Shown here: positions 1-64,000 of the stretch, piece after piece
How positions within the stretch are numbered: position 1 is the first letter of the stretch
Layout: every line of letters begins with the position of its first letter
Assembly (NCBI RefSeq): GCF_035989305.1
Contig: NZ_CP108514.1
Location: forward strand, 8,660,501-8,724,500
Source: Streptomyces sp. NBC_01233
GTDB lineage: Bacteria > Actinomycetota > Actinomycetes > Streptomycetales > Streptomycetaceae
DNA: 64,000 bases
Reading direction: 5' to 3'
Made by a program: the position numbers and the translations under genes
Notes under the pieces: generated by a model
Seen by the model: only the letters and a program-made list of their open reading frames with translations
Told to the model about the DNA's origin: nothing
The model's database searches: none

Positions 1-465
1 GCCGAGGCGGGTGTGCCCACGGGCACCGCCTCGAACTACTTCGCCAACCGGGCCCAGCTGCTCGTGCAGATCCTGCACCGCACCCGTGAGCGGCTGACGC
101 CGGACCCGGCGGACCTGGCCGGCCCGCCGGACACCGAGGTGCTGCTGACCCGGCTCCTGGAGCGGATGCGGCGCGAGCGCAGCGTGCACATCGCGATGCT
201 GGAGCTGCGGCTGGAGGGCACCCGGCGCCCCGAACTCCAGGCGGAGCTGGCCGGTTTCCAGGGCGAGGAGCTGGAGGCGAACATCGCCTGGCACATGGAG
301 GCCGGCCTGCCCGGGGACCGGCAGGGCGTGGTCCTGCTGTACCTCGCGATGCTGGGCCTGATCGTGGACGACCTGACCGCGCCGGCGATGCTGGAGGCCC
401 ACCCGGCGGAGGGGCTCATCGAGACGATGGTCGAGCGCCTCCTCCCGGAGCGGTCCGCGGAGTGA
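1..465 (+). CDS. TetR/AcrR-family transcriptional regulator, 5' end outside the window
   Basis: The gene is open from base 1. The frame begins inside a TetR-type helix-turn-helix: AEAGVPTGTASNYFANRAQLL has the usual 'GVS.GTLY.YF..K..L' shape of helices 2-4. The following ~130 residues are an alpha-helical ligand/dimerisation domain rich in Leu, Glu and Ala. About 25-40 N-terminal residues are probably missing. The GTG at 13 is internal to the helix-turn-helix and is not a plausible start. As in other TetR proteins it should act as a cytoplasmic dimeric repressor released by a small ligand; the ligand and targets cannot be read here. The next gene begins about 40 bases downstream on the same strand. 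Confidence 0.85.
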   Translation, partial: AEAGVPTGTASNYFANRAQLLVQILHRTRERLTPDPADLAGPPDTEVLLTRLLERMRRERSVHIAMLELRLEGTRRPELQAELAGFQGEELEANIAWHMEAGLPGDRQGVVLLYLAMLGLIVDDLTAPAMLEAHPAEGLIETMVERLLPERSAE

Positions 466-507
466 CTATCGTGCCGGTGAGGGAGCACCGGCATCGCGGG
501 GGAGACC

Positions 508-1152
508 GTGGGGAGTGCAGGGATGGCGCACATGGCCGAGGGCGGAGCCGGCGCGGCCGGTGGAATCCAGTGGCTGGCCGACTGGGACGGATGGTTCGTC
601 GGCCTGACCTTCGCCCGGGGCATCGGCCCCGACGAACTCGCCGCGCGGCTCGGCGCGGTACCGGGGGTCCAGCCCGGGCCGCTGGGCGCGCTGGACGCCT
701 GGAGCATGGTCACGGAGACGGTTGACGGGGACGGCGTGGCCCGGGTTGGCCGGTGGGGCGACTGGTCCTTCGCCGTGGAACACGGGCTGCCGGCCGGCGC
801 GGAGCGGCTCGCCGAGGTCTCCCGGGGCGGCGTCGAGGCCGTCCACCTCGACCCCCAGCCCGACCATCCGCCCAAGCAGTTCGCGTATGCGCGGGGCGGC
901 GAACTGGTGTGCTGCTTCGGCCTCGGCGAGGAATGCTGGCGCGGCGGCCACCAGCCGGACTTCCTGCTTCCGGAGCTGATCGCGGCCAAGATACTCGCGC
1001 CGGACGGCGCGTGCGCCCGCCCCGAGGAGGAACCGTTCGAGGGCCGCGACCGCCACACCCTCGCCGTCCTGGAACACCGCTTCGGGCTGTCCCTGCCGCG
1101 CCACCTGATCGAGGACACCCCGCTCCCGGCGTACGTGACCTGCACGCGCTAG
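508..1152 (+). CDS. DUF6461-like hypothetical protein
   Basis: A protein of about 214 residues, starting at GTG 508 behind a GGGGGAG; an ATG at 523 is an alternative start. Near the N-terminus 'WLADWDGWFVGLTFARGIGPDELAARLG' has the pattern I associate with actinobacterial DUF6461 proteins (Trp-rich opening, then '.LTF.RG..P.E...R.G'). A later stretch around 'YARGGELVCCFGLGEE' and a C-terminal segment with 'FGLSLPRHLIEDTPLPAY' are also typical. There is no signal peptide or membrane segment, so it is probably cytosolic. Its biochemical role is unknown; such proteins are common and often multi-copy in Streptomyces. The family name is from memory, but the reading frame is secure from codon bias. 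Confidence 0.75.
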   Translation: MGSAGMAHMAEGGAGAAGGIQWLADWDGWFVGLTFARGIGPDELAARLGAVPGVQPGPLGALDAWSMVTETVDGDGVARVGRWGDWSFAVEHGLPAGAERLAEVSRGGVEAVHLDPQPDHPPKQFAYARGGELVCCFGLGEECWRGGHQPDFLLPELIAAKILAPDGACARPEEEPFEGRDRHTLAVLEHRFGLSLPRHLIEDTPLPAYVTCTR

Positions 1153-1274
1153 CGGAACCGACCGACAGGTATCCGGTGATCTTATGCTCAGGTTTACGCG
1201 AGTCCGCTGGTTTTGCGGCCGGTGAGCGACTTTGATGGGTTTGCCAGGCCTCGTACCGAGCAGGGGGACTCATC

Positions 1275-1517
1275 ATGGGTACCGACCACAGTCAGAAGGG
1301 CAGCGCGCCCACCCTGATCGGTTCCGTGCAGCGCGCGCTGCGCCTCGTGGAAGCGATGTACGCCGAAGGCGGGGCGACGGCCAAACGGCTCGCCCGGGTC
1401 ACCGGGATCCCGCTGCCCACGGTTTACCACCTCCTGCGGACCCTCAGCCACGAGGGGTACGTCCAGCGCGAAGGCGGCTCGTTCCGTCTCGCGGACGATC
1501 TTCCGCTCGCTTCGTGA
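1275..1517 (+). CDS. Stand-alone IclR-type winged helix-turn-helix protein (80 aa)
   Basis: ATG 1275 follows a GGGGGA. The 80 residues match only the N-terminal DNA-binding domain of IclR regulators: 'LIGSVQRALRLVEAMYAEGGATAKRLARVTGIPLPTVYHLLRTLSHEGYV' carries helix-turn-helix and wing, ending in 'FRLADDLPLAS'. The ~170-residue IclR effector domain is absent and the next 150 bases do not continue it in any frame. It is either a natural single-domain regulator, which do occur in Streptomyces, or a truncated gene. It lies 160 bp upstream of the roadblock gene group in the same direction, so it may control that group; this is an inference from position. Confidence 0.75.
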   Translation: MGTDHSQKGSAPTLIGSVQRALRLVEAMYAEGGATAKRLARVTGIPLPTVYHLLRTLSHEGYVQREGGSFRLADDLPLAS

Positions 1518-1677
1518 TCAAATATCGACGCGTTCCGGCCAAGGTCTCACGTGCGTCATGGCATGTTCCAGCGGAAAATGCCAGAACGCCCTTTCGTACT
1601 GTGGAAGTTGAGTAAGTTCCCTCCTGTCGCGCCGTACGACCGTGCAAACAGCACGTCCGGCCGGGAGGGGAGCCCGC

Positions 1678-2073
1678 GTGCCCGGGATCGACGAATGCCT
1701 GCTCGAAGCCATGGCCCTGCCTGGTGCGCGGGGGGCCGCGCTGGTCGACTGGAGCAGCGGACTGGCCCTCGGCACCGCCGGGGAGTCGCCCGTGGGCGAC
1801 CACGAGACCACCGCCGCCGAGACCGCCGAGCTGGCCCGGGCGGCCGCCGAGTACGAGTCCTTCGCCACTCCGGCGTCGGGCGATGATACGGCCGGACCGC
1901 CCGTCGAGGACCTGATCGTCACGACCCGCTCCGGCTACCACGTCCTGCGCTTCGTCGACACGAGCTTCGACAGCAGCGTCTTCCTGCACCTGTGGCTCGA
2001 CCGAGCCGACGGCAACCTCGCCCTCGCCCGCCACAGACTCAGGGCCCTGGCCGAAGGGCTGGTGCTCAGATGA
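1678..2073 (+). CDS. Roadblock/LC7-like protein
   Basis: Start chosen at GTG 1678 behind GGGAGGGGAG, giving 131 residues. The 'GARGAALVDWSSGLALGTAGE' opening and 'YHVLRFVDTSFDSSVFLHLWLDRADGNLALARHRLRALAEGL' ending closely parallel the protein at 3472-3846, so the two are paralogues. This is the small alpha/beta roadblock-like fold. Relatives such as MglB modulate small Ras-like GTPases in polarity and signalling, but no GTPase is encoded nearby. The stop overlaps the next start as ATGA at 2070-2073, implying translational coupling. Confidence 0.75.
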   Translation: MPGIDECLLEAMALPGARGAALVDWSSGLALGTAGESPVGDHETTAAETAELARAAAEYESFATPASGDDTAGPPVEDLIVTTRSGYHVLRFVDTSFDSSVFLHLWLDRADGNLALARHRLRALAEGLVLR

Positions 2074-2861
2074 CCACCCCGGCCACGGCCGCGAACGCCT
2101 TCGCCGCCGTCTCCCCCCTGCTCACCCGGCTCGCCGCGGAGCGCGCCACCGGCGCCCTGCTCCGCGACCGCGGCACCCTCTTCCTGGAGGAGGGGCGCAT
2201 CGTGCACGCGGAGAGTCCGGCCACCCCCGGCCTCGACGTCCTGCTCACCACCGGCGGCGGCCTCGCCCCCGAGCGCTGGCGCGAGGCCGTGGACCGGGCC
2301 GGCGCCCGCCGCCAGGTCGCCCGCTTCCTCGTGGACAGCGGCGGGCTCTCCGGCGGGGAGCTGGAGATCTGCCACATCGCCGCCATATTCGACGCCGCGT
2401 TCTTCGCGCTGTCCCCGGGCAGCGGGCCCTCCCGGTTCCGGCGCGGGGCCACCCACTGGATCGGCTCGGTCCGCTCCGTCCCGGCCGCCGCCGTCGAGCG
2501 GGAGACGCTCCGCCGCTGTGAACTGCTCGACGCGGTCTGGCCGTACCCGCTGCTGGACACCGCCCCCGTGGTGCCCCGGGCGGCCTCGCCCGGCCAGACG
2601 GTCAGCGCCCGGCAGCGGATCCTGCTGCGCGAGGCCGACGGCGTGCGCACCCCGGCGGACCTCGCGTGGGTGCTCGGCAGGCCCGCCTTCCACACCCTGC
2701 TCGACGTGCGGCGCCTCGCGGCGGCCGGACTGGTCGAGACCCCGCGCACCCCGGCTCCGCCCCCCGTCGAGGCACCCCTGCCCGACTGGATGACCCAGGC
2801 CCAATCCCCGGACGTGGCGCTGCTCCGCCGCTTACGCGACGCACTGGAGGCAAGCCTGTGA
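2070..2861 (+). CDS. DUF4388-like signalling/regulatory protein
   Basis: A 263-residue protein starting at ATG 2070, overlapping the previous stop by four bases. Residues ~15-75 ('ATGALLRDRGTLFLEEGRIVHAESPATPGLDVLL') look like a DUF4388/PATAN-type beta-rich module, which in other bacteria is linked to GTPase and two-component signalling. Residues ~195-235 ('SARQRILLREADGVRTPADLAWVLGRPAFHTLLDVRRLAAAGLV') form a winged-helix-like segment. Codon 255 is TTA (2832-2834), very rare in Streptomyces and decoded by the bldA tRNA, so full expression may depend on development. Domain assignment is by pattern only. Confidence 0.7.
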   Translation: MTTPATAANAFAAVSPLLTRLAAERATGALLRDRGTLFLEEGRIVHAESPATPGLDVLLTTGGGLAPERWREAVDRAGARRQVARFLVDSGGLSGGELEICHIAAIFDAAFFALSPGSGPSRFRRGATHWIGSVRSVPAAAVERETLRRCELLDAVWPYPLLDTAPVVPRAASPGQTVSARQRILLREADGVRTPADLAWVLGRPAFHTLLDVRRLAAAGLVETPRTPAPPPVEAPLPDWMTQAQSPDVALLRRLRDALEASL

Positions 2862-2932
2862 GGCTCCCGCTGCGACCGGCCCTGCGCGCCGACCGCTCCG
2901 AGCGGAGGCAGCCCGAAAGGAGAAAGCCCGAC

Positions 2933-3388
2933 ATGAGTACGGTGCCCCCCGAGGCGGAGGCCGAGATACTCGCCGAGCTCCGCAGGCTGCGGGCCCGGGT
3001 ACCCCAGCTCACCGGTGCGCTCGCAGCGAGCGCCGACGGCTTCGTCCTGGCCCAGGACAGCGCCGCCGCCGAGGCCGAATCCGTCGCGGCCCTGACCGCG
3101 GCCGCCCTCGGGGTGGCCCAGCGGCTGAGCGACAGCACCGGGCAGGGCGCGTTCCGCGAGCTGCTGGTGCGGGGCGAGGACGGATACGTGGCCACCTACG
3201 CGGCGGGCATGGCGGCCGTCCTCACCCTGACCGCGGAGCCCCGCGTCAACGTCGGGCGCCTCCACCTGGAGGCCCGGCGCTCCAGCCTCCGGATAGCCGA
3301 ACTGATCGACCACATCCTCGGGCGGCGCGGCTCCGGCCTTCCGCCCCTTCCCCCGCTGCCGCCCGCTCCGCCCGCTCTGCCCGCCTGA
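2933..3388 (+). CDS. Roadblock/LC7 domain protein (MglB-like)
   Basis: ATG 2933 follows a good AAAGGAGAAAG ribosome-binding site; an in-frame GTG at 2858 overlapping the previous stop is possible but has no comparable site. The 151-residue protein has the typical order of streptomycete roadblock proteins: an N-terminal helix with 'ILAELRRLRARVPQLTGALAASADGFVLAQD', a central helix, a strand 'ELLVRGEDGYVATYAAGMAAVLTLTAEPRVNVGRLHLEAR', then a short tail ending in a Pro-Leu run. It probably forms dimers that act on a GTPase or kinase encoded elsewhere. Classic streptomycete conservons pair such a protein with a DUF742 protein and a Ras-like GTPase; neither is present here. Confidence 0.8.
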   Translation: MSTVPPEAEAEILAELRRLRARVPQLTGALAASADGFVLAQDSAAAEAESVAALTAAALGVAQRLSDSTGQGAFRELLVRGEDGYVATYAAGMAAVLTLTAEPRVNVGRLHLEARRSSLRIAELIDHILGRRGSGLPPLPPLPPAPPALPA

Positions 3389-3471
3389 CCCCGTACGACG
3401 GCCCCAGGCCGCACCGGAACCACGTACGACCACAACGAACGACAAAACAAACGAGGAAAGAGGAACCCCTC

Positions 3472-3846
3472 ATGGCAAACGTCGAGACCACGCTCAAGGA
3501 AGCCACCACCACCATCGAAGGCGCGCTCGGCGCCGCCCTTGTCGACTACGGCAGCGGCATGGCCCTCGGGACCGTCGGCGGCGGAAAGGACCTCGACCTC
3601 ACGGTCGCGGCCGCCGGCAACACGGACGTGGTCCGTGCCAAGGTCCGCACGATGGAGATGCTCGGCCTCAAGGACGAGATCGAGGACATCCTCATCACCC
3701 TGGGCAGCCAGTACCACCTGATCCGTCTGCTGAAGGGCCGGGGCACCTCGGGCTTCTTCCTCTACCTCGCCCTCGACAAGGGCCGGGCCAACCTCGCGAT
3801 GGCCCGCCACCAGCTGAAGAAGATCGAGGCCGACCTGGAGGTCTGA
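3472..3846 (+). CDS. Roadblock/LC7-like protein, paralogue of the 1678 gene
   Basis: ATG 3472 is preceded by GAGGAAAGAGGAA. The 124-residue product shares 'GAALVDYGSGMALGT' and 'YHLIRLLKGRGTSGFFLYLALDKGRANLAMARHQLKKIEADLEV' with the product of 1678-2073, so it belongs to the same roadblock-like family and probably arose by local duplication. It is the last gene of the group and is followed by a GC-rich hairpin at 3869-3898. The strong ribosome-binding site and very regular codon bias suggest good expression. The role is presumably scaffolding or GTPase regulation; the partner is unknown. Confidence 0.8.
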   Translation: MANVETTLKEATTTIEGALGAALVDYGSGMALGTVGGGKDLDLTVAAAGNTDVVRAKVRTMEMLGLKDEIEDILITLGSQYHLIRLLKGRGTSGFFLYLALDKGRANLAMARHQLKKIEADLEV

Positions 3847-3868
3847 CCCGGGACCGCGACGTCGAGGT

Positions 3869-3898
3869 GGCGGGCGGCTTAAATCTTTGCCGTCCGCC
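3869..3898 (+). terminator. Hairpin terminator after the roadblock gene group
   Basis: GGCGGGCGGC (3869-3878) pairs with GCCGTCCGCC (3889-3898) through ten bases including one G-U pair, around an AT-rich 10-nt loop. It lies 22 bases after the stop at 3846. No long T run follows, as is usual in Streptomyces. Confidence 0.6.
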
Positions 3899-3938
3899 CC
3901 GGCGATCAGCCGTGGTATGCCCGATAAGGGAGGAGTTC

Positions 3939-3968
3939 ATGATTCTGCTACCTAGTAGGATGCTGTGA
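3939..3968 (+). promoter_or_regulatory. Putative -10 element and/or nine-codon leader ORF before the TagF gene
   Basis: TAGGAT at 3956-3961 fits the streptomycete vegetative -10 consensus TAGRRT, though no good -35 lies 17-18 bases upstream. The same bases lie in a mini-ORF, MILLPSRML-stop (3939-3968), that starts just after AGGGAGGAG, a better ribosome-binding site than that of the large gene downstream. Either a promoter giving a ~48-nt leader or a short translated leader is possible. I favour the promoter. Confidence 0.35.
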
Positions 3969-4015
3969 GCAGCTGATCATCGGTAAAGCACAAAACGCTG
4001 GAGAACCCGCCACCC

Positions 4016-7000
4016 ATGCCCCCGCGCCTGAGCATCGTCGTCCCCGTCTACAACGTCGAGCTCTACCTCGACGAGTGCCTGGAATCCATCGCCGCTCAGA
4101 CCTTCGGCGACTTCGAGGCCATCCTCGTGGACGACGGCTCCACGGACACCAGCGCCGTCATAGCCAAGGCCTTCGCCGCCCGGGACAAGCGGTTCCGCGT
4201 CGTGATGCAGGAGAACGCCGGACTCGGCGCCGCCCGGAACGTGGGCGCCCGCCACGCCCACCCGGACAGCGAGTACCTGGCCTTCGTCGACAGCGACGAC
4301 ACCATGCCCGACTACGCGTATCAGCGGATGATCGACGCCCTCGACGAGACGGGCTCGGACTTCGCCGGAGGCAACGTCAAGCGCTTCCGCTCGGTCGGCA
4401 TGCAGCAGTCGTGGGGCCACCGGGCCGCCTTCGCCAAGACCCAGCTGAAGACCCACATCTCCAAGTTCCCGGCGCTGGTCACCGACCGCACCGCGTGGAA
4501 CAAGGTCTACCGGCGCACCTTCTGGGACGAGCACGGCTTCCAGTACCCGGAGGGCATCCTCTACGAGGACGCCCCGGTCAGCATCCCCGCGCACTACTTC
4601 GCGTCCAGCGTCGACATCATCAGCGACTGCGTCTACCACTGGCGCGTCCGCGAGACCGGCGAGCGCTCCATCACCCAGCGCTCCACCGACCCGATCTCCC
4701 TGATCGACCGCGTGAAGTCCGTCCGCCTGGTCCGCGAGTCCCTCAAGGCCAAGCAGGGCGCCAAGTACGTCCGCTACCTGCGCGACTACGACTACAACGT
4801 GCTGAGCGAGGAACTCCCGCTCATCTACAAGTACGTTGCCGAAGGCGGCGCCGACTTCCGCGCCGCGTTCGTCAAGGAGGTCGGCGGCCTGGTCCGCGAG
4901 ATCGGCACCGGCCCCTGGCCCGACCTGACCGTCGCCGACCGGCTCAAGGCGTACCTGGCCGGCGAAGGCCGCGTCGAGGACTTCATCGCACTCCTGCACC
5001 ACCAGCGCGACTACCACTACAGCGTGCCGGTCAAGGGCCTCGCCCGCCCGCAGGCGGACTACCCCTTCCTGCAGGGCCGCCCGCCGGTCCCCGCCAAGGT
5101 CCTCACCCTCGGCACGCGCGAGCGCCGCGTCGTCAGCCGCCTGGAGCAGGCGGCCTGGGCCGACGGCAAGCTGCTGCTGCGCGGCTACGCCCTCCCCGGC
5201 CACCTCGGCGCGGAGAGCCGCCTCGGCTCGCGCAAGATGCTGGTCTTCCGCGAGGGCGGCAAGCGCCGGCGCTCCGTGGTCAGCGCCCGTACGGTCGCCT
5301 CCCCGATGGCCACCGTGAAGTCCCCGCACCTCGCCCTGCGGCACGCCGACTGGGCCGGCTTCACCGCCGTCGTTGACCCCTCGATCTTCCAGTCGGGCGG
5401 CAAGTGGCGCGACGGAATATGGACCACGTCCATCGCCGTCACCGGGGCCGGCGGTCTGCACCGCGCCCGCCTGCGCGGCGGCGAGCACGACACCGGCCAG
5501 AACCCGCCCCCGCAGTGGGTGGCCCCCGACGTCCGGATCGTCCCGGCCGTCTCCGGTGCCCTCACCATCCAGGTCGAGGTCGTCAGCGCCCGCGCCCTGG
5601 ACGCCCACCCCGCCGGTGACGACGCCGTCGAGATCACCGGCGAGCTCTCCGCCGAGGTCGGTGCCGCGTCCGCACTGCGGGCCGTCCACGTCACCACCGG
5701 CGCCGTCCTCAGCTTCCCGCTGGAGACCGCCGCGGCCCGATCCGGCCGCGTCCCCTTCACCGCGCGCGTCGCGCTGGCCGAGCTGGCCGCCGTACCGGAC
5801 GCCGAGGTCGAGCCCGGCGAGTGGGCCCCCGAGCCCTGGAGCCTCTCCGTGATCGGCGCCGACGGCACCGAGCACCGCCTGGTCCACGACGAGCGGGGCG
5901 GCTTCAACGGCCTGGTCCTGCCCCTGCCCGGCGAGGCCACCGGCCGCTCCCTCTTCGCCAAGCGCGGCAACACCGGACACCTGACCCTCTCGGTACAGCC
6001 TTCCCCGCCGCTGGTGGACGAGGTCACGGCCGAGGACGGCACCGTGACCCTGCGGGGCCGGTTCGTGGCGCCCACCGACGAGCCGTACGAGCTCGTCCTG
6101 CACAACGCGCACGGCGTCGAGTTCAGCTACCCGCTCACCCGTGACGGGGACGCCTTCGAGACCACCTTCCAGCCCGTGCTCCCCGAGGCGTACGCCGGGC
6201 GGACCACGCTCCCCGAGGGCCGCTGGTGGCCCACGCTGCGCCCGGTCGCCCAGGCCGGAACCACCGCGGGCCTGCTCGGCGTCGACCGCGGCGCTCCCGT
6301 GCAGATGGGCCCCGGCCTGCTCTTCGCCGGCCCGCACCCCTTCAGCACGCAGGGCCGCCGGATGCGGGTCGAGACCCGCTTCCACGACCGCATGGTGCTG
6401 GTCGCCGACCCGCTGCTGAGCCCGCACGACCGCTCCAACTTCGCCCAGCGCGTCGCCCGTTTCGAGACCTACCCGGCGCAGCGCGCCCTGCCGGTCAAGG
6501 ACATGGTCGTCTACGACACCTTCCAGGGGAACGGCGCCGGCGACTCGCCGCGCGCCATCCACGAGGAACTGCTGCGCCGCGGCGAGAAGCTGGAGCACAT
6601 CTGGCTGGTCCGCGACGGCCGCGCCGAGGTTCCGGCGACCGCCCGCGCCGTGCAGTACGGCAGCGTGGAGTCGTGGGACGTGCTGGCCCGCGCCCGCTAC
6701 TACGTGACCAACGACAACGTGCCCCGGCTCTTCCAGCGCCGCGCCGGCCAGGTCGTCGTACAGACGTGGCACGGCACGCCGATCAAGCAGATCGGGCACG
6801 ACTTCGTGCACGACTACTACACGAGCCCGGAGATCCTGGAGGGGCTGGAGCACGACAGTGCCCAGTGGTCCCTGCTGGCCTCCCCGAGCTCCTACGCCAC
6901 GCCGATCCTCAAGCGCGCCCTCGGCTACGACGGCGAGGTCATCGAGGCCGGCAGCCCGCGTACGGACGCACTCGTACGGCCCGACGCCGAGCGGATCGCG

Positions 7001-7594
7001 GAAGTCCGGCGGCGGCTCGGCCTGCCCGAGGGCAAGAAGGTCGTCCTCTACATGCCGACGTGGCGTGAGAACTGCGAGGGCTGGTCGGGCGGCTACAAGC
7101 TCGACCTGCGGATCGACCTGGAGCAGGCCCGCCGTGAGCTGGGCGAGGACCACGTCCTGCTGGTCCGCGGCCACCACCACGTGACCGAGCAGGTCCGCGA
7201 GGGCGTCCGCGACGGCTTCGTCGTCGACGTGTCCCGCTGGCCCGACGCCGCCGACCTGCTGCTGGTCGCCGACGTGCTGATCTCGGACTACTCCTCCGCG
7301 ATCTTCGACTTCGCGCACACCGACCGGCCGATCCTGCTCTTCACGTACGACCTGGCGCACTACCGCGGCACGCTGCGCGGCTTCAACTTCGACCTGGAGG
7401 AGAAGGCGCCCGGCCCGCTGCTGGCGGACTCGGCGAGCCTGATCGAGGCCGTGCGCAACGCCGACGAGGTCGGGGCGCAGTACGCCGAGGCGCGTGCTGC
7501 GTTCCGCGAGGAGTTCTGCGACCTGGACGACGGCAACGCCACCGCGCGCGTCGTCGACCGCATGCTCGCCATGGGTGCGGCGCCCGCGAAGTAA
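4016..7594 (+). CDS. Bifunctional GT2 glycosyltransferase / CDP-glycerol glycerophosphotransferase (TagF-like)
   Basis: A 1192-residue protein. Residues 1-~230 are a GT-A family 2 glycosyltransferase: 'LSIVVPVYNVELYLDECLESI', the nucleotide-binding DDGSTD near residue 40, and DSDD near 92. Residues ~350-800 are beta-rich linker material. Residues ~820-1185 are a TagB/TagF (PF04464) polymerase: 'VYDTFQGNGAGDSPRAIHEEL', 'TWHGTPIKQIGHD' near 917, 'MPTWRE', and 'SDYSSAIFDF' near 1090. TagF enzymes use CDP-glycerol or CDP-ribitol to extend wall teichoic acid at the inner membrane face. The fused GT2 suggests it also adds a sugar or builds a glycosylated polyol-phosphate repeat. It has no membrane helix, as expected for peripheral attachment. 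It stands alone between two hairpins. Confidence 0.92.
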   Translation: MPPRLSIVVPVYNVELYLDECLESIAAQTFGDFEAILVDDGSTDTSAVIAKAFAARDKRFRVVMQENAGLGAARNVGARHAHPDSEYLAFVDSDDTMPDYAYQRMIDALDETGSDFAGGNVKRFRSVGMQQSWGHRAAFAKTQLKTHISKFPALVTDRTAWNKVYRRTFWDEHGFQYPEGILYEDAPVSIPAHYFASSVDIISDCVYHWRVRETGERSITQRSTDPISLIDRVKSVRLVRESLKAKQGAKYVRYLRDYDYNVLSEELPLIYKYVAEGGADFRAAFVKEVGGLVREIGTGPWPDLTVADRLKAYLAGEGRVEDFIALLHHQRDYHYSVPVKGLARPQADYPFLQGRPPVPAKVLTLGTRERRVVSRLEQAAWADGKLLLRGYALPGHLGAESRLGSRKMLVFREGGKRRRSVVSARTVASPMATVKSPHLALRHADWAGFTAVVDPSIFQSGGKWRDGIWTTSIAVTGAGGLHRARLRGGEHDTGQNPPPQWVAPDVRIVPAVSGALTIQVEVVSARALDAHPAGDDAVEITGELSAEVGAASALRAVHVTTGAVLSFPLETAAARSGRVPFTARVALAELAAVPDAEVEPGEWAPEPWSLSVIGADGTEHRLVHDERGGFNGLVLPLPGEATGRSLFAKRGNTGHLTLSVQPSPPLVDEVTAEDGTVTLRGRFVAPTDEPYELVLHNAHGVEFSYPLTRDGDAFETTFQPVLPEAYAGRTTLPEGRWWPTLRPVAQAGTTAGLLGVDRGAPVQMGPGLLFAGPHPFSTQGRRMRVETRFHDRMVLVADPLLSPHDRSNFAQRVARFETYPAQRALPVKDMVVYDTFQGNGAGDSPRAIHEELLRRGEKLEHIWLVRDGRAEVPATARAVQYGSVESWDVLARARYYVTNDNVPRLFQRRAGQVVVQTWHGTPIKQIGHDFVHDYYTSPEILEGLEHDSAQWSLLASPSSYATPILKRALGYDGEVIEAGSPRTDALVRPDAERIAEVRRRLGLPEGKKVVLYMPTWRENCEGWSGGYKLDLRIDLEQARRELGEDHVLLVRGHHHVTEQVREGVRDGFVVDVSRWPDAADLLLVADVLISDYSSAIFDFAHTDRPILLFTYDLAHYRGTLRGFNFDLEEKAPGPLLADSASLIEAVRNADEVGAQYAEARAAFREEFCDLDDGNATARVVDRMLAMGAAPAK

Positions 7595-7622
7595 GCCGTA
7601 CGGGCGAAAAACCCGGCCGAAA

Positions 7623-7671
7623 CAGACCGGCCCCGGGCCCACCGATGAATTTCGGGCCCGGGGCCGGTCTG
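7623..7671 (+). terminator. Strong rho-independent-type hairpin
   Basis: CAGACCGGCCCCGGGCCC (7623-7640) is perfectly complementary to 7654-7671, giving an 18-bp GC-rich stem with a 13-nt loop, 28 bases past the TagF stop. The symmetry could allow bidirectional termination, but both neighbours run on the plus strand. Confidence 0.85.
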
Positions 7672-7719
7672 TATGTGAGGAACGGTATCCACCGTCCACG
7701 CACCGGCCCGGAGGCAGAG

Positions 7720-8202
7720 ATGAGCGGCAACGGTTTCACCACGTGTCTGTGGTTCGACGGCGACGCGGAAGCGGCGGCCGAGTACTACGTGTCCGTGTTC
7801 AAGGACGGCAGGATCGGCCGGATCGCGCGCTACACGGCGGCGAACCCGGGGTCGGAGGGCTCGGTGATGACCGTCGAGTTCGAGATCAACGGGCAGAAGT
7901 TCGTCGGCCTCAACGGCGGACCGCAGTTCCCCTTCACCGAGGCGATCTCCTTCATGATCAACTGCGCCGACGAGCCCGAGGCGGACTACTACTACGACAC
8001 GCTGACCAAGGACGGCGGCCAGGAGTCCGCCTGCGGCTGGGTCAAGGACAGGTTCGGGGTGTCCTGGCAGGTCGTCCCGCCCGGCGCCGTCGACCTGGTC
8101 AGCGACCCGGACCCGGAGCGGGCCGCCCGGGCCGTGGCCGCCATGATGAAGATGAAGAAGCTGGACGTGGCGGAGATGCGCCGGGCGGCCGACGCGGCCT
8201 GA
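7720..8202 (+). CDS. VOC superfamily (PhnB / 3-demethylubiquinone methyltransferase-like) protein
   Basis: ATG 7720 follows CGGAGGCAG; upstream in-frame codons lie in the terminator hairpin and are excluded. The 160-residue protein matches PhnB-type glyoxalase-fold proteins: 'TTCLWFDGDAEAAAEYYVSVFKDGRI', 'VEFEINGQKFVGLNGGPQFPFTEAISFMI', 'DYYYDTLTKDGGQESACGWVKDRFGVSWQVVPPGAVDL'. These cytosolic single-domain proteins are often annotated as 3-demethylubiquinone-9 methyltransferases but have no SAM-binding motif; their substrate is usually unknown. The final helices with 'AAMMKMKKLDVAEMRRAAD' are typical. A transposase fragment follows immediately, so the 3' side is a junction with mobile DNA. 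Confidence 0.85.
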   Translation: MSGNGFTTCLWFDGDAEAAAEYYVSVFKDGRIGRIARYTAANPGSEGSVMTVEFEINGQKFVGLNGGPQFPFTEAISFMINCADEPEADYYYDTLTKDGGQESACGWVKDRFGVSWQVVPPGAVDLVSDPDPERAARAVAAMMKMKKLDVAEMRRAADAA

Positions 8203-8366
8203 AGGCGAAGCTGGTGAAGGTGGTGGGGGAGCGGGGCGGGAACGGTCCGGGCGGTGGCCGTCCGTGGTGCCTGCCGCTGCCCGACCGGGTCCTGCTGGTG
8301 GCCGTCCGCTACCGCACGAACCTCACGATGCGGCAGCTCGCCCCGCTCCTCGGGATCCGCCGCTGA
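8203..8366 (+). pseudogene. Transposase N-terminal fragment (IS5-like)
   Basis: The frame ending at 8366 reads '...GGGRPWCLPLPDRVLLVAVRYRTNLTMRQLAPLLGIRR' then stop. This matches the helix-turn-helix opening of actinobacterial IS5-type transposases ('LPL.DRVLLVAVYWRTNLT.RQLAPLFG.S'). There is no catalytic DDE core and no start of its own, so it is a decayed IS remnant fused just after the VOC gene. Confidence 0.55.
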
Positions 8367-8376
8367 GTAAGCCAGT

Positions 8377-9021
8377 TCACCCCACGCAGGCTTCGAGGGT
8401 CCGGTGCCTGCACTGGAACGTCGGGTGGACCAGGCCGACTTCGATCGGCATGGGCTTCCCGGCCTTCCCGTCCACCACCGTCTGGCAGCTGTGGCCGGAT
8501 GTGCCGAGCATGGGGACCAGCACGGCCTTCGGGATGTTGCTGCAGCGCACGAGGTCGGGCCCGCCGTAGTCGTTGTAGACCTGGTTGGCGGCACCGTCAC
8601 GAGTGAGGATGCCCTTGCGGGGTTCGGCGCTCCACTGCACCGGCCTTCCGTATGCGTCCGACGCTGCGCCCACGATGACGTCCCACTCGACCTCCAGGCC
8701 CTCGAACGTGCTCACGCACACGGCCTTGGCGCCGTCCTTCAACACGAGGTCGGCAGGGCACCGGCCGGTGGTCTCCCCGTCGGTGTTGGCCATGTCGAGG
8801 GTCTTCCCGCGCAAGCCGGCGGCAACGACCTCGTGGAAGACGGCCCCGGGCTGCGCCCACGGGATCGGCAGGTCGGACGGCTGCCGGACCGGATCGGCGA
8901 CGGCCTGGGGCAGTTCCGGGAAGGAGTAGTCCTGCGCGGTGTCGTCCTTCGCACCGGCCCCGCAGGCCGTGAGGAACAGGCCCAGGCCCCCTATCGCCGC
9001 GATGATCCTCTTCCTGTGCAT
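8377..9021 (-). CDS. Secreted lipoprotein of unknown function
   Basis: 214 residues starting at ATG 9021. The N-terminus MHRKRIIAAIGGLGLFLTAC is a classic lipoprotein signal with the lipobox LTAC (Cys20), so the mature protein should be lipid-anchored outside the membrane. The rest is a soluble domain with four well-spaced cysteines ('GRCPADLVL', 'AVCVSTF', 'VRCSNIP', 'HSCQTVV' and a C-terminal 'FQCRHRTLEACVG') that could form disulfides. I recognise no catalytic motif; it resembles DUF-type Streptomyces lipoproteins. It is monocistronic and faces the transposase fragment at 8366. Confidence 0.85.
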   Translation of the reverse strand: MHRKRIIAAIGGLGLFLTACGAGAKDDTAQDYSFPELPQAVADPVRQPSDLPIPWAQPGAVFHEVVAAGLRGKTLDMANTDGETTGRCPADLVLKDGAKAVCVSTFEGLEVEWDVIVGAASDAYGRPVQWSAEPRKGILTRDGAANQVYNDYGGPDLVRCSNIPKAVLVPMLGTSGHSCQTVVDGKAGKPMPIEVGLVHPTFQCRHRTLEACVG

Positions 9022-9243
9022 GCCTGAACCCTAGTCGGCCGCCAGCCCACGCTCGGCGGTCCTGCGGCGGCCGCAGGGGGCCTGGCCTGCACTTCGGGCA
9101 AGCGCCCTCCCCCTGCTCTCCGAGCCGACGGCATGTCCGGCCCTGTGCGGGGCCCGGGATGCGGCCAGGTCGCACGGGTCCGACCTCCTCGCACGCTTCG
9201 GTCCGCAAGATCGGCCAACCGGACGCTCGGCCACGAGTCAGTG

Positions 9244-9825
9244 TCAACGGCGCACCCGATAGCGCAGGTGAAGCACCCGGTTGCCCTGAATCACCACGTC
9301 AGGATCCTCCAACAGGTGCTGCGCGTGGACCGACCCGAAGAAGCGCTTGCCGGACCCGAACACGACGGGTACGACGTCCATGCGCACCTCGTCGATCAGG
9401 CCCGCGGCAAGCACCTGGCCACCGACGTCGCCAGCGGCGACCTCGACCATGCGGTCACCCGCAAGCTCCTGCGCCTTGGCCACGGCTGCCTCGACGCCGT
9501 CGACGAAGTGAAACGGCGCCTCGGGGTCCCAGCCCTCGGGCATCGGCCGGTGTGACACGACGACCACGTGGTCGATCCCGCCCGGAGGCTTCCCGTCCCA
9601 GCCGTCCGTCAGGTCGAAGACGTGGCGGCCGACGATCGTGACTCCGATCTGGTCCCAGTACGGCCGGGTGTAGTCGTATGACGTCTGCGACACGTTCAGC
9701 TCGCCGCTCTCGTCCAACGGGACGTCACCGCTGGACAACCAGTCGAACAGTGGTCCGGGCTGGTCATTCTCGTCCGCGACGAAGCCGTCCACCGACACCG
9801 AGCTGTACATGACCACCGTGCCCAC
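9244..9825 (-). CDS. Dihydrofolate reductase-fold protein (RibD C-terminal family)
   Basis: The start is set at GTG 9825 behind AGAGGAGAG; longer in-frame extensions upstream lack a site. The 193-residue product begins 'VGTVVMYSSVSVDGFVADENDQPGPLFDWL', the standard opening of RibD C-terminal/DHFR-like reductases. It continues with 'VTIVGRHVFDLTDGWDGKPPGGIDHVVVVSHRPMP', 'VAKAQELAGDRMVEVAAGDVGGQVLAAGLIDEVRMDVVPVVFGSGKRFFG' and ends in 'LEDPDVVIQGNRVLHLRYRVRR'. These enzymes bind NADPH and reduce pteridine-like or other small substrates; the family is broad and true folate reduction is not implied. A palindrome lies at 9841-9856, 16 bases upstream. Confidence 0.9.
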   Translation of the reverse strand: MGTVVMYSSVSVDGFVADENDQPGPLFDWLSSGDVPLDESGELNVSQTSYDYTRPYWDQIGVTIVGRHVFDLTDGWDGKPPGGIDHVVVVSHRPMPEGWDPEAPFHFVDGVEAAVAKAQELAGDRMVEVAAGDVGGQVLAAGLIDEVRMDVVPVVFGSGKRFFGSVHAQHLLEDPDVVIQGNRVLHLRYRVRR

Positions 9826-9840
9826 GGGGCTCTCCTCTGC

Positions 9841-9856
9841 TTTGGGGTGCCCCAAA
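9841..9856 (-). promoter_or_regulatory. Palindrome upstream of the DHFR-like gene
   Basis: TTTGGGGTGCCCCAAA is symmetric except for the central TG and lies 16 bases upstream of the GTG start at 9825. It may be an operator or a small 5'-leader hairpin. The regulator is unknown. Confidence 0.35.
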
Positions 9857-10089
9857 TTAGCGTGTCGTGAGCTGTCGCTCTTGTAAGAAATCAATTGGCC
9901 GGCAGCGGCCAGCCGTCCAGCGCGTGGGCGTGGTGACCACGCAGCCGTCGGCGTACTCGGCCGTCTCGATGTCGGTGCCGGCGCGGATGCGGAACGGCGC
10001 CCCGAGGTTGACGATGAGCAGCGCCGACGGCATCGGCGGCAGCGTCAGCCGGGCGTACGGCGGCGCACCCTCCAGGTATCCCGCAGCCG
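9857..10089 (-). pseudogene. AraC-type regulator N-terminal domain fragment (probable)
   Basis: Minus-strand translation from about 10089 gives 'GYLEGAPPYARLTLPPMPSALLIVNLGAPFRIRAGTDIETAEYADGCVVTTPTR', the style of an AraC-family N-terminal sensor domain. After TTPTR the reading turns to unrelated residues and hits a stop at 9857-9859. No start codon with a ribosome site and no helix-turn-helix domain are present. I read it as a remnant; the family call is tentative. Confidence 0.4.
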
Positions 10090-10143
10090 TCCGACCGGAT
10101 CGGCCACCGCCAAGGGCGAGGCCGTCACGGCGGCCGGCCGCCC

Positions 10144-10302
10144 GGTTTCGACCGCGAGGCTCACAAGCAGCGGAACACCGTCCAACGCTGCATCAACCGC
10201 CTCAAGCAGCGGCGCGGCCTGGCCACACGAACCGACGAACCCGCCATCGCCTACCAGGCGGCACTCCACGTCGTCGGCATGCTCATCCGGACCCGGCACT
10301 GA
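10144..10302 (+). pseudogene. Transposase C-terminal fragment (IS5-like)
   Basis: 52 codons read 'GFDREAHKQRNTVQRCINRLKQRRGL' and end in 'AYQAALHVVGMLIRTRH' then stop. This is the C-terminal E-containing block of IS5-family DDE transposases ('FDREAYKQRN.VERCINRLKQWRGIATRY'); the usual catalytic Glu of 'VER' reads Gln here. With the N-terminal fragment at 8203-8366 and the AraC remnant it marks a strip of IS debris beside the intact IS stack. Confidence 0.6.
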
Positions 10303-10396
10303 CCCAAGAGACAGGACCCGGGCGGCCTGAGCGTGCCGTCGCGGGATCGCCGTCCCTGGCCCCGCCCTCCCCGGCTGGGCAGGGCCAGGAAGCGGG

Positions 10397-10406
10397 TGGC
10401 TAGATC
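10397..10406. repeat. Target duplication, left copy (element IS-A)
   Basis: TGGCTAGATC directly precedes the left inverted repeat of the IS4-type element and recurs at 11928-11937 directly after its right end. The right copy includes the first two bases (TC) of the next IS, so this insertion is younger than that IS. Confidence 0.85.
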
Positions 10407-11927
10407 CAATACCAGTGACTTAAGGATCTCGGCTGGTAGGGTGTTGGCCAGGAGGTGTCTGGATGCCACGCCCTGGACAGGTCAAGCCGGAGACGGACGA
10501 GCGGTTGTCGGATCGGATCGCGATCGGACTGCTGACGCGGACGTTCCCGCCGGAGCTGGTGGACCGGGTCGTGGAGGAATCCGGGAAGGCCGGGCAGCGC
10601 AACCGGCTGCTGCCTCCACGGGTGGTCGTCTACTTCGTGCTGGCGATGTGCTTGTTCTCCGGTCAGGGCTACGAAGAGGTCGCACGGCTGCTCACTCAGG
10701 GTCTGGCCTGGGCCAAGCACTGGTCGGGTTCGTGGCAGGTGCCTACGCCCGGTGCGGTTTCCCGGGCCCGGGCCAGGCTCGGGCCCGAGCCGCTCAAGGC
10801 TCTCTTCGAGCAGTCCGCCGGGCCTGTGGCGACCGAGTCCACTCCCGGTGCGTGGTACGGGTGTTGGCGTCTGATGGCGGTCGACGGGACCACGTTCGAC
10901 GTGCCGGACAGTGAGGAGAACGACGCCCGGTTCGGTCGTCCCGCCACCCACCGGGGCGAGCGGACCGCGTTCCCGCAGGTGCGGGTGGTGGCGCTGGCGG
11001 AGTGCGGCACGCACGCCATCACCCGCGCGGCTCTGGGGCCGTTCACCACCGCGGAGTCCGTGATCGCGCGGGAGCTGTTCGACGCCCTTGGACCGGATGA
11101 CCTGCTGATGGCCGACCGGGGCTTCGCCGGGCTGGAGCAGTGGCGAGCGGCATCGGCCGGCGGTGCGGACCTGCTCTGGCGCATCAAGTCCAACGCCGTC
11201 CTGCCCGTGCGGCGCGAGCTCCCCGACGGGTCCTACCTCTCCGACATCGTGGCGGCCAAGGACCACCGCAAACGCACCGATCCCACCGTGGTGCGGGTCA
11301 TCGAGTACACCCTGGACGACCCCGGACGCCCGCAGCACGACGCCCCGTACCGGCTGATCACCACCATCCTCGACCACGAAGCCGCACCCGCGGCGGAGTT
11401 GGCGGCCCTCTACAACGAGCGATGGGAGATCGAGACCACACTGGACGAGCTGAAGACCCACCAACGCGGCCCCGCCCAGGTCCTGCGCTCCCGATCGCCC
11501 GACGGCGTCGAACAGGAGGTCTGGGCCCACCTCCTCGTCCATCACGCGATCCGCCAGCTCATGCACACCGCCGCCCGGGACACCGACACCGATACCGACC
11601 GGCTTTCCTTCACCCGCACCCTCCGCCTCGCCCGACGCCAGGTCACCGCGCAGGCGGCCTTTTCCCCTGACCGCCTGGCCACAGCCCTCACCGACGGGAT
11701 ACGAGAGATAGCCCGTCACCTCCTGCCACCGCGACGACAGCGGTCGAACGCCCGCGTCGTCAAACGCAAGATGTCCAACTTCGGCGTCAAGCGCACCGCA
11801 CACCGGCTCTGGCCACAGCCGACACTCGACCCAGCCCGAGCCGTGGCCATCGCCCCACACCACAAAACGGCCCCGACCAACCCACCGAAGACCCCAGGCA
11901 CCCCGGACCCTTAAATCACTGGTATTG
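10407..11927 (+). mobile_element. IS-A: intact IS4-family insertion sequence, 1521 bp
   Basis: Bounded by inverted repeats CAATACCAGTGACTTAAGG (from 10407) and the complement of CAATACCAGTGATTTAAGG (ending 11927), 18 of 19 identical, with a perfect 10-bp target duplication. It encodes one transposase. A duplication of 9-12 bp is normal for IS4-type elements. Near-perfect ends, an intact duplication and an intact ORF imply a recent insertion. Confidence 0.9.
10463..11914 (+). CDS. IS4-family DDE transposase of IS-A
   Basis: 483 residues from ATG 10463. DDE core: first Asp in 'LMAVDGTTFDVPDSE', second in 'LLMADRGFAG', and the signature Y-R-E-K block 'YNERWEIETTLDELK' with the catalytic Glu. 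An N-terminal IS4 domain ('LPPRVVVYFVLAMCLFSGQGYEEVARLL') precedes it. The C-terminus runs almost to the right inverted repeat, ending in a basic, Pro-rich tail. It should catalyse cut-and-paste movement of the element. All catalytic positions are present, so it is probably active. Confidence 0.95.
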   Translation: MPRPGQVKPETDERLSDRIAIGLLTRTFPPELVDRVVEESGKAGQRNRLLPPRVVVYFVLAMCLFSGQGYEEVARLLTQGLAWAKHWSGSWQVPTPGAVSRARARLGPEPLKALFEQSAGPVATESTPGAWYGCWRLMAVDGTTFDVPDSEENDARFGRPATHRGERTAFPQVRVVALAECGTHAITRAALGPFTTAESVIARELFDALGPDDLLMADRGFAGLEQWRAASAGGADLLWRIKSNAVLPVRRELPDGSYLSDIVAAKDHRKRTDPTVVRVIEYTLDDPGRPQHDAPYRLITTILDHEAAPAAELAALYNERWEIETTLDELKTHQRGPAQVLRSRSPDGVEQEVWAHLLVHHAIRQLMHTAARDTDTDTDRLSFTRTLRLARRQVTAQAAFSPDRLATALTDGIREIARHLLPPRRQRSNARVVKRKMSNFGVKRTAHRLWPQPTLDPARAVAIAPHHKTAPTNPPKTPGTPDP

Positions 11928-11929
11928 TG

Positions 11930-11935
11930 GCTAGA
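11930..11935. repeat. Target duplication, left copy (element IS-B)
   Basis: GCTAGA lies at 11930-11935 and again at 13708-13713, flanking IS-B. The left copy is embedded in the right target duplication of IS-A. Confidence 0.75.
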
Positions 11936-13707
11936 TCCGTACTTCGCGGGTGGCTGAGTCAGGTGGAGTTGGTGTCTGGCCGTGTCCGGTCCGGGGGTGG
12001 CTGTGTTGATCCGGGTGTGACGAAGTCTTCCCGGTCCCCACGGCTGCGGACGGTGCGCCCGCGCATGGAATGTGTGGTCACCTCCGTGGTGGAGAAGCGT
12101 CTGGGCGCTCTGCCTGTCGCTGCCGAGTTTCTGCGCCGGCTTGATGTGGCCGGGACCGTCGACCGGCTGTGCCCGGGCCGCGACATCGCCCATGTGACGC
12201 ACGGCCAGGTCATCGAGGTGCTGGTGGCCAACCGGCTGACCGCACCCGCACCCCTGTGGCGGGTGGACCGCTGGGCCCGGGAGTGGGCGGTGGAAGAAGT
12301 ATTCGGAATTGAGGCGGAACTGCTCAACGACGACCGTCTGGGCCGGGCCCTGGACGCCATCGCCCCGCGGCTGAGAGAGCTCACCGACAGCATCGGGGCC
12401 CAGGCGATCGGCGAGTTCGGCATCGATGTGTCCACGTTCCACTGGGACATGACATCCATGTCGCTCTACGGCGCCTACCCGGCCGATGACCAGGACGAGG
12501 AGTATCCCCGCATCAGACACGGCCATCCCAAGGACCGCCGCTACGACCTCAAGCAGATCCAGACCGGCCTGGCGGTGACCGGCGACGGCGGTATCCCCCT
12601 GCTGTCCCGCGTCATCGACGGCGGAGCCGCGGAGATCTCCCAGATCACCGGCACCATGAACGCTCTGCGCGCGATGGCCGGACCGAAGAAGTTCCTGCTG
12701 ATCGCCGACTCCAAGCTGATCTCATACGGCAACGTCACCGCCCTGATCGGGGCCGGGACCGATTTCATCGCCCCGGCCCCCGCTTCCAGGGTCGACGACG
12801 CCGTCTACGCCGCCCTCGACCTCGAGACGGCCACCGTCGTGGACTACACCCCCGCCCGCGACGAGAACACCCCCGCCGCAGCGCGTGAGACCTACCGGGT
12901 CCTGGAAGACATCCACCTTGTGACCGGGCCCCGCAAGAGCGATCCCCCGCTCCAGGTACGCCGGATCCTGGTGCACTCCACCGGCAACGCCAAAGGCCAG
13001 CAGCGGGCCCGCGAGAAACGCCTGGCCAAGGCCCGCGAAGACCTCGACAAGCTCCAGCACTCTGCCGGCGGCCGCTACTACAGCACCGCAGAGAAGATCG
13101 CCGCACGCCTCGGCGTGATCACCCGCACCCGCCGGGTCTCCGGCTGCCTGCACACCGAGATCACCACCGACGAAACCGGACGGCCCGCCCTGTCCTGGCA
13201 CTTCGATCAGGACGTGCTCCAGGCCGAAGCCGCCGTCGACGGCTGGTACGCGCTGCTGGCCACCCTCACCCCCGAACAGGCCGATCCCGGCGAAGTACTA
13301 CGCCGCCACAAAGGCCAGGGCACCGTCGAGCGCCGATACAGCGACTTCAAGGGCCCCCTGGCCGTCACCCCTGTCTTCGTGCAGGACAACAAACGCGTCG
13401 CCGCACTGATCACAGTGATCTGCCTGGCCCTGCTGCTGTTCTGCCTGATCGAACGCCAGGTCCGCCGAGCCCTCGGCGGCGACCAGAAGATGCAGGGGCT
13501 CTACCCCGGCAACCAGAGGGTGCGGCCCACCGGCCGGATGATCCTCTACCACCTGTCCGACCTGCGGCTACGGGTCGGCAGCGCCACCGACCCACCCGTC
13601 ATCGCCATCACCCGGGGCATCCAGCTCCACCTCCTCGACCTCCTCGGCCTGGAACCCACACATCCCCGCTGGCCAGAGACCTGAACGAACTACCCGCGAA
13701 GTACAGA
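11936..13707 (+). mobile_element. IS-B: intact IS1634-like insertion sequence, 1772 bp
   Basis: Left end TCCGTACTTCGCGGGT (11936-11951) and the complement of the right end TCTGTACTTCGCGGGT (13692-13707) match at 15 of 16 bases. Flanking GCTAGA repeats are 6 bp, within the range known for this group. It carries one transposase gene. It sits exactly at the left junction of IS-C and was itself hit at its left edge by IS-A. Confidence 0.85.
12017..13684 (+). CDS. IS1634-family transposase of IS-B
   Basis: The frame is open from 11927, but that region includes the IS end, so the start must be internal: GTG 12017 or ATG 12065 (MECVVTSVVEKR). With 12017 the product is 555 residues. The family is recognised by 'LGALPVAAEFLRRLDVAGTVD', 'HGQVIEVLVANRL', 'FHWDMTSMSLYG' (first Asp region), 'LIADSKLIS' (second Asp) and 'GQGTVERRYSDFKG' (Glu). 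A helical insertion with 'KGQQRAREKRLAKAREDLDKL' separates the second Asp and the Glu, as expected. No frameshift is visible. Confidence 0.9.
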   Translation: MTKSSRSPRLRTVRPRMECVVTSVVEKRLGALPVAAEFLRRLDVAGTVDRLCPGRDIAHVTHGQVIEVLVANRLTAPAPLWRVDRWAREWAVEEVFGIEAELLNDDRLGRALDAIAPRLRELTDSIGAQAIGEFGIDVSTFHWDMTSMSLYGAYPADDQDEEYPRIRHGHPKDRRYDLKQIQTGLAVTGDGGIPLLSRVIDGGAAEISQITGTMNALRAMAGPKKFLLIADSKLISYGNVTALIGAGTDFIAPAPASRVDDAVYAALDLETATVVDYTPARDENTPAAARETYRVLEDIHLVTGPRKSDPPLQVRRILVHSTGNAKGQQRAREKRLAKAREDLDKLQHSAGGRYYSTAEKIAARLGVITRTRRVSGCLHTEITTDETGRPALSWHFDQDVLQAEAAVDGWYALLATLTPEQADPGEVLRRHKGQGTVERRYSDFKGPLAVTPVFVQDNKRVAALITVICLALLLFCLIERQVRRALGGDQKMQGLYPGNQRVRPTGRMILYHLSDLRLRVGSATDPPVIAITRGIQLHLLDLLGLEPTHPRWPET

Positions 13708-13708
13708 G

Positions 13709-13712
13709 CTAG
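13709..13712. repeat. CTAG target copy, left of IS-C
   Basis: CTAG at 13709-13712 and at 17249-17252 bracket IS-C. The right copy is the stop codon region of the phosphatase gene, so the pre-insertion site was a single CTAG. Confidence 0.65.
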
Positions 13713-15100
13713 AAGATCACTGAAAATCTGGGTTCTGGCCTCGCGTGTGCTGACGCGGGGCCAGACTGCTGTGTATGCAGGGGGAATGGGATGGCGAGAG
13801 CGTCGGCGAGGACGTGTGGGAGACCTGCCGGGAGTTGATCCCGGCCGGGGGTGTGTTCGCGTTCCTGGCCGAGCACCGCGGGGTGCTGTTCCCCGGGTCG
13901 ATGTTCGCGGACATGTACCCGTCCACGAACGGGCGGCCGTCGCTGCCGCCGCAGGTCCTGGCCGTGACGGTGGTGCTGCAGAGCCTGCACGGGCTCTCCG
14001 ACTTCGAGGTCGTTCAGGAACTGCGCTGTGACCTGCGGTGGAAGGCCGCCTGCGGGCTCGGCTTGCACGACACTGCGTTCGATCCGTCCCTTCTGACCTA
14101 CTTCCGCCGCCGCCTGCAGCGCTCCAGTGACCCGAACCGGCTGTTCCACAAGGTCAGAGAGGTCATCGCGGCCACCGGCGTCCTCAAAGGCAAGCAGCGC
14201 CGTGCCCTGGACTCCACCGTGTTGGATGACGCGGTCGCCACCCAGGACACCGTCACCCAGCTCATCGCCGCGATCCGCAGGGTCATCCGCGAGGTCCCCC
14301 ACGCCGAGCGGACCGCCGCGACCTGGTGCACCGCCCACGACTACACCGACCCCGGCAAGCCGAAGATCGCGTGGAACGACGAGCAGGCCCGCACCCGCCT
14401 GATCGACGCCCTGGTCACCGACGCACTGAACCTGCTGGGCCGCCTGCCCGAGCAGGAACTCGGGGAAGCCGCGGCGAACGCCGTCGGGCTGCTGGCCCTG
14501 GTCGCGGGCCAGGACGTGGAGCCCGCCGACGACTCCGACGGCCGCGACGGGCGCTGGCGCATCGCCCGGGGCACCGTCCGCGACCGCACCGTGTCCACGG
14601 TCGACCCCGAAGCCCGTCACATCCACAAGAACCGGACCCGCCACCAGGAAGGATTCCGCGCCCACGTGGCCTTCGAGCCCGAGGCGGGAGTGTTCACCGA
14701 GGTCGCGCTGACCGCCGGCAGCGGGGCCGGCAACCACGAGGCAGCCGTCGCCCGCGACCTCCTCGCCGACGAGGACGCGCCGGTCACCGCCCTGGGCGAT
14801 GCCGCCTACGGCACCGGCGACCTGCGCGAACACCTCCAGGACCTGGGCCACGACCTGGTCCTGAAGCCCCCACCGCTCAAACCGGCGGTCCCCGGCGGGT
14901 TCACCGCCGATGAGTTCACCGTCGACACCGAACAGGGACACGTCACCTGCCCCGCCGGACACACCGCACGGCTCGGCCGGCCACTGGCCAACGGCGCACG
15001 CCAGGCCCAGTTCAAGAAACTGTGCGCCACCTGCCCGCTCAAGGACCGCTGCACCCGCTCCAAGACCGGCCGTGTCTTCAGCGTCCACGCCCAGTACGAC

Positions 15101-16927
15101 GACTCTGTTGCTGAATTCGTCAGCTGGTGAGTTGGTAGCTGAGGCGCTCGAGTCGGCTGGTGCGGGGCTGGTGTATTGGGCCGGTGGTCCACCAGGCGTC
15201 GAGGCGGACGATGTTGAGGGCGGTGGCGGAGAAGGCGTTTTGGAGGGTGGCTTTCGGCAGGCCGCGGTAGCGGGCCCGGCGGATGCCGGTGATGTCGAGG
15301 GCCTGGTTGACGGTGCCCTCGACGCCCGCGCGGAGGGCGTACTTGGTCCGCCAGGACTCGGTGTTCTGCTCGGCGCGGGCCGCGGTGGTGTGTTCGTGGA
15401 GTTCACGGGGGCGCAGGGTGAGCATGCGGGTGCCGCGGATCGAGTTGGTGCAGTTGACCTGGGTGGGGCAGGAGTGACAGTCGGCGCGGGCGAAGTCGAT
15501 CACGATGGCGTCGCGGCCGTGCTGGGTGACCGGATACCAGCCGGCGCTGGTGGCACCCTGGGGGCAGCGGACCTGTCGGGTCTTCCAGTCGATGCGGAAG
15601 GCGCTCTTGTCGAAGCCCTCGGCGGCCTTGGCCTGGGGTGAGTGGTCGGCCAGGAGCGGGGTGATCATGGTGATGCCCCGGCGCGCGGCTTCCACGACCA
15701 GGTCGACGGAGGGATACCCGGAGTCGAGGTAGTGCTCGCCCGGTGCGACCTGCCGGGCGGCCAGGTTCCGCTGGATGGGCGCGGTGGCCTTGACGTCGGG
15801 AACCGTCGCCGTGGTGGTGTGCACATCGGTGATCAGCCGCGGCACACCCCTACCGGCTTCGGCTTCGGCTTCGGCTTCGGTGGGACTGTCGCAGGCCTCG
15901 GTGAGGTGGACCTTGTATCCCATCCAGAAAAGGTCTTCGCCCTTGGCCGACCAACGGGCGTCGGGGTCGTAAGGGGAGGCCAGGCGGATATGGCCGGGCG
16001 GGACGCCCTCGTCGTCGGCGTCCCGCTTCTTGACCACCTCCCGTCCCCGGGCATCGGTGCGAACGCTGTAGGTCTGCACGAGGACCTGCCGCATCAGGGC
16101 CACCGCGTCGATCTCGCGGACCCACCGCGGGGCATCGTCCGCCCAGGCGGCCCGGCACAAGGTCAGCGCGTCCTGGCCGAAGACCTGGGCGAGCCGGTCC
16201 CGCTTGGTCTTCGAGCGCGGCATCGTCCAGCTGTCGACGCGCGGTCCGTAGCGTTCGGCGAACTCGGCGACGTCGATCGCCCCGGCAAGCCAGGACGGCG
16301 CTGCGACGGCCAGGACCTCCAGCGCGGACCGCACACTCTCCCCGGCCAGTTCGGTGCGGTTCAGGTCGCGGACCGCGCTGATCACGTGGGTGGAGTCGGT
16401 GCGCTGTTTGCCGCCGGCCTTGATCAGCCCGGCCTCGCGGCAGTGCTCGACCAGCCGGTCGAAGACCGTCCGTTCCAGGCCGTGCCCGACCAGCCGGGCA
16501 CGGAACTTCGACAGCGCGGAGAAGTCGAAGCCGGTATCGGACAACTCCTTGCCCAGCGCGTACTTCCACGACAGACGGTCCCGCGAGGCGTCCGCGGCCT
16601 GCCGATCGGTGAGGTTCTCCGTGAACTGCAGCACTGTCACCAGGGCGAGCAGAGCAGGGGACTGGGCGGGAGCCCCACGGTCGGGAAACGCATCGGTGAA
16701 CAAGGCGTCGTCGAAGACCTCGGCGAGGTGGTCACGCAGACGCATCGGCAGGCTGGCACCAGGGAAAGCCGCGCGGGCCGTCCTGGCGGTCTCCTCAGGA
16801 ACAGGCGGCAATCCCCCCGGTCGCATGGACACCGCACCTACCCCCTGCGGCCGGGGCAGACAGAACGACCGCACCAACGATCATGCCGAACCGCCCCGTA
16901 CCCCCGCAGGCATTCAGCAACAGAGTC
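15101..16927 (-). mobile_element. IS-D: intact IS1182-family element, 1827 bp
   Basis: Perfect 16-bp inverted repeats: GACTCTGTTGCTGAAT at 15101-15116 and its complement at 16912-16927. Flanking direct repeats TACGAC lie at 15095-15100 and 16928-16933. It is inserted in antisense orientation in the IS-C transposase gene and has an intact transposase. Confidence 0.92.
15120..16826 (-). CDS. IS1182-family transposase of IS-D
   Basis: The likely start is ATG 16826 ('MRPGGLPPVPEETARTARAAFPGA', 568 residues) after a GGGGGTAGG; the frame is open to 16877. Typical IS1182 features are 'LALVTVLQFTENLTDRQAADASRDRLSWKYALG', 'TDSTHVISAV' (first Asp), 'YLDSGYPSVDLV' (second Asp), the cysteines of 'RADCHSCPTQVNC', and 'GVEGTVNQALDITGIRRARYRGL' with the catalytic Glu. 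A small Ala-Glu repeat (residues around 'TEAEAEAEAGRG', encoded by repeated CGAAGC-type units near 15857-15885) interrupts the core; it is in frame and probably tolerated. Likely active. Confidence 0.93.
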   Translation of the reverse strand: MRPGGLPPVPEETARTARAAFPGASLPMRLRDHLAEVFDDALFTDAFPDRGAPAQSPALLALVTVLQFTENLTDRQAADASRDRLSWKYALGKELSDTGFDFSALSKFRARLVGHGLERTVFDRLVEHCREAGLIKAGGKQRTDSTHVISAVRDLNRTELAGESVRSALEVLAVAAPSWLAGAIDVAEFAERYGPRVDSWTMPRSKTKRDRLAQVFGQDALTLCRAAWADDAPRWVREIDAVALMRQVLVQTYSVRTDARGREVVKKRDADDEGVPPGHIRLASPYDPDARWSAKGEDLFWMGYKVHLTEACDSPTEAEAEAEAGRGVPRLITDVHTTTATVPDVKATAPIQRNLAARQVAPGEHYLDSGYPSVDLVVEAARRGITMITPLLADHSPQAKAAEGFDKSAFRIDWKTRQVRCPQGATSAGWYPVTQHGRDAIVIDFARADCHSCPTQVNCTNSIRGTRMLTLRPRELHEHTTAARAEQNTESWRTKYALRAGVEGTVNQALDITGIRRARYRGLPKATLQNAFSATALNIVRLDAWWTTGPIHQPRTSRLERLSYQLTS

Positions 16928-17248
16928 TACGACCTGCTCAAAGCCGCCCGCGACCAGGCCGCCACCGACCCCCACTGGCAGGCCGAGTACCGCCGATGGC
17001 GACCACCGGTCGAGCGTGCCATCGCCTGGCTCGTCGCCAAAGGCAACCGCCGCGTCCCCTACCGAGGCGTCATCAAGAACAACACCTGGCTCCACAACCG
17101 CGCCGCCGCCCTCAACCTCCGCCGCCTGATCAACCTCGGACTCACCCGCACAGGCGGCACCTGGACGATCACCCCGGCCACCGCATAACGCGAGGAGCCA
17201 CCCAGCCCAACACCGGACGGCCCCTCGAACAAGATTTTCAGGAGCGTT

Positions 17249-18523
17249 CTAGAACCAGTTGACGGTGAGCGGGAACGCGGTGGTGACGGTGGTGCCGGTG
17301 CTGTCGGTGGCGGTCGCCGTGACCTGGACCGTGCCGCTGCCCCACGGCTTGCCGGAGATGCGTCCCGAGGCGGCGTCGACGGTCAGGCCCCAGGGCAGGC
17401 CGGTGGCCGCGTACCGGTAGGCGGGCTTGCCGCCGGTGGCGGTGAGCTGGATGGTGCAGGACTGGTTGAACTTGCAGGTCTGAGGGCCGGGGTTGGCCAG
17501 CTTCAGATCACCCGGAGTGGGGGTGGGGGTCGGCGTGGGGGCCGGTGTCGGGGTGGGCGTCGGGGTGGGCGTGGGGGTCGGGGTGGGTTCCGTCGAGGTG
17601 TCGAACACCTCTCTGATCGGCTGGACGTTGGCCGCGTTGCCCGCGTGCGTCGCCGTGCCGAAGAGGTCCTCGAAGGTCCGCAGCAGGTGGTGGTGGTTGA
17701 AGGCCGTGGCGTACTTGCCCGTCTTGACCTTCGCGCCGTGGAAGACCGTGGCGATCTGGTTGGAGCCGAGGTAGTTGTCCTCGTCCCAAGTGAGCACCAG
17801 AAGACTGTTGTTGGCCTTCGCCCACTGGGCGTAGGCGTCGATGTTGTTCCTCGTCCAGGTGTCCCCCGTGTTCACGGAGCACGAGTGCATGTCGTTGCAC
17901 TGGTTGGGGACCACGAAGGAGAGGTTCGGCAGCGCCGCGAAGTTGTTCTGCGGGAACTGCGCCCATGTCTTGCCGGTGTTCAGCGGCACGTTCTTGAAGG
18001 CGAACCACGGGTTGTGCTTCTGCGCGTACTGGCCGTTCGTGCAGGCCGTGGACCCTTCGCTCGGCAGGTCCTCGTTGTACGTCGCGAAGGTCTTGCCCGC
18101 GGCGATCAGCTCCTGGCCGAGGTTCGGCGCGGTCATCGACTGCGGGGTGTAGCAGCCGTCGCCCGTGATGCCCTGGGTGGCGCCGGAGAAGAGGTTGAAG
18201 TAGTTCGGCTGGCTGGGGTGGGTCAGCGCCTTCATGCCGGTCAGGCTCGCGCCGCCGTTCGCCAGCTGGTTGACGTACGGAGCGTTCGCGCTGCCGATGA
18301 TCTCCCCGTACTGCTTGTTCTCGTACACGACGACCACCACGTGGTCGTACGTCGGCAGCGCGGCCGCGGCCGCCGCCGGCGCGGCCGAACCGCCCTCCGC
18401 GGCCTGCGAGTTGGCCACGGTGAAGGCGCCCAGCAGGCCGAGCGCGCCGAGCCCGGCCACGAGCGCCGACCAGCGGGCCCGGCGTCTCATCTCGGCCCTG
18501 GGCGAGGGTGAGGGGGTGGGCAT
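17249..18523 (-). CDS. Secreted acid-phosphatase-like phosphoesterase with PT linker and Ig-like C-terminal domain
   Basis: The start is ATG 18523 behind GGAGGAAAC; the frame is open further but without a site. The 424-residue protein has an Arg-rich signal peptide ('AEMRRRARWSALVAGLGALGLLGAFTVANSQA'), so it is exported. Residues ~55-300 match the phosphoesterase family PF04185 (acid phosphatase/phospholipase C group): 'YDHVVVVVYENKQYGEIIG', 'ALTHPSQPNYFNLFSG', 'LPSEGSTAC', 'LVLTWDEDNY', 'NHHHLLRTFEDLFG'. Then comes a (Pro-Thr)n linker and an ~85-residue putative-Ig (He_PIG-like) domain 'GDLKLANPGPQTCKFNQ...GLPWGLTVDAASGRISGKPWGSGTVQVTA'. The stop codon lies in the CTAG hit by IS-C; the coding sequence is intact. 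It follows the PKS operon with its own ribosome site after 38 bases. Confidence 0.92.
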   Translation of the reverse strand: MPTPSPSPRAEMRRRARWSALVAGLGALGLLGAFTVANSQAAEGGSAAPAAAAAALPTYDHVVVVVYENKQYGEIIGSANAPYVNQLANGGASLTGMKALTHPSQPNYFNLFSGATQGITGDGCYTPQSMTAPNLGQELIAAGKTFATYNEDLPSEGSTACTNGQYAQKHNPWFAFKNVPLNTGKTWAQFPQNNFAALPNLSFVVPNQCNDMHSCSVNTGDTWTRNNIDAYAQWAKANNSLLVLTWDEDNYLGSNQIATVFHGAKVKTGKYATAFNHHHLLRTFEDLFGTATHAGNAANVQPIREVFDTSTEPTPTPTPTPTPTPTPAPTPTPTPTPGDLKLANPGPQTCKFNQSCTIQLTATGGKPAYRYAATGLPWGLTVDAASGRISGKPWGSGTVQVTATATDSTGTTVTTAFPLTVNWF

Positions 18524-18561
18524 GGGTGTTTCCTCCCTGTCGTGGGTCCAGCGACCCGGTG

Positions 18562-19641
18562 TCAGTCCTCGCGCCGCGCCGCACCGGCCACGGCGATGTT
18601 CAGGAAGCGCGGTACGGGCCGCCCCCGGCCGCGGAAGTCCTCCGCGACCGCGGCCCGCACCGCCGTCAGTCGTGCCTCGGGCAGCAGCACCAGCACGCTC
18701 CGCCCCGGCCGCGGCCCGGGCTGCCACGCACTCAGCGCACCGGCCCGCCGGGCACAGGACACCGCCCGCGCCAGCTCCCGCGACCGGTCCGCGGCCTCGC
18801 CCCGGACGGCGACCAGCACCAGTCGGGCCCCCGAGGCCGCCGGGTCGAAGGGCACGTACCGCTGTCGCCGCCGGGGTTGCGGACCCACCAGCAGGGCCCG
18901 GCCGGGCCGGGCGAAGAGCACCGCCCGGCGCAGCCCGTCGTCCCCGTCCGGCAGCGCACCGGCCAGCAGCCGGGCCAGGTCCGCGCGGTCCGGCCGCTCA
19001 CCCGCCGCCGCGTGCACGTCGGCCACCGCCAGCGCCACCGCGCACTCGGCGGGCTCCGCCGTGGCCAGGCCGGCGGCCCCCGTGAGCGAACCCTGCACGT
19101 GCAGGTCCGTTCCGCCGCGGCCGTGACCGGCACGGGCCAGCTCCCGCAGCACGGTGTACGGCCGCACGGCCCAGTCGGGTGCGGCGGGAGGCGGCCCGGA
19201 CAGCGTCAGCGGCAGATCGCAGCTGTCCGTGGGGTGGGCGAGGGAGCTGAGCCGCACCAGACCGTCGGTGCGCGGGGCCGCGGCAGCAGCCGTGGGCCAG
19301 CCGGCCGCCGCGACCAGCCCGGGCGAGCCCAGGTGGAAGGCGTACGGCGCGCTCCACACGGCGGCGGGGGGCCGCCCGTGCGCGGCCTCCAGCGCGTAGG
19401 CGACGAGCCGGAACAACGGATCGGCGGTGGCCCGCCTGGCCAGGTCGCCTCCGGCGGGGTCAGCCGAGTCGCCTCCGGCAGGGCCTGGGGCCTCCGTCCC
19501 GTCCGGGCGGAAACCGGGGCTCCGCCCCGGACCCCGCGCCTCGAACTCCCCCGGACTCCGTCCTGGGGTCCCCCCGGGCGAGGCCGGATCGGCTCCCGCA
19601 GCCGGGGGCAACCGGCGCCCGGAGGCTCCCGGGCCCGTCAC
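18562..19641 (-). CDS. Degenerate galactokinase-like GHMP-family protein
   Basis: The start is GTG 19641, overlapping the methyltransferase stop (GTGA). The 359-residue product resembles galactokinase in order and spacing: 'VWSAPYAFHLGSPG' in place of 'W.APGRVNLIGEHTDY', 'PRTDGLVRLSSL', 'DWAVRPYTVLRELARAGH', 'GGTDLHVQGSLTGAAGLATAEPAECAVALAVADVH' in place of 'GADL...VP.GAGLSSSAA.E.A.ALA', and the C-terminal 'RFLNIAVAGAARRED'. The substrate-binding GEH.DY and ATP-loop GLSSSAA signatures are both altered (GLATAEP). It is therefore probably not a working sugar kinase; it may be a structural or binding protein for the cluster product. The first ~80 residues are Gly/Pro-rich and disordered-looking. 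Confidence 0.65.
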   Translation of the reverse strand: MTGPGASGRRLPPAAGADPASPGGTPGRSPGEFEARGPGRSPGFRPDGTEAPGPAGGDSADPAGGDLARRATADPLFRLVAYALEAAHGRPPAAVWSAPYAFHLGSPGLVAAAGWPTAAAAAPRTDGLVRLSSLAHPTDSCDLPLTLSGPPPAAPDWAVRPYTVLRELARAGHGRGGTDLHVQGSLTGAAGLATAEPAECAVALAVADVHAAAGERPDRADLARLLAGALPDGDDGLRRAVLFARPGRALLVGPQPRRRQRYVPFDPAASGARLVLVAVRGEAADRSRELARAVSCARRAGALSAWQPGPRPGRSVLVLLPEARLTAVRAAVAEDFRGRGRPVPRFLNIAVAGAARRED

Positions 19642-21494
19642 GGCGTGTCCTTGCGGGCCAGCATCCGGTAGGCGTTGCCGCCGTCCGTGCGGTGGGCCGC
19701 CGCCGTGCGCAGGGCGTCGAGTACCGCCGCGCCCGCGAAGGCCGGCAGGGCGGCCAGCCGAACGGCGTGGGCGAGGGCCCGGGTGCGGGCCGTGGCCGGG
19801 GGACCCCACGGGCGGTCCGGGTCCGGGGCCAGCCGCGTCGCCGTGAGCGCCACCGCGCCGAAGAAGTCGTTGCCCTGGTGGGCCGGTCCGTGCTCCTCGG
19901 CGAGGACGGTGAACCCCCGGTCGGCCAGTGCCTCGCGCAGGTTCGCGGCGGGCACCAGGTGCTGGTGCTGGGGCTGGAACCAGGGCAGCCACACGGGGCC
20001 GAGCAGCCGGGCCATCCGTGATTCCGGGTCGGGCAGCTCGATGGTCAGGAAGCCGCCGGGGGCCAGGACGGAGGCCGCCGCGTCCAGTTCGGCGAGCGGA
20101 TCCCGGGTGTGTTCCAGGTAGTGGTACATGCTGACCACCTCGTACTGGCCCGCCAGCTTCGACGCGAACTCCGGGAACTGCCCCTGGTACCCGGTCTCCA
20201 CCCAGCCGCGGCGCTCCGCCTCGCGGACCCCGTCGCCCATGTCGAGCCCGTCGAAACGGGTCCGCGGCCAGACGGCCCGCGCCGTGTTGCAGAAGTGGCC
20301 GTGTCCGGTGCCCACATCGAGCCAGGACAACGGCTCGGCGTGCGGCAGGAGCATCTCGGCGCGCCCCCGGTAGGCGGCGCCCAGCCTTCCGAAGACCGTG
20401 CCCGCGCCCTCGCCGCCGCGCCCGTCGTAGAAGTCTCGGTAGTAGAACTCCAGGCCCTCCGGGGTCAGTCGGGGGTTCTGGAAGACGTGCCCGCACTCCC
20501 CGCACTGTTCCAGGGTGAAGAGGACCGGTTTGCCCTGGAGCAGGTCGGGCACCCGGACCCGGACGGCGAGCCGGCCGGAGCCGCACCACGGGCAGTCCGG
20601 GCGGCGCGGGTCGAGGAAGTGTGCGACACCCGTGGTCAGTTCGGCCTGATAGGCGGCGGCCCGCGCGCGGTCCTCGCCGCTTGCGTCCCAGCCGGCCGCC
20701 GCGGCCGTACGCAGGGCGGCGTCGAGCGAGCGCAGCGGCCGGGCCGCGGTGGCCCGGGCCAGATCGGCGGGCCTCAGCGGGGAGCCCGGCCCGCCCAGGG
20801 CGAGGTACGGCTGGAGCCAGTACAGCCCGGCCGCGGCCGCGCCCCACCGGCCCTGGCGCAGCGCGACACCCGCCAGCAGCGCCAGCCCGCCGAGCTGCGC
20901 GGCGGCCAGCGCCCCCGGCGGCAGCCCCCGGGCCCGCAGCTCGGCGACCCGTGCCGGTCCCCGGGGCTCGTCGGGTCCTCCACAGCTCAGGCCGGGGGCG
21001 ATGGCCAGGCCGGTCGCGTCGGCGGCGTACTCCTTCAACCGGCGGGTCAGTGCGCTGAGTTCCGCCGGATGGGGGCGCGGCCCGACGGGATCCACCCCGG
21101 CCCGCGCCAGCACCTCCTCGGCGACGAGCACGGCGAACCCGGCCCCGCGCCCCTCACCGAGCCGGTCCCACCGGTACCGGGCGGGATCGACCAGCCGCAG
21201 GAGCCCCAGCGCCCGCTCGGCGGCCAGGTCCGCGGGCAGCAGGTCCAGCACCCGCAGCCCCTCCCTTTCGGCGTGTGCGCAGGCGGCGAGGAAGGTGGCC
21301 GCATCGGGCTCGACGCCGCGGGCGGTGAGCAGCCGCCATCCGGCCGGCCGCGGCACGCCGGCTGCCGCGGACGGGGTCGCGGGCAGCACCGGGATCGCCC
21401 GAAGCCGGCGCCCGGCGCGTACGGTGCCCGCGGCGAGTGCGGCCAGTAACACCGCGGAGGTCCACCGGACCCGGGAGAGCGGGGGTGGCGTCAT
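19638..21494 (-). CDS. Membrane-anchored SAM-dependent methyltransferase with zinc ribbon
   Basis: 618 residues from ATG 21494, which overlaps the upstream stop (ATGA). A hydrophobic N-terminal stretch ('AVLLAALAAGTVRAGRRLRA') may anchor it. Residues ~40-290 are a helical domain of unknown role. Near residue 300 is a two-knuckle zinc site 'CPWCGSG' and 'CGECGHVFQNPRL', the usual lead-in to class I methyltransferases of the C-methyl/O-methyl sugar type. The SAM motif 'LSWLDVGTGHGHFCNTA' is near 390, followed by 'YEVVSMYHYLEHTRDPLAELDAAASVLAPGGFLTIELPDPES'. It probably methylates the polyketide/lipid product or its sugar. It sits fourth from the end of a translationally coupled operon. Confidence 0.85.
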   Translation of the reverse strand: MTPPPLSRVRWTSAVLLAALAAGTVRAGRRLRAIPVLPATPSAAAGVPRPAGWRLLTARGVEPDAATFLAACAHAEREGLRVLDLLPADLAAERALGLLRLVDPARYRWDRLGEGRGAGFAVLVAEEVLARAGVDPVGPRPHPAELSALTRRLKEYAADATGLAIAPGLSCGGPDEPRGPARVAELRARGLPPGALAAAQLGGLALLAGVALRQGRWGAAAAGLYWLQPYLALGGPGSPLRPADLARATAARPLRSLDAALRTAAAAGWDASGEDRARAAAYQAELTTGVAHFLDPRRPDCPWCGSGRLAVRVRVPDLLQGKPVLFTLEQCGECGHVFQNPRLTPEGLEFYYRDFYDGRGGEGAGTVFGRLGAAYRGRAEMLLPHAEPLSWLDVGTGHGHFCNTARAVWPRTRFDGLDMGDGVREAERRGWVETGYQGQFPEFASKLAGQYEVVSMYHYLEHTRDPLAELDAAASVLAPGGFLTIELPDPESRMARLLGPVWLPWFQPQHQHLVPAANLREALADRGFTVLAEEHGPAHQGNDFFGAVALTATRLAPDPDRPWGPPATARTRALAHAVRLAALPAFAGAAVLDALRTAAAHRTDGGNAYRMLARKDTP

Positions 21495-22663
21495 AGCAGC
21501 TTCTCCAACCGGTCGGCCGCGGCGGCAGCCCCGCCCGCCGCGGCGAATGAGGTCTGGATCCGCCGGGCGGCCCGGCGGGGGCCGGGATCGTCCAGCACGG
21601 CCGTGAGCGCGTCGCGCAGTTCCTCGGCCCGGGTCCTGCCGAAGCGCACCCGGATTCCGGCTCCTGCCTCGACCACCTGCCGGGCCACGATCGGCTGGTC
21701 GTCCCGGATCGGGGCGACGACCAGCGGCAGCCCGTGCGCGAGGGCCTCGCAGACGGTGTTGTGGCCGGCGTGGCAGACCACCGCGTCCAGGTGCGGCAGC
21801 AGTTCCAGCTGCGGGACGCTCTCCTGGAGCAGTACGTGGCCGGGCACCGGCCCGATGAGCGCGGAGGGCGCCGCCAGCACGAACTGGACCTCCTCGGCGA
21901 GCCGTTCGGCGGCTCCCAGTACCGCGCCGTAGAAGCGGGCACCGGCCTCCTGGTTGAGGGTGCCCAGGGACACCAGCACCCGCCGCCGCGCCGGGTCCAG
22001 CCGCTGCCAGGGGAATCCGGGCGCGACCGGCCGGGCCCCGAAGGCCGGCCCGACGTAGGCGTGGTGGGCCGGGAACTCCCCGGCGGTTCCGACGAGTTCG
22101 GGAGTGGAGAAGACCAGGACCAGCCGCTCCGAGAACCGCGGGTCCCAGCCCCCGGACTCCCGCGCCGCGTCACCGAACTCCGCGAGCAGGCCGGAGATCT
22201 GCCCGGCCACCCACTCCCCGACCTTCGGGAAGTCCGCGAAGGGCCGGGTCAGTTCCGCCGAGGTGCTGGCGGAGGTCGCCCACGGCACCCCGAGCCGCCG
22301 GGCGACCAGCGGCCCGGCCAGGGCCTGCTGGTCGGCGACCATCACGTCCGGCCCGAACGCCCGGACGGCCCGTTCCACCCCCGGCACCATCGCCCGGGCG
22401 AGCGGAACCAGCGCCTCCTCCCACAGGAACCGCAGCGCCCCCACCCCGCGCAGATCGCGCCAGCGCTCGTGCAGCGCCGAGTACCCGCCGCCCGCCTCCT
22501 CGCCGGCCGGCAGGATCCGCGCCTGCGCGGGCAGCAGCCGGGCCAGCGCGGAGGCCGGCCCCGCCCAGGCGATCTCGTGTCCCCGGGCCGCCAGTTCGGC
22601 CCCGACGGCCACCGTCGGATTGACGTGCCCCGCCAGCGGGGGCACGGTGAACAGCACCTTCAC
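21491..22663 (-). CDS. GT1-family (UDP-glycosyltransferase / macrolide type) glycosyltransferase
   Basis: The start is GTG 22663, overlapping the hydrolase stop by four bases. The 390-residue protein has the GT-B fold with 'VKVLFTVPPLAGHVNPTVAVGAELAARGHEIAWAG' at the N-terminus and the nucleotide-sugar site 'PQLELLPHLDAVVCHAGHNTVCEALAHGLPLVVAPIRDDQPIVARQVVEAGAGIRV' near the C-terminus; the HAGHNT segment is the family's HGG.GT equivalent. Such enzymes transfer a sugar from an NDP donor to a polyketide, sterol or lipid acceptor. In this operon the acceptor is probably the chain made by the synthase. No sugar-biosynthesis genes lie nearby, so a primary-metabolism NDP-sugar is the likely donor. 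Confidence 0.92.
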   Translation of the reverse strand: MKVLFTVPPLAGHVNPTVAVGAELAARGHEIAWAGPASALARLLPAQARILPAGEEAGGGYSALHERWRDLRGVGALRFLWEEALVPLARAMVPGVERAVRAFGPDVMVADQQALAGPLVARRLGVPWATSASTSAELTRPFADFPKVGEWVAGQISGLLAEFGDAARESGGWDPRFSERLVLVFSTPELVGTAGEFPAHHAYVGPAFGARPVAPGFPWQRLDPARRRVLVSLGTLNQEAGARFYGAVLGAAERLAEEVQFVLAAPSALIGPVPGHVLLQESVPQLELLPHLDAVVCHAGHNTVCEALAHGLPLVVAPIRDDQPIVARQVVEAGAGIRVRFGRTRAEELRDALTAVLDDPGPRRAARRIQTSFAAAGGAAAAADRLEKLL

Positions 22664-23526
22664 CGGACCAGCGCTCCCGCCCGCGGCCGTACCGCTGCCG
22701 CAGCCGTCGTGGCGGTCGAGTCCGCCGGAGCCCTCGCGGCTGTCGCGTCGAGATGGGCCAGCACGGACTCCCGTAGCACCCCACTGCTCTCCTTGAGCAC
22801 GTCGTGCCCCAGACCCGGCAGGATCCGCAGCGCCCCCCGCGGGGCGTGGCGGGCCAGCTCCCGGGCCCCCGGCACCAGTTCGGAGTGCTCGCCGCAGACG
22901 GCCAGGACCGGGCAGCGCAGCCGGGCGTAGTCGGCCGGGGTGAAGGTGCGGCTCGCGGCGATGTCGTCGATGAGCGTGGTGCGGTTGAGGAGGGCGTCGG
23001 CGATGGCCGTGAGGTTGGCGGCCTTGCGCAGGCGCAGGGTGAGCAGCTCGGCGGGGACCGGGCTGTCCTCCAGGCTGAGCGCGGCCGCCGACAGGGTGTC
23101 CACCATGTTCTCCACCCACGCCCCGCCGAGCGGGGGTTCGAGGAGGGTGAGCCCGGCGACGAGGTCGGGCCGGGCCAGGGCGGCGTGCAGGGCGAGGGTC
23201 CCGCCGTAGCTGTTGCCGACCAGGTGGACCGGGCGCTGCCCGAGGCCCAGCGCGCCGAGCAGGGCGAAGAGGTCCCGTACGGCGGTGCGGCTGTCGTAGC
23301 CGGAGGCCGGGCGCTCGGTACGGCCGTGGCCGCGCAGGTCGTAGAGGACGGCTTCGTGCCCGGCCCGGGCCACCGGCACGGCCAGGGGGCAGTAGAAGGA
23401 GGAGAGGTTGTCGACGACCAGCCCGTGCAGGAAGACCACGACCGGGCGGTCCGGGGCGTCGGCTCCGTCGGCGGCCGGGAGCCGCTGGACGTGGAAGCGC
23501 AGGGAGTTGGCGAGGACGACGGCCAT
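22660..23526 (-). CDS. Alpha/beta hydrolase (possible product-release thioesterase)
   Basis: 288 residues from ATG 23526, seven bases after the ACP stop. Alpha/beta-hydrolase motifs in order: 'VVVFLHGLVVDNLS' (oxyanion HG), 'DLRGHGRTERPA', the nucleophile elbow 'HLVGNSYGGTLALHAAL' with Ser in GNSYGG near residue 103, an acidic residue in 'LAVCGEHSELVPG', and the catalytic His in 'LPGLGHDVLKES'. There is no signal peptide. By position between a free ACP and tailoring genes it may release or edit the acyl chain from the synthase, acting as a discrete thioesterase; a simple esterase role cannot be excluded. The tail after residue ~265 is Ala-rich and low complexity. Confidence 0.88.
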   Translation of the reverse strand: MAVVLANSLRFHVQRLPAADGADAPDRPVVVFLHGLVVDNLSSFYCPLAVPVARAGHEAVLYDLRGHGRTERPASGYDSRTAVRDLFALLGALGLGQRPVHLVGNSYGGTLALHAALARPDLVAGLTLLEPPLGGAWVENMVDTLSAAALSLEDSPVPAELLTLRLRKAANLTAIADALLNRTTLIDDIAASRTFTPADYARLRCPVLAVCGEHSELVPGARELARHAPRGALRILPGLGHDVLKESSGVLRESVLAHLDATAARAPADSTATTAAAAVRPRAGALVR

Positions 23527-23533
23527 GGCGGGC

Positions 23534-23854
23534 TCAGCCGGCCGACGCGGGCGAGTCGCCCGCCGAGACCCGGGCCAGGGAGGTGTGCGTGATCCGGCCG
23601 ATGTGGGTGACGAGCTCGCCGACGGACATGGCCAGGATGGCGTCCATGTCCTTCTCCGCCAGGAAGCCCATCAGGTCCACGTCGGCGCCGTAACGGTGGT
23701 GGAGCAGCTCGGCGAGGGCCACGAACTCGATGCTCTCCAGGGCGAGGTCCTCGTTGAACGTCGTCTTCATCGTGACCTCCTCCGCGAGGAGGTACTCGTC
23801 GCCGACGATCTCCACGAGCATGCCCGTGATCTCGGTGAGGATGTCAGTTGCCAT
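23534..23854 (-). CDS. Discrete acyl carrier protein
   Basis: 106 residues from ATG 23854; the start overlaps the end of the PKS2 gene by 11 bases. 'TTFNEDLALESIEFVALAELLHHRYGADVDLMGFLAEKDMDAILAMSVGELVTHI' is a carrier-protein helix bundle, and Ser41 in 'LALESIEFVAL' is the phosphopantetheine attachment site (normally D/E-S-I/L). The acidic helix 2 is typical. It provides a second, free carrier in addition to the ACP domain in PKS1, and may hold the starter, the final chain or a tailoring substrate. The phosphopantetheinyl transferase domain of PKS2 is the obvious activating enzyme. Confidence 0.92.
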   Translation of the reverse strand: MATDILTEITGMLVEIVGDEYLLAEEVTMKTTFNEDLALESIEFVALAELLHHRYGADVDLMGFLAEKDMDAILAMSVGELVTHIGRITHTSLARVSAGDSPASAG

Positions 23855-26800
23855 GACGGTTCTCCGTGAGGTGGAAGGGGACGGGGGAGGGCGCGGTCGG
23901 ACGGGCGGTCCAGGCGACGACGTGGTCGGGCGGCGCCGGGTCGGCGGGCTCGGCGCCGGCGGGCGGCGTGCCGGTCAGCGGTGGCCAGGTGAGCGGTGTG
24001 CCGAGCCGTGTCGTGCGGATCGGGTACGGGTGCCCGTCCGGGGACGTCACGAGCAGGGCGCCGGAATCCGGATCACCGGCCACCCGCCAGTCCCGCGGCC
24101 GGCCGCCCAGCCCGCCGCCGTCCGCCTTGGCGGCGGCCTCCTTGGCGCACCACAGGGCGGTGAGGGCGGCCGGCAGACCGGTGCCCCCGCGGGCCGCCAG
24201 CCGTTCGGCGAGGCGGAGTTCGTCCTGCCCGAGGGCGATCCGGATCAGCGCGTCCGGGTCGGCGGTCACCGGCTCCACGTCGATGCCGACCGGCCGCGCA
24301 GGGTCGGCGAGGGCGACCGCGATCCGGTCCTTGTGGGCGATGGACAGCCGGTGGCCCCGGGTCAGCGGGCCCTCGGCGAGCGGCCGGCCGGCCGGATCGT
24401 TGCCGATCGGCACCTCCGCCGGGAACACCGGCCCGGCTCCGCCGTCCCACAAGAGCCCGCGCAGGGCGTCCTTGGCCGCGATCCGGCCCAGCAGCCAGGG
24501 TGCCCGGGCGCGCGGCGGCAGCCGCTCGTAGGCGGCCCGCTCGGCGGCGCCCAGGTAGCGGCGCATCACCAGCTCCTGCGAGGCGGGATCGGTCCAGCGG
24601 CGCCGGGCCAGGCACCAGCCCTCGGGCCGGGGCTCGCCGATCCCGCAGACCTCCGGGGTGAACTTCATCGGCCAGACCCGCTCGTCGGCGCCGAACCGGC
24701 GGTACGTCCACCCCTCGATCCGGGCCCACACCCCGCCGCAGGCCCGGCGCAGTTCGAGGTCACCCCGCACGGTGACGTCGTGCACCTCGCGGATCCGGGC
24801 GGTGGCGGTGATCAGCTCCTGCGGGGCCGGCGGCGGCCCGGAGAACCGGATGCGGTCCACGGTGGCCGGAAAGACCAGCCGGTCCACCGGGAGCCGCAGC
24901 TGCATCCAGTGCCCGAAGAGCTGCCCGGCGGCGTCGAGGAGCGCGCCGGGGTCGGGCAGGGCCCGCAGCACGCCGTGGATGCCGTCCGAGCCGACGGTGC
25001 GCACCTCGTGGACCCCGGCGAAGCGCGGCCCGTGGAACATCCAGCGGTCCCGGTACAGGGCCGCGGCGCTGACGGGCGCGGGCCGGGGGTCGCGCAGCGG
25101 CGTGTCGTCGGGTGCGGGCGGCTCCCCGTACCGCTCGCCGAGCAGCACGACGACCGAGGCGTACTCCCCGAGGGCGACGCGCAACCGGCCGGGCCCGTCA
25201 CCGTGGACGCGGATCTCGACGTCGACGGCCGGCTCGACGGCCAGCCACCGCAGGGCCCGTACGTCCTCGTAGCCGACGACGGCGAGGCCGGGCGGGGCGT
25301 GCCGCCGGGCGGCGTCGGCGGCCAGCTCCAGCATGGTGGTCATGGGCACGACGGGGAACCGGTCGGAATCCTCCGGCCAGCCGTCGGGCTGGAGGTACAC
25401 GCAGTGGTCGCGTACGTAGGGCAGTGCGGCGAGCGAGAGCCGCAGGAGTTCCTTCCCCGTGGACCTTCCCGAACCGTTGAGGGCTTGAGCCGGCGGCGGT
25501 GCCGGTGCCGTGGCCTGCGCCTGTGCCTCTGCCGGGGCCTTCGGCGGTCCTGCGGTCGACCAGGCGTCGGTGACGGCCCGGGCGGCCGAGCCGGCGTCGG
25601 CCAGCACCGCGTCCAGGGCGGAGAGCAGCACCGGGCGGGCCGCTCCCGCCGCCGCGGACCGGGGCGCGGGAGTGCCCGTCGGCCGGGCCGGGGCCGGAGC
25701 CGGCCCGGCCGACGGGCCCGAGGCTGCGAGGACGACCGGGACCGGGGCCGGAGCCGTGCTCGGGGCGGCGGCCGGGGCCGTGCCCGGGGTGAGGAGGCCG
25801 CTCAGGGAGGCGCGGGCCGCCTCGCTCAGGCGGACCAGCGGGGACCCCAGGTCCAGGGGCACGCGGAGTCCCGGTCCGGCGGGTACCGGCTGCGGCGCGG
25901 CCGGGCCGGGGCGAAGCGCCGAACCGGCCGCCGGGTCCGCCCCGGCCAGGAGCCCCCAGCGCGGTGCGTACCCCTCGGCCCAGAGCGCGGCGCAGGTGCG
26001 GTTCAGCGCCGCCAGGCCCGGCAGACGGGGGGAGGAGGTCGACACCGAGAGGTGGGGACGCTCGCGCAGGGTGTCCTCGACGAAGCCCGGCAGGCTGCCC
26101 GGCCCCAGTGTGACGAAGCTGCGCACGCCCTCCTCCTCGTACAGCCGCAGCGTCAACTCGCGGAAGCGGACCGGCTCCAGGAGGTGGCGGACCACCAGGT
26201 CACGCACCTCCTGCGGCGCCGACGGGAACGGCTCGCACGTGGTCGCCGACCACACCGGGAGGGAACCGGACCGCAGCGGCAGCCGGTCGAAGGCGGCGCG
26301 GACCTGGCCGAGGTACGGCTCCCACATGGGGGTGTGGAAGCCCGAGCGGAACGGCAGTTCCTGGCCGAGCACCCCGTCGGCGCGCAACCGCTGTACCACC
26401 GCGGAGACTTGGTCCGGATCCCCGCAGACCACCGACTGGTGCGGGCAGTTGTCGTGGCTGACCACCACCGCGTCCAGGCCGTGCAGTGCCGCCTCGGCCC
26501 GCCGGGCGCCACAGCCCAGTGCCGCGTACACGAGGTCCGGGACCCGCAGATCGTCCGGCCGCAGCGAGTCCAGGAAGGTGTCGGCCGCCTCCTGCGGGTA
26601 CATCCCAGCGGCCACCATCGCCGCCCACTCGCCCAGGCTGTGGCCCGCCAGCACATCGGCCTCGATGCCGAGTCCGGGCAGCACCCGGGCGAAGAAGCGG
26701 CCGGTCGCGATCGCGTCCAGGGCCCGTTCCACGAGGGTCGCGCCCCGGGTGAGCCGGGGCGGCGCCAGCGCGAGCCGGTCCGCCACGTCGTCGATCACGG

Positions 26801-28583
26801 GGGCGAACTCCGGCTCCAGGCCCGGGAACAGGAACGCCACCCGGCCGCCCAGCGGCTCCGGCGTGAACCACACCTCCCCGCGCCCCCGCCACGGCCGGCC
26901 CCGCGCCACCGCCTTCGCGGCCAGCGCGAGCCGCTGCGGCGTCGGCCCGACCACCGCGACCCGGCAGGGCCCGTCGCCGCCGGACACAGGGGGATCGGAC
27001 GCCAGCCGGGCCGACAGCTGCGCCGGGCCGTCCGCGCCGATCAGGAGTACGTCGGCCCGCGCGGCCGGCCCCACCGGCGCGGCCGCGGCTCCCAGTGGCA
27101 GGAACCGTCGCACCGGAAGCGGCGGGCGCGCGGCCGCCGGAGCCTCCTCCAGGACCACGTGCGCGTTGATCCCGCCGAAGCCGAACGCGTTGACCCCGGC
27201 CCGGCGGGGCGCCGGCCCCCGCTCCCACGGCTCCGCCGCCGTCACCGGCCGCATCCGGGTGCGGGCCAGGTCCGGGTGCGGCTCCTCCAGGTGCAGCGTC
27301 GGCGGCAGCACCCCTTCGTGTACCGCGAGCGCGGCCTTGATCAGCCCGGCCATGCCCGAGGCCTGCATGGTGTGCCCGAGCATCGACTTCACCGAACCGA
27401 AGCCGATGCCGCGCCGGTCGCCCGGCTCGGGCGGGCCGAACACCTGGGCCAGGGTGTCCAGTTCGGCCGCGTCGCCGACCGGGGTGCCCGTCCCGTGCGC
27501 CTCCAGCAGGCCCAGCGCGCCCGGCGCCCGCGGATCCAGGCCGGCCTCCCGCCAGGCCCGCTCCAGGGCTCGTACCTGGCCGGCGACCAGGGGGCTCATC
27601 AGGCTCGCCGCCCGGCCGTCCCCGGCCACGCCCGTCCCGCGGATCACCGCGTACACGCGGTCGCCGTCCCGCTGGGCGTCCGCCAGCCGCTTCAGCAGCA
27701 CCACCCCGGTCCCCTCGGACAGCAGGGTCCCGTCGGCCCTCCGGTCGAAGGGCCGGATCCGCTCGCTCGGGCTCAGCGCCCGCAACTGCGTGAACACGCT
27801 CCACAGCGTCGCGATGTGGCAGTGGTGCACCGCCCCCGCGACCACCGCGTCACAGCGGTCCGAGGCCAGCAGCCCCACCGCCTGGTCCACCGCCAGCAGG
27901 GAGGAGGCGCAGGCCGCGTCCAGGGTGTAGGCGGGGCCGCGGAAGTCCAGCCGGTTCGCGGTCCGCGCGGCCGTGAAGCTCGGCACCAGCCCGATCGAGG
28001 CGTCCGGCCGCTCCGGCCCCAGCGCGTCCTGGAAGGCCGAGCGCACCGCTGCGATCCGCCGCTCGCCCAACTCCGGCGCCAGCTCCCGCAAGGTCTGGGC
28101 CAACTGGTGCGCGGTACGCACCCGTTGGTCGAGGCGGGCCGTGGCCACGCCCATGAACCCGCCGCGGCCCAGCACCACTGCGATCCGCGAGCGGTCGGCA
28201 GGCAGCCGGTCCTCGCCGCCCGCGTCGGCGATCGCCTCCGGCGTCGCGTGCAGGGCCAGCATCTGATCGGGCTCGGCCCCCTCCACGGCGGCCGTCATGA
28301 TCCCGAACCGGGTCGGGTCGAAGGCGGCGAGGCCGTCGACGAAGCCGCCCCTGCGGCAGTAGAACCGGTCGCCGGCCGCGGGTCCCGAGGCGGGTCCGGC
28401 GCTGGGGTCGTAGTACACCTCGGGGTCCCAGCGGCCCGGGGGGACCTCGCCGATGGAGTCCGTACCGGCGAGGAGGTTGCGGCGGTAGGAGGCCAGGTCG
28501 GGCGCGCCGGGGAAGACGGCGCCCATGCCGACGATGGCGGCGTCGGTGGGGCGGGGGGCGGTGCCGTTGCGTTGGCTACTCAT
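23844..28583 (-). CDS. PKS2: PUFA/hglE-type synthase subunit, KS-AT-DH-PPTase
   Basis: 1579 residues from ATG 28583, overlapping the PKS1 stop by eight bases. Ketosynthase, residues ~14-480: active Cys near 224 in 'DAACASSLLAVDQ', 'LEAHGTGTPVGD' and 'SMLGHTMQASG' carry the two His. Acyltransferase ~575-860: 'VAFLFPGLEPEF', 'GHSLGEWAAM' near 648. An Ala/Pro-rich linker ~900-1040. Dehydratase-like double hotdog ~1050-1310 with 'YVRDHCVYLQPDGWPE' (His) and 'LFGHWMQLRLPVDRLVFPATVD'. C-terminal 4'-phosphopantetheinyl transferase ~1365-1560 with 'GIDVEPVTADPDALIRIAL' and 'WCAKEAAAKADGGG'. A DH and a built-in PPTase with a KS are hallmarks of PUFA synthases and enediyne PKSs; here they complement PKS1, which lacks both. 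Confidence 0.93.
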   Translation of the reverse strand: MSSQRNGTAPRPTDAAIVGMGAVFPGAPDLASYRRNLLAGTDSIGEVPPGRWDPEVYYDPSAGPASGPAAGDRFYCRRGGFVDGLAAFDPTRFGIMTAAVEGAEPDQMLALHATPEAIADAGGEDRLPADRSRIAVVLGRGGFMGVATARLDQRVRTAHQLAQTLRELAPELGERRIAAVRSAFQDALGPERPDASIGLVPSFTAARTANRLDFRGPAYTLDAACASSLLAVDQAVGLLASDRCDAVVAGAVHHCHIATLWSVFTQLRALSPSERIRPFDRRADGTLLSEGTGVVLLKRLADAQRDGDRVYAVIRGTGVAGDGRAASLMSPLVAGQVRALERAWREAGLDPRAPGALGLLEAHGTGTPVGDAAELDTLAQVFGPPEPGDRRGIGFGSVKSMLGHTMQASGMAGLIKAALAVHEGVLPPTLHLEEPHPDLARTRMRPVTAAEPWERGPAPRRAGVNAFGFGGINAHVVLEEAPAAARPPLPVRRFLPLGAAAAPVGPAARADVLLIGADGPAQLSARLASDPPVSGGDGPCRVAVVGPTPQRLALAAKAVARGRPWRGRGEVWFTPEPLGGRVAFLFPGLEPEFAPVIDDVADRLALAPPRLTRGATLVERALDAIATGRFFARVLPGLGIEADVLAGHSLGEWAAMVAAGMYPQEAADTFLDSLRPDDLRVPDLVYAALGCGARRAEAALHGLDAVVVSHDNCPHQSVVCGDPDQVSAVVQRLRADGVLGQELPFRSGFHTPMWEPYLGQVRAAFDRLPLRSGSLPVWSATTCEPFPSAPQEVRDLVVRHLLEPVRFRELTLRLYEEEGVRSFVTLGPGSLPGFVEDTLRERPHLSVSTSSPRLPGLAALNRTCAALWAEGYAPRWGLLAGADPAAGSALRPGPAAPQPVPAGPGLRVPLDLGSPLVRLSEAARASLSGLLTPGTAPAAAPSTAPAPVPVVLAASGPSAGPAPAPARPTGTPAPRSAAAGAARPVLLSALDAVLADAGSAARAVTDAWSTAGPPKAPAEAQAQATAPAPPPAQALNGSGRSTGKELLRLSLAALPYVRDHCVYLQPDGWPEDSDRFPVVPMTTMLELAADAARRHAPPGLAVVGYEDVRALRWLAVEPAVDVEIRVHGDGPGRLRVALGEYASVVVLLGERYGEPPAPDDTPLRDPRPAPVSAAALYRDRWMFHGPRFAGVHEVRTVGSDGIHGVLRALPDPGALLDAAGQLFGHWMQLRLPVDRLVFPATVDRIRFSGPPPAPQELITATARIREVHDVTVRGDLELRRACGGVWARIEGWTYRRFGADERVWPMKFTPEVCGIGEPRPEGWCLARRRWTDPASQELVMRRYLGAAERAAYERLPPRARAPWLLGRIAAKDALRGLLWDGGAGPVFPAEVPIGNDPAGRPLAEGPLTRGHRLSIAHKDRIAVALADPARPVGIDVEPVTADPDALIRIALGQDELRLAERLAARGGTGLPAALTALWCAKEAAAKADGGGLGGRPRDWRVAGDPDSGALLVTSPDGHPYPIRTTRLGTPLTWPPLTGTPPAGAEPADPAPPDHVVAWTARPTAPSPVPFHLTENRHGN

Positions 28584-31500
28584 CGCCTCCGTCCTCCCGT
28601 GCCCTTGCCATCAGGACCACCTGTACGTCGGTTCCGTGCGACAGCTCGGCGAGGAACGCGGCGGTGCCGGCCGTCGGATCGATGAGCGGGATGCCGCGCC
28701 GGGCGTACGCACGCTCCAGCTCGGGGGTGACCATCCCGCCCGCCTCCGCGGCCCAGGGGCCCCAGTCGACCGACAGCACCCGGCCCGGGAACGACTCCGC
28801 CCAGCTGTGCGCGAGGCCGTCGAGGGCGTCGTTGGCCGCGGCGTAGTCGGTCTGGCCGCGATTGCCGTAGACCCCGGCCACGCTCCCGAACAGGGCCAGG
28901 AAGCGGGGGGCGGGCGCCGAGCCGTGTTCGGCGGACGCGGCCGCCAGGTGGCGGGCGCCGGCCACCTTCGTGGTGAACACGTGCGTGAAGTCGGCCGGTT
29001 GCTTGTCGCTCAGCAGGCCGTCGCGCAGGACTCCGGCGCCGTGCACGATGCCGTCGAGCCGGCCGTGGCGCCCCCGTACGTCGGCCACGACGGCCCGTAC
29101 GGCCTGCTCGTCGGTGACGTCCGCGCAGTGGTAGCGCACGGACGCGGCCGCCGCGGTGAGTGCGGCCAGGGTGGCGCGCACCTCGCGCTCGGCGAGGATC
29201 CGCGAGGCCGCGGCCTCGATCTCCGCGGGCGTACGGAGCCCCGCGGCGATCAGGGCGGCGCGGAGGGCGACCCGGTCCTGGGCCTGGGCGAACTCGTCCG
29301 CGGAGGGGGAGGCGGGGGCGGGTTCGGGGGTGCGGCCGAGGAGCTCGATGTGGCATCCCGTGGCGTGGGCCAGGGCCAGGGCGGTGCGGGCGGTGATGCC
29401 GCGGGCTCCGCCGGTGAGCAGGACGACGGAGTCGGGGCCCAGGGGCGGCGCGGTGCCCGCGGCCGGTGTGCCTCCGGCTGGGGCGGGTGGGGTCAGTGGG
29501 GCCGGAATGGGTGCGCGGGTGGTACGGGCGCCCTCGGTCGTGTACCCGACGGACGAGTGGGGGGTGTTGCAGCTCAGTTCTGCCAGGAGTTGCGCGGCGA
29601 CCTGTTCGGGGGCCTCCTTGGGGTGGACGTCCACGGCGCGGACGAGCGTGCCGGGGAATTCGAGGGCGGCGCTGCGGGCGAAGCCGTGCAGGCCGGCGGC
29701 GGGGGCGCCGGGTGCGGTGACGAGCAGCAGCCGCTGCGTTCCGTCCGTGAGGGTGCGGCGCAGCGCGGGGAAGAGCCGGGGGAGGACGGGCTCCGAACCG
29801 GTCCGCAGACCGGTCAGGTCGACGATCGCGTCGAAACCGGGCTCGGGTTCGGTGAGGGGGAGTGGCTCGGCCCCGTATGCCTCCAGTGCCGTGGCGAGCG
29901 CCTGGGCGAGGCCCTGGCCGTCGTCGACCACTCCGATCCGCAGGCCGCGGAGGGCTTCCGGGGCCGGGGTGGCGGGGGGTGCGGGGACGGTGTCCACCCG
30001 GAGGCGGGTGAGCGGGGGTGCGGACGGTTGGGCGGGGGGTGCCGGACGAGGGTCCGGCTGTGGTCCGGTGTGCGTGGTGATCCACTCGACTATGGCCCGC
30101 AGCGTCTTGATCCGGGACAGCTCCTCGACCGCGGACTCGGCGGAGCCGCCCGGGTCCTGGGGGAGCCCGATCCGGTCGGCCAGGGCTCCGATGATCTCCA
30201 CGCGCTTGATGGAGTCGATGGAGAGGTCGGCCTCCAGGTCCAGGTCGGGGTCGAGCATGTCCAACGGGTATCCGGTCCGGGTGTGGACGATCTCCAGGAC
30301 GACCTCCATGACCGCCTCGGGGGACCGGGCGGGGGGCGCGGCTTCGCCGGGGCTTGGGGGAGGGGTGGGGCCGGGCGCGCGCCGGGGCGTCTCCTCGGGC
30401 GCCGAACGTGGCGGGGGGTAGGCGGGCCGGGCCGTATTGCGTTCGTCGCCCTGCGGGGATCGGCCCGGCACACTCCCGGCCCCGGCGGAAGCGGCCTCCG
30501 GCCCGTTCGTCGGCGCGCCCAGGTAACCCAGCAGGACGTCCCGCTGCGCCGCGACCAGTTCCCGGGTGCTGCGGAGGTACTCCAGGACCGCCTCCTCGCG
30601 ACCTGCCGTCCTGCCCGTCTCGGTACCTGCGGTCTCATCTGTGGTCCGACGCGCGGTCATTCCCGCACCTCCATTCGCACCGGTTTCCGTGGGCGGGGCT
30701 TGGCGTGGGGTCGGCGCCACGCGTTGGGCGGGGCGGAGGCCGCCGGGGACCGGGGTGCCGGCTGCCGTGCGGACCAGGTGGCCGTCCACCAGCCAGCCCG
30801 GGCGGCGCGGGGCGCGCTCCGGGAGGCGGGTGGTGCGGCCGCGGAACAGGGCCTCCGGTGCCACCGGCACACCTGCCGAGGTCAGTTCCGCCAGTGCGGT
30901 GACCAGCCGGACCAGGCCGTGTTCGCCCGGTACGTCCAGCGGGACCACCGTGTGGGGGCGGTCGGACAGGATGCGGCCGATCAGGGCGGTGAGGACCCGG
31001 CCGGGACCCGCCTCCACGAAGGTGCGGACGCCGGCCGCGTACATGGCCTCGACCTCGTCGACGAACCGGACCGGCTCCGCGACCTGGCGGGCCAGGAGGT
31101 GCTGGATCTCCTCGGCCGATGTCGGATACGGGCGCCCTGTCGTGTTCGACCAGACGGGGAGGGCCGGGGCTGCCATCGGTGTGTCCGCCAGTGCCGTGGC
31201 GAGGTCCTTCGACGCCTCTGACACCACCTCGCTGTGGAAGGCGCAGGCCACCGGGAGGGGCTCTGCCGACAGTCCCGCCTCGCGGAGTGCGGATACCGCC
31301 TCTTCGACGGAGGGTGTGGGGCCCGAGATCACGCACTGGCGGGGGGCGTTGTGGTTCGCGATGGTGCATCCGGTGCGTGCGGCGACCTCGTCCGGCGTCG
31401 CTGAGACGGCCGCCATCGAGCCCGGGTCCGCGCCGGCGGCCTTCAGGATCGCCTCGGCGCGGCGCGCGCTCAGCCGTAGCAGGCTCTCGGTGTCGTAGAC

Positions 31501-34500
31501 CCCGGCCGCCCAGAGCGCGGTGAGCTCCCCGTACGAGTGCCCGGCCACGCAGTGCGGCCGTACGCCGAGCTCGCCGAGCAGCAGATGCGCCGCTGCCCCC
31601 GCCAGTCCCAGGGCCGGCTGGGCCACGCGGGTGTCGGTGACGGCCGCCTTTTGGGCCGCCCGTCCCTCGGCGGTGAAGGCCGCCGGCGGGAACATCGCCG
31701 ACACGACGGGGGGCGGAGCCGAGTCCAGGAGGGTGCGCAGGGCGGGGAAGGAGGTGAACAACTCGTTGAACATGCCCGGGCGTTGGCTGCCCTGGCCGGG
31801 GAAGAGGAAGGCGGTGAGGCCCGGGTTCTCCCTCGTGATGTGGATGCCCGTGCCGTGGGTGAAGGTGCAGGCCTGTTCGAGGCGGGCCGCCAGTTCGTCG
31901 AGGTCGGCGGCCACGATCGCCACCTGGACCGGGTCGGAGCCGGCGGCGGTTTCCGCCGCGAGGTCGCGCAGGGGCCAGGGGCGTCCCGCCGTGTCGTTCT
32001 CCTCCAGGCGGGCCGCGAGCCGGGCCATCGCGCGGCCGGCCGCCTTCCGGTCCGCGCCGCGGAAGCAGAACAGCTCGGCCGGCCACTCCTCCAGGCCGTG
32101 CCGGGGCTCCTCCGCGCCCCCGTACCCGGCCAGCACCGCATGGTAGTTGGTGCCGCCGAAGCCGAAGGCGCTCACTCCGGCGATCCGCCGCTCCGCGGGT
32201 ACGGGCCAGGGGCGCGCCTCGGTGTCGAAGGAGAACGGGCTGGTCTGCGCCCGCCAGGCCGGGTTCGGCGTGTCGATGTGCAGGGTGGGCGGCCTGACGC
32301 CCGTGTGGACGGCCCGGGCGGCCTTGATGAGCCCGGCGAGTCCCGCGGCGCACTTGGTGTGGCCGAGCTGGGATTTGACGGAGCCCAGGGCGCAGGAACC
32401 GCTGGTGGCTCCGGAGGCGGTGAACAGGTCGCTGAGGACGGCCAGTTCGGTGCTGTCGCCGACCACCGTGCCGGTGCCGTGCGCCTCGACCAGACCCACC
32501 TCGGCCGGGGCGATGCCGGCCCGTGCGTAGGCCCGCTCCAGGGCCCGCCGCTGTCCTTCCGGGCGGGGTGCGGTCAGGCCGAGGGAGCGGCCGTCGCTGG
32601 CGGACCCCACCGCCTTGATCACGGCGTACACCCGGTCGCCGTCCCGCTCCGCGTCCGCCAGCCGCTTCAGGACGAGCGCCCCCACCCCCTCGCCGAGGGC
32701 GATCCCGTCGGCGGCCGCGTCGAAGGGCCGGCAGCGGCCGCCGGGCGAGAGGGCGCGGACGGAGGCGAACATCAGGTAGTCGTTGATCCCGTTGTGTACG
32801 TCGGCGCCCCCGCACAACACCATGTTGCTGTCCCCGTCGCGCAGTTGGCGGCAGGCGAGGTCCAGGGCGGCGAGGGAGGAGGCGCAGGCGGCGTCGACCG
32901 TGCAGTTCGCCCCGCCCAGGTCGAGCCGGTTGGCGACCCGGCCCGCGATGACGTTGGCGAGGATCCCGGGGAAGGAGTCCTCGGTGAGCCGCGGCAGTTG
33001 CTCGTCCAGGGAGGTCGGCAGCTCGCCCAGGTAGGCGGGGTGCAGGGCGCGCAGCCCGTACGCGCCCGCCAGTTCGGTACCGGCCTCCGCGCCGAAGACC
33101 ACCGAGGTCCGCGAGCGGTCGAAGGCGCGCTCCTTGCCGTAGCCGGCGTCGCGGAGGGCCCGCGCCGAGATCTCCAGGGCCAGCAGCTGCACCGGCTCGA
33201 TCCCGGCGAGGGAGGAGGGCGGGATGCCGTGCGCGAGGGCGTCGAAGGGCACCGGACCGAGGAAGCCGCCCCAGCGGGAGGGCGTGCGCTCCCCGGCCCG
33301 GGCCGGGTCGGGGTCGTAGTAGAGCGCCGGGTCCCAGCGCTCGGCCGGCACCTCCGTGACGGCGTCCGTCCCGGCCAGGACCATCGCCCAGTAGGCGGCG
33401 AGGTCCGGCGCGCCGGGGTAGGCGCAGGCCATGCCGACGATGGCGATGTCGAGCGGGTCGGGCGCCTGCGCGGCCCCGCCGTCCGCGAAGTCCCGGGCGC
33501 GGCGCTGCAGCAGTGCGGTGGCTCCTTCGGTGACCTGCGCGTGCAGTGCGGCGATCGTGGTGGTCCCGGTGCGCAGGGTCGCGGCCTGCCCGAGCATGAA
33601 CAGCCCCTCCGCGTACTGCTGTTCCTCGTCGACGGCCTCCAGCCGGTCCGTCGCGCGCCGCAGGCCCTTGCTGGCGACCCGCAGCCGCCCGAGGTTGAGC
33701 CGCTCCAGCTCCTCCCACATCTCGCGCGGTTCCACGCCGCTCTGCGCGAGCCGCCGCCGGGTCGCCTCGAAGGTCTCGGCGTACGGGGTGTCCGCACAGC
33801 GGGTGGCGTGCCCGGGCGCGGTGCGCAGCAGTACGGTGTCCGCGCACTCCACCGCCGCCCGCTGGAAGCCCGGCAGTACCGCGCCCGCCGCCACGGCCTC
33901 CTCGGTGAACAGGTACGCGGTGCCCATCAGCACCCCGATCCGCGCGCCGCGCCCGGCCAGCGGAGCCGCGGCCGCCAACGCCATCGCGGCGGACCGCTCG
34001 TCGTGGATCCCGCCCGCGAACAGCAGGTCCAGCGCCTCGGGTTCGGGGCAGGACAGCAGCCGCTCGATCTGCTCCTCCCACAGCGGGAACGAGGCGCGCG
34101 GCCCGACGTGTCCGCCGCACTCCAGCCCCTCGAAGACGAACCGCCGCGCCCCCTCGGCGAGGTACCGCTCCAGCAGGCCGGGCGAGGGCACGTGCAGGTG
34201 GGTGCGGATCCCGGCCGCCTCCAGTGGGGCCGCCTGCGCCGGGGTGCCCCCGGCGATGATCGCGTGCGGTGGACGGGCCCCGGTCACGGCCGCCAGCTGC
34301 GCCCGCCGCAGCTCGGGCGGGGCGAAGCCGAGCAGCCCCACGCCCCAGGGGCGTTCCCCGAGCCGTTCCGCGGTCTCGGCCAGGAGCCGGCGTACGTCCG
34401 GGCCCTCCATCACCGCGAGCGCCAGGTACGGGACCCCGCCCGCGGTGGCGACCGCCTCGGCGAAGGCCGCCTGGTCGCTCACCCGGGTCATCGGCCCCTG

Positions 34501-35409
34501 CACGACGGCCGGCGGCCGGGTCCGGGCAGCCGCCTCCACGTGCCCGCGGATGGCCGCCCGTACGGCGAGGAGCACGCCGCCGGTGGTCCGGTGGCGCTCG
34601 GCGAGCCGGGCCGCGCAGGATCCGTCCTGTCCGACGGGCAGCAGCTGCGTCCGCAGGTCCCGGGCGCCGAGCAGCAGGTGCGCCGGCCCCTCGGGCGGGG
34701 TGAGGTCGGGTCGTGCGAACACCCGGTGCCCGTCGATGATCCGGGTCTCGGAACCGTCCATCGCCCGGAGCGCGGCGGCCACTTCTGCCGGTAACCCGGC
34801 CTCGCCCTCGACGGTCAGGGCCAGTTGTGCGTCGAGGAGTACCCCGGTGGCGCCGCCCGCGACGGCCGCGGCCGCCGTGTGCGGGCCGATCCCGCCACAG
34901 GCCCGTACGGGTACCCGGATCGAGGGGTCCCCGAGCAGCTGCTGGAGCAGTACGAAGGTGGTGGCCGCGCCCACCCGGCCGCCGGCCTCGTGGCCCTTGG
35001 CGACGAGCGAGTCCGCCCCCGCGGCCACGGCGGTCGTGGCCTCCGCCAGGCTGGTGACCTCGGCCCACACGCGGGGCCGGCCGGCCGCGGCGGCCCACGC
35101 GGCCACCCGCTCCGGGGTGTGCCACCCGGTGTCGGCGAGCAGCACGGTGTCCACCTCGGCCGGCAGTTCCTCCGGTCCGAGCGGGCAGCCCGCGGGCACC
35201 CGCACTCCGTATCTGCCGCTGCCGCCGAGCCGGCGGCCCGACTCCGCGAGGCCGTCCCGTGCGGCGTTCGCGTCCCGGCCGAGGTCGAGCAGTCCGAGGG
35301 CCCCGGCGCGTGCGGCGGCGGTCACGATTCCCGGGCGGGGCTCCTCGAAGGGACTGACCGCGACGACCAGATCGCGGGTGGCGGCGGACTGCGGGGGATG
35401 GGGGGTCAC
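28576..35409 (-). CDS. PKS1: PfaD-like (tandem NMO) - KS-AT-ACP-KR megasynthase
   Basis: The start is GTG 35409 behind AAGAGGAG; ATG 35439 lacks a site. The product is 2277 residues. Residues ~10-250 and ~290-590 are two nitronate-monooxygenase-fold segments: the first has 'LVAKGHEAGGRVGAATTF' and 'VRACGGIGPHTAAAAVAGGATGVLLD', the second 'PPAVVQGPMTRVSDQAAFAEAV', 'FEGLECGGHVGPRASFPLWEEQI' and 'LLFAGGIHDERSA', like the FMN enoyl reductase PfaD. KS ~650-1095 has Cys in 'VDAACASSLAALD' near 841. AT ~1200-1480 has 'LFPGQGSQRPGM' and 'GHSYGELTALWA'. One ACP near 1733 ('DLEADLSIDSIKRVEII'). KR ~1990-2260 has 'LTGGARGITARTALALA' and 'SVAGVYGNRGQTDYAAANDALDG'. There is no DH or TE. Codon 206 is TTA (34792-34794), implying bldA dependence. 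Confidence 0.93.
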   Translation of the reverse strand: MTPHPPQSAATRDLVVAVSPFEEPRPGIVTAAARAGALGLLDLGRDANAARDGLAESGRRLGGSGRYGVRVPAGCPLGPEELPAEVDTVLLADTGWHTPERVAAWAAAAGRPRVWAEVTSLAEATTAVAAGADSLVAKGHEAGGRVGAATTFVLLQQLLGDPSIRVPVRACGGIGPHTAAAAVAGGATGVLLDAQLALTVEGEAGLPAEVAAALRAMDGSETRIIDGHRVFARPDLTPPEGPAHLLLGARDLRTQLLPVGQDGSCAARLAERHRTTGGVLLAVRAAIRGHVEAAARTRPPAVVQGPMTRVSDQAAFAEAVATAGGVPYLALAVMEGPDVRRLLAETAERLGERPWGVGLLGFAPPELRRAQLAAVTGARPPHAIIAGGTPAQAAPLEAAGIRTHLHVPSPGLLERYLAEGARRFVFEGLECGGHVGPRASFPLWEEQIERLLSCPEPEALDLLFAGGIHDERSAAMALAAAAPLAGRGARIGVLMGTAYLFTEEAVAAGAVLPGFQRAAVECADTVLLRTAPGHATRCADTPYAETFEATRRRLAQSGVEPREMWEELERLNLGRLRVASKGLRRATDRLEAVDEEQQYAEGLFMLGQAATLRTGTTTIAALHAQVTEGATALLQRRARDFADGGAAQAPDPLDIAIVGMACAYPGAPDLAAYWAMVLAGTDAVTEVPAERWDPALYYDPDPARAGERTPSRWGGFLGPVPFDALAHGIPPSSLAGIEPVQLLALEISARALRDAGYGKERAFDRSRTSVVFGAEAGTELAGAYGLRALHPAYLGELPTSLDEQLPRLTEDSFPGILANVIAGRVANRLDLGGANCTVDAACASSLAALDLACRQLRDGDSNMVLCGGADVHNGINDYLMFASVRALSPGGRCRPFDAAADGIALGEGVGALVLKRLADAERDGDRVYAVIKAVGSASDGRSLGLTAPRPEGQRRALERAYARAGIAPAEVGLVEAHGTGTVVGDSTELAVLSDLFTASGATSGSCALGSVKSQLGHTKCAAGLAGLIKAARAVHTGVRPPTLHIDTPNPAWRAQTSPFSFDTEARPWPVPAERRIAGVSAFGFGGTNYHAVLAGYGGAEEPRHGLEEWPAELFCFRGADRKAAGRAMARLAARLEENDTAGRPWPLRDLAAETAAGSDPVQVAIVAADLDELAARLEQACTFTHGTGIHITRENPGLTAFLFPGQGSQRPGMFNELFTSFPALRTLLDSAPPPVVSAMFPPAAFTAEGRAAQKAAVTDTRVAQPALGLAGAAAHLLLGELGVRPHCVAGHSYGELTALWAAGVYDTESLLRLSARRAEAILKAAGADPGSMAAVSATPDEVAARTGCTIANHNAPRQCVISGPTPSVEEAVSALREAGLSAEPLPVACAFHSEVVSEASKDLATALADTPMAAPALPVWSNTTGRPYPTSAEEIQHLLARQVAEPVRFVDEVEAMYAAGVRTFVEAGPGRVLTALIGRILSDRPHTVVPLDVPGEHGLVRLVTALAELTSAGVPVAPEALFRGRTTRLPERAPRRPGWLVDGHLVRTAAGTPVPGGLRPAQRVAPTPRQAPPTETGANGGAGMTARRTTDETAGTETGRTAGREEAVLEYLRSTRELVAAQRDVLLGYLGAPTNGPEAASAGAGSVPGRSPQGDERNTARPAYPPPRSAPEETPRRAPGPTPPPSPGEAAPPARSPEAVMEVVLEIVHTRTGYPLDMLDPDLDLEADLSIDSIKRVEIIGALADRIGLPQDPGGSAESAVEELSRIKTLRAIVEWITTHTGPQPDPRPAPPAQPSAPPLTRLRVDTVPAPPATPAPEALRGLRIGVVDDGQGLAQALATALEAYGAEPLPLTEPEPGFDAIVDLTGLRTGSEPVLPRLFPALRRTLTDGTQRLLLVTAPGAPAAGLHGFARSAALEFPGTLVRAVDVHPKEAPEQVAAQLLAELSCNTPHSSVGYTTEGARTTRAPIPAPLTPPAPAGGTPAAGTAPPLGPDSVVLLTGGARGITARTALALAHATGCHIELLGRTPEPAPASPSADEFAQAQDRVALRAALIAAGLRTPAEIEAAASRILAEREVRATLAALTAAAASVRYHCADVTDEQAVRAVVADVRGRHGRLDGIVHGAGVLRDGLLSDKQPADFTHVFTTKVAGARHLAAASAEHGSAPAPRFLALFGSVAGVYGNRGQTDYAAANDALDGLAHSWAESFPGRVLSVDWGPWAAEAGGMVTPELERAYARRGIPLIDPTAGTAAFLAELSHGTDVQVVLMARAREDGGDE

Positions 35410-35582
35410 GGGCGCTCCTCTTCCAGTGCGGTGTGACATGGCGGAGTGCAGGACGGAAGAACGGCAGAACGGAGAGCGGAGGAGGCGGCAGAGCGCGAGG
35501 AGGGGAGTGCGGCGGTCTCGCACCTCGGCCGGCGTGCGGGGGCAGGCTTGAACAGTGGTCAAACACCCTCATGCCGCGATGC

Positions 35583-35611
35583 ATCGTGCGGTGACGGCCG
35601 TGCACTGTCAA
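35583..35611 (-). promoter_or_regulatory. Candidate promoter for the PKS operon
   Basis: Reading the minus strand: TTGACA, 17-base spacer, CACGAT. The -35 is a perfect match to consensus and the -10 is poor, as often in activator-dependent promoters. It lies ~175 bases upstream of the PKS1 GTG start, next to a divergent LysR gene that could supply the activator. Confidence 0.3.
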
Positions 35612-35772
35612 CAGCTATGCGGAGTACGGTACTTCGCTCCCTCGGTCAGCGCGGACCGCCCGGCGCGCCCCCCGATCGGACCCGCGATCCGCCCCGGCCG
35701 AGCCGTGGCCTGCGACGTTTCCCGCCACGATGGGCCGACCCCGCGGCGCGACCCGCGGCAGTGCGTCCCCGC

Positions 35773-35813
35773 GGGCATGCCGCATGGGCATGCCTATCCG
35801 CCGACCGGGCATG
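35773..35813 (+). promoter_or_regulatory. GGGCATGCC repeat cluster upstream of the LysR gene
   Basis: Two copies of GGGCATGCC (35773-35781, 35786-35794), each holding the palindrome GGCATGCC, are 13 bases apart; a partial copy GGGCATG lies at 35807-35813. A further GGGGCATGCCCC lies at 36786-36797 just after the LysR stop. They may be regulator binding sites, possibly for the LysR protein itself. Confidence 0.35.
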
Positions 35814-35890
35814 AACACGAAGCCGCACCCGGTCAGTTGTTCACCCGTCGAGCCCTTACAGGTACGGCCTCGCGCGGTTACCGTCCGGTC

Positions 35891-36784
35891 ATGACCCCCA
35901 CGCTGGCGCAGCTCCGCTACCTCGTCGCCGTCGCCGACTGCCGGTCCATCACCGGCGCCGCCGCCTCGGTCTTCGTCGCCCAGTCTGCCCTGTCCCGGGC
36001 CGTCCAGGCCATGGAACGCGATCTCGGCGTCGAGCTCCTCGCCCGCCGGGGAAGGGGGGTGGACCTCACGCCGGAGGGGGCCCGGGTCGTCCGGCTGGCC
36101 CGCACCGTGCTCAACGCGGTGGAGGCCATCGACGACATCGGGACCCCGCACGGCAGGGACACCCGGGCCGTCCTGACCCTCGTCACCACCCCCACCCTCG
36201 CCCTCGACCTGGCCTCCGACCTGGTCGCGGCCTTCACCGAGCGGCACCCGACGGTCGACGTCCGCCTCCAGCAGCACGACAGCAGAGAGGTCCTCGTCGA
36301 GGAACTGAACCAGGGCAGGGCGGAGTTGGCCCTGGTCGACCTGCCCGTCGACAAGGAGCTCTCCACCCACTTCATCCAGGAGCGCGAGGTGGTACTGATC
36401 TCCCCGGTCGGCTCCCGGCTGCCGCATCCCATGCCGCTGCGCATGCTCGACGGGCTGCCGATGGTGCTGCCGACCCCGGGGACCGGCCGGCGTACCGAGA
36501 TGGAGGCCATGTTCAGCTGCCTCGGGGTACGGCCCGTCCCCTCCCTGGAGGTCGACGAACGCCTCGCCTGGGTGACCGGAGTGACGGACGGCCGCGGCTC
36601 GCTCATCTGGTACCGCGACGTGGTGCTGAGGGCCTTCGGGAGCCGGGCCGAGATCCGCTCCTTCACCCCGCCGCTGCTGCGTCCGGTGGGCATCGCCCAC
36701 GCCCGTCGGCCGCTGAGCCGCGCGGCCCGTGCGTTCATCGCACAGGCCGGACACAAGGGACCGGTCCGGGAGCCGGTGCGCTGA
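35891..36784 (+). CDS. LysR-family transcriptional regulator, divergent to the PKS operon
   Basis: ATG 35891; 297 residues, the normal LysR length. The N-terminal winged helix reads 'TLAQLRYLVAVADCRSITGAAASVFVAQSALSRAVQAMERDLGVELLARRGRGVDLTPEGARVV'. The effector domain follows from ~90 ('LTLVTTPTLALDLASDLVAAFTERHPTVDVRLQQHDSREVLVEELNQGRAELALVD'), with two Rossmann-like lobes. LysR regulators normally control the divergent gene, here the 17-kb megasynthase operon, by binding the shared intergenic region with a small co-inducer. It has no TTA codon. The pathway link is inferred from position only. Confidence 0.92.
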   Translation: MTPTLAQLRYLVAVADCRSITGAAASVFVAQSALSRAVQAMERDLGVELLARRGRGVDLTPEGARVVRLARTVLNAVEAIDDIGTPHGRDTRAVLTLVTTPTLALDLASDLVAAFTERHPTVDVRLQQHDSREVLVEELNQGRAELALVDLPVDKELSTHFIQEREVVLISPVGSRLPHPMPLRMLDGLPMVLPTPGTGRRTEMEAMFSCLGVRPVPSLEVDERLAWVTGVTDGRGSLIWYRDVVLRAFGSRAEIRSFTPPLLRPVGIAHARRPLSRAARAFIAQAGHKGPVREPVR

Positions 36785-36852
36785 CGGGGCATGCCCCCTC
36801 GGCATTGAACGATGCTCGAACGGGAGGGGATTGGGCCTGGCGGGCCCGGCTG

Positions 36853-38124
36853 ATGTCCCGTCACATGGTGCGCATGTCCCGACTCCTGACACCCCCACGG
36901 GCCGCCGCCCTCGCGACCGCCGCCCTCGCTACGATCCTGCCCGCGGTCGCCTGGACGGCCAGCGCCAGCGCCACCGCCTCCCCGGCCCCGTCCGCCGCGG
37001 CGGCGGCCGCCGGAACCCGAGCGCTCGCGCCGGAGAAGAAGTGCACCCTCCCCGGCGGCCTGGCCGAGTTCAGCGGACTCGCCATGAGCCGCAAACACCC
37101 CGGCGTCTTCTACGCCGTCAACGACAGCGGGAACACGAACCAGGTCTTCGCCGTCGACTGCAACGGCGCCACCGGCCGGCTGCTGGCCACCTTCACCCTT
37201 TCCGGCGTCGGCAACACCGACTGGGAGGGCCTCGCGCTCGGCAAGGACGCCTCGGGCGGCCCGGCGATCCTGGTCGGCGACATCGGCGACAACCTCAGCA
37301 GCCGAGCGGAGATCACCGTGCACGGATTCGCCGAGCCCGACCAGCTGGCCAACGCCACGGTCACACCCGTGACGTACCGCTTCTCCTACGCCGACGGCAA
37401 GCATGACGCGGAGTCCCTGCTCGCCGATCCCGTGACCGGCCGGCTGTACGTCGCGAGCAAGCTCATCGGATCCGCCGGCCGGCTGTACCAGGCCCCGCTG
37501 CCACCCGTGTCAGGGCAGATCAACACCCTCACGCCGGTCCGGCCCGGCCCGGTGTTCGCCACCGACGGCGCGTTCTCCCCCTCGGGCGCCTCGTACACCC
37601 TGCGCAGCGGCGGGCCACTGGGAGCCAACACGGCCTCCGTGTACGACACGGCGGGGGTCAAGCTCGCGGACGTCGCCCTCCCGGCCCAGTCGCAGGGCGA
37701 GACGGTGACGTACGCGGACTGCACGAGCCTGCTCGTCGGGTCGGAGAACGACACCCAGGTCTGGCGGGTCGCGCTGCCGCCGGAGGCCACCCCGGGCTGC
37801 GGCACCACGCCGACTCCCACGCCGACTCCCACCCCCACGCCGACCCCGACTCCCACCCCCGGTGACCTGAGGCTCACCAACCCCGGACCGCAGGCGTGCA
37901 AGTTCAACCAGCCCTGCACCATCCAGCTCACCACCACCGGCGGAAAGCCCCCCGTCCGGTACGCCGCCACCGGCCTGCCCTGGGGCCTGACCCTCGACAG
38001 CGCCTCCGGCCGGATCACCGGCAAGCCCTGGGGCAGCGGCACGGTCCAGGTCACCGCCACCGCGACCGACTCCACCGGGGCCACCGCCGCCGCGGCCTTC
38101 TCCCTCACCGTCAACTGGTTCTGA
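36853..38124 (+). CDS. Secreted beta-propeller-like protein with PT linker and Ig-like C-terminal domain
   Basis: The start is uncertain: ATG 36805, 36853, 36865 and 36874 are in frame and none has a clear ribosome site; 36853 gives 423 residues. A signal peptide is evident ('PPRAAALATAALATILPAVAWTASASA'). The mature domain ('LAEFSGLAMSRKHPGVFYAVNDSGNTNQVFAVD', 'GNTDWEGLALGKDASGGPAILVGDIGDNLSSR', 'YADGKHDAESLLADPVTGRLYVASK') looks like a lipoprotein-type six-bladed propeller seen in secreted actinobacterial proteins. It ends in a (Pro-Thr)n linker and the domain 'GDLRLTNPGPQACKFNQ...GLPWGLTLDSASGRITGKPWGSGTVQVTATATDSTG', almost the same as that of the phosphatase at 17249-18523. Function unknown; probably extracellular. 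Confidence 0.82.
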   Translation: MSRHMVRMSRLLTPPRAAALATAALATILPAVAWTASASATASPAPSAAAAAAGTRALAPEKKCTLPGGLAEFSGLAMSRKHPGVFYAVNDSGNTNQVFAVDCNGATGRLLATFTLSGVGNTDWEGLALGKDASGGPAILVGDIGDNLSSRAEITVHGFAEPDQLANATVTPVTYRFSYADGKHDAESLLADPVTGRLYVASKLIGSAGRLYQAPLPPVSGQINTLTPVRPGPVFATDGAFSPSGASYTLRSGGPLGANTASVYDTAGVKLADVALPAQSQGETVTYADCTSLLVGSENDTQVWRVALPPEATPGCGTTPTPTPTPTPTPTPTPTPGDLRLTNPGPQACKFNQPCTIQLTTTGGKPPVRYAATGLPWGLTLDSASGRITGKPWGSGTVQVTATATDSTGATAAAAFSLTVNWF

Positions 38125-38208
38125 GACGCGAGGAGAGCGGGCTTGTCCAAGGTGCCCCCGAGGCCGCACTGTTGACCGAGTTTCGTCCATCAGGTCAGGA
38201 GAGCCGGT

Positions 38209-39477
38209 TTGTCGTCCCCCATTTCACCCGTCCCGTCCGCCTCGGGCTCCCCGCACGTCATCGACCCCGCCGGAGGCTGCCCCCACGCCCTCAACGCCCG
38301 GCTGCGCGCCGAGCACGGCCCGGTGGCGGAGGTCGTACTCCCCGGCGGGGTGCCCGGAGCGGTCGTCCTGGGCCACGACGCGCTGAAGGAGTTCCTCGGC
38401 CACCCCGAAGTGGCCAAGGACGCCCGGCACTTCCCGGCCCTGCACGACGGCACCATCCCCCGGGACTGGCCGCTGCGGGCCTTCGCCAACGCCCAGGGCA
38501 TGCACACCGCCGACGACGAGGACCACCGCCGGCTCCGCGCCCTGGTCGGCAAGGCCTTCACGGCCCGCCAGGTGGAAAGGCTGCGGCCGCGCGTCGAGGA
38601 GTTGACCGCCGGTTTCCTCGACGACCTCGCCCGGGCCGCGGCCGAAGCCCCCGACGGGGTCGCCGACCTGCGCGAGCACTTCGCGCTCCCGCTCCCGATG
38701 AGCGTCATCTGCGAACTGCTCGGGGTGAACCCCGAGCACCGGGGCCGGCTGCACCACCTGTCCAACAAGGTCATCATCGCCACCGACACCACCCCCGCCG
38801 AGGCGATGGCCGCCGTACGGGAGCTGGTCGAGCTCATGGGCACGATCGCCGCCACCCGCCGGGAGGCCCCGGGCGACGACCTCACCAGCGCCCTGATAGC
38901 CGCCCGCGACGACGACGGCGACCGGCTCAGTGAGGCCGAACTCATCGGCACGATGAGGCTGATGCTCGTCGCGGGTCACGAGACCACCCTCAACCTCATC
39001 AGCAACGCCGTGCGCGCCCTGTGCACCCACCGCGACCAGCTCGACCTCGTTCTGGAGTCCAAGGCGACCTGGTCGGACGTGGTGGACGAGACCCTGCGCT
39101 GGGACGGTCCGGTCAGCTGGTTCCCCTTCCGCTACCCCACCCGCGACCTGACCGTGGACGGCGCCGTCATCCCGCAGGGCACCCCGGTGCTCGCCGGCTA
39201 CACCGCCGCCGGCCGGGACGAGGCCTTCCACGGCCCGGACGCCGACCGCTTCGACATCACCCGCCCCACCGCCGCCCGCAACCTCTCCTTCGGGCACGGC
39301 GCCCACTACTGCGTGGGCGCCCCGCTCGCCCGCCTGGAGGCCACCACCGCGCTGGAGCGGCTCTTCACCCGCTTCCCCGACCTCGACCTCGCCGCCCCCG
39401 AGGCCGAGCTCCCGCACCAGCGCAGCTTCATCGGCAACAGCGTGGAGACGCTCCCGGTCCGCCTGGCCGGAAACTAG
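38209..39477 (+). CDS. Cytochrome P450
   Basis: The start is TTG 38209, supported by AGGAGAG at 38197-38203. The 422-residue class I bacterial P450 has: the opening 'CPHALNARLRAEHGPVAEVVLPGG'; 'HTADDEDHRRLRALVGKAFT' (C-helix); 'LMLVAGHETTLNLISNAV' (I-helix oxygen-activating A-G-x-E-T-T); 'VVDETLRWDGPVSWFPFRYPTRD' (K-helix E-x-x-R); and the haem loop 'SFGHGAHYCVGAPLARLEATTAL' with Cys368 as haem ligand. It is soluble and needs a separate ferredoxin and reductase, neither encoded next to it. The style is near CYP107/CYP105-type biosynthetic enzymes. It could tailor a secondary metabolite, but it lies outside the PKS operon. Confidence 0.95.
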   Translation: MSSPISPVPSASGSPHVIDPAGGCPHALNARLRAEHGPVAEVVLPGGVPGAVVLGHDALKEFLGHPEVAKDARHFPALHDGTIPRDWPLRAFANAQGMHTADDEDHRRLRALVGKAFTARQVERLRPRVEELTAGFLDDLARAAAEAPDGVADLREHFALPLPMSVICELLGVNPEHRGRLHHLSNKVIIATDTTPAEAMAAVRELVELMGTIAATRREAPGDDLTSALIAARDDDGDRLSEAELIGTMRLMLVAGHETTLNLISNAVRALCTHRDQLDLVLESKATWSDVVDETLRWDGPVSWFPFRYPTRDLTVDGAVIPQGTPVLAGYTAAGRDEAFHGPDADRFDITRPTAARNLSFGHGAHYCVGAPLARLEATTALERLFTRFPDLDLAAPEAELPHQRSFIGNSVETLPVRLAGN

Positions 39478-39481
39478 CGTC

Positions 39482-39538
39482 GTCCGCCGCCCGCCGCGAC
39501 CGGCCCCGCCGGGACCGGCGCCCGAGCGGGCGGCGGAC
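39482..39538. terminator. Bidirectional terminator between convergent P450 and serine-hydrolase genes
   Basis: GTCCGCCGCCCGC (39482-39494) is perfectly complementary to GCGGGCGGCGGAC (39526-39538), with a GC-rich 31-base interior. It lies between the stop codons of two converging genes. Confidence 0.7.
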
Positions 39539-39540
39539 CG

Positions 39541-40716
39541 TCATCCCAGAGTGAGGGGCTGTTCCGGGGCCAGGTGCGCGGCGATCGCCTGCAGCACGTT
39601 GGAGCTCGCGTTCTGGACGGTGCTGCCGAGGCCCTGCGTCGCCACCGTCGCGATGGCGAGCTTCCTGGACGGCAGGTAGGCGACCGTGCCCTCGTAGCCG
39701 GCGAAGGACGGGTTCTGGACGATCCAGGTGTTCTGCACGGGCAGGCCCAGCGCGAACCAGGTGTCCCCCTTGACCTTCACGACGCCGGTCAGCTGGGCCT
39801 TGTGCGACTCGGGCGTCAGCAGCTTCCCGTCACCGATCGCCGCGAAGGACTTCGCCATGTCCTCCAGCGTTCCCGTCATCACCGCGCCCGGCGCGAGCGT
39901 CCACGACGGATTCCAGTAGGTGGCGTCCTCGAACACGCCCCGCTCGTTGTCGAAGGAGTGCAGCACCGGCTCGGGGATGTCCGCCTTCGACGAGATCGCG
40001 GTGTGGCTCAGGCCGAGCGGCCCGAGGACGTCCTGGACCATCACCTCGTGGAGGGGCTTGTGCCTCACCCTCGAGATGATGTCGCCCAGGATCACCCAGT
40101 TGGCGTGCGAGTAGGCGAAGCCCGAACCGGGGGGCAGCACCAGGGGCTTGGAGACCGAGATCTTCACGCGCTCCTCCGCCGTCCAGGTCCGGAAGGGGTT
40201 CTTGTAGAGATCGGCGATGAAGGTCCGGTCCGTGACGTAGTCCGCGTACCCGGAGGAGGTCGAGGCCAGCATCTTCAGCGTGATCTCGTCCGCGTGGGGG
40301 AGGTCCGGGCGCCATCGGGAGATCTTGTCGTCGAGCGCGACCTCGCCCTCGTCGACGAGCTTGAGCAGTGAGGTCGTCAGATAGGGGATGGCGACCGATC
40401 CGATGCGGAAACGCATGTCCGTCGTCGCGGGGAAGCCCGTCATCGTCTCCCCGGCCGCGGCGGCCGAGACGCGCTCGCCGTCGACCCACACCTCGGCCAT
40501 CGCCGCCGTCAGCCTGTACTTCGCGAGCGCGTCGGCGACCTGCTGCCCGGTGAAGTCCTCCGTATCGCCGGGGAGGCACGTGCCGCCCCGGGAGATCTGG
40601 CCGGACGGACATTGCTTCGCGGCGCTCTCGGCTCGGCTGAGGGTGCATCCGCCGGCCAGCGAAGCGCCCAGGAGCAGGTTCAGACAGGTGAGGGTGAGGA
40701 TCCTGGAACTGCGCAC
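39541..40716 (-). CDS. Beta-lactamase-fold serine hydrolase lipoprotein lacking the SxxK lysine
   Basis: The start is GTG 40716 after GGGAGG; 391 residues. The signal 'LTLTCLNLLLGASLAGGC' has the lipobox LAGGC (Cys24), so it is anchored outside the cell. The domain is class C beta-lactamase/DD-peptidase-like: 'TTDMRFRIGSVAIPYLTTSLLKLVDEGEVALDDKISRW', 'ITLKMLASTSSGYADYV', 'GFAYSHANWVILGDIISRV', 'GPLGLSHTAI', 'FAGYEGTVAYLPSRKLAIATVAT'. Where the catalytic SxxK is expected the sequence is SVAI, with no Lys; the YSH (YxN equivalent) is present. It may be a non-classical hydrolase or a binding-only protein. It is monocistronic, facing the P450 gene. Confidence 0.87.
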   Translation of the reverse strand: MRSSRILTLTCLNLLLGASLAGGCTLSRAESAAKQCPSGQISRGGTCLPGDTEDFTGQQVADALAKYRLTAAMAEVWVDGERVSAAAAGETMTGFPATTDMRFRIGSVAIPYLTTSLLKLVDEGEVALDDKISRWRPDLPHADEITLKMLASTSSGYADYVTDRTFIADLYKNPFRTWTAEERVKISVSKPLVLPPGSGFAYSHANWVILGDIISRVRHKPLHEVMVQDVLGPLGLSHTAISSKADIPEPVLHSFDNERGVFEDATYWNPSWTLAPGAVMTGTLEDMAKSFAAIGDGKLLTPESHKAQLTGVVKVKGDTWFALGLPVQNTWIVQNPSFAGYEGTVAYLPSRKLAIATVATQGLGSTVQNASSNVLQAIAAHLAPEQPLTLG

Positions 40717-41028
40717 AGTGGTGCCTCCCTGCGGGTCGAAGGCGAAGGTTCCCGGTTCCCCCGGCTCGCGGTTGCAGGCCCCGTCACGCAGGCTAACGGG
40801 GGGTGTCGCCCGTTGCACTCCGGAAGCGTTCCGGGAGTGACGCGCCGGCCTGTCAGCCCGCGCCCGGCGGCGTCAGGTCCGTGCTCAGCCAGCCCGCGAT
40901 CGGTGTTCACCCCGCCCGGATGGATCTCCGGGAGCACCACGATGAACGCCCGGATATCAGTGGCACAGTCCGATCGTCAGCACCCGAACGATGGACGGAT
41001 TGTTCCGTGGACGTGCAGCCGAGGCCGT
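40717..41028. other. 312-bp intergenic region between two minus-strand genes
   Basis: No coding frame with codon bias is seen. The only structure noted is an imperfect inverted repeat CACTCCGGAA (40816-40825) / TTCCGGGAGTG (40829-40839), which could end transcripts from the molybdoenzyme gene upstream or be an operator for the lipoprotein gene. The remainder shows nothing I can name. Confidence 0.4.
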
Positions 41029-42618
41029 TCAGCCGAGGGCTTTGACCTGTACCTCCACCGCGTGCCACCCGGTCGCCCCGTCCGGCACGGTTCCGGTGCG
41101 GACCCCGGTCTGGACGGCGCCCGTGCCGTCCGTCGCACGGACCTCCAGCGTGTGCCGTCCGGGGGTCGCCTCCCACGGCCACACCCACTGCCGCCAGGTG
41201 TCGACCCCGTCCGCGGCCCCGAGCCGCGCCTGCTGCCAGGGGCCGGCGTCCACGCGTACCTCGACCGCCTCGATCCCGCGGTGCTGCGCCCACGCCACCC
41301 CGGCGACCGCCACCCGGCCCGGCGTCAGGCCGGCGTACGGGCGCGGGGTGTCGATCCGCGACTGCGTCTTGACCGGGGCCTGCTGGGCCCAGGACCTGCG
41401 CACCCAGTAGGCGTCGTACGCGGCGAAGGTGGTCAGCCGCAGCTCGGTCAGCCATTTGCAGGCGGAGACGTACCCGTACAGGCCCGGTACGACCATCCGG
41501 ACGGGGAACCCGTGCGCGAAGGGCAGCGGTTCGCCGTTCATGCCGACGGCCAGCAGCGCCGCCCGGCCGTCCATGACGGCCTCGACGGGCGTGCCGATCG
41601 TCATGCCGTCCACCGAACGCGCCACGAGCTGGTCGGCCGGACCGCCCTGGGACGGCGGCCGCACGCCCGCCTCCCGCAGCAGGTCGGCGAGGCGTACGCC
41701 GAGCCAGCGGGCGTTGCCCGCGTACGGGCCGCCGACCTCGTTGGACACGCAGGTGAGGGTGATGTCGTGCTCGACCAGCGGCCGGTCGAGCAGCTCCCGG
41801 AGATCGAGGTCGAGGGGCCGGGCGACCCCCTCCCCGTGGATGCGCAGCCGCCAGGTGTCCGCGTTCACGCGGGGGACGACCAGGGCGGTGTCCACCCGGT
41901 AGAAGTCGCGGTCGGGTGTGAGGAACGGGGAGAGCCCGGGCACCCGCAGGTCGGCCCCGGCCGGTACCGGCAGCGCGGGCACGGTGGGCCGGGGGAGGAC
42001 GAAGCGGGCCCGGGAGGCGGTGGCGCCGGCCGAACCGTGGGCACCCAGACGCCGCCCGGCGAAGCCTGCCGCGGCCGAGCCCACCAGGACGGCGGTGACC
42101 AGCCGGCCGAAGCCGCGCCGGTCCATCGCCCAGGTCCCGGAGGGTGGTGACCCGGCCGGCCGGGGCCGCGTCGCCGCGGTGATCAGCAGGTACAGCACCC
42201 CGGCCGCGGTCAGTCCGGCCACCAGCGAGGGCAGCGGGTCGCGCCAGGAGGCCTCCGGACGGCTGAGTGCGGCTGCCGCCCCCAACAGTCCGAATCCGCC
42301 CGCGAGCGCGATCCCGGCCGGGAGGTGGCGTATGGCGAGCAGCCCGGCCAGGGCCGCGACCACGGCCAGGACGGCGATGATGCCGAGCGTCAGCACCAGC
42401 TTGTCGGCGGTGCCGAACAGCCCGATCGCCCATTCCCGGAGGGCCACGGGCGTCAGGTCGACCACCGCCCCGCCGACGGCGGTGACCGGCGAGGCCTCGG
42501 GCCGGACCGCCGCCGCGGTCAGCTGCGCGAGCGCCAGCCCGGCGACGGCCGCGACGAGCCCGCTCACGACGCCCAGCGTGCGCCGCGGCCGCACGGAACG
42601 GCTCGGGTCTGCCTTCAC
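41029..42618 (-). CDS. Membrane-anchored sulfite-oxidase-type molybdopterin oxidoreductase
   Basis: 529 residues from ATG 42618. Residues 1-~165 hold four or five hydrophobic segments ('TLGVVSGLVAAVAGLALAQLTAAAV', 'LVLTLGIIAVLAVVAALAGLLA', 'GIALAGGFGLLGAAAALS', 'LVAGLTAAGVLYLLI'), a membrane anchor. After a twin-Arg-like 'DRRGFGRLVTAVLVGSAAAGFAGRR', residues ~230-400 form the Mo-cofactor domain: 'FYRVDTALVVPRVNADTWRLRIHGEGV' and 'LTCVSNEVGGPYAGNARWLGV', whose Cys is the molybdenum ligand in this family. Residues ~420-525 are the Mo-co dimerisation (Ig-like) domain. Typical actinobacterial members are membrane-bound and of unknown substrate. It needs molybdopterin supplied from elsewhere. Confidence 0.92.
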   Translation of the reverse strand: MKADPSRSVRPRRTLGVVSGLVAAVAGLALAQLTAAAVRPEASPVTAVGGAVVDLTPVALREWAIGLFGTADKLVLTLGIIAVLAVVAALAGLLAIRHLPAGIALAGGFGLLGAAAALSRPEASWRDPLPSLVAGLTAAGVLYLLITAATRPRPAGSPPSGTWAMDRRGFGRLVTAVLVGSAAAGFAGRRLGAHGSAGATASRARFVLPRPTVPALPVPAGADLRVPGLSPFLTPDRDFYRVDTALVVPRVNADTWRLRIHGEGVARPLDLDLRELLDRPLVEHDITLTCVSNEVGGPYAGNARWLGVRLADLLREAGVRPPSQGGPADQLVARSVDGMTIGTPVEAVMDGRAALLAVGMNGEPLPFAHGFPVRMVVPGLYGYVSACKWLTELRLTTFAAYDAYWVRRSWAQQAPVKTQSRIDTPRPYAGLTPGRVAVAGVAWAQHRGIEAVEVRVDAGPWQQARLGAADGVDTWRQWVWPWEATPGRHTLEVRATDGTGAVQTGVRTGTVPDGATGWHAVEVQVKALG

Positions 42619-42769
42619 ACGGCCAGTGTGCCGCGCTCCGGCGGCTCCGCGGCGGCGCCGCGGGGAGTGTCGGTGTCTTGTGCCCAGCGCGAAAGGAACA
42701 CATCGGCGGCGGGGTACGCGGTGAGGATGACGTCATGGAGCCCCGTCACCTCGTGGAAGCGCAACCGTC

Positions 42770-44008
42770 GTGCCTCTGAAGCCGACCCGGACCATCACCA
42801 CCTCGCCCTACTGGCCGGTGTTCACCCACTCGACGCTGCGCCGTCTGTTACCGGGATTCACCGTCTCGTCGCTCGGCGACGGCATGGCCGTGGTCGCCGT
42901 GAGCTGGCTGGCGATCGAGCTCGCACCGGCGGCACAACGCGGAACATGGGTCGCGTTGGCAGCCGCCGCCTACACGCTCTCGGGCGCGGCGGGCGCGGTC
43001 CTCCTGGGACGGTTCCTGCGCCACCGGTCCCCGGCCCGGCTGGTCGCCTGCGACGCGCTGCTGCGCGCCACCGCCCTGGGTGCGATTCCCGTGTGTCACG
43101 CCCTCGGGACGTTGAGCATCGAGCTGTACGTCGTGCTGCTCGCCGTCTCTTCCGTCCTTCACTCGTGGGGCCGGGCGGGTGTCTACACCTTGCTGGCCAG
43201 ACTGCTGCCGGAGCGCGATCATCTGGCCGGCAACGCCGTCCTGTCCGGTGTCGGCTCGCTCTCCACCGTCCTCGGCCCGCCGCTCGCCGGCGCCCTCATC
43301 CTCCGGGGTGGCGCCGTGACCGTGATCGCTGTCGACGCGGCGACCTTCCTCGTCCTGGCCGCCACGTTCTTCTTCGGCGTCCCCCGCGACGAGGCGCCCG
43401 CACCCGGGGAAGGCGGTTCCCGTACCGCGGGATTCGCCGTCATCCGCCGCACTCCGGCCCTGCTGGGGCTGCTCGGCCTGAGCTCCGCCTTCTTCTGCCT
43501 CTTCGGTCCCGTGTACGTCGCCCTGCCGCTGCACGTATCGGACGGCCTGGGCGGCCCGGCGGGTCTGCTGGCCGCCTTCTACACCGCGTTCGGTATCGGC
43601 GCGGTCCTCGGCTCCGTACTGGCCGGGTACCTGAGCCGCTTGCCGATGTGGCCGACCACGACCGGCATCGTCGTCGCCTTCGGCGTGTTCCTGCTGCCGA
43701 CCGGGCTGGGAGCGCCGACGACCGTCGCCGTCCTCGGGTTCGCCGCCGCCGGTCTGCTCTGGCCTCCGTACGCCGCGCTGTCCACCGCCCTCCTCCAGCG
43801 TTCGGCCCCGCGGCACCTTCTTCCACAGACCCTGGCCGCGAGCTCGGCGGTCCACGTGCTCTCGGTCCCGCTCGGTACCGTGCTGGGCGGCCCGCTGGTG
43901 GCCGGACTCGGAGCCCGGGAAACCCTGTTGGTCTCGGCCGTCTCGATCGCCGTCCTCGGCCTGGCCGCGGCCGGGGCCGCACGGGTGGCGCAGCGGCGCG
44001 GGTCATGA
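42770..44008 (+). CDS. MFS transporter (drug/metabolite efflux type)
   Basis: 412 residues; the start at GTG 42770 is the most upstream reasonable codon but its ribosome site is weak. About twelve hydrophobic segments span the protein, with 'LPGFTVSSLGDGMAVVAVSWLAIEL' as helix 1 and a loop motif 'GRFLRHRSPARLVACDALLRATALG' between helices 2 and 3, as in MFS exporters of the enterobactin/tetracycline (MFS_3) type. It should export a small molecule using the proton gradient. Codon 27 is TTA (42848-42850), a possible bldA-dependence mark near the start. It is single, and followed by a strong hairpin. The substrate cannot be inferred. Confidence 0.9.
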   Translation: MPLKPTRTITTSPYWPVFTHSTLRRLLPGFTVSSLGDGMAVVAVSWLAIELAPAAQRGTWVALAAAAYTLSGAAGAVLLGRFLRHRSPARLVACDALLRATALGAIPVCHALGTLSIELYVVLLAVSSVLHSWGRAGVYTLLARLLPERDHLAGNAVLSGVGSLSTVLGPPLAGALILRGGAVTVIAVDAATFLVLAATFFFGVPRDEAPAPGEGGSRTAGFAVIRRTPALLGLLGLSSAFFCLFGPVYVALPLHVSDGLGGPAGLLAAFYTAFGIGAVLGSVLAGYLSRLPMWPTTTGIVVAFGVFLLPTGLGAPTTVAVLGFAAAGLLWPPYAALSTALLQRSAPRHLLPQTLAASSAVHVLSVPLGTVLGGPLVAGLGARETLLVSAVSIAVLGLAAAGAARVAQRRGS

Positions 44009-44024
44009 CCCCCTCCCACGGGCC

Positions 44025-44057
44025 GGCCCGGACACCGGGCGAACGGGTGTCCGGGCC
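44025..44057. terminator. Bidirectional terminator between convergent MFS and GH89 genes
   Basis: GGCCCGGACACC (44025-44036) pairs perfectly with GGTGTCCGGGCC (44046-44057), 12 bp with a 9-nt loop, in the 64 bases between converging stop codons. Confidence 0.85.
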
Positions 44058-44072
44058 GGACGGTGGTGCCGG

Positions 44073-46394
44073 TCAGCCGCCGGCGGCCGCCGGGGGCAGG
44101 GCCGCCGCGATCCGTGCGGCCAGCCGGTACGGATCCCCGCTCGGCCGGTCCGGATGGCGGGTGGTCCGCCCGGCCCACTCCGCCTCGAAGGCGTGCCAGT
44201 CGATCGCCCGCGGCGCCGCCTTCCGTACCAGCGCCTCGTCCAGCGAGGCGAAGTAGCGCTCCCACCGGGGGGCGTACAACTCCGAGATCAGGCCGCTCCA
44301 TTCGCGGTTCGCGTAGTCGTGGAGGAAACCGCCCTCGCTGGTGCTGCGGCGGCCCCACATGCTGAGCAGGGAGCGGGTGTCGTACTCGTACCGGTCCTGC
44401 TCGGACCGGTCGGCGCCCCAGGAGCGGGCCCCGGCGAGCCGGCTGCCGAGGAGGAAGTTCGGGTCGGAGCCGGTCACCGCGTCCAGCCTCGCCTCGCTCT
44501 CCCGCCATTCGGCCGTGAGCGTGCGGAACAGGGTCAGGTCCTTGGCCTCGTACGCCGCCTTGATCTTCGGCAGCAGCACCCGCGAGTGGTTGGCGAGGGC
44601 CTGCCGGGCGGTGTCCACCAGGTCGAAGCGGTAGGCGCTGGAGCCGCGCAGCTCCGGAGCCACCTGCAGCAGGTGGTCCAGTGCCCTGCGGACCGAACCG
44701 GCCGGGTAGCGCATGGACTTGGGGCTCCAGTACGCCGCCCCCGCCGCGGTCAGGCCCGGCCGGGCGGTGAACAGGCTGTCCTGCGACTCCGACCACAGCC
44801 CCGATGACGTGCTGTACGGCCCCTTGCGCAGCTCCTCCCAGGCCGCGGCGGCCGCGGCGTCGGGACGGCCGTAGCGGCGGGCCGCGAAACCGGCGAACCA
44901 CTCGCGCTGGTCGATCCCGCCCGGCTCCCAGGCCAGGTCCGTGAAGAGGTCGAAGGCCGCCGGGTTGGTCCCGGTGGCCTCCGGCAGGTAGGCGATCCCG
45001 GCGAGCGCGCTGTTGCCCTTGGCGCGCCAGGGGCCGAACCGTTCGAGCCACACGGAGGTGTTCGCGCCGATCGTGGTGTGCCCGCCGAAGTTGTAGATGG
45101 TGCCCATCGCGTACGGGGTACCGCCCCAACGGGCCTCGCGGTCGAGCCGGTTGTACCGGTCGGACAGCCCGTCCAGGATCAGCAGCTTCGAGGCGTCCAC
45201 CCCGGCCAGCAGCTCCGGGGTCGGGTCGTCCTGCCAGCCGAGCACCGCCCACAGCGCGCCCGGGTGGGCGGCGTGAAGGGCGGCCTGGATGGCGCCCGCC
45301 GCGGCCCCGACGTCGACGGACCCGGTCTGTCCGCCCTCGTGCAGCGGGCTCATCCGGTACATCGTGCTGTCCCCGAACACCGCGCGCTGCTCCGCGTAGT
45401 AGGCGGCGGCCAGCTGCCGGAACGCGGGCGAGGCGGGGTCCAGCCAGTCGGGGCGGTCGAAGCCGGCCCAGTCGCCCTGGGCCACCGTGGCCGCTCCGGG
45501 ATTGCGCGCGGTGAACTCCGGCGGCACGGTGCCGAAGTAGCCGGGCAGCACCGGGGTCATGCCGAGCCCGCGCAGCTGCTCGGCGATCCGCCCGCCCACT
45601 TCGGCGCGCTCCCGCATCAGCCGCTCGGTGACCGGACCGCCGAAACCGCTGAGGTTCTGCAGCAGCCACCAGCTCTGGTGGCCGGGGCCGGGGATCCACT
45701 GCCGCAGCTCCTCGGCGGAGTAGCCGAAGCCCTGGAGCGCCCGGTAGTACGGGTACTCCGCCCCCACCTGCACGAACACCTCGTTGATGCCGTGCAGGGC
45801 GAGCAGGTCGATCTGCCGCTGGTGCTCCTCGAAGGTGCGGTACGGGCCGGAGTACCCGTCGTCGGTGTCGTTGAGCGCGTACCGGTGCGGGACCTGGGCG
45901 CTGCGGGTGACCGGCGCGGGAACGGCCGGCAGGCGGGCGGGCAGCATGCCGATGCTCTCGCCCGGCCAGCCGATGTCGGCCCCGGCGACGTGCTGGAGGT
46001 ACCAGCCGACCCCGGTGAGCAGGGTGGCTCCGGTGCTGCCGCGCACGGTGATCGCGCCGGCGGTCCCGGACACGGTGAAGGTGTCGGCGCCGCCGGCCGT
46101 GTCGGGAACCAGGGTGAACTGCCCGGAGTGGCGCGGAAGCAACCGCTCCAGGGCGGCCCGAGCGGGCGCGGTGTCGAAGCTCCGGCTCCGGGGCGCGCCC
46201 GGCCGCCCGGTACTCCGTACGCCGGCCGGCGCAACGGCCCGCACGCCGTCCCGCGCAGTGGACCACCGTACGTCGGCAGGTGCGGGCGACCCCGCGCAGA
46301 TCAGCGCCAGCAGCGCCGCGGGCAGCGCGGCGAGGGCGAGCGCGCGGGGGGTGAGCGGGCGCGGGGTGAGCGGGCGGCGCCCGCTTCGCGACAT
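44073..46394 (-). CDS. Secreted GH89 alpha-N-acetylglucosaminidase
   Basis: The start is ATG 46394 (GAGGAAC seven bases upstream); ATG 46406 is also in frame. About 773 residues with a signal peptide ('ALALAALPAALLALICAGSPAPA'). Matches to NAGLU (GH89): N-terminal domain 'AARAALERLLPRHSGQFTLV'-type opening; TIM barrel with 'GVGWYLQHVAGADIGWPGESIGMLP', 'RYALNDTDDGYSGPYRTFEEHQRQIDLLALHGINEVFVQVGAEY', 'YFGTVPPEFTARNP', 'DSTMYRMSPLHEGGQTG', 'WAVLGWQDDPTPELL', 'YAMGTIYNFGGHTTIGANT'; and a C-terminal helical domain. The enzyme removes terminal alpha-linked GlcNAc from heparan-type or mucin-type glycans outside the cell. It is probably cotranscribed with the upstream alpha-galactosidase, with a gap of under 30 bases. 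Confidence 0.93.
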   Translation of the reverse strand: MSRSGRRPLTPRPLTPRALALAALPAALLALICAGSPAPADVRWSTARDGVRAVAPAGVRSTGRPGAPRSRSFDTAPARAALERLLPRHSGQFTLVPDTAGGADTFTVSGTAGAITVRGSTGATLLTGVGWYLQHVAGADIGWPGESIGMLPARLPAVPAPVTRSAQVPHRYALNDTDDGYSGPYRTFEEHQRQIDLLALHGINEVFVQVGAEYPYYRALQGFGYSAEELRQWIPGPGHQSWWLLQNLSGFGGPVTERLMRERAEVGGRIAEQLRGLGMTPVLPGYFGTVPPEFTARNPGAATVAQGDWAGFDRPDWLDPASPAFRQLAAAYYAEQRAVFGDSTMYRMSPLHEGGQTGSVDVGAAAGAIQAALHAAHPGALWAVLGWQDDPTPELLAGVDASKLLILDGLSDRYNRLDREARWGGTPYAMGTIYNFGGHTTIGANTSVWLERFGPWRAKGNSALAGIAYLPEATGTNPAAFDLFTDLAWEPGGIDQREWFAGFAARRYGRPDAAAAAAWEELRKGPYSTSSGLWSESQDSLFTARPGLTAAGAAYWSPKSMRYPAGSVRRALDHLLQVAPELRGSSAYRFDLVDTARQALANHSRVLLPKIKAAYEAKDLTLFRTLTAEWRESEARLDAVTGSDPNFLLGSRLAGARSWGADRSEQDRYEYDTRSLLSMWGRRSTSEGGFLHDYANREWSGLISELYAPRWERYFASLDEALVRKAAPRAIDWHAFEAEWAGRTTRHPDRPSGDPYRLAARIAAALPPAAAGG

Positions 46395-46422
46395 GGGGTT
46401 CCTCATCCGTCGGCTCGTGCCG

Positions 46423-48111
46423 TCAGACCGGCAGGGCCCAGGCCTGGTCGACCCGGTGGTCGCCGCAGGCGGTCAGCCGCAGCCGGGCGGCCGGGGCGTC
46501 CGGGGTCGCGGCGGCGGCCGGCGCCGTCAGGCACATCCCGCTCTCCTGCTCCACGAGGGCTCCGTCGCGGCGGTGCGTCCAGCTCTGGCCGGGCTGCCGG
46601 TCCTGCGACGGCGCGCAGTCGGCCAGTTCCACGAGCCCGTCCTCGCCCGCGGAGAGGCATTCGCCGGCCAGCCGCAGGCTCGCGTCGTCGCCCAGGGTCC
46701 ACCGCTGGTCGGGGGCCCCGGTGCAGGCGGCCATCACGACCGCGCCGACGCCCGTCGTGTTCGCCCCGTCGGCGCACTTGGCGCCGTCACCGACGACCTG
46801 CCCGGTCGGGGTGGCCTCGGCGCATCCGCGCGGGCTGAGCCGCCAGACCGCCGTGTCGTGCCCGGCCAGCCTTCCGGTGAGCGCCTCGGTGACCTCCCGG
46901 CGCGTCCCGCTCCACAGGTCCTGCGCGTCGGCCGTGCAGTTGCCCAGGCCGATCTCGTCGAGCGGCACCTTGATGTCCCGCGTGGTGGCCGAGCGGTTGA
47001 GCACGGCCACCGCGCGGTCGCCGTTCGCGAGCGGCCGGGCCAGGATCTCGAAGGTGGCGTTGGAGGAGACCACGGCGCCCTGACGGCCCATCGGGTCCTG
47101 GTCCAGCTCGATCATCCGGGTGTTCCCGAGGGCGGCGAGCCCCTGGGGGGTCAGCTTGGAGACATCGGAGGACAGGATGAACGGGGACGCCATCATGGCC
47201 CAGAGGGCGACCTGGCTGCGGCTCTCGGCCGCGGTGAGACCGGGGGCGCCCGCGATCAGGAAGTCGGGGTCGTTCCAGTTGCCGGGGCCCGCGTACCGGC
47301 CGAGCCAGCGGTTGTAGCCGTAGTTGCCCATGACCGAGCTCCACCGCGAGGTGGCGGGCGCGGCCGGGCTGTAGACCTTGATGTCCTTGCCCTCGCGCCA
47401 CAGCTGGCCGGTCTCCCCGACCCAGCCGAGGACCTTGTGCCAGTCGGAGCCGCCCCACTCACCCTGCTGGAAGTAGGCGGGCGCCGACGCCGACAGGACC
47501 ATGTCCCGGCCGCTCTCCCGCAGCGCCTTCGCGACGGCGTTGTAGGCGTCCCGGTAGGCCTGCTCCTTGGTCTGCCCCGGCGGCACCCACAGGTTGCAGC
47601 CGTCCATCTTCACGTAGTCGACGTTCCAGGCGGCGAACTGCCGGGCGTCCTGGGCGTAGTGGTCCGGGCCGCCGCCCTGGGGCGCGCCGCTGCCGGGGTA
47701 CTTCTCGCAGGTGAGCGAGCCGGCGTCCTGGTAGATGCCGAACTTCAGGCCCTTGGCGTGCAGGTAGTCGCCGAGCCAGGCCATGCCGTGCGGGAACTTC
47801 GCCGTGTCGACGACCAGACCGCCCTGCGCGTCCCGGCTCTTGGTCATCCAGCAGTCGTCGACCGTCACGGTGTCGTAGCCCTTGGCGGCGAGCCCGGTCG
47901 ACACGAGCGCGTCGGCGTTGGCGACGACCTTGGCCTCGTCGATGTCGCACATGTAGTGCGCCCAGTTGTTCCAGCCCATGGGAGGGGTGAGCGCGAGCGG
48001 TGTGTCCGAGGTGGCCCGGGGCTCGGCCGCCACCGGGGCGGGGGAGAGCGCGAGGGCGAACAGGGCGGCCGCGGTCAGGCAGGGGAGCGACGCACGCAGG
48101 CGAGGCGGCAC
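46423..48111 (-). CDS. Secreted GH27 alpha-galactosidase with ricin-type lectin domain
   Basis: The start is GTG 48111 behind AAGGAG; 562 residues. Signal peptide 'RASLPCLTAAALFALALSPAPVAA'. GH27 catalytic barrel, residues ~35-310: 'LALTPPMGWNNWAHYMCDIDE', 'YDTVTVDDCWMTKSRD', 'GLKFGIYQDAGSLTCEKYPGS', 'NVDYVKMDGCNLW' (the Asp of KMDGC is the expected nucleophile), 'NYGYNRWLGRYAGPGNWNDPDFLIAG'. A beta-sandwich follows to ~420, then a ricin-B-like trefoil ~425-562 with QxW-type repeats ('DQRWTLGDDASLRLAGECLSA', 'GQSWTHRRDG', 'DQAWALPV'). It should release alpha-galactose from oligosaccharides or galactosides outside the cell, the lectin module binding the glycan. Confidence 0.94.
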   Translation of the reverse strand: MPPRLRASLPCLTAAALFALALSPAPVAAEPRATSDTPLALTPPMGWNNWAHYMCDIDEAKVVANADALVSTGLAAKGYDTVTVDDCWMTKSRDAQGGLVVDTAKFPHGMAWLGDYLHAKGLKFGIYQDAGSLTCEKYPGSGAPQGGGPDHYAQDARQFAAWNVDYVKMDGCNLWVPPGQTKEQAYRDAYNAVAKALRESGRDMVLSASAPAYFQQGEWGGSDWHKVLGWVGETGQLWREGKDIKVYSPAAPATSRWSSVMGNYGYNRWLGRYAGPGNWNDPDFLIAGAPGLTAAESRSQVALWAMMASPFILSSDVSKLTPQGLAALGNTRMIELDQDPMGRQGAVVSSNATFEILARPLANGDRAVAVLNRSATTRDIKVPLDEIGLGNCTADAQDLWSGTRREVTEALTGRLAGHDTAVWRLSPRGCAEATPTGQVVGDGAKCADGANTTGVGAVVMAACTGAPDQRWTLGDDASLRLAGECLSAGEDGLVELADCAPSQDRQPGQSWTHRRDGALVEQESGMCLTAPAAAATPDAPAARLRLTACGDHRVDQAWALPV

Positions 48112-48238
48112 GGAGTCTCCTTGACGTGGGGGCAGGCGTGCGCCCAGTGCAGCGATGCGATTACCCACTGTCAACAAAAGTCGCTGCTTGTCGGCCAATG
48201 ACCAGCAATATGGCTGCAATCGATGTCACACGAAAGAG

Positions 48239-48267
48239 GAGATACATCGTATGTTACGTTGTATCTC
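48239..48267 (+). promoter_or_regulatory. TetR-type operator, 29-bp palindrome directly before the TetR gene
   Basis: GAGATACA (48239-48246) and TGTATCTC (48260-48267) are perfect arms; inside lie CGTA (48248-48251) and TACG (48255-48258), also symmetric, around TGT. The palindrome is AT-rich for this genome and abuts the ATG at 48268. This indicates autoregulation, probably of a leaderless or near-leaderless transcript. It may also affect the divergent GH27 gene 130 bases away. Confidence 0.75.
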
Positions 48268-48909
48268 ATGCCTCGCAGATCAGATGCCCTGGACCGTGCG
48301 ACCCCCGAGGCCATCGCCGTCGCCGCCCTGCGGATCCTCGACGAGGAAGGGCCGGGGCGCCTCAGCTTCCGCACCCTCGCCGACCGGCTCGACGTCTCCC
48401 ACGCCACCGTCCAGCGCCGCTGCACCGACCTCGCCGGGCTGCTCGACCTGTGCACCGAGCACCTGGCCGCGCAGCTCCCCGAGATCCCCGCCGGCACGGA
48501 CTGGGCGCAGGCCGCCGAGCAGCGGTTCCGCGCGCTCTACCTGCTGCTCACCGCCCATCCCGGGCTGCTGGTGCTGCGCGGCGGCCGGCCCTGGCTCGGC
48601 CGCCAGCTCCTCGCCCGGCTCGTCGAGCCCGCCCTCGCCGACAGCGTGGCCGCCGGGATGACCGCCGTCGAGGCGATGACCGTCTACCGCCGCATGTACC
48701 TGCTCACCCTGGGCAGCGCGGCCTTCGTGGACCACCGGGACCCGGCGGGGGCCACCGCCGCCTCGCGGGCGGCCCTGGCCGCGCTGGATCCGGCGGAGTT
48801 CCCCGTCCTCTCCGGCGGACTGGCCGACGTACTGCCGCCCCTGACGGACCACGAGGTGTACTACGGCGCCCTGCGCCAGCTGATCGAGGCCGCCCGGCCC
48901 ACCACCTGA
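48268..48909 (+). CDS. TetR-family regulator
   Basis: The start is ATG 48268 ('MPRRSDALDRATPEAIAVAAL'); the in-frame ATG at 48223 lies upstream of the operator and is unlikely. 213 residues. The helix-turn-helix reads 'AIAVAALRILDEEGPGRLSFRTLADRLDVSHATVQRRCTDLAGLLDLCTEHL', and the C-terminal helical domain is of the TetR_C type found in tetracycline-repressor relatives ('RFRALYLLLTAHPGLLVLRGGRPWLGRQLLARLVEP'). It sits 15 bases ahead of a threonine-dehydratase gene, so the two probably form an operon. The ligand could be an amino acid or the substrate of that enzyme, which is an inference. Confidence 0.92.
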   Translation: MPRRSDALDRATPEAIAVAALRILDEEGPGRLSFRTLADRLDVSHATVQRRCTDLAGLLDLCTEHLAAQLPEIPAGTDWAQAAEQRFRALYLLLTAHPGLLVLRGGRPWLGRQLLARLVEPALADSVAAGMTAVEAMTVYRRMYLLTLGSAAFVDHRDPAGATAASRAALAALDPAEFPVLSGGLADVLPPLTDHEVYYGALRQLIEAARPTT

Positions 48910-48924
48910 CAGGGGAGACAGCCC

Positions 48925-49875
48925 ATGCAAGCAGCACCCGCACAGCAGCTCGACTACGCCGCCGTCCGCGCCGCCGCCGACCGGATCGCCGGCGGGATAC
49001 GGCCCGTCGCCGTGGCGCCCGCGGCCGAAGCGGGGGTCTGGTACGCGCTGGAGTACCTCCAGCACACCGGCAGCTTCAAGGCCCGCGGCGCCCGCAACTT
49101 CCTCGCCGCCCACCACGAGGCCGGCGGCCTCCCGGCCGCGGGCGTCACCATCGCCTCCGGCGGCAACGCCGGGCTCGCCTGTGCCTGGGCGGCCCGCGCG
49201 CTGTCCGTGCCCGCGACGGTGTTCCTGCCCGCCAATGCCCCGCGCGTGAAGGTGGACCGGCTGCGCGGATACGGGGCCGAGGTGCGGCTCGTCGGCGACC
49301 GGTACGCCGAAGCGCTCGCCGCCTGCGAGGAGTTCGCCGCCGGGAGCGGGGCGCTGAGCAGCCACGCCTACGACCACCCGCTCATCGCGGCGGGTGCCGG
49401 GACGCTGCTCGACGAGATCCGGGCCGCCCTGCCCGGGCTGGACGCCGTGGTCGTCGCGGTCGGCGGCGGCGGACTGTTCGCCGGGATCGCCACCGCCGCG
49501 CGCGAGCACGGCGTACGGGTGATCGCGGCCGAGCCGGAGAACTGCCGGGCCCTGAACGCGGCGCTGGCGGCGGGCCGGGTCGTGGACGTGGCCGTGGACT
49601 CGGTCGCCGCCGACTCCCTGGGGGCCACCCGGGTCTCGGCGGACGCGCTGGCCGTCGCGCAGGAGGAGCACGTGACGTCCGTGCTCGTGCCCGACGCGGC
49701 CATCACGGCCGCCCGGCGCGCCCTCTGGGAGGAACACCGGATCGTGGTGGAGGCGGGCGCGGCCACCGCCCTGGCGGCGCTGCACGGCGCGCCGGAGCCG
49801 CTGGGCGAGCGGGTCGCCGTCGTCCTGTGCGGGGCCAACACGGACCCCCGGGACCTGGTGGCCCCCACGGCCTGA
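48925..49875 (+). CDS. PLP-dependent threonine/serine dehydratase
   Basis: 316 residues from ATG 48925, with AGGGGAGA just upstream. Fold-type II PLP enzyme: the Schiff-base Lys in 'YLQHTGSFKARGARNFL', the substrate loop 'TIASGGNAGLACAWAARAL' (SGGNAG), the phosphate-binding glycine loop 'VVVAVGGGGLFAGIATAAREH', and a C-terminal 'VVLCGANTDPRDL'. It lacks the ACT regulatory domain of biosynthetic threonine deaminase, so it is the short catabolic type, deaminating L-threonine or L-serine to 2-oxoacids with ammonia release; a racemase or dehydratase for modified amino acids is possible. It follows its TetR regulator by 15 bases. Confidence 0.9.
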   Translation: MQAAPAQQLDYAAVRAAADRIAGGIRPVAVAPAAEAGVWYALEYLQHTGSFKARGARNFLAAHHEAGGLPAAGVTIASGGNAGLACAWAARALSVPATVFLPANAPRVKVDRLRGYGAEVRLVGDRYAEALAACEEFAAGSGALSSHAYDHPLIAAGAGTLLDEIRAALPGLDAVVVAVGGGGLFAGIATAAREHGVRVIAAEPENCRALNAALAAGRVVDVAVDSVAADSLGATRVSADALAVAQEEHVTSVLVPDAAITAARRALWEEHRIVVEAGAATALAALHGAPEPLGERVAVVLCGANTDPRDLVAPTA

Positions 49876-49923
49876 GCCCGCCGCCGGGCCGGGGCTCAGC
49901 CGGCCGCCGTCAGCCGGCCGCCG

Positions 49924-50394
49924 TCAGTCGTCGTCCTCGCCCTCGCGGACGACCACGACGGTGCCGGCGGCGTACTGCACGACCTGCTGGCTCACCGAGC
50001 CCAGCAGGGCGCCCTTGAACCCGCCGTGGCCACGGGTGCCGACCACCGTCAGGTCCGCTTCCTTCGAGGCGTCGACCAGGACCTGAGCCGCGGAGCCCTG
50101 TTCGACGCGACGGAACACCGGCACACCGGGCGAGGCGCCGACGGCCGCCTTGACGGTGTCCGCCAGCTTCCGCCGGGCCGCCTCCTCGACCGTCACCGCC
50201 TCGGCGTCGGAGACCTCGGCGGCCACCGGTGCGATGGAGAACGGATTGCGGTTCCACTCCCAGGCCATGACGGCGTGCACCCGGCCGCCCGTCATCGCGG
50301 CCTGCGCGACGGCCCAGCGCAGGGCCTCCTTGGAATGGTTCGAACCGTCCACGCCGACGACGATCAGAGGCTCGACGGTGTCCTGCTCGTTCAC
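49924..50394 (-). CDS. Universal stress protein (UspA family)
   Basis: The start is GTG 50394 behind AGAGGA; 156 residues. 'PLIVVGVDGSNHSKEALRWAVAQAAMTGGRVHAVMAWEW' is the UspA strand 1/helix 1, and 'DLTVVGTRGHGGFKGALLGSVSQQVVQYAAGTVVVVRE' contains the ATP-binding G-x2-G-x9-G-S/T pattern. It is a single-domain, ATP-binding-type cytosolic stress protein. A short run of direct repeats (CGGCCGCCGTCAG twice, around 49900-49925) lies at the 3' end and includes the stop region. It converges with the dehydratase gene. Confidence 0.95.
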   Translation of the reverse strand: MNEQDTVEPLIVVGVDGSNHSKEALRWAVAQAAMTGGRVHAVMAWEWNRNPFSIAPVAAEVSDAEAVTVEEAARRKLADTVKAAVGASPGVPVFRRVEQGSAAQVLVDASKEADLTVVGTRGHGGFKGALLGSVSQQVVQYAAGTVVVVREGEDDD

Positions 50395-50583
50395 GGGGGT
50401 TCCTCTCACTTCGTCCGAATAGTCGATCTCCTCCCTGTATACCCGGAACGCGGGTCCGACCTCGAACGACGATCGTTGCGGCGCCCGACGACTTTCGAGG
50501 ACAGTCCGGGGCCCCCGCCCCTTGCGAGGGTGTGAGTGTCCAGGCGACCGCCGCCGGACACGGAGCGACATGGAGGAACGGGC

Positions 50584-50949
50584 GTGGCTCAGCGCAAGGG
50601 TTGTCTGATCGGGTGCGGCGTGGCGCTGGTGCTGGGCGTGGGCCTTCTCGTGGCCGTGGTCTTCGGCATGGGCAAGGTCCTCGACATGGCCGACAAGACC
50701 CTGCTCGACCCGACGGTCTACGAGTCCGTGAAGACCGGCGACGCGGAGAGCGAGGTCCGCGGCAAGCTCCCGTCGGGCGACAGCTTCGTCAAGGGCGCCC
50801 TCAAGGAAGGCGGACCGGCCGAACCCGAGGGCAGCACCTGCTCCTGGTACATCTCCAGCGGCGACACCAGGAACGGCCAGGAGACCGTGCTCCGCTTCTG
50901 CTTCAAGGACGGCAAGCTCGCGGAGAAGACCGAGTACCCGATGCAGTAG
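50584..50949 (+). CDS. Small single-pass membrane protein of unknown function
   Basis: GTG 50584 after TGGAGGAAC; 121 residues. 'GCLIGCGVALVLGVGLLVAVVFGMGKVLD' forms one transmembrane helix after a short basic N-terminus. The outer domain 'DPTVYESVKTGDAESEVRGKLPSGDSF' recalls BamE/SmpA-like 'G.s..eV...LG' repeats, followed by two Cys ('STCSWYISSG', 'LRFCFKDGK') that may pair. Probably exported with the N-terminus in. Not recognised further. It is 80 bases upstream of the Trypco1-like gene in the same direction. Confidence 0.8.
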   Translation: MAQRKGCLIGCGVALVLGVGLLVAVVFGMGKVLDMADKTLLDPTVYESVKTGDAESEVRGKLPSGDSFVKGALKEGGPAEPEGSTCSWYISSGDTRNGQETVLRFCFKDGKLAEKTEYPMQ

Positions 50950-51029
50950 GTGGTACGCCCCCGCTCGGATCCGGGCGCGGCTAAGGTGGCGGAGAGCTGG
51001 AGAAGGCCATCGAGGGACGGGGCGCCTGC

Positions 51030-51359
51030 ATGTCCGATGCGAGGGTGGTTCGGGTGGAGACGCGGCAGCTTCCGTCGGGCGACGGAAGGCAGATCGCGGC
51101 ACGGCGGTACGGCTCGGCCCATCTGTCCGACCACGAGGACGACCTGCGGGCGGCCATCCAGTCGGTGCTGTCCACCATGGTGCGGGCGGTCGATGAATCG
51201 CCGGTGTCCCCGCTGCGCGTCGGCGGCCTGGAGGTGGAGTTCAACGTCGGGTTCGCGCAGGGCGAGGGCGCCTACCTGTGCTCGTCGCCCTCCGACGGCA
51301 CGTTCGCGGTCAAGCTGTCGTTGACGCTCCCGGAGCCCGGCTCGTCCTCCTCGTCCTGA
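51030..51359 (+). CDS. Trypco1 / CU044_2847-like small protein (trypsin-co-occurring domain)
   Basis: ATG 51030; 109 residues. After 'VETRQLPSGDGRQIAARRYGSAHLSDHEDDLRAAIQSVLSTMVRAV' comes 'VSPLRVGGLEVEFNVGFAQGEGAYLCSSPSDGTFAVKLSLTL', which matches the 'hhEVEFGVkh..eagah...s..a.fkV.L' ending of the CU044_2847 (Trypco1) family as I remember it. Members occur near trypsin-like proteases fused to NTPases, and such a protein is encoded 2.4 kb away at 53713-58077, on the other strand. No enzymatic residues are evident; it may be a substrate or adaptor of the protease system. The family call is tentative. Confidence 0.6.
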   Translation: MSDARVVRVETRQLPSGDGRQIAARRYGSAHLSDHEDDLRAAIQSVLSTMVRAVDESPVSPLRVGGLEVEFNVGFAQGEGAYLCSSPSDGTFAVKLSLTLPEPGSSSSS

Positions 51360-51366
51360 GGCGTGT

Positions 51367-51403
51367 CCGCGGATGCCCCGGACCGGTCCTGAGGCATCCG
51401 CGG
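51367..51403. terminator. Bidirectional terminator
   Basis: CCGCGGATGCC (51367-51377) pairs perfectly with GGCATCCGCGG (51393-51403), in the 84 bases between two converging genes. Confidence 0.75.
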
Positions 51404-51443
51404 CAATCTGCCGTTGGACAGCTACGGTTTCCTGCTGCTGGGA

Positions 51444-52922
51444 TCAGGCGGGAACAGCAGTGGGCAGCTCTTTCCCCGACCTGTTCTTCACGAGTTCCAC
51501 ATTTTCGACGAACAGCTGGAAAAGCAGCTGACTCGCGCCGAGCTCCCGGCCGTTCTTGCCGTTGTTCCCCTGCGCGATGCCCAGACTGTAGGGCTCCTTG
51601 TCCTCGGCCTTCACGCCGATGTACCCACCCAGGGTGCCCTCGTTCGAGCTCGCGTTCTTGTAGGCCCCGCCGCTCTCGTTCGCCTTGCGGATCAGGTCGT
51701 TCTTGTAGCCCGGCCCGAGAGCCATGTGGTCCTGATTGAAAAGGAGTTCGTGGGCTCCGGGTTTCAGCGTGAACTTGAGCTGGACCGCGTAGGGATCACC
51801 CAGGGTGTCGTAGTACCCGTCGGCCTGGCCCTGGTCGCCGAGATGGGCCCCTATCGTCAAACCCCCGAACCCCTGGTCCCTGAAATCCTTTCCCGTGCCG
51901 TTGCCGGAGCCTATGTAGGCCAGGAGTTCGTTCCGTGAGGTCGCGTCGCCCCAGTAGGTCAGGGCGCTGTGGGCCTCGTCGAAACTCATGGACCTGTACA
52001 GCTCCATCCTTCCGGCGTCCTCCCCCTTCTTCGCCAGATCGTCCAAGAGCTTGGGGCCGACGATCCTGACGATCTCGTCGATCGTGCGCGGAGGCTTGCT
52101 GGCTTTGAACTTCTTCGCGCTCGCCTTGGACGCCTTGATCTGCGCGGCCTTGTCTCTTGCGGCGCTGCTGCTGGCTTCGCCCATTCCCGCCTTGCCCTCC
52201 CAGTACTCGACCGTCATCCGGTCCTGAGGGTTCTCGACGCGCTGCACGGAAGGGCGCGAGCCGGGGGCGGGTGAGGGTGCCGCATGGCGCTGCACGTTCG
52301 TGGCGGCTTGCGGGCCGGCCGCCATGACCCGGCTGGCGTTCGCTTCCGCTTCGCGCTCGAACCGGTCCGACGGGTCGGAGACCTTCAGCCCCGTTCCGTT
52401 GTCGGTGCCCGCGACGGGGCCTTGGCGTTGCTGGATGACGTGGGTGAGTTCGTGGGCGAGGGTGTGTTTGTCGTTGCCGCCGTCGCCGATGACGACGTGG
52501 CTGCCGGAGGTGTAGGCGCGGGCGCCGACTTCGGCGGCGGAGGCTTTGGCGGCGCTGCCGCTGTGGATGCGGACGTCGGAGAAGTCCGCGCCGAGCCGGG
52601 CTTCCATGTCGGTGCGGGTGGCGTCGTCCATGGGACGTCCGGGGGTGCGCAAGACGTCGTGGACGGCGGACCGCTGCACCTCGGGCTGCCCGGTCTGCGG
52701 GTGTCCGCATCCGTCGGTGTGCTGGTGCCGTTCCTGGTCCTGGTCCGGGGAGTGACCGGCCCGACGGAGCATCTGCACGACCGCGGCGTTGCCCGCACCG
52801 GCTTGGAGCGCCATCAGCCCCACCGGCGGCGCCGCCGCCCGCTGTGGAGTCGCGGCAGGGCGGGAGGACTGCAGTAATTGTTCGTCGGTCTTCTGCGCCG
52901 GGCGGGGGTGCTTGGGGCTCAC
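51444..52922 (-). CDS. DUF4157 (eCIS core domain) protein with a possible toxin C-terminus
   Basis: The start is GTG 52922 with GGGAAAGG upstream; 492 residues. Residues ~85-175 are a DUF4157 domain: 'RPMDDATRTDMEARLGADFSDVRIHSGSAAKASAAEVGARAYTSGSHVVIGD...HTLAHELTHVIQQRQGPV', with a zinc-protease-like HELTH at 157-161. A disordered Ala/Pro/Arg linker follows. The C-terminal ~190 residues ('MELYRSMSFDEAHSALTYWGDATSR', 'FGGLTIGAHLGDQGQADGYYDTLGDPYAVQLKFTLKPGAHELLFNQ', 'GASQLLFQLFVENVEL') look like an independent globular domain, perhaps an ADP-ribosyltransferase-like toxin (Arg310 of LYR as a candidate NAD contact), which I cannot confirm. DUF4157 is linked to cargo of extracellular contractile injection systems. 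Codon 16 is TTA (52875-52877). Confidence 0.75.
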   Translation of the reverse strand: MSPKHPRPAQKTDEQLLQSSRPAATPQRAAAPPVGLMALQAGAGNAAVVQMLRRAGHSPDQDQERHQHTDGCGHPQTGQPEVQRSAVHDVLRTPGRPMDDATRTDMEARLGADFSDVRIHSGSAAKASAAEVGARAYTSGSHVVIGDGGNDKHTLAHELTHVIQQRQGPVAGTDNGTGLKVSDPSDRFEREAEANASRVMAAGPQAATNVQRHAAPSPAPGSRPSVQRVENPQDRMTVEYWEGKAGMGEASSSAARDKAAQIKASKASAKKFKASKPPRTIDEIVRIVGPKLLDDLAKKGEDAGRMELYRSMSFDEAHSALTYWGDATSRNELLAYIGSGNGTGKDFRDQGFGGLTIGAHLGDQGQADGYYDTLGDPYAVQLKFTLKPGAHELLFNQDHMALGPGYKNDLIRKANESGGAYKNASSNEGTLGGYIGVKAEDKEPYSLGIAQGNNGKNGRELGASQLLFQLFVENVELVKNRSGKELPTAVPA

Positions 52923-53141
52923 GCGGTCGCCTTTCCCTACATCAGAGCAGCCGCTTCGCACGGCTGCCGGCCGCACCCCCGAGAGGCGGTCACCGGTCGT
53001 GACCAGGGGGTCTGAAGCATTATCAGCTAGCTTGCAGGCGTGAGGCCAACGGTCGGCCACCACGGCACGCAGCGAACCCTGCGGCGTGCAGCGTGCGGTG
53101 ACGGGAAGCAGTGGCGCGCGCCGCTTCCCCATCGGCAGGCC
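52923..53141. other. 219-bp spacer with no recognised feature
   Basis: Intergenic DNA between two minus-strand genes. It is less GC-rich near 53015-53035 (GCATTATCAGCTAGC), which may mark a promoter for the DUF4157 gene ~100 bases downstream. No clear -35/-10 pair is seen. Confidence 0.3.
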
Positions 53142-53705
53142 TCAGGACGAGGGTTCGGCAGGGAGTTCGGCGACGGGCGCGGTTGTGGCCGTGGCCGTGG
53201 GTTCGGGCAGGCCGCGCCGGGTCGGCAGGCCCATCTCCGCCCGGGCTTCCTTGCGGAAGGCCCACTCGGCGCGACGGCACTGCTCGTCGATCTCCGTCCA
53301 GGGCCGGGCCGGGCGGTCCCAGAGGTCCTGTGCGACGTCGTGCAGACGCTCCAGTGCCATCGCCGTGCCGTCGGTACGCGTCAGGAGGGCGGCGCGCGAA
53401 TAGGCGGCGAGCAGGTCGTCCGCGGCGCGGCGCTGCGCCGCCGGGTCGGCCCGCGGGCGGCCCGTTCCGTCGTAGAGTCCCAGCGCGGCGTGGAAGGTCT
53501 CGGTGACGCGCGCATAGGCCGTGTGCCGGGTCTCGTCCCATTGGCGGCGCCGGTTGGCCCGCCCGTTCAGCATCTGGGTGAGGAGGGAGGCGACGGCTCC
53601 GCCGATGATCGCCCCGGTGGCGCCGATACCGGCGGCGAGGAGCACGGCTTGCGGCTGGGACAGCTGGGACAGCTGGGACAGCTGGGACAGCTGGGACCAC
53701 ATCAT
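53142..53705 (-). CDS. Single-pass membrane protein with N-terminal SQL tandem repeat
   Basis: ATG 53705 (ATG 53702 follows at once); 187 residues. It opens MMW then five SQL repeats, directly followed by a hydrophobic helix 'AVLLAAGIGATGAIIGGAVASLLTQML'. The remaining cytosolic part ('GRANRRRQWDETRHTAYARVTETFHAALGLYDG', 'DLLAAYSRAALLTRTDGTAMALERLHDVAQDLWDRP', 'EQCRRAEWAFRKEARAEMG') is helical, resembling small actinobacterial proteins of unknown function. It starts only seven bases after the trypsin-NTPase gene stop and so is probably co-translated; it may tether or sense for that protein. Confidence 0.82.
   Translation of the reverse strand: MMWSQLSQLSQLSQLSQPQAVLLAAGIGATGAIIGGAVASLLTQMLNGRANRRRQWDETRHTAYARVTETFHAALGLYDGTGRPRADPAAQRRAADDLLAAYSRAALLTRTDGTAMALERLHDVAQDLWDRPARPWTEIDEQCRRAEWAFRKEARAEMGLPTRRGLPEPTATATTAPVAELPAEPSS
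53655..53697. repeat. 9-bp tandem repeat (about 4.8 units)
   Basis: GCTGGGACA is repeated head to tail on the plus strand across 53655-53697, encoding on the minus strand the five SQL tripeptides of the small membrane protein. The units look identical, so copy number could vary by slippage without changing frame. Confidence 0.85.
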
Positions 53706-53712
53706 CGGGCCG

Positions 53713-56700
53713 TCATCGCCTTTCGGTCGCTGCTGCCAGCAGTTCCTCGAACTCGGCGCGCAGCTCTCGCGCCTCGTCCTCGCGGCCGGCCTTCTTCCGG
53801 TTGAGCGCCTGGTTGTGCAGGCAGATGGCGAGACCTTCGAGCCCATCGGCATCGTGGGCGGCCAGCTCCCGCCACAGGGCCAGCGCCTGGTCCCCCACGG
53901 TGAAGGACTCCTCGGTCCGGCCCGCCACGCCGAGGATCGCCGCCAGGTCGCCCAGGGCGGACGCCAGGTCCTTGGCGGAGGGGGCACGGCCGGTCCGGTG
54001 GATTTCGACGCAGGCGGAGATCGAGACGACGGCGTCGTCGACGGTGCCGGCGCCGATCAGCACGAGGGCGGCCTCGTGGAGGATCGTCGCCCGGATCCCC
54101 TGGGATTCCTCGTCCGTGACGGGGAGGTCCTTGGCGACCGCCATCGCCGTACCGGCCGCTGCCGCGGCGGCCTCCGGCTGGTCGGTGTCGATCAGGACCT
54201 TGCCGTGGAAACGTGCGATCCAGGCGTAGGACAGCCCCTGGTCCGGTTGCCCGTCGGCCTCCCAGCGGCGGCGCCTCAGCTCGACGAGCTCCTCCAGGGC
54301 TGCCGCGAGGTCCGGGGTCCGGTCGAGTCGCTGGAGTTCCACGACATACATGCACAGGAGCTCGTCGAGGCTCTCGTGACGGCTGGGGCCGACGGGCGCC
54401 TGGCGGATGTCGAAGGTGACGAGGGGGTCCTTCCGTTGCTCTTCCCGGCCGTCGGCGAGGCCTCGGACGTGTTCCAGGACCACTTCGAGCAGGTTCGCTG
54501 CGGCTTCGTGCTCACCGAGCACCGTGTGGGCTCGTGCCTGGCGGGCCAGGTGGTTGGCGAGGAGGGGGGTCCAGTCGTCCAGAGCCTCGGCCATGTGCCG
54601 GAGGGCGATGGCACTGCCCGCCTGATTGAGCGCGATGGTTTCGCGGGGTGCGTCGGTGACGGACATGCGCAGCGACAGATCGAGGAGGCCTTCGGCCGCG
54701 ACGACGGCCGCCCACGGGTTGTCCGGCGTGGCGCAGGCGTCGAGGCGTTCCGCGGCGGCCGTGGCGACCACCGCCGCCTCGGGGAGGTCTCCTCGGCGGG
54801 CCATGGCCTTCGCGCGCAGCATCATCATCGTGGCGTGGAAGTTCTCCCGGTCCAGGTGGGCAGTTGCGCCGGAGTCGTCCGGGGCGATGGCCTCGACCCG
54901 TTCGCAGAGCCGGATCGCGGAGGTGAGGTCGCCTTCTTCGATCGCCCACGACACGTACATGGCGAGGTTGCCCACGGTCGTCACCACGCCGGGGATGCGC
55001 CCCGCGGCCTCCCACCGGGACACGATGTGGTCGAGGACGCCGGCGACCTCGGCCATGTAGGGCTTGATGTCGATGTCCTCGGCGACGAGTTGGGCCCCTT
55101 GGACGAAGTGCTTGAGCAGATCGAAGTAGGGGTCCGCGATCATCTCCGGATCCTGCCGGAACAAGCTGCCCAGTACCGCGCACGAGCGTTCCAGCAGGTG
55201 GACGACGGACGCGAAGGGCGCGCGGGCGAGGCTGAGTTCCTGGGCCTGGAGCTGGAGGGCGAGACCGAGCTGGAGCTGCCTGCCGGGATCGCGGAGCGGC
55301 AGGCGGGTCAGGGCCTCGCCGGCTTCCCCGTACAGCGCCGCCGCTTCGGCGTGGCGGCCCTCGCCCTGGCGCTTCCCCGCGAGGAGCATCGCCTGCGCCT
55401 GGACCCTGTCCGCGTAGACGCCGGGCTCACTGCGGTACAGGCTGCGGAAGATCTCCATGCACTCTTCGTGGTCCGCGAGCGCTTCCGCCGGCCGGCCGAG
55501 ACGATCGAGGCTCTTGGCGCGGTTCGTCAGGAGCTGCGCGAGGGTGTCCCGCTCGAACCGGTCGGCCCCGTCGGCGAGTTCCTCTCGCTGGAGGGTGACC
55601 GCCCGCGTCACCACTTCGTAGGCCTGCCGGGTGTCGCCGTGCTGCTCGTGGTAGAGGAAGATGTTGTTCAGCGGTCTGACCAGGAGCCTGCGGCGCTGTT
55701 CGGGCAGCAGGGCCGAGTGGTCCAGCAGGTCGACGACCTCCTGGCAGATCTCGTAGGACTCCTCGTGGCTCCCGGCACGCGCCAGGTTCGTCGAGTGGTT
55801 CGTCAGGGCGCGGGCGAGGCCGTCCTGGATCTCCGGGTCCCCTCCGTCGAGGGCTCGGTGGATCGCGACTGCTTCACCATTGGCCGAGAGGGCCTCGTCG
55901 ATGCGGCCGACGCGCGCGAGGTAGATGCCGAGCAGATCCAGGTTGTGGGCAAGTCTTCTTTCACGCTCGTCCGATGCGGGGGCGTCCCGCGAGATCGCCA
56001 CCATCCGCTGCTGCACCGCCACGCCGAGATCGGCCAGGACGCCTCCCGTCGGCGGCATGAAGCGGCGGATCTCGTAGAGGTGCGGGAGTTCGGCGGCGGG
56101 ATGCTCGATGAGGATCTTCAACGCGGTCAGCAGCGGCTCGGGGTACTGGGCCTGCATGCTGATGAGGCAGGCGTACGGCACGAACACGCCGTTGTGGACG
56201 GCCACGAGCTCGATCAGTTTGCGGCGTACGGCGGCCGCGGCCTCACCGGAGTGGGCGGCGGCAGCCGTCAGGACGGTGACGGCGCGGTCGAGTTGCGCTC
56301 CGGTCAGACACGTCAGCGAGCCGTCGTCGCTGAGGCTCGCGAGGTTGTCCAGCAGGTCCGGTTCGTCTGCGACGAGGGCTGCCAGCAGATGCTCGAACAG
56401 CCAGTCCGGAGCCAGTTGGCCCCAGTACTCGGCCCGTGGGTCGTTGGGCGGGTAGAGGGTGGCGATCCAGTGGGCGAGTGCGCGCCGGGCGTCCTCGGCC
56501 GAGTCGGACCGCAGGCCCGGGAGCAGCTGCATCGTCAGCGCCGCCTGCTGCCGGGAGTGCGCCCCGCAGAGCAGACCGAACACGAGCGCCGCGTCCCGTG
56601 TTTCGGGATGTCCCAGGGACCGCTCGGCGGCCAGCCGGCTCCAGTACATCTTCTCGTGCCGCAGCAGCACCCGGGCGGGCGGCGCCGAGGCCTCGCCCTG

Positions 56701-58077
56701 CTCGGGGCCGGTGAGGACGCTGGCCAGGACTGCGATGTGCAGGGTCAGGGGGTGGTGGTCCCTCATCGGTTCGAGGGCCCACGGCAGTTGGAATGCCGGT
56801 GTCCGCTGCTGGTGGTCCTCGTAGCCGGGCACCTGGCGCAGGGCGGTGTCGAACGCGTCCGCCAGCATGGTGAGCCGGCCGCCGGAGTCGGGGGAGAATT
56901 CGAGACCGCCGAGCTCTCGTGGTTCGTCCGGCAGGGTGGCGGCGACGACGGCGTCGTTCATGAGCTGCTCCCACCAGGGTCCGGCGGACCGGGCGAGCAT
57001 CAGCACTCTGACGGGGTGCTGTCCGGGGTGCTCGGCGATGTGCCGCAGCAGAGCGGCCGTGGTCGCGGCGCGGGACTCGGCGTAGTCGATGAGGACGAGG
57101 GCCGGGTGGGCGAGGCGGGTGAACTGGGTGAAGGTGGTCGCGGCGTCGGAGAGCTCCCCGACGACCCAGCCCTTCCGGTACATCGTCTGGGCGAGTTCGC
57201 GGGCCAGCCGGGTCTTCCCCGTGCCGCCCGCAGCGTGGACGAGCAGGCCGGCGGCGCGTCCGCCGGACTCGCACCAGGAGACGAGGCGGCCGAGCGTCTG
57301 CGCGCGGCCGTGGAACGGCGCGACCTCGTATTCGGGGCGGAGCAGGGCGATCGGGGACTGCGGCCGGGTCGACCGGTGCCAGGGACGTAAGGTCGCCTCG
57401 AGTTCGACGGGCTCCAGCACCAACGGCCGGCCGGTGTGCCGTTCGACCAGGTCGGTGAAGGAATGGTCGCGCCTCAGGGCGGCGACCCTCAGCGCGGTGA
57501 GGCGGCGGTCGTCGAAGTTCTCGGAGATCTCGATGAGGACCGCGATGACCAGGTGGCCGGAGTCGGAGAGGACCGCCGCGCCGGACATGCCCGACCACAG
57601 GGTGCCGCCGTCCGGGTCCGGCTGCGGCCAGCTCGACGGGAGGACGTCGGCCAGGCCGTTGGAGTCACGGGTCAGCGGCATGATCTCGCCGCGCACCTGC
57701 TCGGGCTCGGCGCGGCCGTCCTGCGTGACCAGGGCGTCGGGGTAGCCGGTGGCGGTGCAGCCGACGGCGGGACCGCGGCCGGCGATCCAGCCCCAGCGGA
57801 CGGGCGGGAGGTCGGGAGGGCGGTAGGCCTCGTCGTCGATCTCGATGAGCGCGGCGTCCGGTGGTGAGGTGGCGCCGTCGGCCCCGGACGCCCGCCAGAT
57901 CACCGTGCCGGTGACGAGCCGGGTGTCGAGGCGCACCTCCACCGACTGCCCCACCGCTCCGGCGACATGGGCCGCGGTGAGGACGAGACGGTCGGCGACC
58001 AGGTATCCGGAGCCGAACGAGGTGCCCGCGTCCTCGGGGGAGACGCACCGGAGGGCAGCCACGCGGAGATCTGTCAC
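53713..58077 (-). CDS. Trypsin-like protease - STAND-type NTPase - TPR protein
   Basis: The start is GTG 58077 behind GGGAGGG; 1454 residues. Residues 1-~200 are a chymotrypsin-fold serine protease with His37 ('VLTAAHVAG'), Asp74 ('PPDAALIEID') and Ser165 ('LWSGMSGAAVL'). Residues ~255-620 are a P-loop NTPase: 'FHGRAQTLGRLVSWC', Walker A GGTGKT (284-289), Walker B 'ALVLIDYAE' (Asp331), then winged-helix-like segments. Residues ~700-1450 are TPR-type helical repeats ('RRLAHNLDLLGIYLARVGRIDEALSANGEAVAIHRAL', 'YEVVTRAVTLQREELADG'). No signal peptide is seen. This trypsin-NTPase-TPR layout fits the class of NTP-dependent conflict/effector systems: ligand sensing by TPR, oligomerisation by the NTPase, proteolysis as output. 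Codon 230 is TTA (57388-57390). Confidence 0.88.
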   Translation of the reverse strand: MTDLRVAALRCVSPEDAGTSFGSGYLVADRLVLTAAHVAGAVGQSVEVRLDTRLVTGTVIWRASGADGATSPPDAALIEIDDEAYRPPDLPPVRWGWIAGRGPAVGCTATGYPDALVTQDGRAEPEQVRGEIMPLTRDSNGLADVLPSSWPQPDPDGGTLWSGMSGAAVLSDSGHLVIAVLIEISENFDDRRLTALRVAALRRDHSFTDLVERHTGRPLVLEPVELEATLRPWHRSTRPQSPIALLRPEYEVAPFHGRAQTLGRLVSWCESGGRAAGLLVHAAGGTGKTRLARELAQTMYRKGWVVGELSDAATTFTQFTRLAHPALVLIDYAESRAATTAALLRHIAEHPGQHPVRVLMLARSAGPWWEQLMNDAVVAATLPDEPRELGGLEFSPDSGGRLTMLADAFDTALRQVPGYEDHQQRTPAFQLPWALEPMRDHHPLTLHIAVLASVLTGPEQGEASAPPARVLLRHEKMYWSRLAAERSLGHPETRDAALVFGLLCGAHSRQQAALTMQLLPGLRSDSAEDARRALAHWIATLYPPNDPRAEYWGQLAPDWLFEHLLAALVADEPDLLDNLASLSDDGSLTCLTGAQLDRAVTVLTAAAAHSGEAAAAVRRKLIELVAVHNGVFVPYACLISMQAQYPEPLLTALKILIEHPAAELPHLYEIRRFMPPTGGVLADLGVAVQQRMVAISRDAPASDERERRLAHNLDLLGIYLARVGRIDEALSANGEAVAIHRALDGGDPEIQDGLARALTNHSTNLARAGSHEESYEICQEVVDLLDHSALLPEQRRRLLVRPLNNIFLYHEQHGDTRQAYEVVTRAVTLQREELADGADRFERDTLAQLLTNRAKSLDRLGRPAEALADHEECMEIFRSLYRSEPGVYADRVQAQAMLLAGKRQGEGRHAEAAALYGEAGEALTRLPLRDPGRQLQLGLALQLQAQELSLARAPFASVVHLLERSCAVLGSLFRQDPEMIADPYFDLLKHFVQGAQLVAEDIDIKPYMAEVAGVLDHIVSRWEAAGRIPGVVTTVGNLAMYVSWAIEEGDLTSAIRLCERVEAIAPDDSGATAHLDRENFHATMMMLRAKAMARRGDLPEAAVVATAAAERLDACATPDNPWAAVVAAEGLLDLSLRMSVTDAPRETIALNQAGSAIALRHMAEALDDWTPLLANHLARQARAHTVLGEHEAAANLLEVVLEHVRGLADGREEQRKDPLVTFDIRQAPVGPSRHESLDELLCMYVVELQRLDRTPDLAAALEELVELRRRRWEADGQPDQGLSYAWIARFHGKVLIDTDQPEAAAAAAGTAMAVAKDLPVTDEESQGIRATILHEAALVLIGAGTVDDAVVSISACVEIHRTGRAPSAKDLASALGDLAAILGVAGRTEESFTVGDQALALWRELAAHDADGLEGLAICLHNQALNRKKAGREDEARELRAEFEELLAAATERR

Positions 58078-58233
58078 GTCGGAATCCCTCCCGGAGGCGG
58101 AGGCCGCTCGCGCGGCCCCTGCTGAAGCCTGGCCGGGAATCATCGTGACAGTTCCGGCGGGCGCTGCACACGGGAATGCACAAAGCGGACCGGTGGCCCC
58201 GGTTGCCGCGGGCGGGGGCGGCCGGGTCGACGG

Positions 58234-58596
58234 TCAGCCGCGCACCCGGCGGAGCTTCACCTTCTGGATGCCGTGCTGCTCGGCGATCTGCCGCTTCAAC
58301 TCCGCACGCTGCCCTACGGGCATGTCGGCCTCGAAGTGGACCACCAGGTAGAAGCCCTTGTCCGACTCCGATCCCGTCACACTCGTCGCACCGTACGGCT
58401 GAAGCCGACCCTGGACGCCCCGGAAATCGTCCTCATTCCAGTCGGCACCGGTTTCCGCCCGATAGAACGCGTTAGGTTCGGCCATCGCGGGGCCGAACCG
58501 GAAGTGCCAGGCGTACGAAGTGGTGCCCACCGCGAGGTTTCGCTGCACCTTGTGCGCAGGCTGGACCCGCGCGTCGCTCTTCCGTCCGGCGCTCAC
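58234..58596 (-). CDS. Hypothetical protein, 120 aa
   Basis: GTG 58596 after GAGGAGG. The product is basic and soluble, with 'YAWHFRFGPAMAEPNAFYRAETGADWNEDDFRGVQGRLQPYGATSV' and 'FYLVVHFEADMPVGQRAELKRQIAEQHGIQKVKLRRVRG'. The second half looks like a small alpha/beta (ferredoxin-like) unit. I do not recognise a family. Two palindromes (58616-58641) lie just upstream, so it is probably a regulated single gene, or the start of an operon with nothing after it, as the next gene (53713-58077) begins 156 bases downstream with its own start site. Confidence 0.7.
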   Translation of the reverse strand: MSAGRKSDARVQPAHKVQRNLAVGTTSYAWHFRFGPAMAEPNAFYRAETGADWNEDDFRGVQGRLQPYGATSVTGSESDKGFYLVVHFEADMPVGQRAELKRQIAEQHGIQKVKLRRVRG

Positions 58597-58615
58597 GGCC
58601 GCCTCCTCGAATCCC

Positions 58616-58641
58616 TGAACGTGTTCAACTGAACGCGTTCA
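58616..58641 (-). promoter_or_regulatory. Two adjacent TGAAC-type palindromes (operator pair)
   Basis: TGAACGTGTTCA (58616-58627, one central mismatch pair) and TGAACGCGTTCA (58630-58641, perfect) have centres 14 bases apart, 20-45 bases upstream of the GTG at 58596. This is a likely repressor site for the hypothetical gene; the regulator is not known. Confidence 0.6.
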
Positions 58642-58701
58642 AGCCACCAGGTCCGCCCGGGGGAGGTGCGCCTCGTCGCCAAAGCGGTTTCGCAGTGGGG
58701 T

Positions 58702-58717
58702 GGTAAAGCGCATTAGT
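58702..58717 (+). promoter_or_regulatory. Sugar-importer operator, upstream copy
   Basis: GGTAAAGCGCATTAGT shares 14 bases (TAAAGCGCATTAGT) with 58811-58824. The motif is near-palindromic (ACTAA-A-GCGC-A-TTAGT in the other copy), of LacI/ROK-type shape. It lies ~37 bases upstream of the candidate -35. Confidence 0.6.
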
Positions 58718-58753
58718 GCCCGCCTTCGCGAACCGGCCATAAATGGTCGCAAG

Positions 58754-58783
58754 TTGACGGAGAGTCGGGCTTTGTTATCGAAT
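58754..58783 (+). promoter_or_regulatory. Candidate promoter of the sugar ABC importer operon
   Basis: TTGACG (58754-58759) and TCGAAT (58778-58783) with an 18-base spacer; TATCGA at 16 bases is an alternative -10. The local AT content is raised. A start near 58790 would place the second operator at about +20 to +35, a standard repressing position. Confidence 0.4.
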
Positions 58784-58808
58784 TGATATCATGCCGGACC
58801 GGCTTTGC

Positions 58809-58824
58809 ACTAAAGCGCATTAGT
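58809..58824 (+). promoter_or_regulatory. Sugar-importer operator, downstream copy
   Basis: ACTAAAGCGCATTAGT is palindromic at all but two positions. It is 107 bases from the first copy, close to ten helical turns, so looping by a tetrameric LacI- or ROK-family repressor is possible. No such regulator gene is in the window; it may lie beyond 64000. Confidence 0.6.
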
Positions 58825-59001
58825 CCAAGTCAACCTTGTCGTGCTGAGGCCATCTGGCCGCCTGTTCCGGCCTGTTGGGGCATTCGGTACCCGGATGTCA
58901 CCGGCCAATGGGGCCTCGGCCTCATTGACGGGATCCTGACTTCGGGCCACGGTGGGCACCGCCTCCGGCAAAGAGGCCGGACTTCTGCAAAGGCGGCGAC
59001 G

Positions 59002-60336
59002 ATGATCCGTTCGAACCCGACCCGTATTGCCGTGGCCACGCTGGTGACCGGCGCCCTCCTCTCGACCGCCGCGTGCGGCCTGAGCGGTGGCGCGAGTGAC
59101 GCGAAGGAGGCCGAGAAGACGGGCAGGGTGGCCGGTGAGATCACCTTCCGGACCCTCCAGCTGAAGCCGACGTTCACGGCCTACGTGCAGGGGGTCATCG
59201 ACGCCTTCGAGCAGAAGCACCCCGAGGCCGAGGTCAAGTGGGAGGACGTCCCCGGCGACGGCTACAACGAGAAGCTCGTCGCGGACGCCCAGGCCGGGGC
59301 CCTTCCCGACGTGGTCAACCTCTCCACCGACTCCTTCCAGCTCCTCGCAGACCGCGGCATGCTCGCCGACGTCGCCAAGCTCGACGGGGCGGCGGCCAAG
59401 GAGTACGTGCCCGGTGCCTGGGAGCAGTTCAAGCTGCCGGGCAAGGGGGACAGCGTGTACGCCTACCCGTGGTACGTGACCCCCGAGATCCTCACCTACA
59501 ACAGAGAACTCTTCGAGAAGGCCGGCCTGGACCCGGCCAAGCCGCCCACCGGCGTGGAGCAGTTCTTCGACTACGCCGAGAAGATCGCCGCCACGTCCGG
59601 GGGCCAGTACTCCGCCTTCATGGCCGATCCCAAGGGCCGGCTGCCCGGGGACTGGCAGAAGATGGGCATACCGATCCTCAGCGAGAAGCAGGACCGGTTC
59701 ACCTTCGGCACCGACCAGGCCGTCGCCTGGGTGGAGCGGATGAAGGACCTGTACGCCAAGGGCGCCATGCCCAAGGAGTCCCTGCTCAAGTCCGACGACA
59801 TCAACCAGCTCTACGGCGGCGGAAAGATCGTCTTCGGCCCCGGCTCCCCGGGCTTCGTCAAGGACGTCAAGCAGAACGCCCCGCAGGTCTACGCGAAGAC
59901 CCAGGTCGCGGGAGCCGTCACGGGCAAGCTCGGCCACATCGGCATCTACGCCCAGTCGCTCGGGATCAAGAAGGACACCAAGCACCCCGACGCGGCGGCC
60001 GAGTTCGCGAAGTGGGTGACCAACGGACCCAACCAGGTGGAGTTCTCCAGGAAGGCCACCATCTACCCCTCCAACGCGCAGGGCCTCGCCGACCCGTTCT
60101 TCTCGGACAAGGGCGACGGCAAGGACGCGGAGACCCTGGCCCGCGCGGTCGGCGCCGAGCAGCTGAAGACCGCCGCGCTCGACGCCAACACCCCCGTCCA
60201 GTGGACCAATCAGGTGGGCGACGCCGTCGTACGCGAGGTGCAGAAGGCCATCACGGGTGAGCAGGATCCCCGGACGGCGGTGAAGAAGGCCGAGGAAGCG
60301 GCGAACAAGCTCCTCACAGCCGCGGCCGACAAGTGA
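59002..60336 (+). CDS. Extracellular sugar-binding lipoprotein of a CUT1 ABC importer
   Basis: ATG 59002; the frame is open upstream but only into the regulatory region. 444 residues with lipobox LLSTAAC (Cys25), so it is anchored outside. Family 1 solute-binding protein pattern: 'YVQGVIDAFEQKHPEAEVKWEDVPGDGYNEKLVADAQAGALPDVVNLSTDSFQLLADRGMLAD', 'YVTPEILTYNRELFEKAGLDPAKPPTGVEQFFDYAEKIAA', 'KDTKHPDAAAEFAKWVTNGPNQVEFSRKATIYPS'. It should bind an oligosaccharide, probably one released by, or the substrate of, the GH38 mannosidase three genes on. The stop overlaps the permease start (GTGA). Confidence 0.95.
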   Translation: MIRSNPTRIAVATLVTGALLSTAACGLSGGASDAKEAEKTGRVAGEITFRTLQLKPTFTAYVQGVIDAFEQKHPEAEVKWEDVPGDGYNEKLVADAQAGALPDVVNLSTDSFQLLADRGMLADVAKLDGAAAKEYVPGAWEQFKLPGKGDSVYAYPWYVTPEILTYNRELFEKAGLDPAKPPTGVEQFFDYAEKIAATSGGQYSAFMADPKGRLPGDWQKMGIPILSEKQDRFTFGTDQAVAWVERMKDLYAKGAMPKESLLKSDDINQLYGGGKIVFGPGSPGFVKDVKQNAPQVYAKTQVAGAVTGKLGHIGIYAQSLGIKKDTKHPDAAAEFAKWVTNGPNQVEFSRKATIYPSNAQGLADPFFSDKGDGKDAETLARAVGAEQLKTAALDANTPVQWTNQVGDAVVREVQKAITGEQDPRTAVKKAEEAANKLLTAAADK

Positions 60337-61388
60337 CGGCCGTGGGCGGGCGCGTCGGCGCGGGCGTCGGCGCCGAACGGTCCGACGTCGTCACCGGGGA
60401 GGCGGAGGGCGACACCGTGAAGTCGAGCGGTGGCGCCCGGGAGCCGGGCGGCGCCCTCGCGCGCAGGCGGCGACGCCGAGCCGCTCAGCGTGCCATGGAG
60501 GCCGATACGGGCCTGGTCCACCGCAAGTGGTGGACCCCCTACCTCTTCCTCGCCCCCGGTCTGGCGATGGTGGCGCTCTTCAGCCTCTGGCCGTTCGTCA
60601 ACACCGTCGTCCTCTCCTTCACCGACGCCCAGATCCTGCGCGGCGGCACCTTCGTCGGCTTCGACAACTACCGCCGCGCCTTCGACGACCCCGACTTCTG
60701 GGTCGCCACCGGCAACAGCGTGCTGTACCTCGCGGTCGTCGTACCGTGCCTGGTCCTCCTCCCGCTGGCCCTCGCCGTCCTCGTCCAGGCCAAGGTCCCC
60801 GGCATCGGCTTCTTCCGGTCCGCCTTCTACACGCCGGTGATCGCCTCGGCCGTGGTCGTCGGACTGATCTGGCAGTGGGTGCTGCGCAGCGACGGTCTCG
60901 TCAACACGGTCTTCCAACGGCTGAACCTCGTCTCCGAGCCGATCCCGTTCCTGACGGACTCCGCGATGCTGCTGGTCTCCGCGATGCTCGTGACCGTGTG
61001 GAAGGGCCTCGGCTACTACATGGTCTTCTACCTGGCGGCCCTCGGGAACGTCCCCGCCTCCCTCTACGAGGCGGCCGCCATCGACGGCGCCGGCCCCGTC
61101 CGCCGCTTCTTCAGCATCACCGTCCCCCAGGTGAAACCGATGATGCTGCTGGTCGGCACCCTCTCCGCGATCTCCGCGCTGCGCGTCTTCACCGAGATCT
61201 ACATCCTCGGCGGTGAGAGCGGGGGCCCCGGCGGCGGCGCCCGCACCCTGCCGTTCCTCATCCGGCAGGTCGGCCTCGGCTTCTCCGGCGAGACCGGCTA
61301 CGCCTCCGCCATCTCCATCCTGCTGTTCCTCCTGACCCTGGTCTTCAGCCTGCTGGGCCGCCGCCTGTCGAAGGGAGACGAGAGTTGA
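60333..61388 (+). CDS. CUT1 sugar ABC transporter permease 1 (MalF/UgpA type)
   Basis: GTG 60333, coupled to the previous stop; a GTG at 60417 is an alternative as the first ~55 residues are low-complexity and basic. 351 residues, six transmembrane helices starting 'WWTPYLFLAPGLAMVALFSLWPFVNTVVLSFTD'. The conserved cytoplasmic EAA loop that docks the ATPase is 'LYEAAAIDGAGPVRRFFSITVPQVKPMM'. It forms a heterodimeric channel with the next gene product. No ATPase gene is in the operon, as is common in Streptomyces, where the shared MsiK ATPase serves many CUT1 importers. Confidence 0.95.
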   Translation: MTAVGGRVGAGVGAERSDVVTGEAEGDTVKSSGGAREPGGALARRRRRRAAQRAMEADTGLVHRKWWTPYLFLAPGLAMVALFSLWPFVNTVVLSFTDAQILRGGTFVGFDNYRRAFDDPDFWVATGNSVLYLAVVVPCLVLLPLALAVLVQAKVPGIGFFRSAFYTPVIASAVVVGLIWQWVLRSDGLVNTVFQRLNLVSEPIPFLTDSAMLLVSAMLVTVWKGLGYYMVFYLAALGNVPASLYEAAAIDGAGPVRRFFSITVPQVKPMMLLVGTLSAISALRVFTEIYILGGESGGPGGGARTLPFLIRQVGLGFSGETGYASAISILLFLLTLVFSLLGRRLSKGDES

Positions 61389-62317
61389 GCACCCCGCTCT
61401 CCCCGGGGAAGACCCCACCCTCCCCGGGGAGCACCCCGCCTTCCCCCGGGAGCGGGCCGCCCCGCCGCACCGGCCACGGCGCGGGCGCCGCCGCCCGCAG
61501 GCGCCGGTGGCTCGGCCCGGCCGCCCGGTACGCCACGCTGCTGCTGATGCTCGTCGTCATGCTGGGACCGATCGTCTGGCAGTTCCTCACCTCGATCCGC
61601 GGCCGCACCGAGAACGTCTACGACGGCGTGCTGCCCTCGCAGCCCACCCTCGACAACTACGCCCGGGTCGCCGAGTCCTTCCCGCTGCTCCAGTACGTCG
61701 GCAACACCCTCACCGTCGCGGTCCTCGCGATCACCTCGAACATGCTCTTCGCGGCGATGGGCGGGTACGCCCTCTCGCGGGCCGCCTGGAAGGGCCGCCA
61801 GGTCGTCTTCACCGTGCTGGTGGCGACCCTGATGTTCCCCTTCGAGTCCGTGATGATCTCGATGTTCCTCACGGTCCGCGAGATGGGCCTGGTCGACACG
61901 CTCATCGGCGTCTGGCTCCCCGGCGCGGTCTCCGTGCTCAACATCATGATCATGCGGGCGGCCTTCCTCGCCGTGCCCAAGGAGGTCGAGGAGGCCGCGG
62001 TCCTGGACGGGGCCGGCGAATGGACCCGCTTCACCCGGGTGTTCCTCCCCGCCGCCAAGGGCGCCCTGGCCGTCGTCTGCATCACCAGCTTCATGGGTGC
62101 CTGGGACGACTTCCTCTGGCCCCTGCTGGTCCTCACGAACAGCGACCACTACACCCTGCAGCTCGGCCTGAAGACCCTGGCCGGCGCCACCACCGTCAAC
62201 GACCAGAGGCTCATCGCCGCCGGCGCGATGGCCGCCCTCCTGCCGATGATGCTGCTCTTCTTCGCCCTCCAGCGTTTCTTCTTCAAGGGCGTGGGTGAGG
62301 GAGCAGTCAAGACCTGA
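61385..62317 (+). CDS. CUT1 sugar ABC transporter permease 2 (MalG/UgpE type)
   Basis: TTG 61385, overlapping the previous stop (TTGA), so translational coupling is likely. 310 residues with a Pro/Ser-rich N-terminus ('GKTPPSPGSTPPSPGSGPP'), then six hydrophobic helices from 'YATLLLMLVVMLGPIVWQFLTSI'. The EAA loop reads 'EVEEAAVLDGAGEWTRFTRVFLPAAKGALAVV'. It pairs with permease 1. A leader of 87 bases separates it from the mannosidase gene, which is probably in the same transcript. Confidence 0.95.
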   Translation: MSTPLSPGKTPPSPGSTPPSPGSGPPRRTGHGAGAAARRRRWLGPAARYATLLLMLVVMLGPIVWQFLTSIRGRTENVYDGVLPSQPTLDNYARVAESFPLLQYVGNTLTVAVLAITSNMLFAAMGGYALSRAAWKGRQVVFTVLVATLMFPFESVMISMFLTVREMGLVDTLIGVWLPGAVSVLNIMIMRAAFLAVPKEVEEAAVLDGAGEWTRFTRVFLPAAKGALAVVCITSFMGAWDDFLWPLLVLTNSDHYTLQLGLKTLAGATTVNDQRLIAAGAMAALLPMMLLFFALQRFFFKGVGEGAVKT

Positions 62318-62404
62318 GCCCGCCCGTCCACCGCCCGGCCCGTTCCACCGCCCCCGTACCGACCAGCCGTCCGTACCGACCACCCAGTCCCTGGAGCAGC
62401 CGTC

Positions 62405-64000
62405 ATGCACGACGACCGCAGCATCACCGAGCACCGCCTCCGCCGGGTCCTGAAGGAGCGGATCAAGCCCGCCGTCCACTCCCGCCCGCTCCCGCTGACC
62501 GTCGAGCGCTGGGAGGCCCCGGGGGAGCCCGTCCCCGTCGCCGAGGGCCTGGCGGCCTCGTACGAGCCCTGCGCGATCGGCGATCCGTGGGGCCCGGCCT
62601 GGGGCACCACCTGGTTCAAGGTCACCGGCACCGTCCCGGCTGACTGGGCCGGCCGCACCGTCGAGGCCGTCCTCGACCTCGGCTTCGACCGGATGATGCC
62701 CGGCTTCCAGTGCGAGGGCCTGGTCCACCGGGCCGACGGCGGCGAGATCAAGGCGCTCAACCCGTACAACGACTGGGTCCGCGTCGCCGACCGCGCCGAG
62801 GGCGGCGAGCACGTCGAGTGGTACGTCGAGGCCGCCTCCAACCCGGTCCTGGTCGACCACGCGGTCACGTACGAGGGCGACCGGCTGACCAGCGGCGACC
62901 AGCCGCTCTACCGGCTCGCCCGGATGGACCTCACCGTCTTCGAGACCGAGGTGTGGGAGCTGGTCCAGGACCTCGAGGTCCTCTACGACCTGATGATCCA
63001 GCTCGACACCCGGGACGCCCGGCGCCACGGGATCCTGCACGCCATCGGCTCCGCCCTGGACGCGGTGGACCTGACGGACGTGCCCGGCTCGGCGGCCGCC
63101 GCCCGCGCCGAGCTCGCCGGGGTGCTGGCCGCCCCGGCCGGCGCCTCCGCACACCGGATCAGCGCCGTCGGCCACGCCCACATCGACTCGGCCTGGCTGT
63201 GGCCGCTGCGCGAGACGGTGCGCAAGGTCTCGCGCACCGCCTCCAACATGGTCAGCCTGATGGACGAGCACCCCGAGTTCGTCTTCGCGATGTCGCAGGC
63301 CCAGCAGCTCGACTGGATCAAGACCTACCGGCCCGAGCTGTTCGAGCGGGTCAAGAAGAAGATCGCGGACGGGCAGTTCGTGCCGGTCGGCGGGATGTGG
63401 GTGGAGTCCGACACCAACATGGTCGGCGGCGAGGCCATGGCCCGGCAGTTCCTCTACGGCAAGAAGTTCTTCCTCGACGAGTTCGGCATCGAGACGAACA
63501 ACGTCTGGCTCCCCGACTCCTTCGGCTACACCGCCGCGATGCCGCAGATCGTCAAGCTCTCCGGCTCCCAGTGGTTCCTCACCCAGAAGATCTCCTGGTC
63601 CCAGGTCAACGCCTTCCCCCACCACACCTTCTGGTGGGAGGGCATCGACGGCACCCGCGTCTTCACGCACTTCCCGCCGGTCGACACCTACAACTCCGAC
63701 CTCGGCGGCGCCCAGCTGGCGCACGCCGCCCGCAACTACCGGGAGAAGGGCCGCGGTTCGCGGTCGCTGGCCCCCTTCGGCTGGGGTGACGGCGGGGGCG
63801 GCCCCACCCGCGAACACCTGGCCCGCGCCAAGCGCCAGCGGGACCTCGAAGGCTCCCCGAAGGTGCGGATCGAGCGCCCGGACGCCTTCTTCGAGAAGGC
63901 CCGCGCCGAGTACGAGGACGCGCCCGTCTGGGCGGGCGAGCTCTACCTGGAGCTGCACCGCGGCACCTACACCTCCCAGGCCAAGACCAAGCAGGGCAAC
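62405..64000 (+). CDS. GH38 alpha-mannosidase, 3' end outside the window
   Basis: ATG 62405; 532 codons are open to the last base. There is no signal peptide, so it is cytosolic. N-terminal beta domain with 'DPWGPAWGTTWFKVTGTVPADWAGRTVEAVLDLGFDR', as in the bacterial GH38 / Ams1-like group. The catalytic barrel starts near residue 255 with 'AVGHAHIDSAWLWPLRETVRKVSRTASNMVSLM' (His and Asp zinc ligands), then 'QFVPVGGMWVESDTNMVGGEAMARQFLYGKKFF' and 'VWLPDSFGYTAAMPQIVKLSG', whose Asp is the expected nucleophile. The full enzyme is about 1000 residues. It hydrolyses alpha-mannosides after uptake by the preceding importer. Confidence 0.95.
   Translation, partial: MHDDRSITEHRLRRVLKERIKPAVHSRPLPLTVERWEAPGEPVPVAEGLAASYEPCAIGDPWGPAWGTTWFKVTGTVPADWAGRTVEAVLDLGFDRMMPGFQCEGLVHRADGGEIKALNPYNDWVRVADRAEGGEHVEWYVEAASNPVLVDHAVTYEGDRLTSGDQPLYRLARMDLTVFETEVWELVQDLEVLYDLMIQLDTRDARRHGILHAIGSALDAVDLTDVPGSAAAARAELAGVLAAPAGASAHRISAVGHAHIDSAWLWPLRETVRKVSRTASNMVSLMDEHPEFVFAMSQAQQLDWIKTYRPELFERVKKKIADGQFVPVGGMWVESDTNMVGGEAMARQFLYGKKFFLDEFGIETNNVWLPDSFGYTAAMPQIVKLSGSQWFLTQKISWSQVNAFPHHTFWWEGIDGTRVFTHFPPVDTYNSDLGGAQLAHAARNYREKGRGSRSLAPFGWGDGGGGPTREHLARAKRQRDLEGSPKVRIERPDAFFEKARAEYEDAPVWAGELYLELHRGTYTSQAKTKQGN

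Follow-up and report, generated by a model that had tools for sequence, protein, structure and literature searches.

A tightly packed operon of seven genes in Streptomyces sp. NBC_01233 is best explained, with moderate confidence, as encoding an iterative type I 'secondary lipid' synthase together with a glycolipid-tailoring cassette. The operon occupies positions 18562-35409 of the window (the whole 64,000-nucleotide stretch of DNA analysed) on the minus strand, its genes being joined by overlaps of 4-11 bases or by a 7-base gap. The products are two megasynthases (PKS1 and PKS2), a free acyl carrier protein (ACP), an alpha/beta hydrolase, a GT1 glycosyltransferase (GT), a methyltransferase (MT) and a degenerate galactokinase-like protein. 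The initial annotation had described a two-megasynthase cluster with two ketosynthases (KS), two acyltransferases (AT), an ACP, a ketoreductase (KR), a dehydratase (DH), a phosphopantetheinyl transferase (PPTase) and a free ACP. This observation was confirmed by Pfam and, for the free ACP, by a weak NCBIfam match; the accompanying interpretation as a whole is partly supported. The features are as follows.

35891..36784, plus strand: divergent LysR-type regulator, ATG at 35891, candidate operon regulator (Pfam)
28576..35409, minus strand: PKS1 megasynthase, ER (two NMO-type repeats)-KS-AT-ACP-KR, 2277 aa (Pfam)
33502..35376, minus strand: PKS1 enoyl-reductase (ER) region, made up of a tandem pair of NMO-type repeats (approximately residues 12-292 and 293-636)
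32275..33450, minus strand: PKS1 ketosynthase KS1, Cys842-His977-His1017 (Pfam)
30868..31809, minus strand: PKS1 acyltransferase AT1, malonyl type, with Gln1264, Ser1292, Arg1317 and His1392 (Pfam)
30070..30339, minus strand: PKS1 acyl carrier domain, Ser1733, single copy (Pfam PP-binding)
28750..29427, minus strand: PKS1 ketoreductase (Pfam)
23844..28583, minus strand: PKS2 megasynthase, KS-AT-DH-PPTase, 1579 aa (Pfam)
27285..28538, minus strand: PKS2 ketosynthase KS2, Cys225-His363-His404 (Pfam)
25944..26831 (limits approximate), minus strand: PKS2 acyltransferase AT2, Ser649 and His750 kept
24681..25442, minus strand: PKS2 dehydratase, PS-DH type, His1060 and Asp1217 (Pfam)
24039..24293, minus strand: PKS2 C-terminal phosphopantetheinyl transferase, ACPS (Pfam)
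23534..23854, minus strand: free acyl carrier protein, 106 aa, Ser41 (weak NCBIfam match)
22660..23526, minus strand: alpha/beta hydrolase, thioesterase-like, Ser106 and His241 (Pfam)
21491..22663, minus strand: GT1-type glycosyltransferase, EryCIII-like/UDPGT, 390 aa (Pfam)
19638..21494, minus strand: class I SAM methyltransferase of 618 aa, with an additional region at the N-terminus (Pfam Methyltransf_23)
18562..19641, minus strand: degenerate galactokinase-like (GHMP-like) protein, 359 aa (NCBIfam)
17249-18523, same strand as the operon: phosphoesterase/He_PIG gene

The cluster had initially been taken to extend over 17249..35409. The operon itself stands, with its end defined here as 18562; the phosphoesterase/He_PIG gene, which begins 38 bases past that end, is not a core part because its enzyme part found matches in only two (L093 and L097) of 93 loci searched, and its cotranscription with the operon is possible. 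At the other end, PKS1 starts with a GTG at 35409, with GGAAGAGGAG upstream. The LysR gene occupies an equivalent position only in L093, L097 and L110 among the 93 loci. As LysR regulators are common and that of the window is found only in the closest lineage, a parallel with the ars cluster of Azotobacter is not counted as evidence. The ars activator ArpR is of the LysR type (PMC4824345), and a LysR gene adjoins the window operon too. TTA codons occur in PKS1 (codon 206) and in the MT gene (codon 16), and none were found in the PKS1 and MT frames of S. avidinii.

A single ER-like region had been reported for the cluster. The region is present in PKS1 and was found to comprise two tandem NMO-type repeats: Pfam places an NMO match at residues 300-578, hhalign aligns repeat 1 with repeat 2 (probability 97.7, E=2.4e-12), and in an AlphaFold2 model covering residues 1-640 (mean pLDDT 93.4) two strand/helix series succeed each other, which is consistent with two barrels. 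In the clade of relatives defined below, the Cys/His/His of KS1 and the Gln, Ser, Arg and His of AT1 are all kept in 56/56 members. The KR residues of the 56 are Ser in 49, Tyr in 48 and Lys in 48, with one other residue at each position and gaps in the remainder. PKS1 identity amounts to 49-56% in nine cassette loci (L008, L009, L034-L040). The presence of one ACP in cis, initially regarded as an oddity, was verified, and is ordinary because ArsA of Azotobacter also has one; the PKS1 of some clade relatives contains two or three.

Both KS domains were correctly described as carrying the active Cys, since a Cys-His-His set is present in KS1 and in KS2, where it is intact in 49/49 aligned clade members. 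No second KS-like (CLF) domain was detected behind KS2 with an HMM that does recover one in L121 and L125. The two ATs are not equivalent, as the malonyl-binding pair occurs only in AT1. The corresponding positions of AT2 hold Ala621 (for Gln) and Leu674 (for Arg); both losses, with Ser and His kept, are common to all 49 aligned clade members, and the residue before Ser is His in 48 and Tyr in one. Because the malonyl-binding residues are lost while Ser and His are kept, AT2 is probably a PfaB-like chain-transfer enzyme. PfaB, which has lost the same Gln and Arg, was shown to be a long-chain acyltransferase (PMC12895367). AT2 shares this pattern, with its Ser-His kept, but has GHSLG and an intact KS in PKS2, whereas PfaB has GYSMG and an inactive KS'. 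That one AT of the pair retains the residues for malonyl loading while the other has lost them is new here, and the conservation of this division provides a concrete hypothesis for chain exit from the synthase. In a search with PKS2 residues 1000-1579, 697 of 8000 scored proteins matched at E<=1e-5.

The initial annotation had assigned the cluster to a PUFA/hglE type; a PUFA synthase would yield a methylene-interrupted polyunsaturated fatty acid. Homologous KS, AT, KR and ER activities are indeed shared with PUFA synthases (PfaABCDE) and with Type L of S. coelicolor, both KS lie within the same wide group as the Pfa KS, and PKS1 matches the PfaA model TIGR02813 with 900 bits, although this is under the 1010-bit NCBIfam cut-off. 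The Persicobacter reference (L121, Pfa-like by its domains) has a set of six ACPs together with two each of KS-type and FabA domains, whereas PKS1 of the window has a single ACP and no tandem array, PKS2 a single KS in place of the KS-CLF of PfaC, and the only DH found by Pfam is the PS-DH of PKS2 rather than two of FabA type. A PUFA product was rejected on domain content against this reference and is considered highly improbable. The proposed parallel with S. coelicolor SCO0124-0129, sometimes annotated as PUFA/EPA-like (PMC6414726, PMC5932044), was not borne out either, as judged from the published Type L definition. That cluster is listed as Type L, defined by a separate pfaD at the 5' end and a fused KS-CLF-DH2-AT (PMC3098273), whereas the ER of the window is fused to PKS1 and no CLF is present.

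The KS tree, calculated with IQ-TREE from 67 of 175 KS plus four modular KS of the same genome as outgroup (the root being thus chosen), grouped KS1 and KS2 with secondary-lipid synthases, apart from the four modular KS (100/100). Hence neither KS left the PUFA/hglE/enediyne branch in which the initial annotation had placed them, the inner order of which is not settled by IQ-TREE (KS1, KS2, PfaA, PfaC and enediyne KS), and long CLF branches meet the modular outgroup. Kinship of KS2 with the PfaC KS (FastTree support of 0.7, without resolution in IQ-TREE) is not claimed, nor is enediyne kinship, as the sole enediyne KS (L123) is a long branch whose placement IQ-TREE does not settle. KS2 forms its own clade (100/100), while KS1, Type P and eight other entries make up one group (100/99). 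Type I secondary lipid (Pfa-like) synthases are recognized when the pfaA homologue carries KS, ACP and KR and its domain content fits FAS/PKS, and when the proximal KS groups with validated FAS/PKS lipid synthases (PMC3098273). PKS1 contains these domains by Pfam and KS1 groups with Type P of Azotobacter and Beijerinckia; the cluster is a member of the 'secondary lipid synthases' of Shulse & Allen 2011. That it is itself a Type P (ars-like) phenolic-lipid system is very unlikely, even though ArsA has the domain order of PKS1 and lies in the wider group of KS1: no type III PKS match of at least 50 bits was obtained in clade loci L008-L120, and none is among the operon Pfam matches. Type III PKSs were found in 8/37 loci outside the clade, all of them Type P-like with one KS each and no free ACP.

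Beyond the megasynthases, the initial annotation listed a hydrolase, a GT1, a methyltransferase and a GHMP-like gene. The first three were recovered by Pfam; the last gives a weak galactokinase match (E=1e-6, under the NCBIfam cut-off) and is degenerate. The GLSSSA-type loop is a GHMP/galactokinase motif, and it is absent from all 11 aligned GHMP-like sequences, that of the window included, L113 being closest. The idea that this gene is specific to the window was rejected, homologues being present in Lentzea, Actinomadura and others. The free ACP has no Pfam match and hits AcpM at E=1.8e-4, under the NCBIfam cut-off, with its serine kept in 59/59 aligned sequences. The hydrolase has Ser in 58/60 sequences (Cys in two) and His in 49/49 with a letter there; similarly counted, His13 and Asp111 of the GT are kept in 46/46 and 45/45. 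The MT carries CxxC pairs that appear Zn-ribbon-like by eye.

The clade comprises 56 loci including the window, of which 50 were counted, as six contigs stop before the cassette. The order PKS1-PKS2-ACP-hydrolase-GT is kept in 46/50, from three phyla, and a Chloroflexota bin has a variant cassette gene order. The free ACP was present in all 50, the hydrolase directly downstream of it in 48 and the GT in 47 (missing in three); the MT was present in 27/33 actinomycete loci. Since the clade contains near-copies (plasmids L008 and L009, several Chryseobacterium, L037 and L098), these counts are of loci and not of independent events. In one relative, G012 (L033), the set is reduced to the C-terminal end of PKS2 plus ACP, hydrolase, GT and MT, lying beside unrelated genes; this reflects either rearrangement or assembly error, and the locus was excluded from the counts. 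Among 37 relatives outside the clade, some on short contigs, a GT of the window's family was found in none, the hydrolase family in 11 and a free ACP in nine; neither of the latter two is thus tied to the GT. In Bacteroidota, 14/15 loci have the same order, and in both of the two loci scanned among these 15 another GT domain lies further downstream, with a pair of condensation-superfamily acyltransferases, one of which has a PapA_C match. Enzymes of the PapA_C-type class build mycobacterial glycolipids. PKS2 was matched in 49/150 sampled genomes of the genus, own genome included, while the genome-contig profile search, using a Beijerinckia-centred alignment, covers the best 80 of at least 489 confirmed matches and is therefore no census. 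Because the gene set is widespread, occurring in about a third of the sampled genus genomes, and its core order is the same in distant phyla, it should make something useful.

The glycosylated lipid suggested by the initial annotation is a reasonable prediction from sequence, because both KS group with secondary-lipid synthases and the GT is a conserved partner. GT1 enzymes also glycosylate non-lipid polyketides. The product may instead resemble macrolide or polyene glycosides more than lipids: a polyketide bearing a sugar, its chain partly reduced (polyene or hydroxylated), whose head group (beta-keto, pyrone or lactone) may be formed by KS2 together with the hydrolase. This alternative is unlikely, if worth weighing: KS2 is intact throughout, the GT is macrolide-GT-like (TIGR01426 is its nearest model, under cut-off), and a P450 encoded at 38209-39477 (Pfam) could act on the product. 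However, KR, DH and ER are all encoded, and almost every aligned relative retains the residues tested; the closest characterized synthase makes long fatty chains; and the P450 gene lies beyond two other genes, with close matches only in L093 and L110 of 93 loci and 31-32% matches in L100 and L108.

The secondary-lipid and glycolipid reading is favoured by the ArsA domain order, the grouping of KS1 with Type P, the residue split between AT1 and AT2, the conserved ACP-hydrolase-GT set, the GT family found in none of the 37 outside relatives and the acyltransferases of the scanned Bacteroidota loci. Confidence in it was lowered slightly in view of two findings: loci outside the clade, too, may encode the hydrolase family or a free ACP, and a GT of another kind adjoins the Beijerinckia Type P cluster. 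In the proposed pathway, AT1 would load malonyl onto the single PKS1 ACP, KS1 would extend the chain, and the KR and ER of PKS1 with the DH of PKS2 would reduce it in repeated cycles, giving a long chain that is for the most part saturated or bears few hydroxyl groups, with the PPTase of PKS2 activating the ACPs. KS2 would act as an intact second condensing enzyme. AT2, in a role read from its residues, would move the grown chain without loading malonyl, with the free ACP as the most likely destination; release would fall to the hydrolase, which could alternatively be an editing enzyme, and the GT would then glycosylate the chain. Methylation of the product is also probable in this lineage. 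From the observed domain content, residues, gene order and conservation, we infer chain length, reduction state, the AT2 acceptor, the order of release and glycosylation, and the identity and role of the product. To our knowledge, no product is known for any clade member, and the titles and abstract openings of the literature searched name none for this cluster type. A more specific proposal, possible but tentative, is a carrier-switch lipid pathway common to four phyla, in which the chain is built on the PKS1 ACP and handed by KS2-AT2 to the free ACP before the hydrolase and GT act. If true, the carrier switch would give heterocyst glycolipids a counterpart that is widespread among bacteria, perhaps tied to development in this strain, given the TTA codons.

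Several known systems can be compared with the cluster. Type M comprises those of Frankia, S. avermitilis, Actinosynnema and Renibacterium, with product unknown (Shulse & Allen 2011). The cluster is probably a Type M synthase, being actinobacterial and placed with F. canadensis (L099) inside the KS1 clade, the named Type M strains lying outside the tree. The main text of Shulse & Allen 2011 contains no word starting with 'glycosyl'. Type N, from Chitinophaga and Chryseobacterium, likewise has no known product in that account (Shulse & Allen 2011). Other species of these genera fall in both KS clades of the window (C. pinensis and C. gleum are outside the set) and share the gene order, but their PKS1 has two ACPs, an MT of the window's family is lacking, and the two loci scanned contain the additional GT domain and acyltransferases. 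The heterocyst glycolipid pathway (hgl, Type F), with its dedicated GT, HglT (PMC11804610), also couples a long-chain synthase to a GT, a likeness of function; HglE lies outside the KS tree, and no ABC exporter was found by Pfam among the 17 window genes scanned. The arsABCD genes of Azotobacter vinelandii (Type P) produce alkylresorcinol and alkylpyrone cyst lipids, with ArsA chains of C22-C26 (Shulse & Allen 2011) or C23-C25 (PMC4824345). The ars cluster differs from the operon in encoding type III PKSs, in having DH and PPTase on a stretch that lacks KS-AT, and in the absence of a free ACP, hydrolase or GT of the window's families; and, as Beijerinckia Type P indicates, having a GT of some kind nearby does not by itself set the clade apart. 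ArsA and PKS1 have the same NMO-KS-AT-ACP-KR order with one ACP each, and ArsA of Azotobacter is the nearest characterized relative in this comparison.

Seven genes lie head to tail on the minus strand in the 10.3-Mb genome that holds the window (G000:C1:8660501-8724500). They are separated by -8, -11, +7, -4, -4 and -4 bases, and are therefore very likely transcribed as one operon.

28576-35409, minus strand: PKS1, with NMO-type ER, KS, AT, ACP and KR domains (Pfam)
23844-28583, minus strand: PKS2, with KS, AT, DH and PPTase domains (Pfam)
minus strand, following PKS2 in this order: free ACP, alpha/beta hydrolase, GT1-type glycosyltransferase (GT), methyltransferase
18562-19641, minus strand: last gene, for a protein that weakly resembles galactokinase and lacks the serine-rich loop typical of such enzymes
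divergent from PKS1: LysR-type regulator gene
17249-18523, minus strand: phosphoesterase gene, beginning 38 bases past the operon's last gene and left out of the system

The domain content given in the initial annotation (two KS, two AT, one ACP, KR, DH, PPTase and a free ACP) was recovered with Pfam, apart from the free ACP, which gave a weak NCBIfam match. The single ER-like region was also found, but it consists of two tandem NMO-type repeats (33502-35376, minus strand; hhalign and an AlphaFold2 model), and Glu141 of the first repeat is conserved in all 88 aligned sequences, the window counted. On either side of the operon, the proteins at 17249-18523 (minus) and 36805-38124 (plus) have a He_PIG C-terminal domain in common (83% identity over 90 residues); they differ otherwise, as if this domain had been copied or homogenised. 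Two DDE transposase-like genes lie past the downstream side (13775-16877).

To collect relatives of PKS1, eight PKS1-like proteins were aligned and named genomes scanned with the result; the best 80 of at least 489 confirmed matches were retained. An IQ-TREE analysis of 71 KS domains, rooted on four modular KS that this genome also encodes, placed KS1 and KS2 in two distinct clades (support 100/100 each), the first of 17 rows and the second of 16. The rows of both come from the same loci, which is consistent with PKS1 and PKS2 travelling together. Members include actinomycetes, Bacteroidota (Chitinophaga, Pedobacter, Chryseobacterium), one Dehalococcoidia bin and one Holophagae bin; the one row by which the KS1 clade is larger comes from Frankia canadensis, on a contig that stops early. 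In partial agreement with the kinship first expected of these KS, both stand apart from the modular KS at 100/100, and KS1 groups with Type P (Azotobacter, Beijerinckia and others) and eight further rows at 100/99. The 71-domain tree gave no supported order among KS1, KS2, PfaA, PfaC and enediyne KS. Another PfaA-like KS gene pair of this genome (L139 and L128; G000:C1:8168313-8188681) lies outside the window and forms its own branch.

Beyond the synthases, conservation was scored in 56 loci of the PKS1/PKS2 clade (clade loci, the window counted), 50 of which are scorable, the contigs of six ending before the cassette of free ACP, hydrolase and GT. The free ACP is present in 50/50, followed by the hydrolase at no more than 1.6 kb in 48 (in L065 it lies directly upstream of PKS1; L095 has none) and the GT is present in 47 (absent from L085, L114 and L095); all three occur in order in 46/50. 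Of 37 related loci outside the clade, none has the GT family; nine have the free ACP, 11 a hydrolase of this family and eight, each Type P-like, a type III PKS. The methyltransferase is encoded by 27 of the 33 clade loci from actinomycetes, by none of the other 17 clade loci and by one of the 37 outside loci. Two of the 15 Bacteroidota loci were scanned, and downstream these encode another GT domain and a pair of acyltransferases of the condensation superfamily, one with a PapA_C match. Type P-like clusters on Beijerinckia and Methylosinus plasmids (L010, L011) adjoin an ABC transporter and periplasmic adaptor, L011 having a TolC-family gene in addition; this arrangement resembles the heterocyst glycolipid exporter.

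The galactokinase-like protein, again lacking the serine-rich loop, recurs in L104, L107, L108, L115, L102, L106, L113 and L091, and may be a conserved pseudokinase. In Lentzea, Actinomadura and Actinocrispum its gene comes after that of the methyltransferase, as it does here; in L091 it is present and no methyltransferase was found.

When the DH-PPTase part of PKS2 was used as query, 49 of 150 genomes sampled from the genus gave a match (E<=1e-30, own genome counted). In a separate protein search this region hit 697 of 8000 scored sequences; among the 120 hits listed, the names are generic and every organism given is Streptomyces. The gene order from PKS1 to the methyltransferase is found on two Streptomyces plasmids (PKS1 about 54% identical) and in seven more genomes, in four of which the methyltransferase gene is divergent. 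In one near relative, L033 (genome G012), the cluster breaks off within PKS2 against unrelated genes, through either rearrangement or assembly error.

Both KS were proposed to have the active Cys, and Cys-His-His is indeed invariant in KS1 (56/56 clade members) and KS2 (49/49). AT1 has Gln, Ser, Arg and His in 56/56. AT2 has Ser and His in 49/49, with Ala/Gly at the Gln position and Leu/Phe/Tyr at the Arg position throughout, and its Arg region is shorter than that of AT1 (direct alignment, 14 sequences). PfaB, shown to be a long-chain acyltransferase, likewise has no Gln-Arg pair (PMC12895367). The DH His and Asp are each found in 48/49; the PPTase motif is less conserved (Asp 36/49, Glu of Lys-Glu-Ala 41/49, several alignment gaps). 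In alignments that also take in those loci beyond the clade with a member of the family, the free ACP serine occurs in 59/59, the hydrolase Ser in 58/60 (Cys in two) and the GT His in all 46 sequences with a letter there.

In the proposed mechanism, malonyl would be loaded by AT1 alone, and the chain extended iteratively on the PKS1 ACP and fully reduced. AT2 would then pass on the elongated chain, with the free ACP as the most likely acceptor, before release by the hydrolase, addition of a sugar by the GT and, in this lineage, methylation. KS2 might serve an extra extension or a head-group step.

The cluster is real, well conserved and lipid-type, and its kind was already catalogued in 2011. 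That catalogue (Shulse and Allen, 2011; PMC3098273) places Frankia in Type M, Chitinophaga and Chryseobacterium in Type N, Azotobacter and Beijerinckia in Type P and S. coelicolor in Type L. Because Frankia is listed under Type M and occurs in the KS1 clade, the cluster most likely belongs to Type M, a tentative placement made via F. canadensis. What is added here is the GT/free-ACP/hydrolase cassette common to several phyla and the putative division of labour between the two ATs, neither of which was found described in the portions of the open-access literature searched.

Of the PUFA/hglE type first suggested, the PUFA part was rejected on domain content: a comparable scan of a Pfa-like reference from Persicobacter gave six ACPs together with two KS-type and two FabA domains, whereas PKS1 has one ACP and PKS2 a single KS and a PS-DH. 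The single ACP had been regarded as an oddity; it is neither strange nor a hallmark, since there are two in relatives from Bacteroidota and three in the Dehalococcoidia bin, and ArsA of Azotobacter vinelandii (L044), described as a synthase of C23-C25 fatty acids (PMC4824345), resembles PKS1 in having one ACP and an identical domain order.
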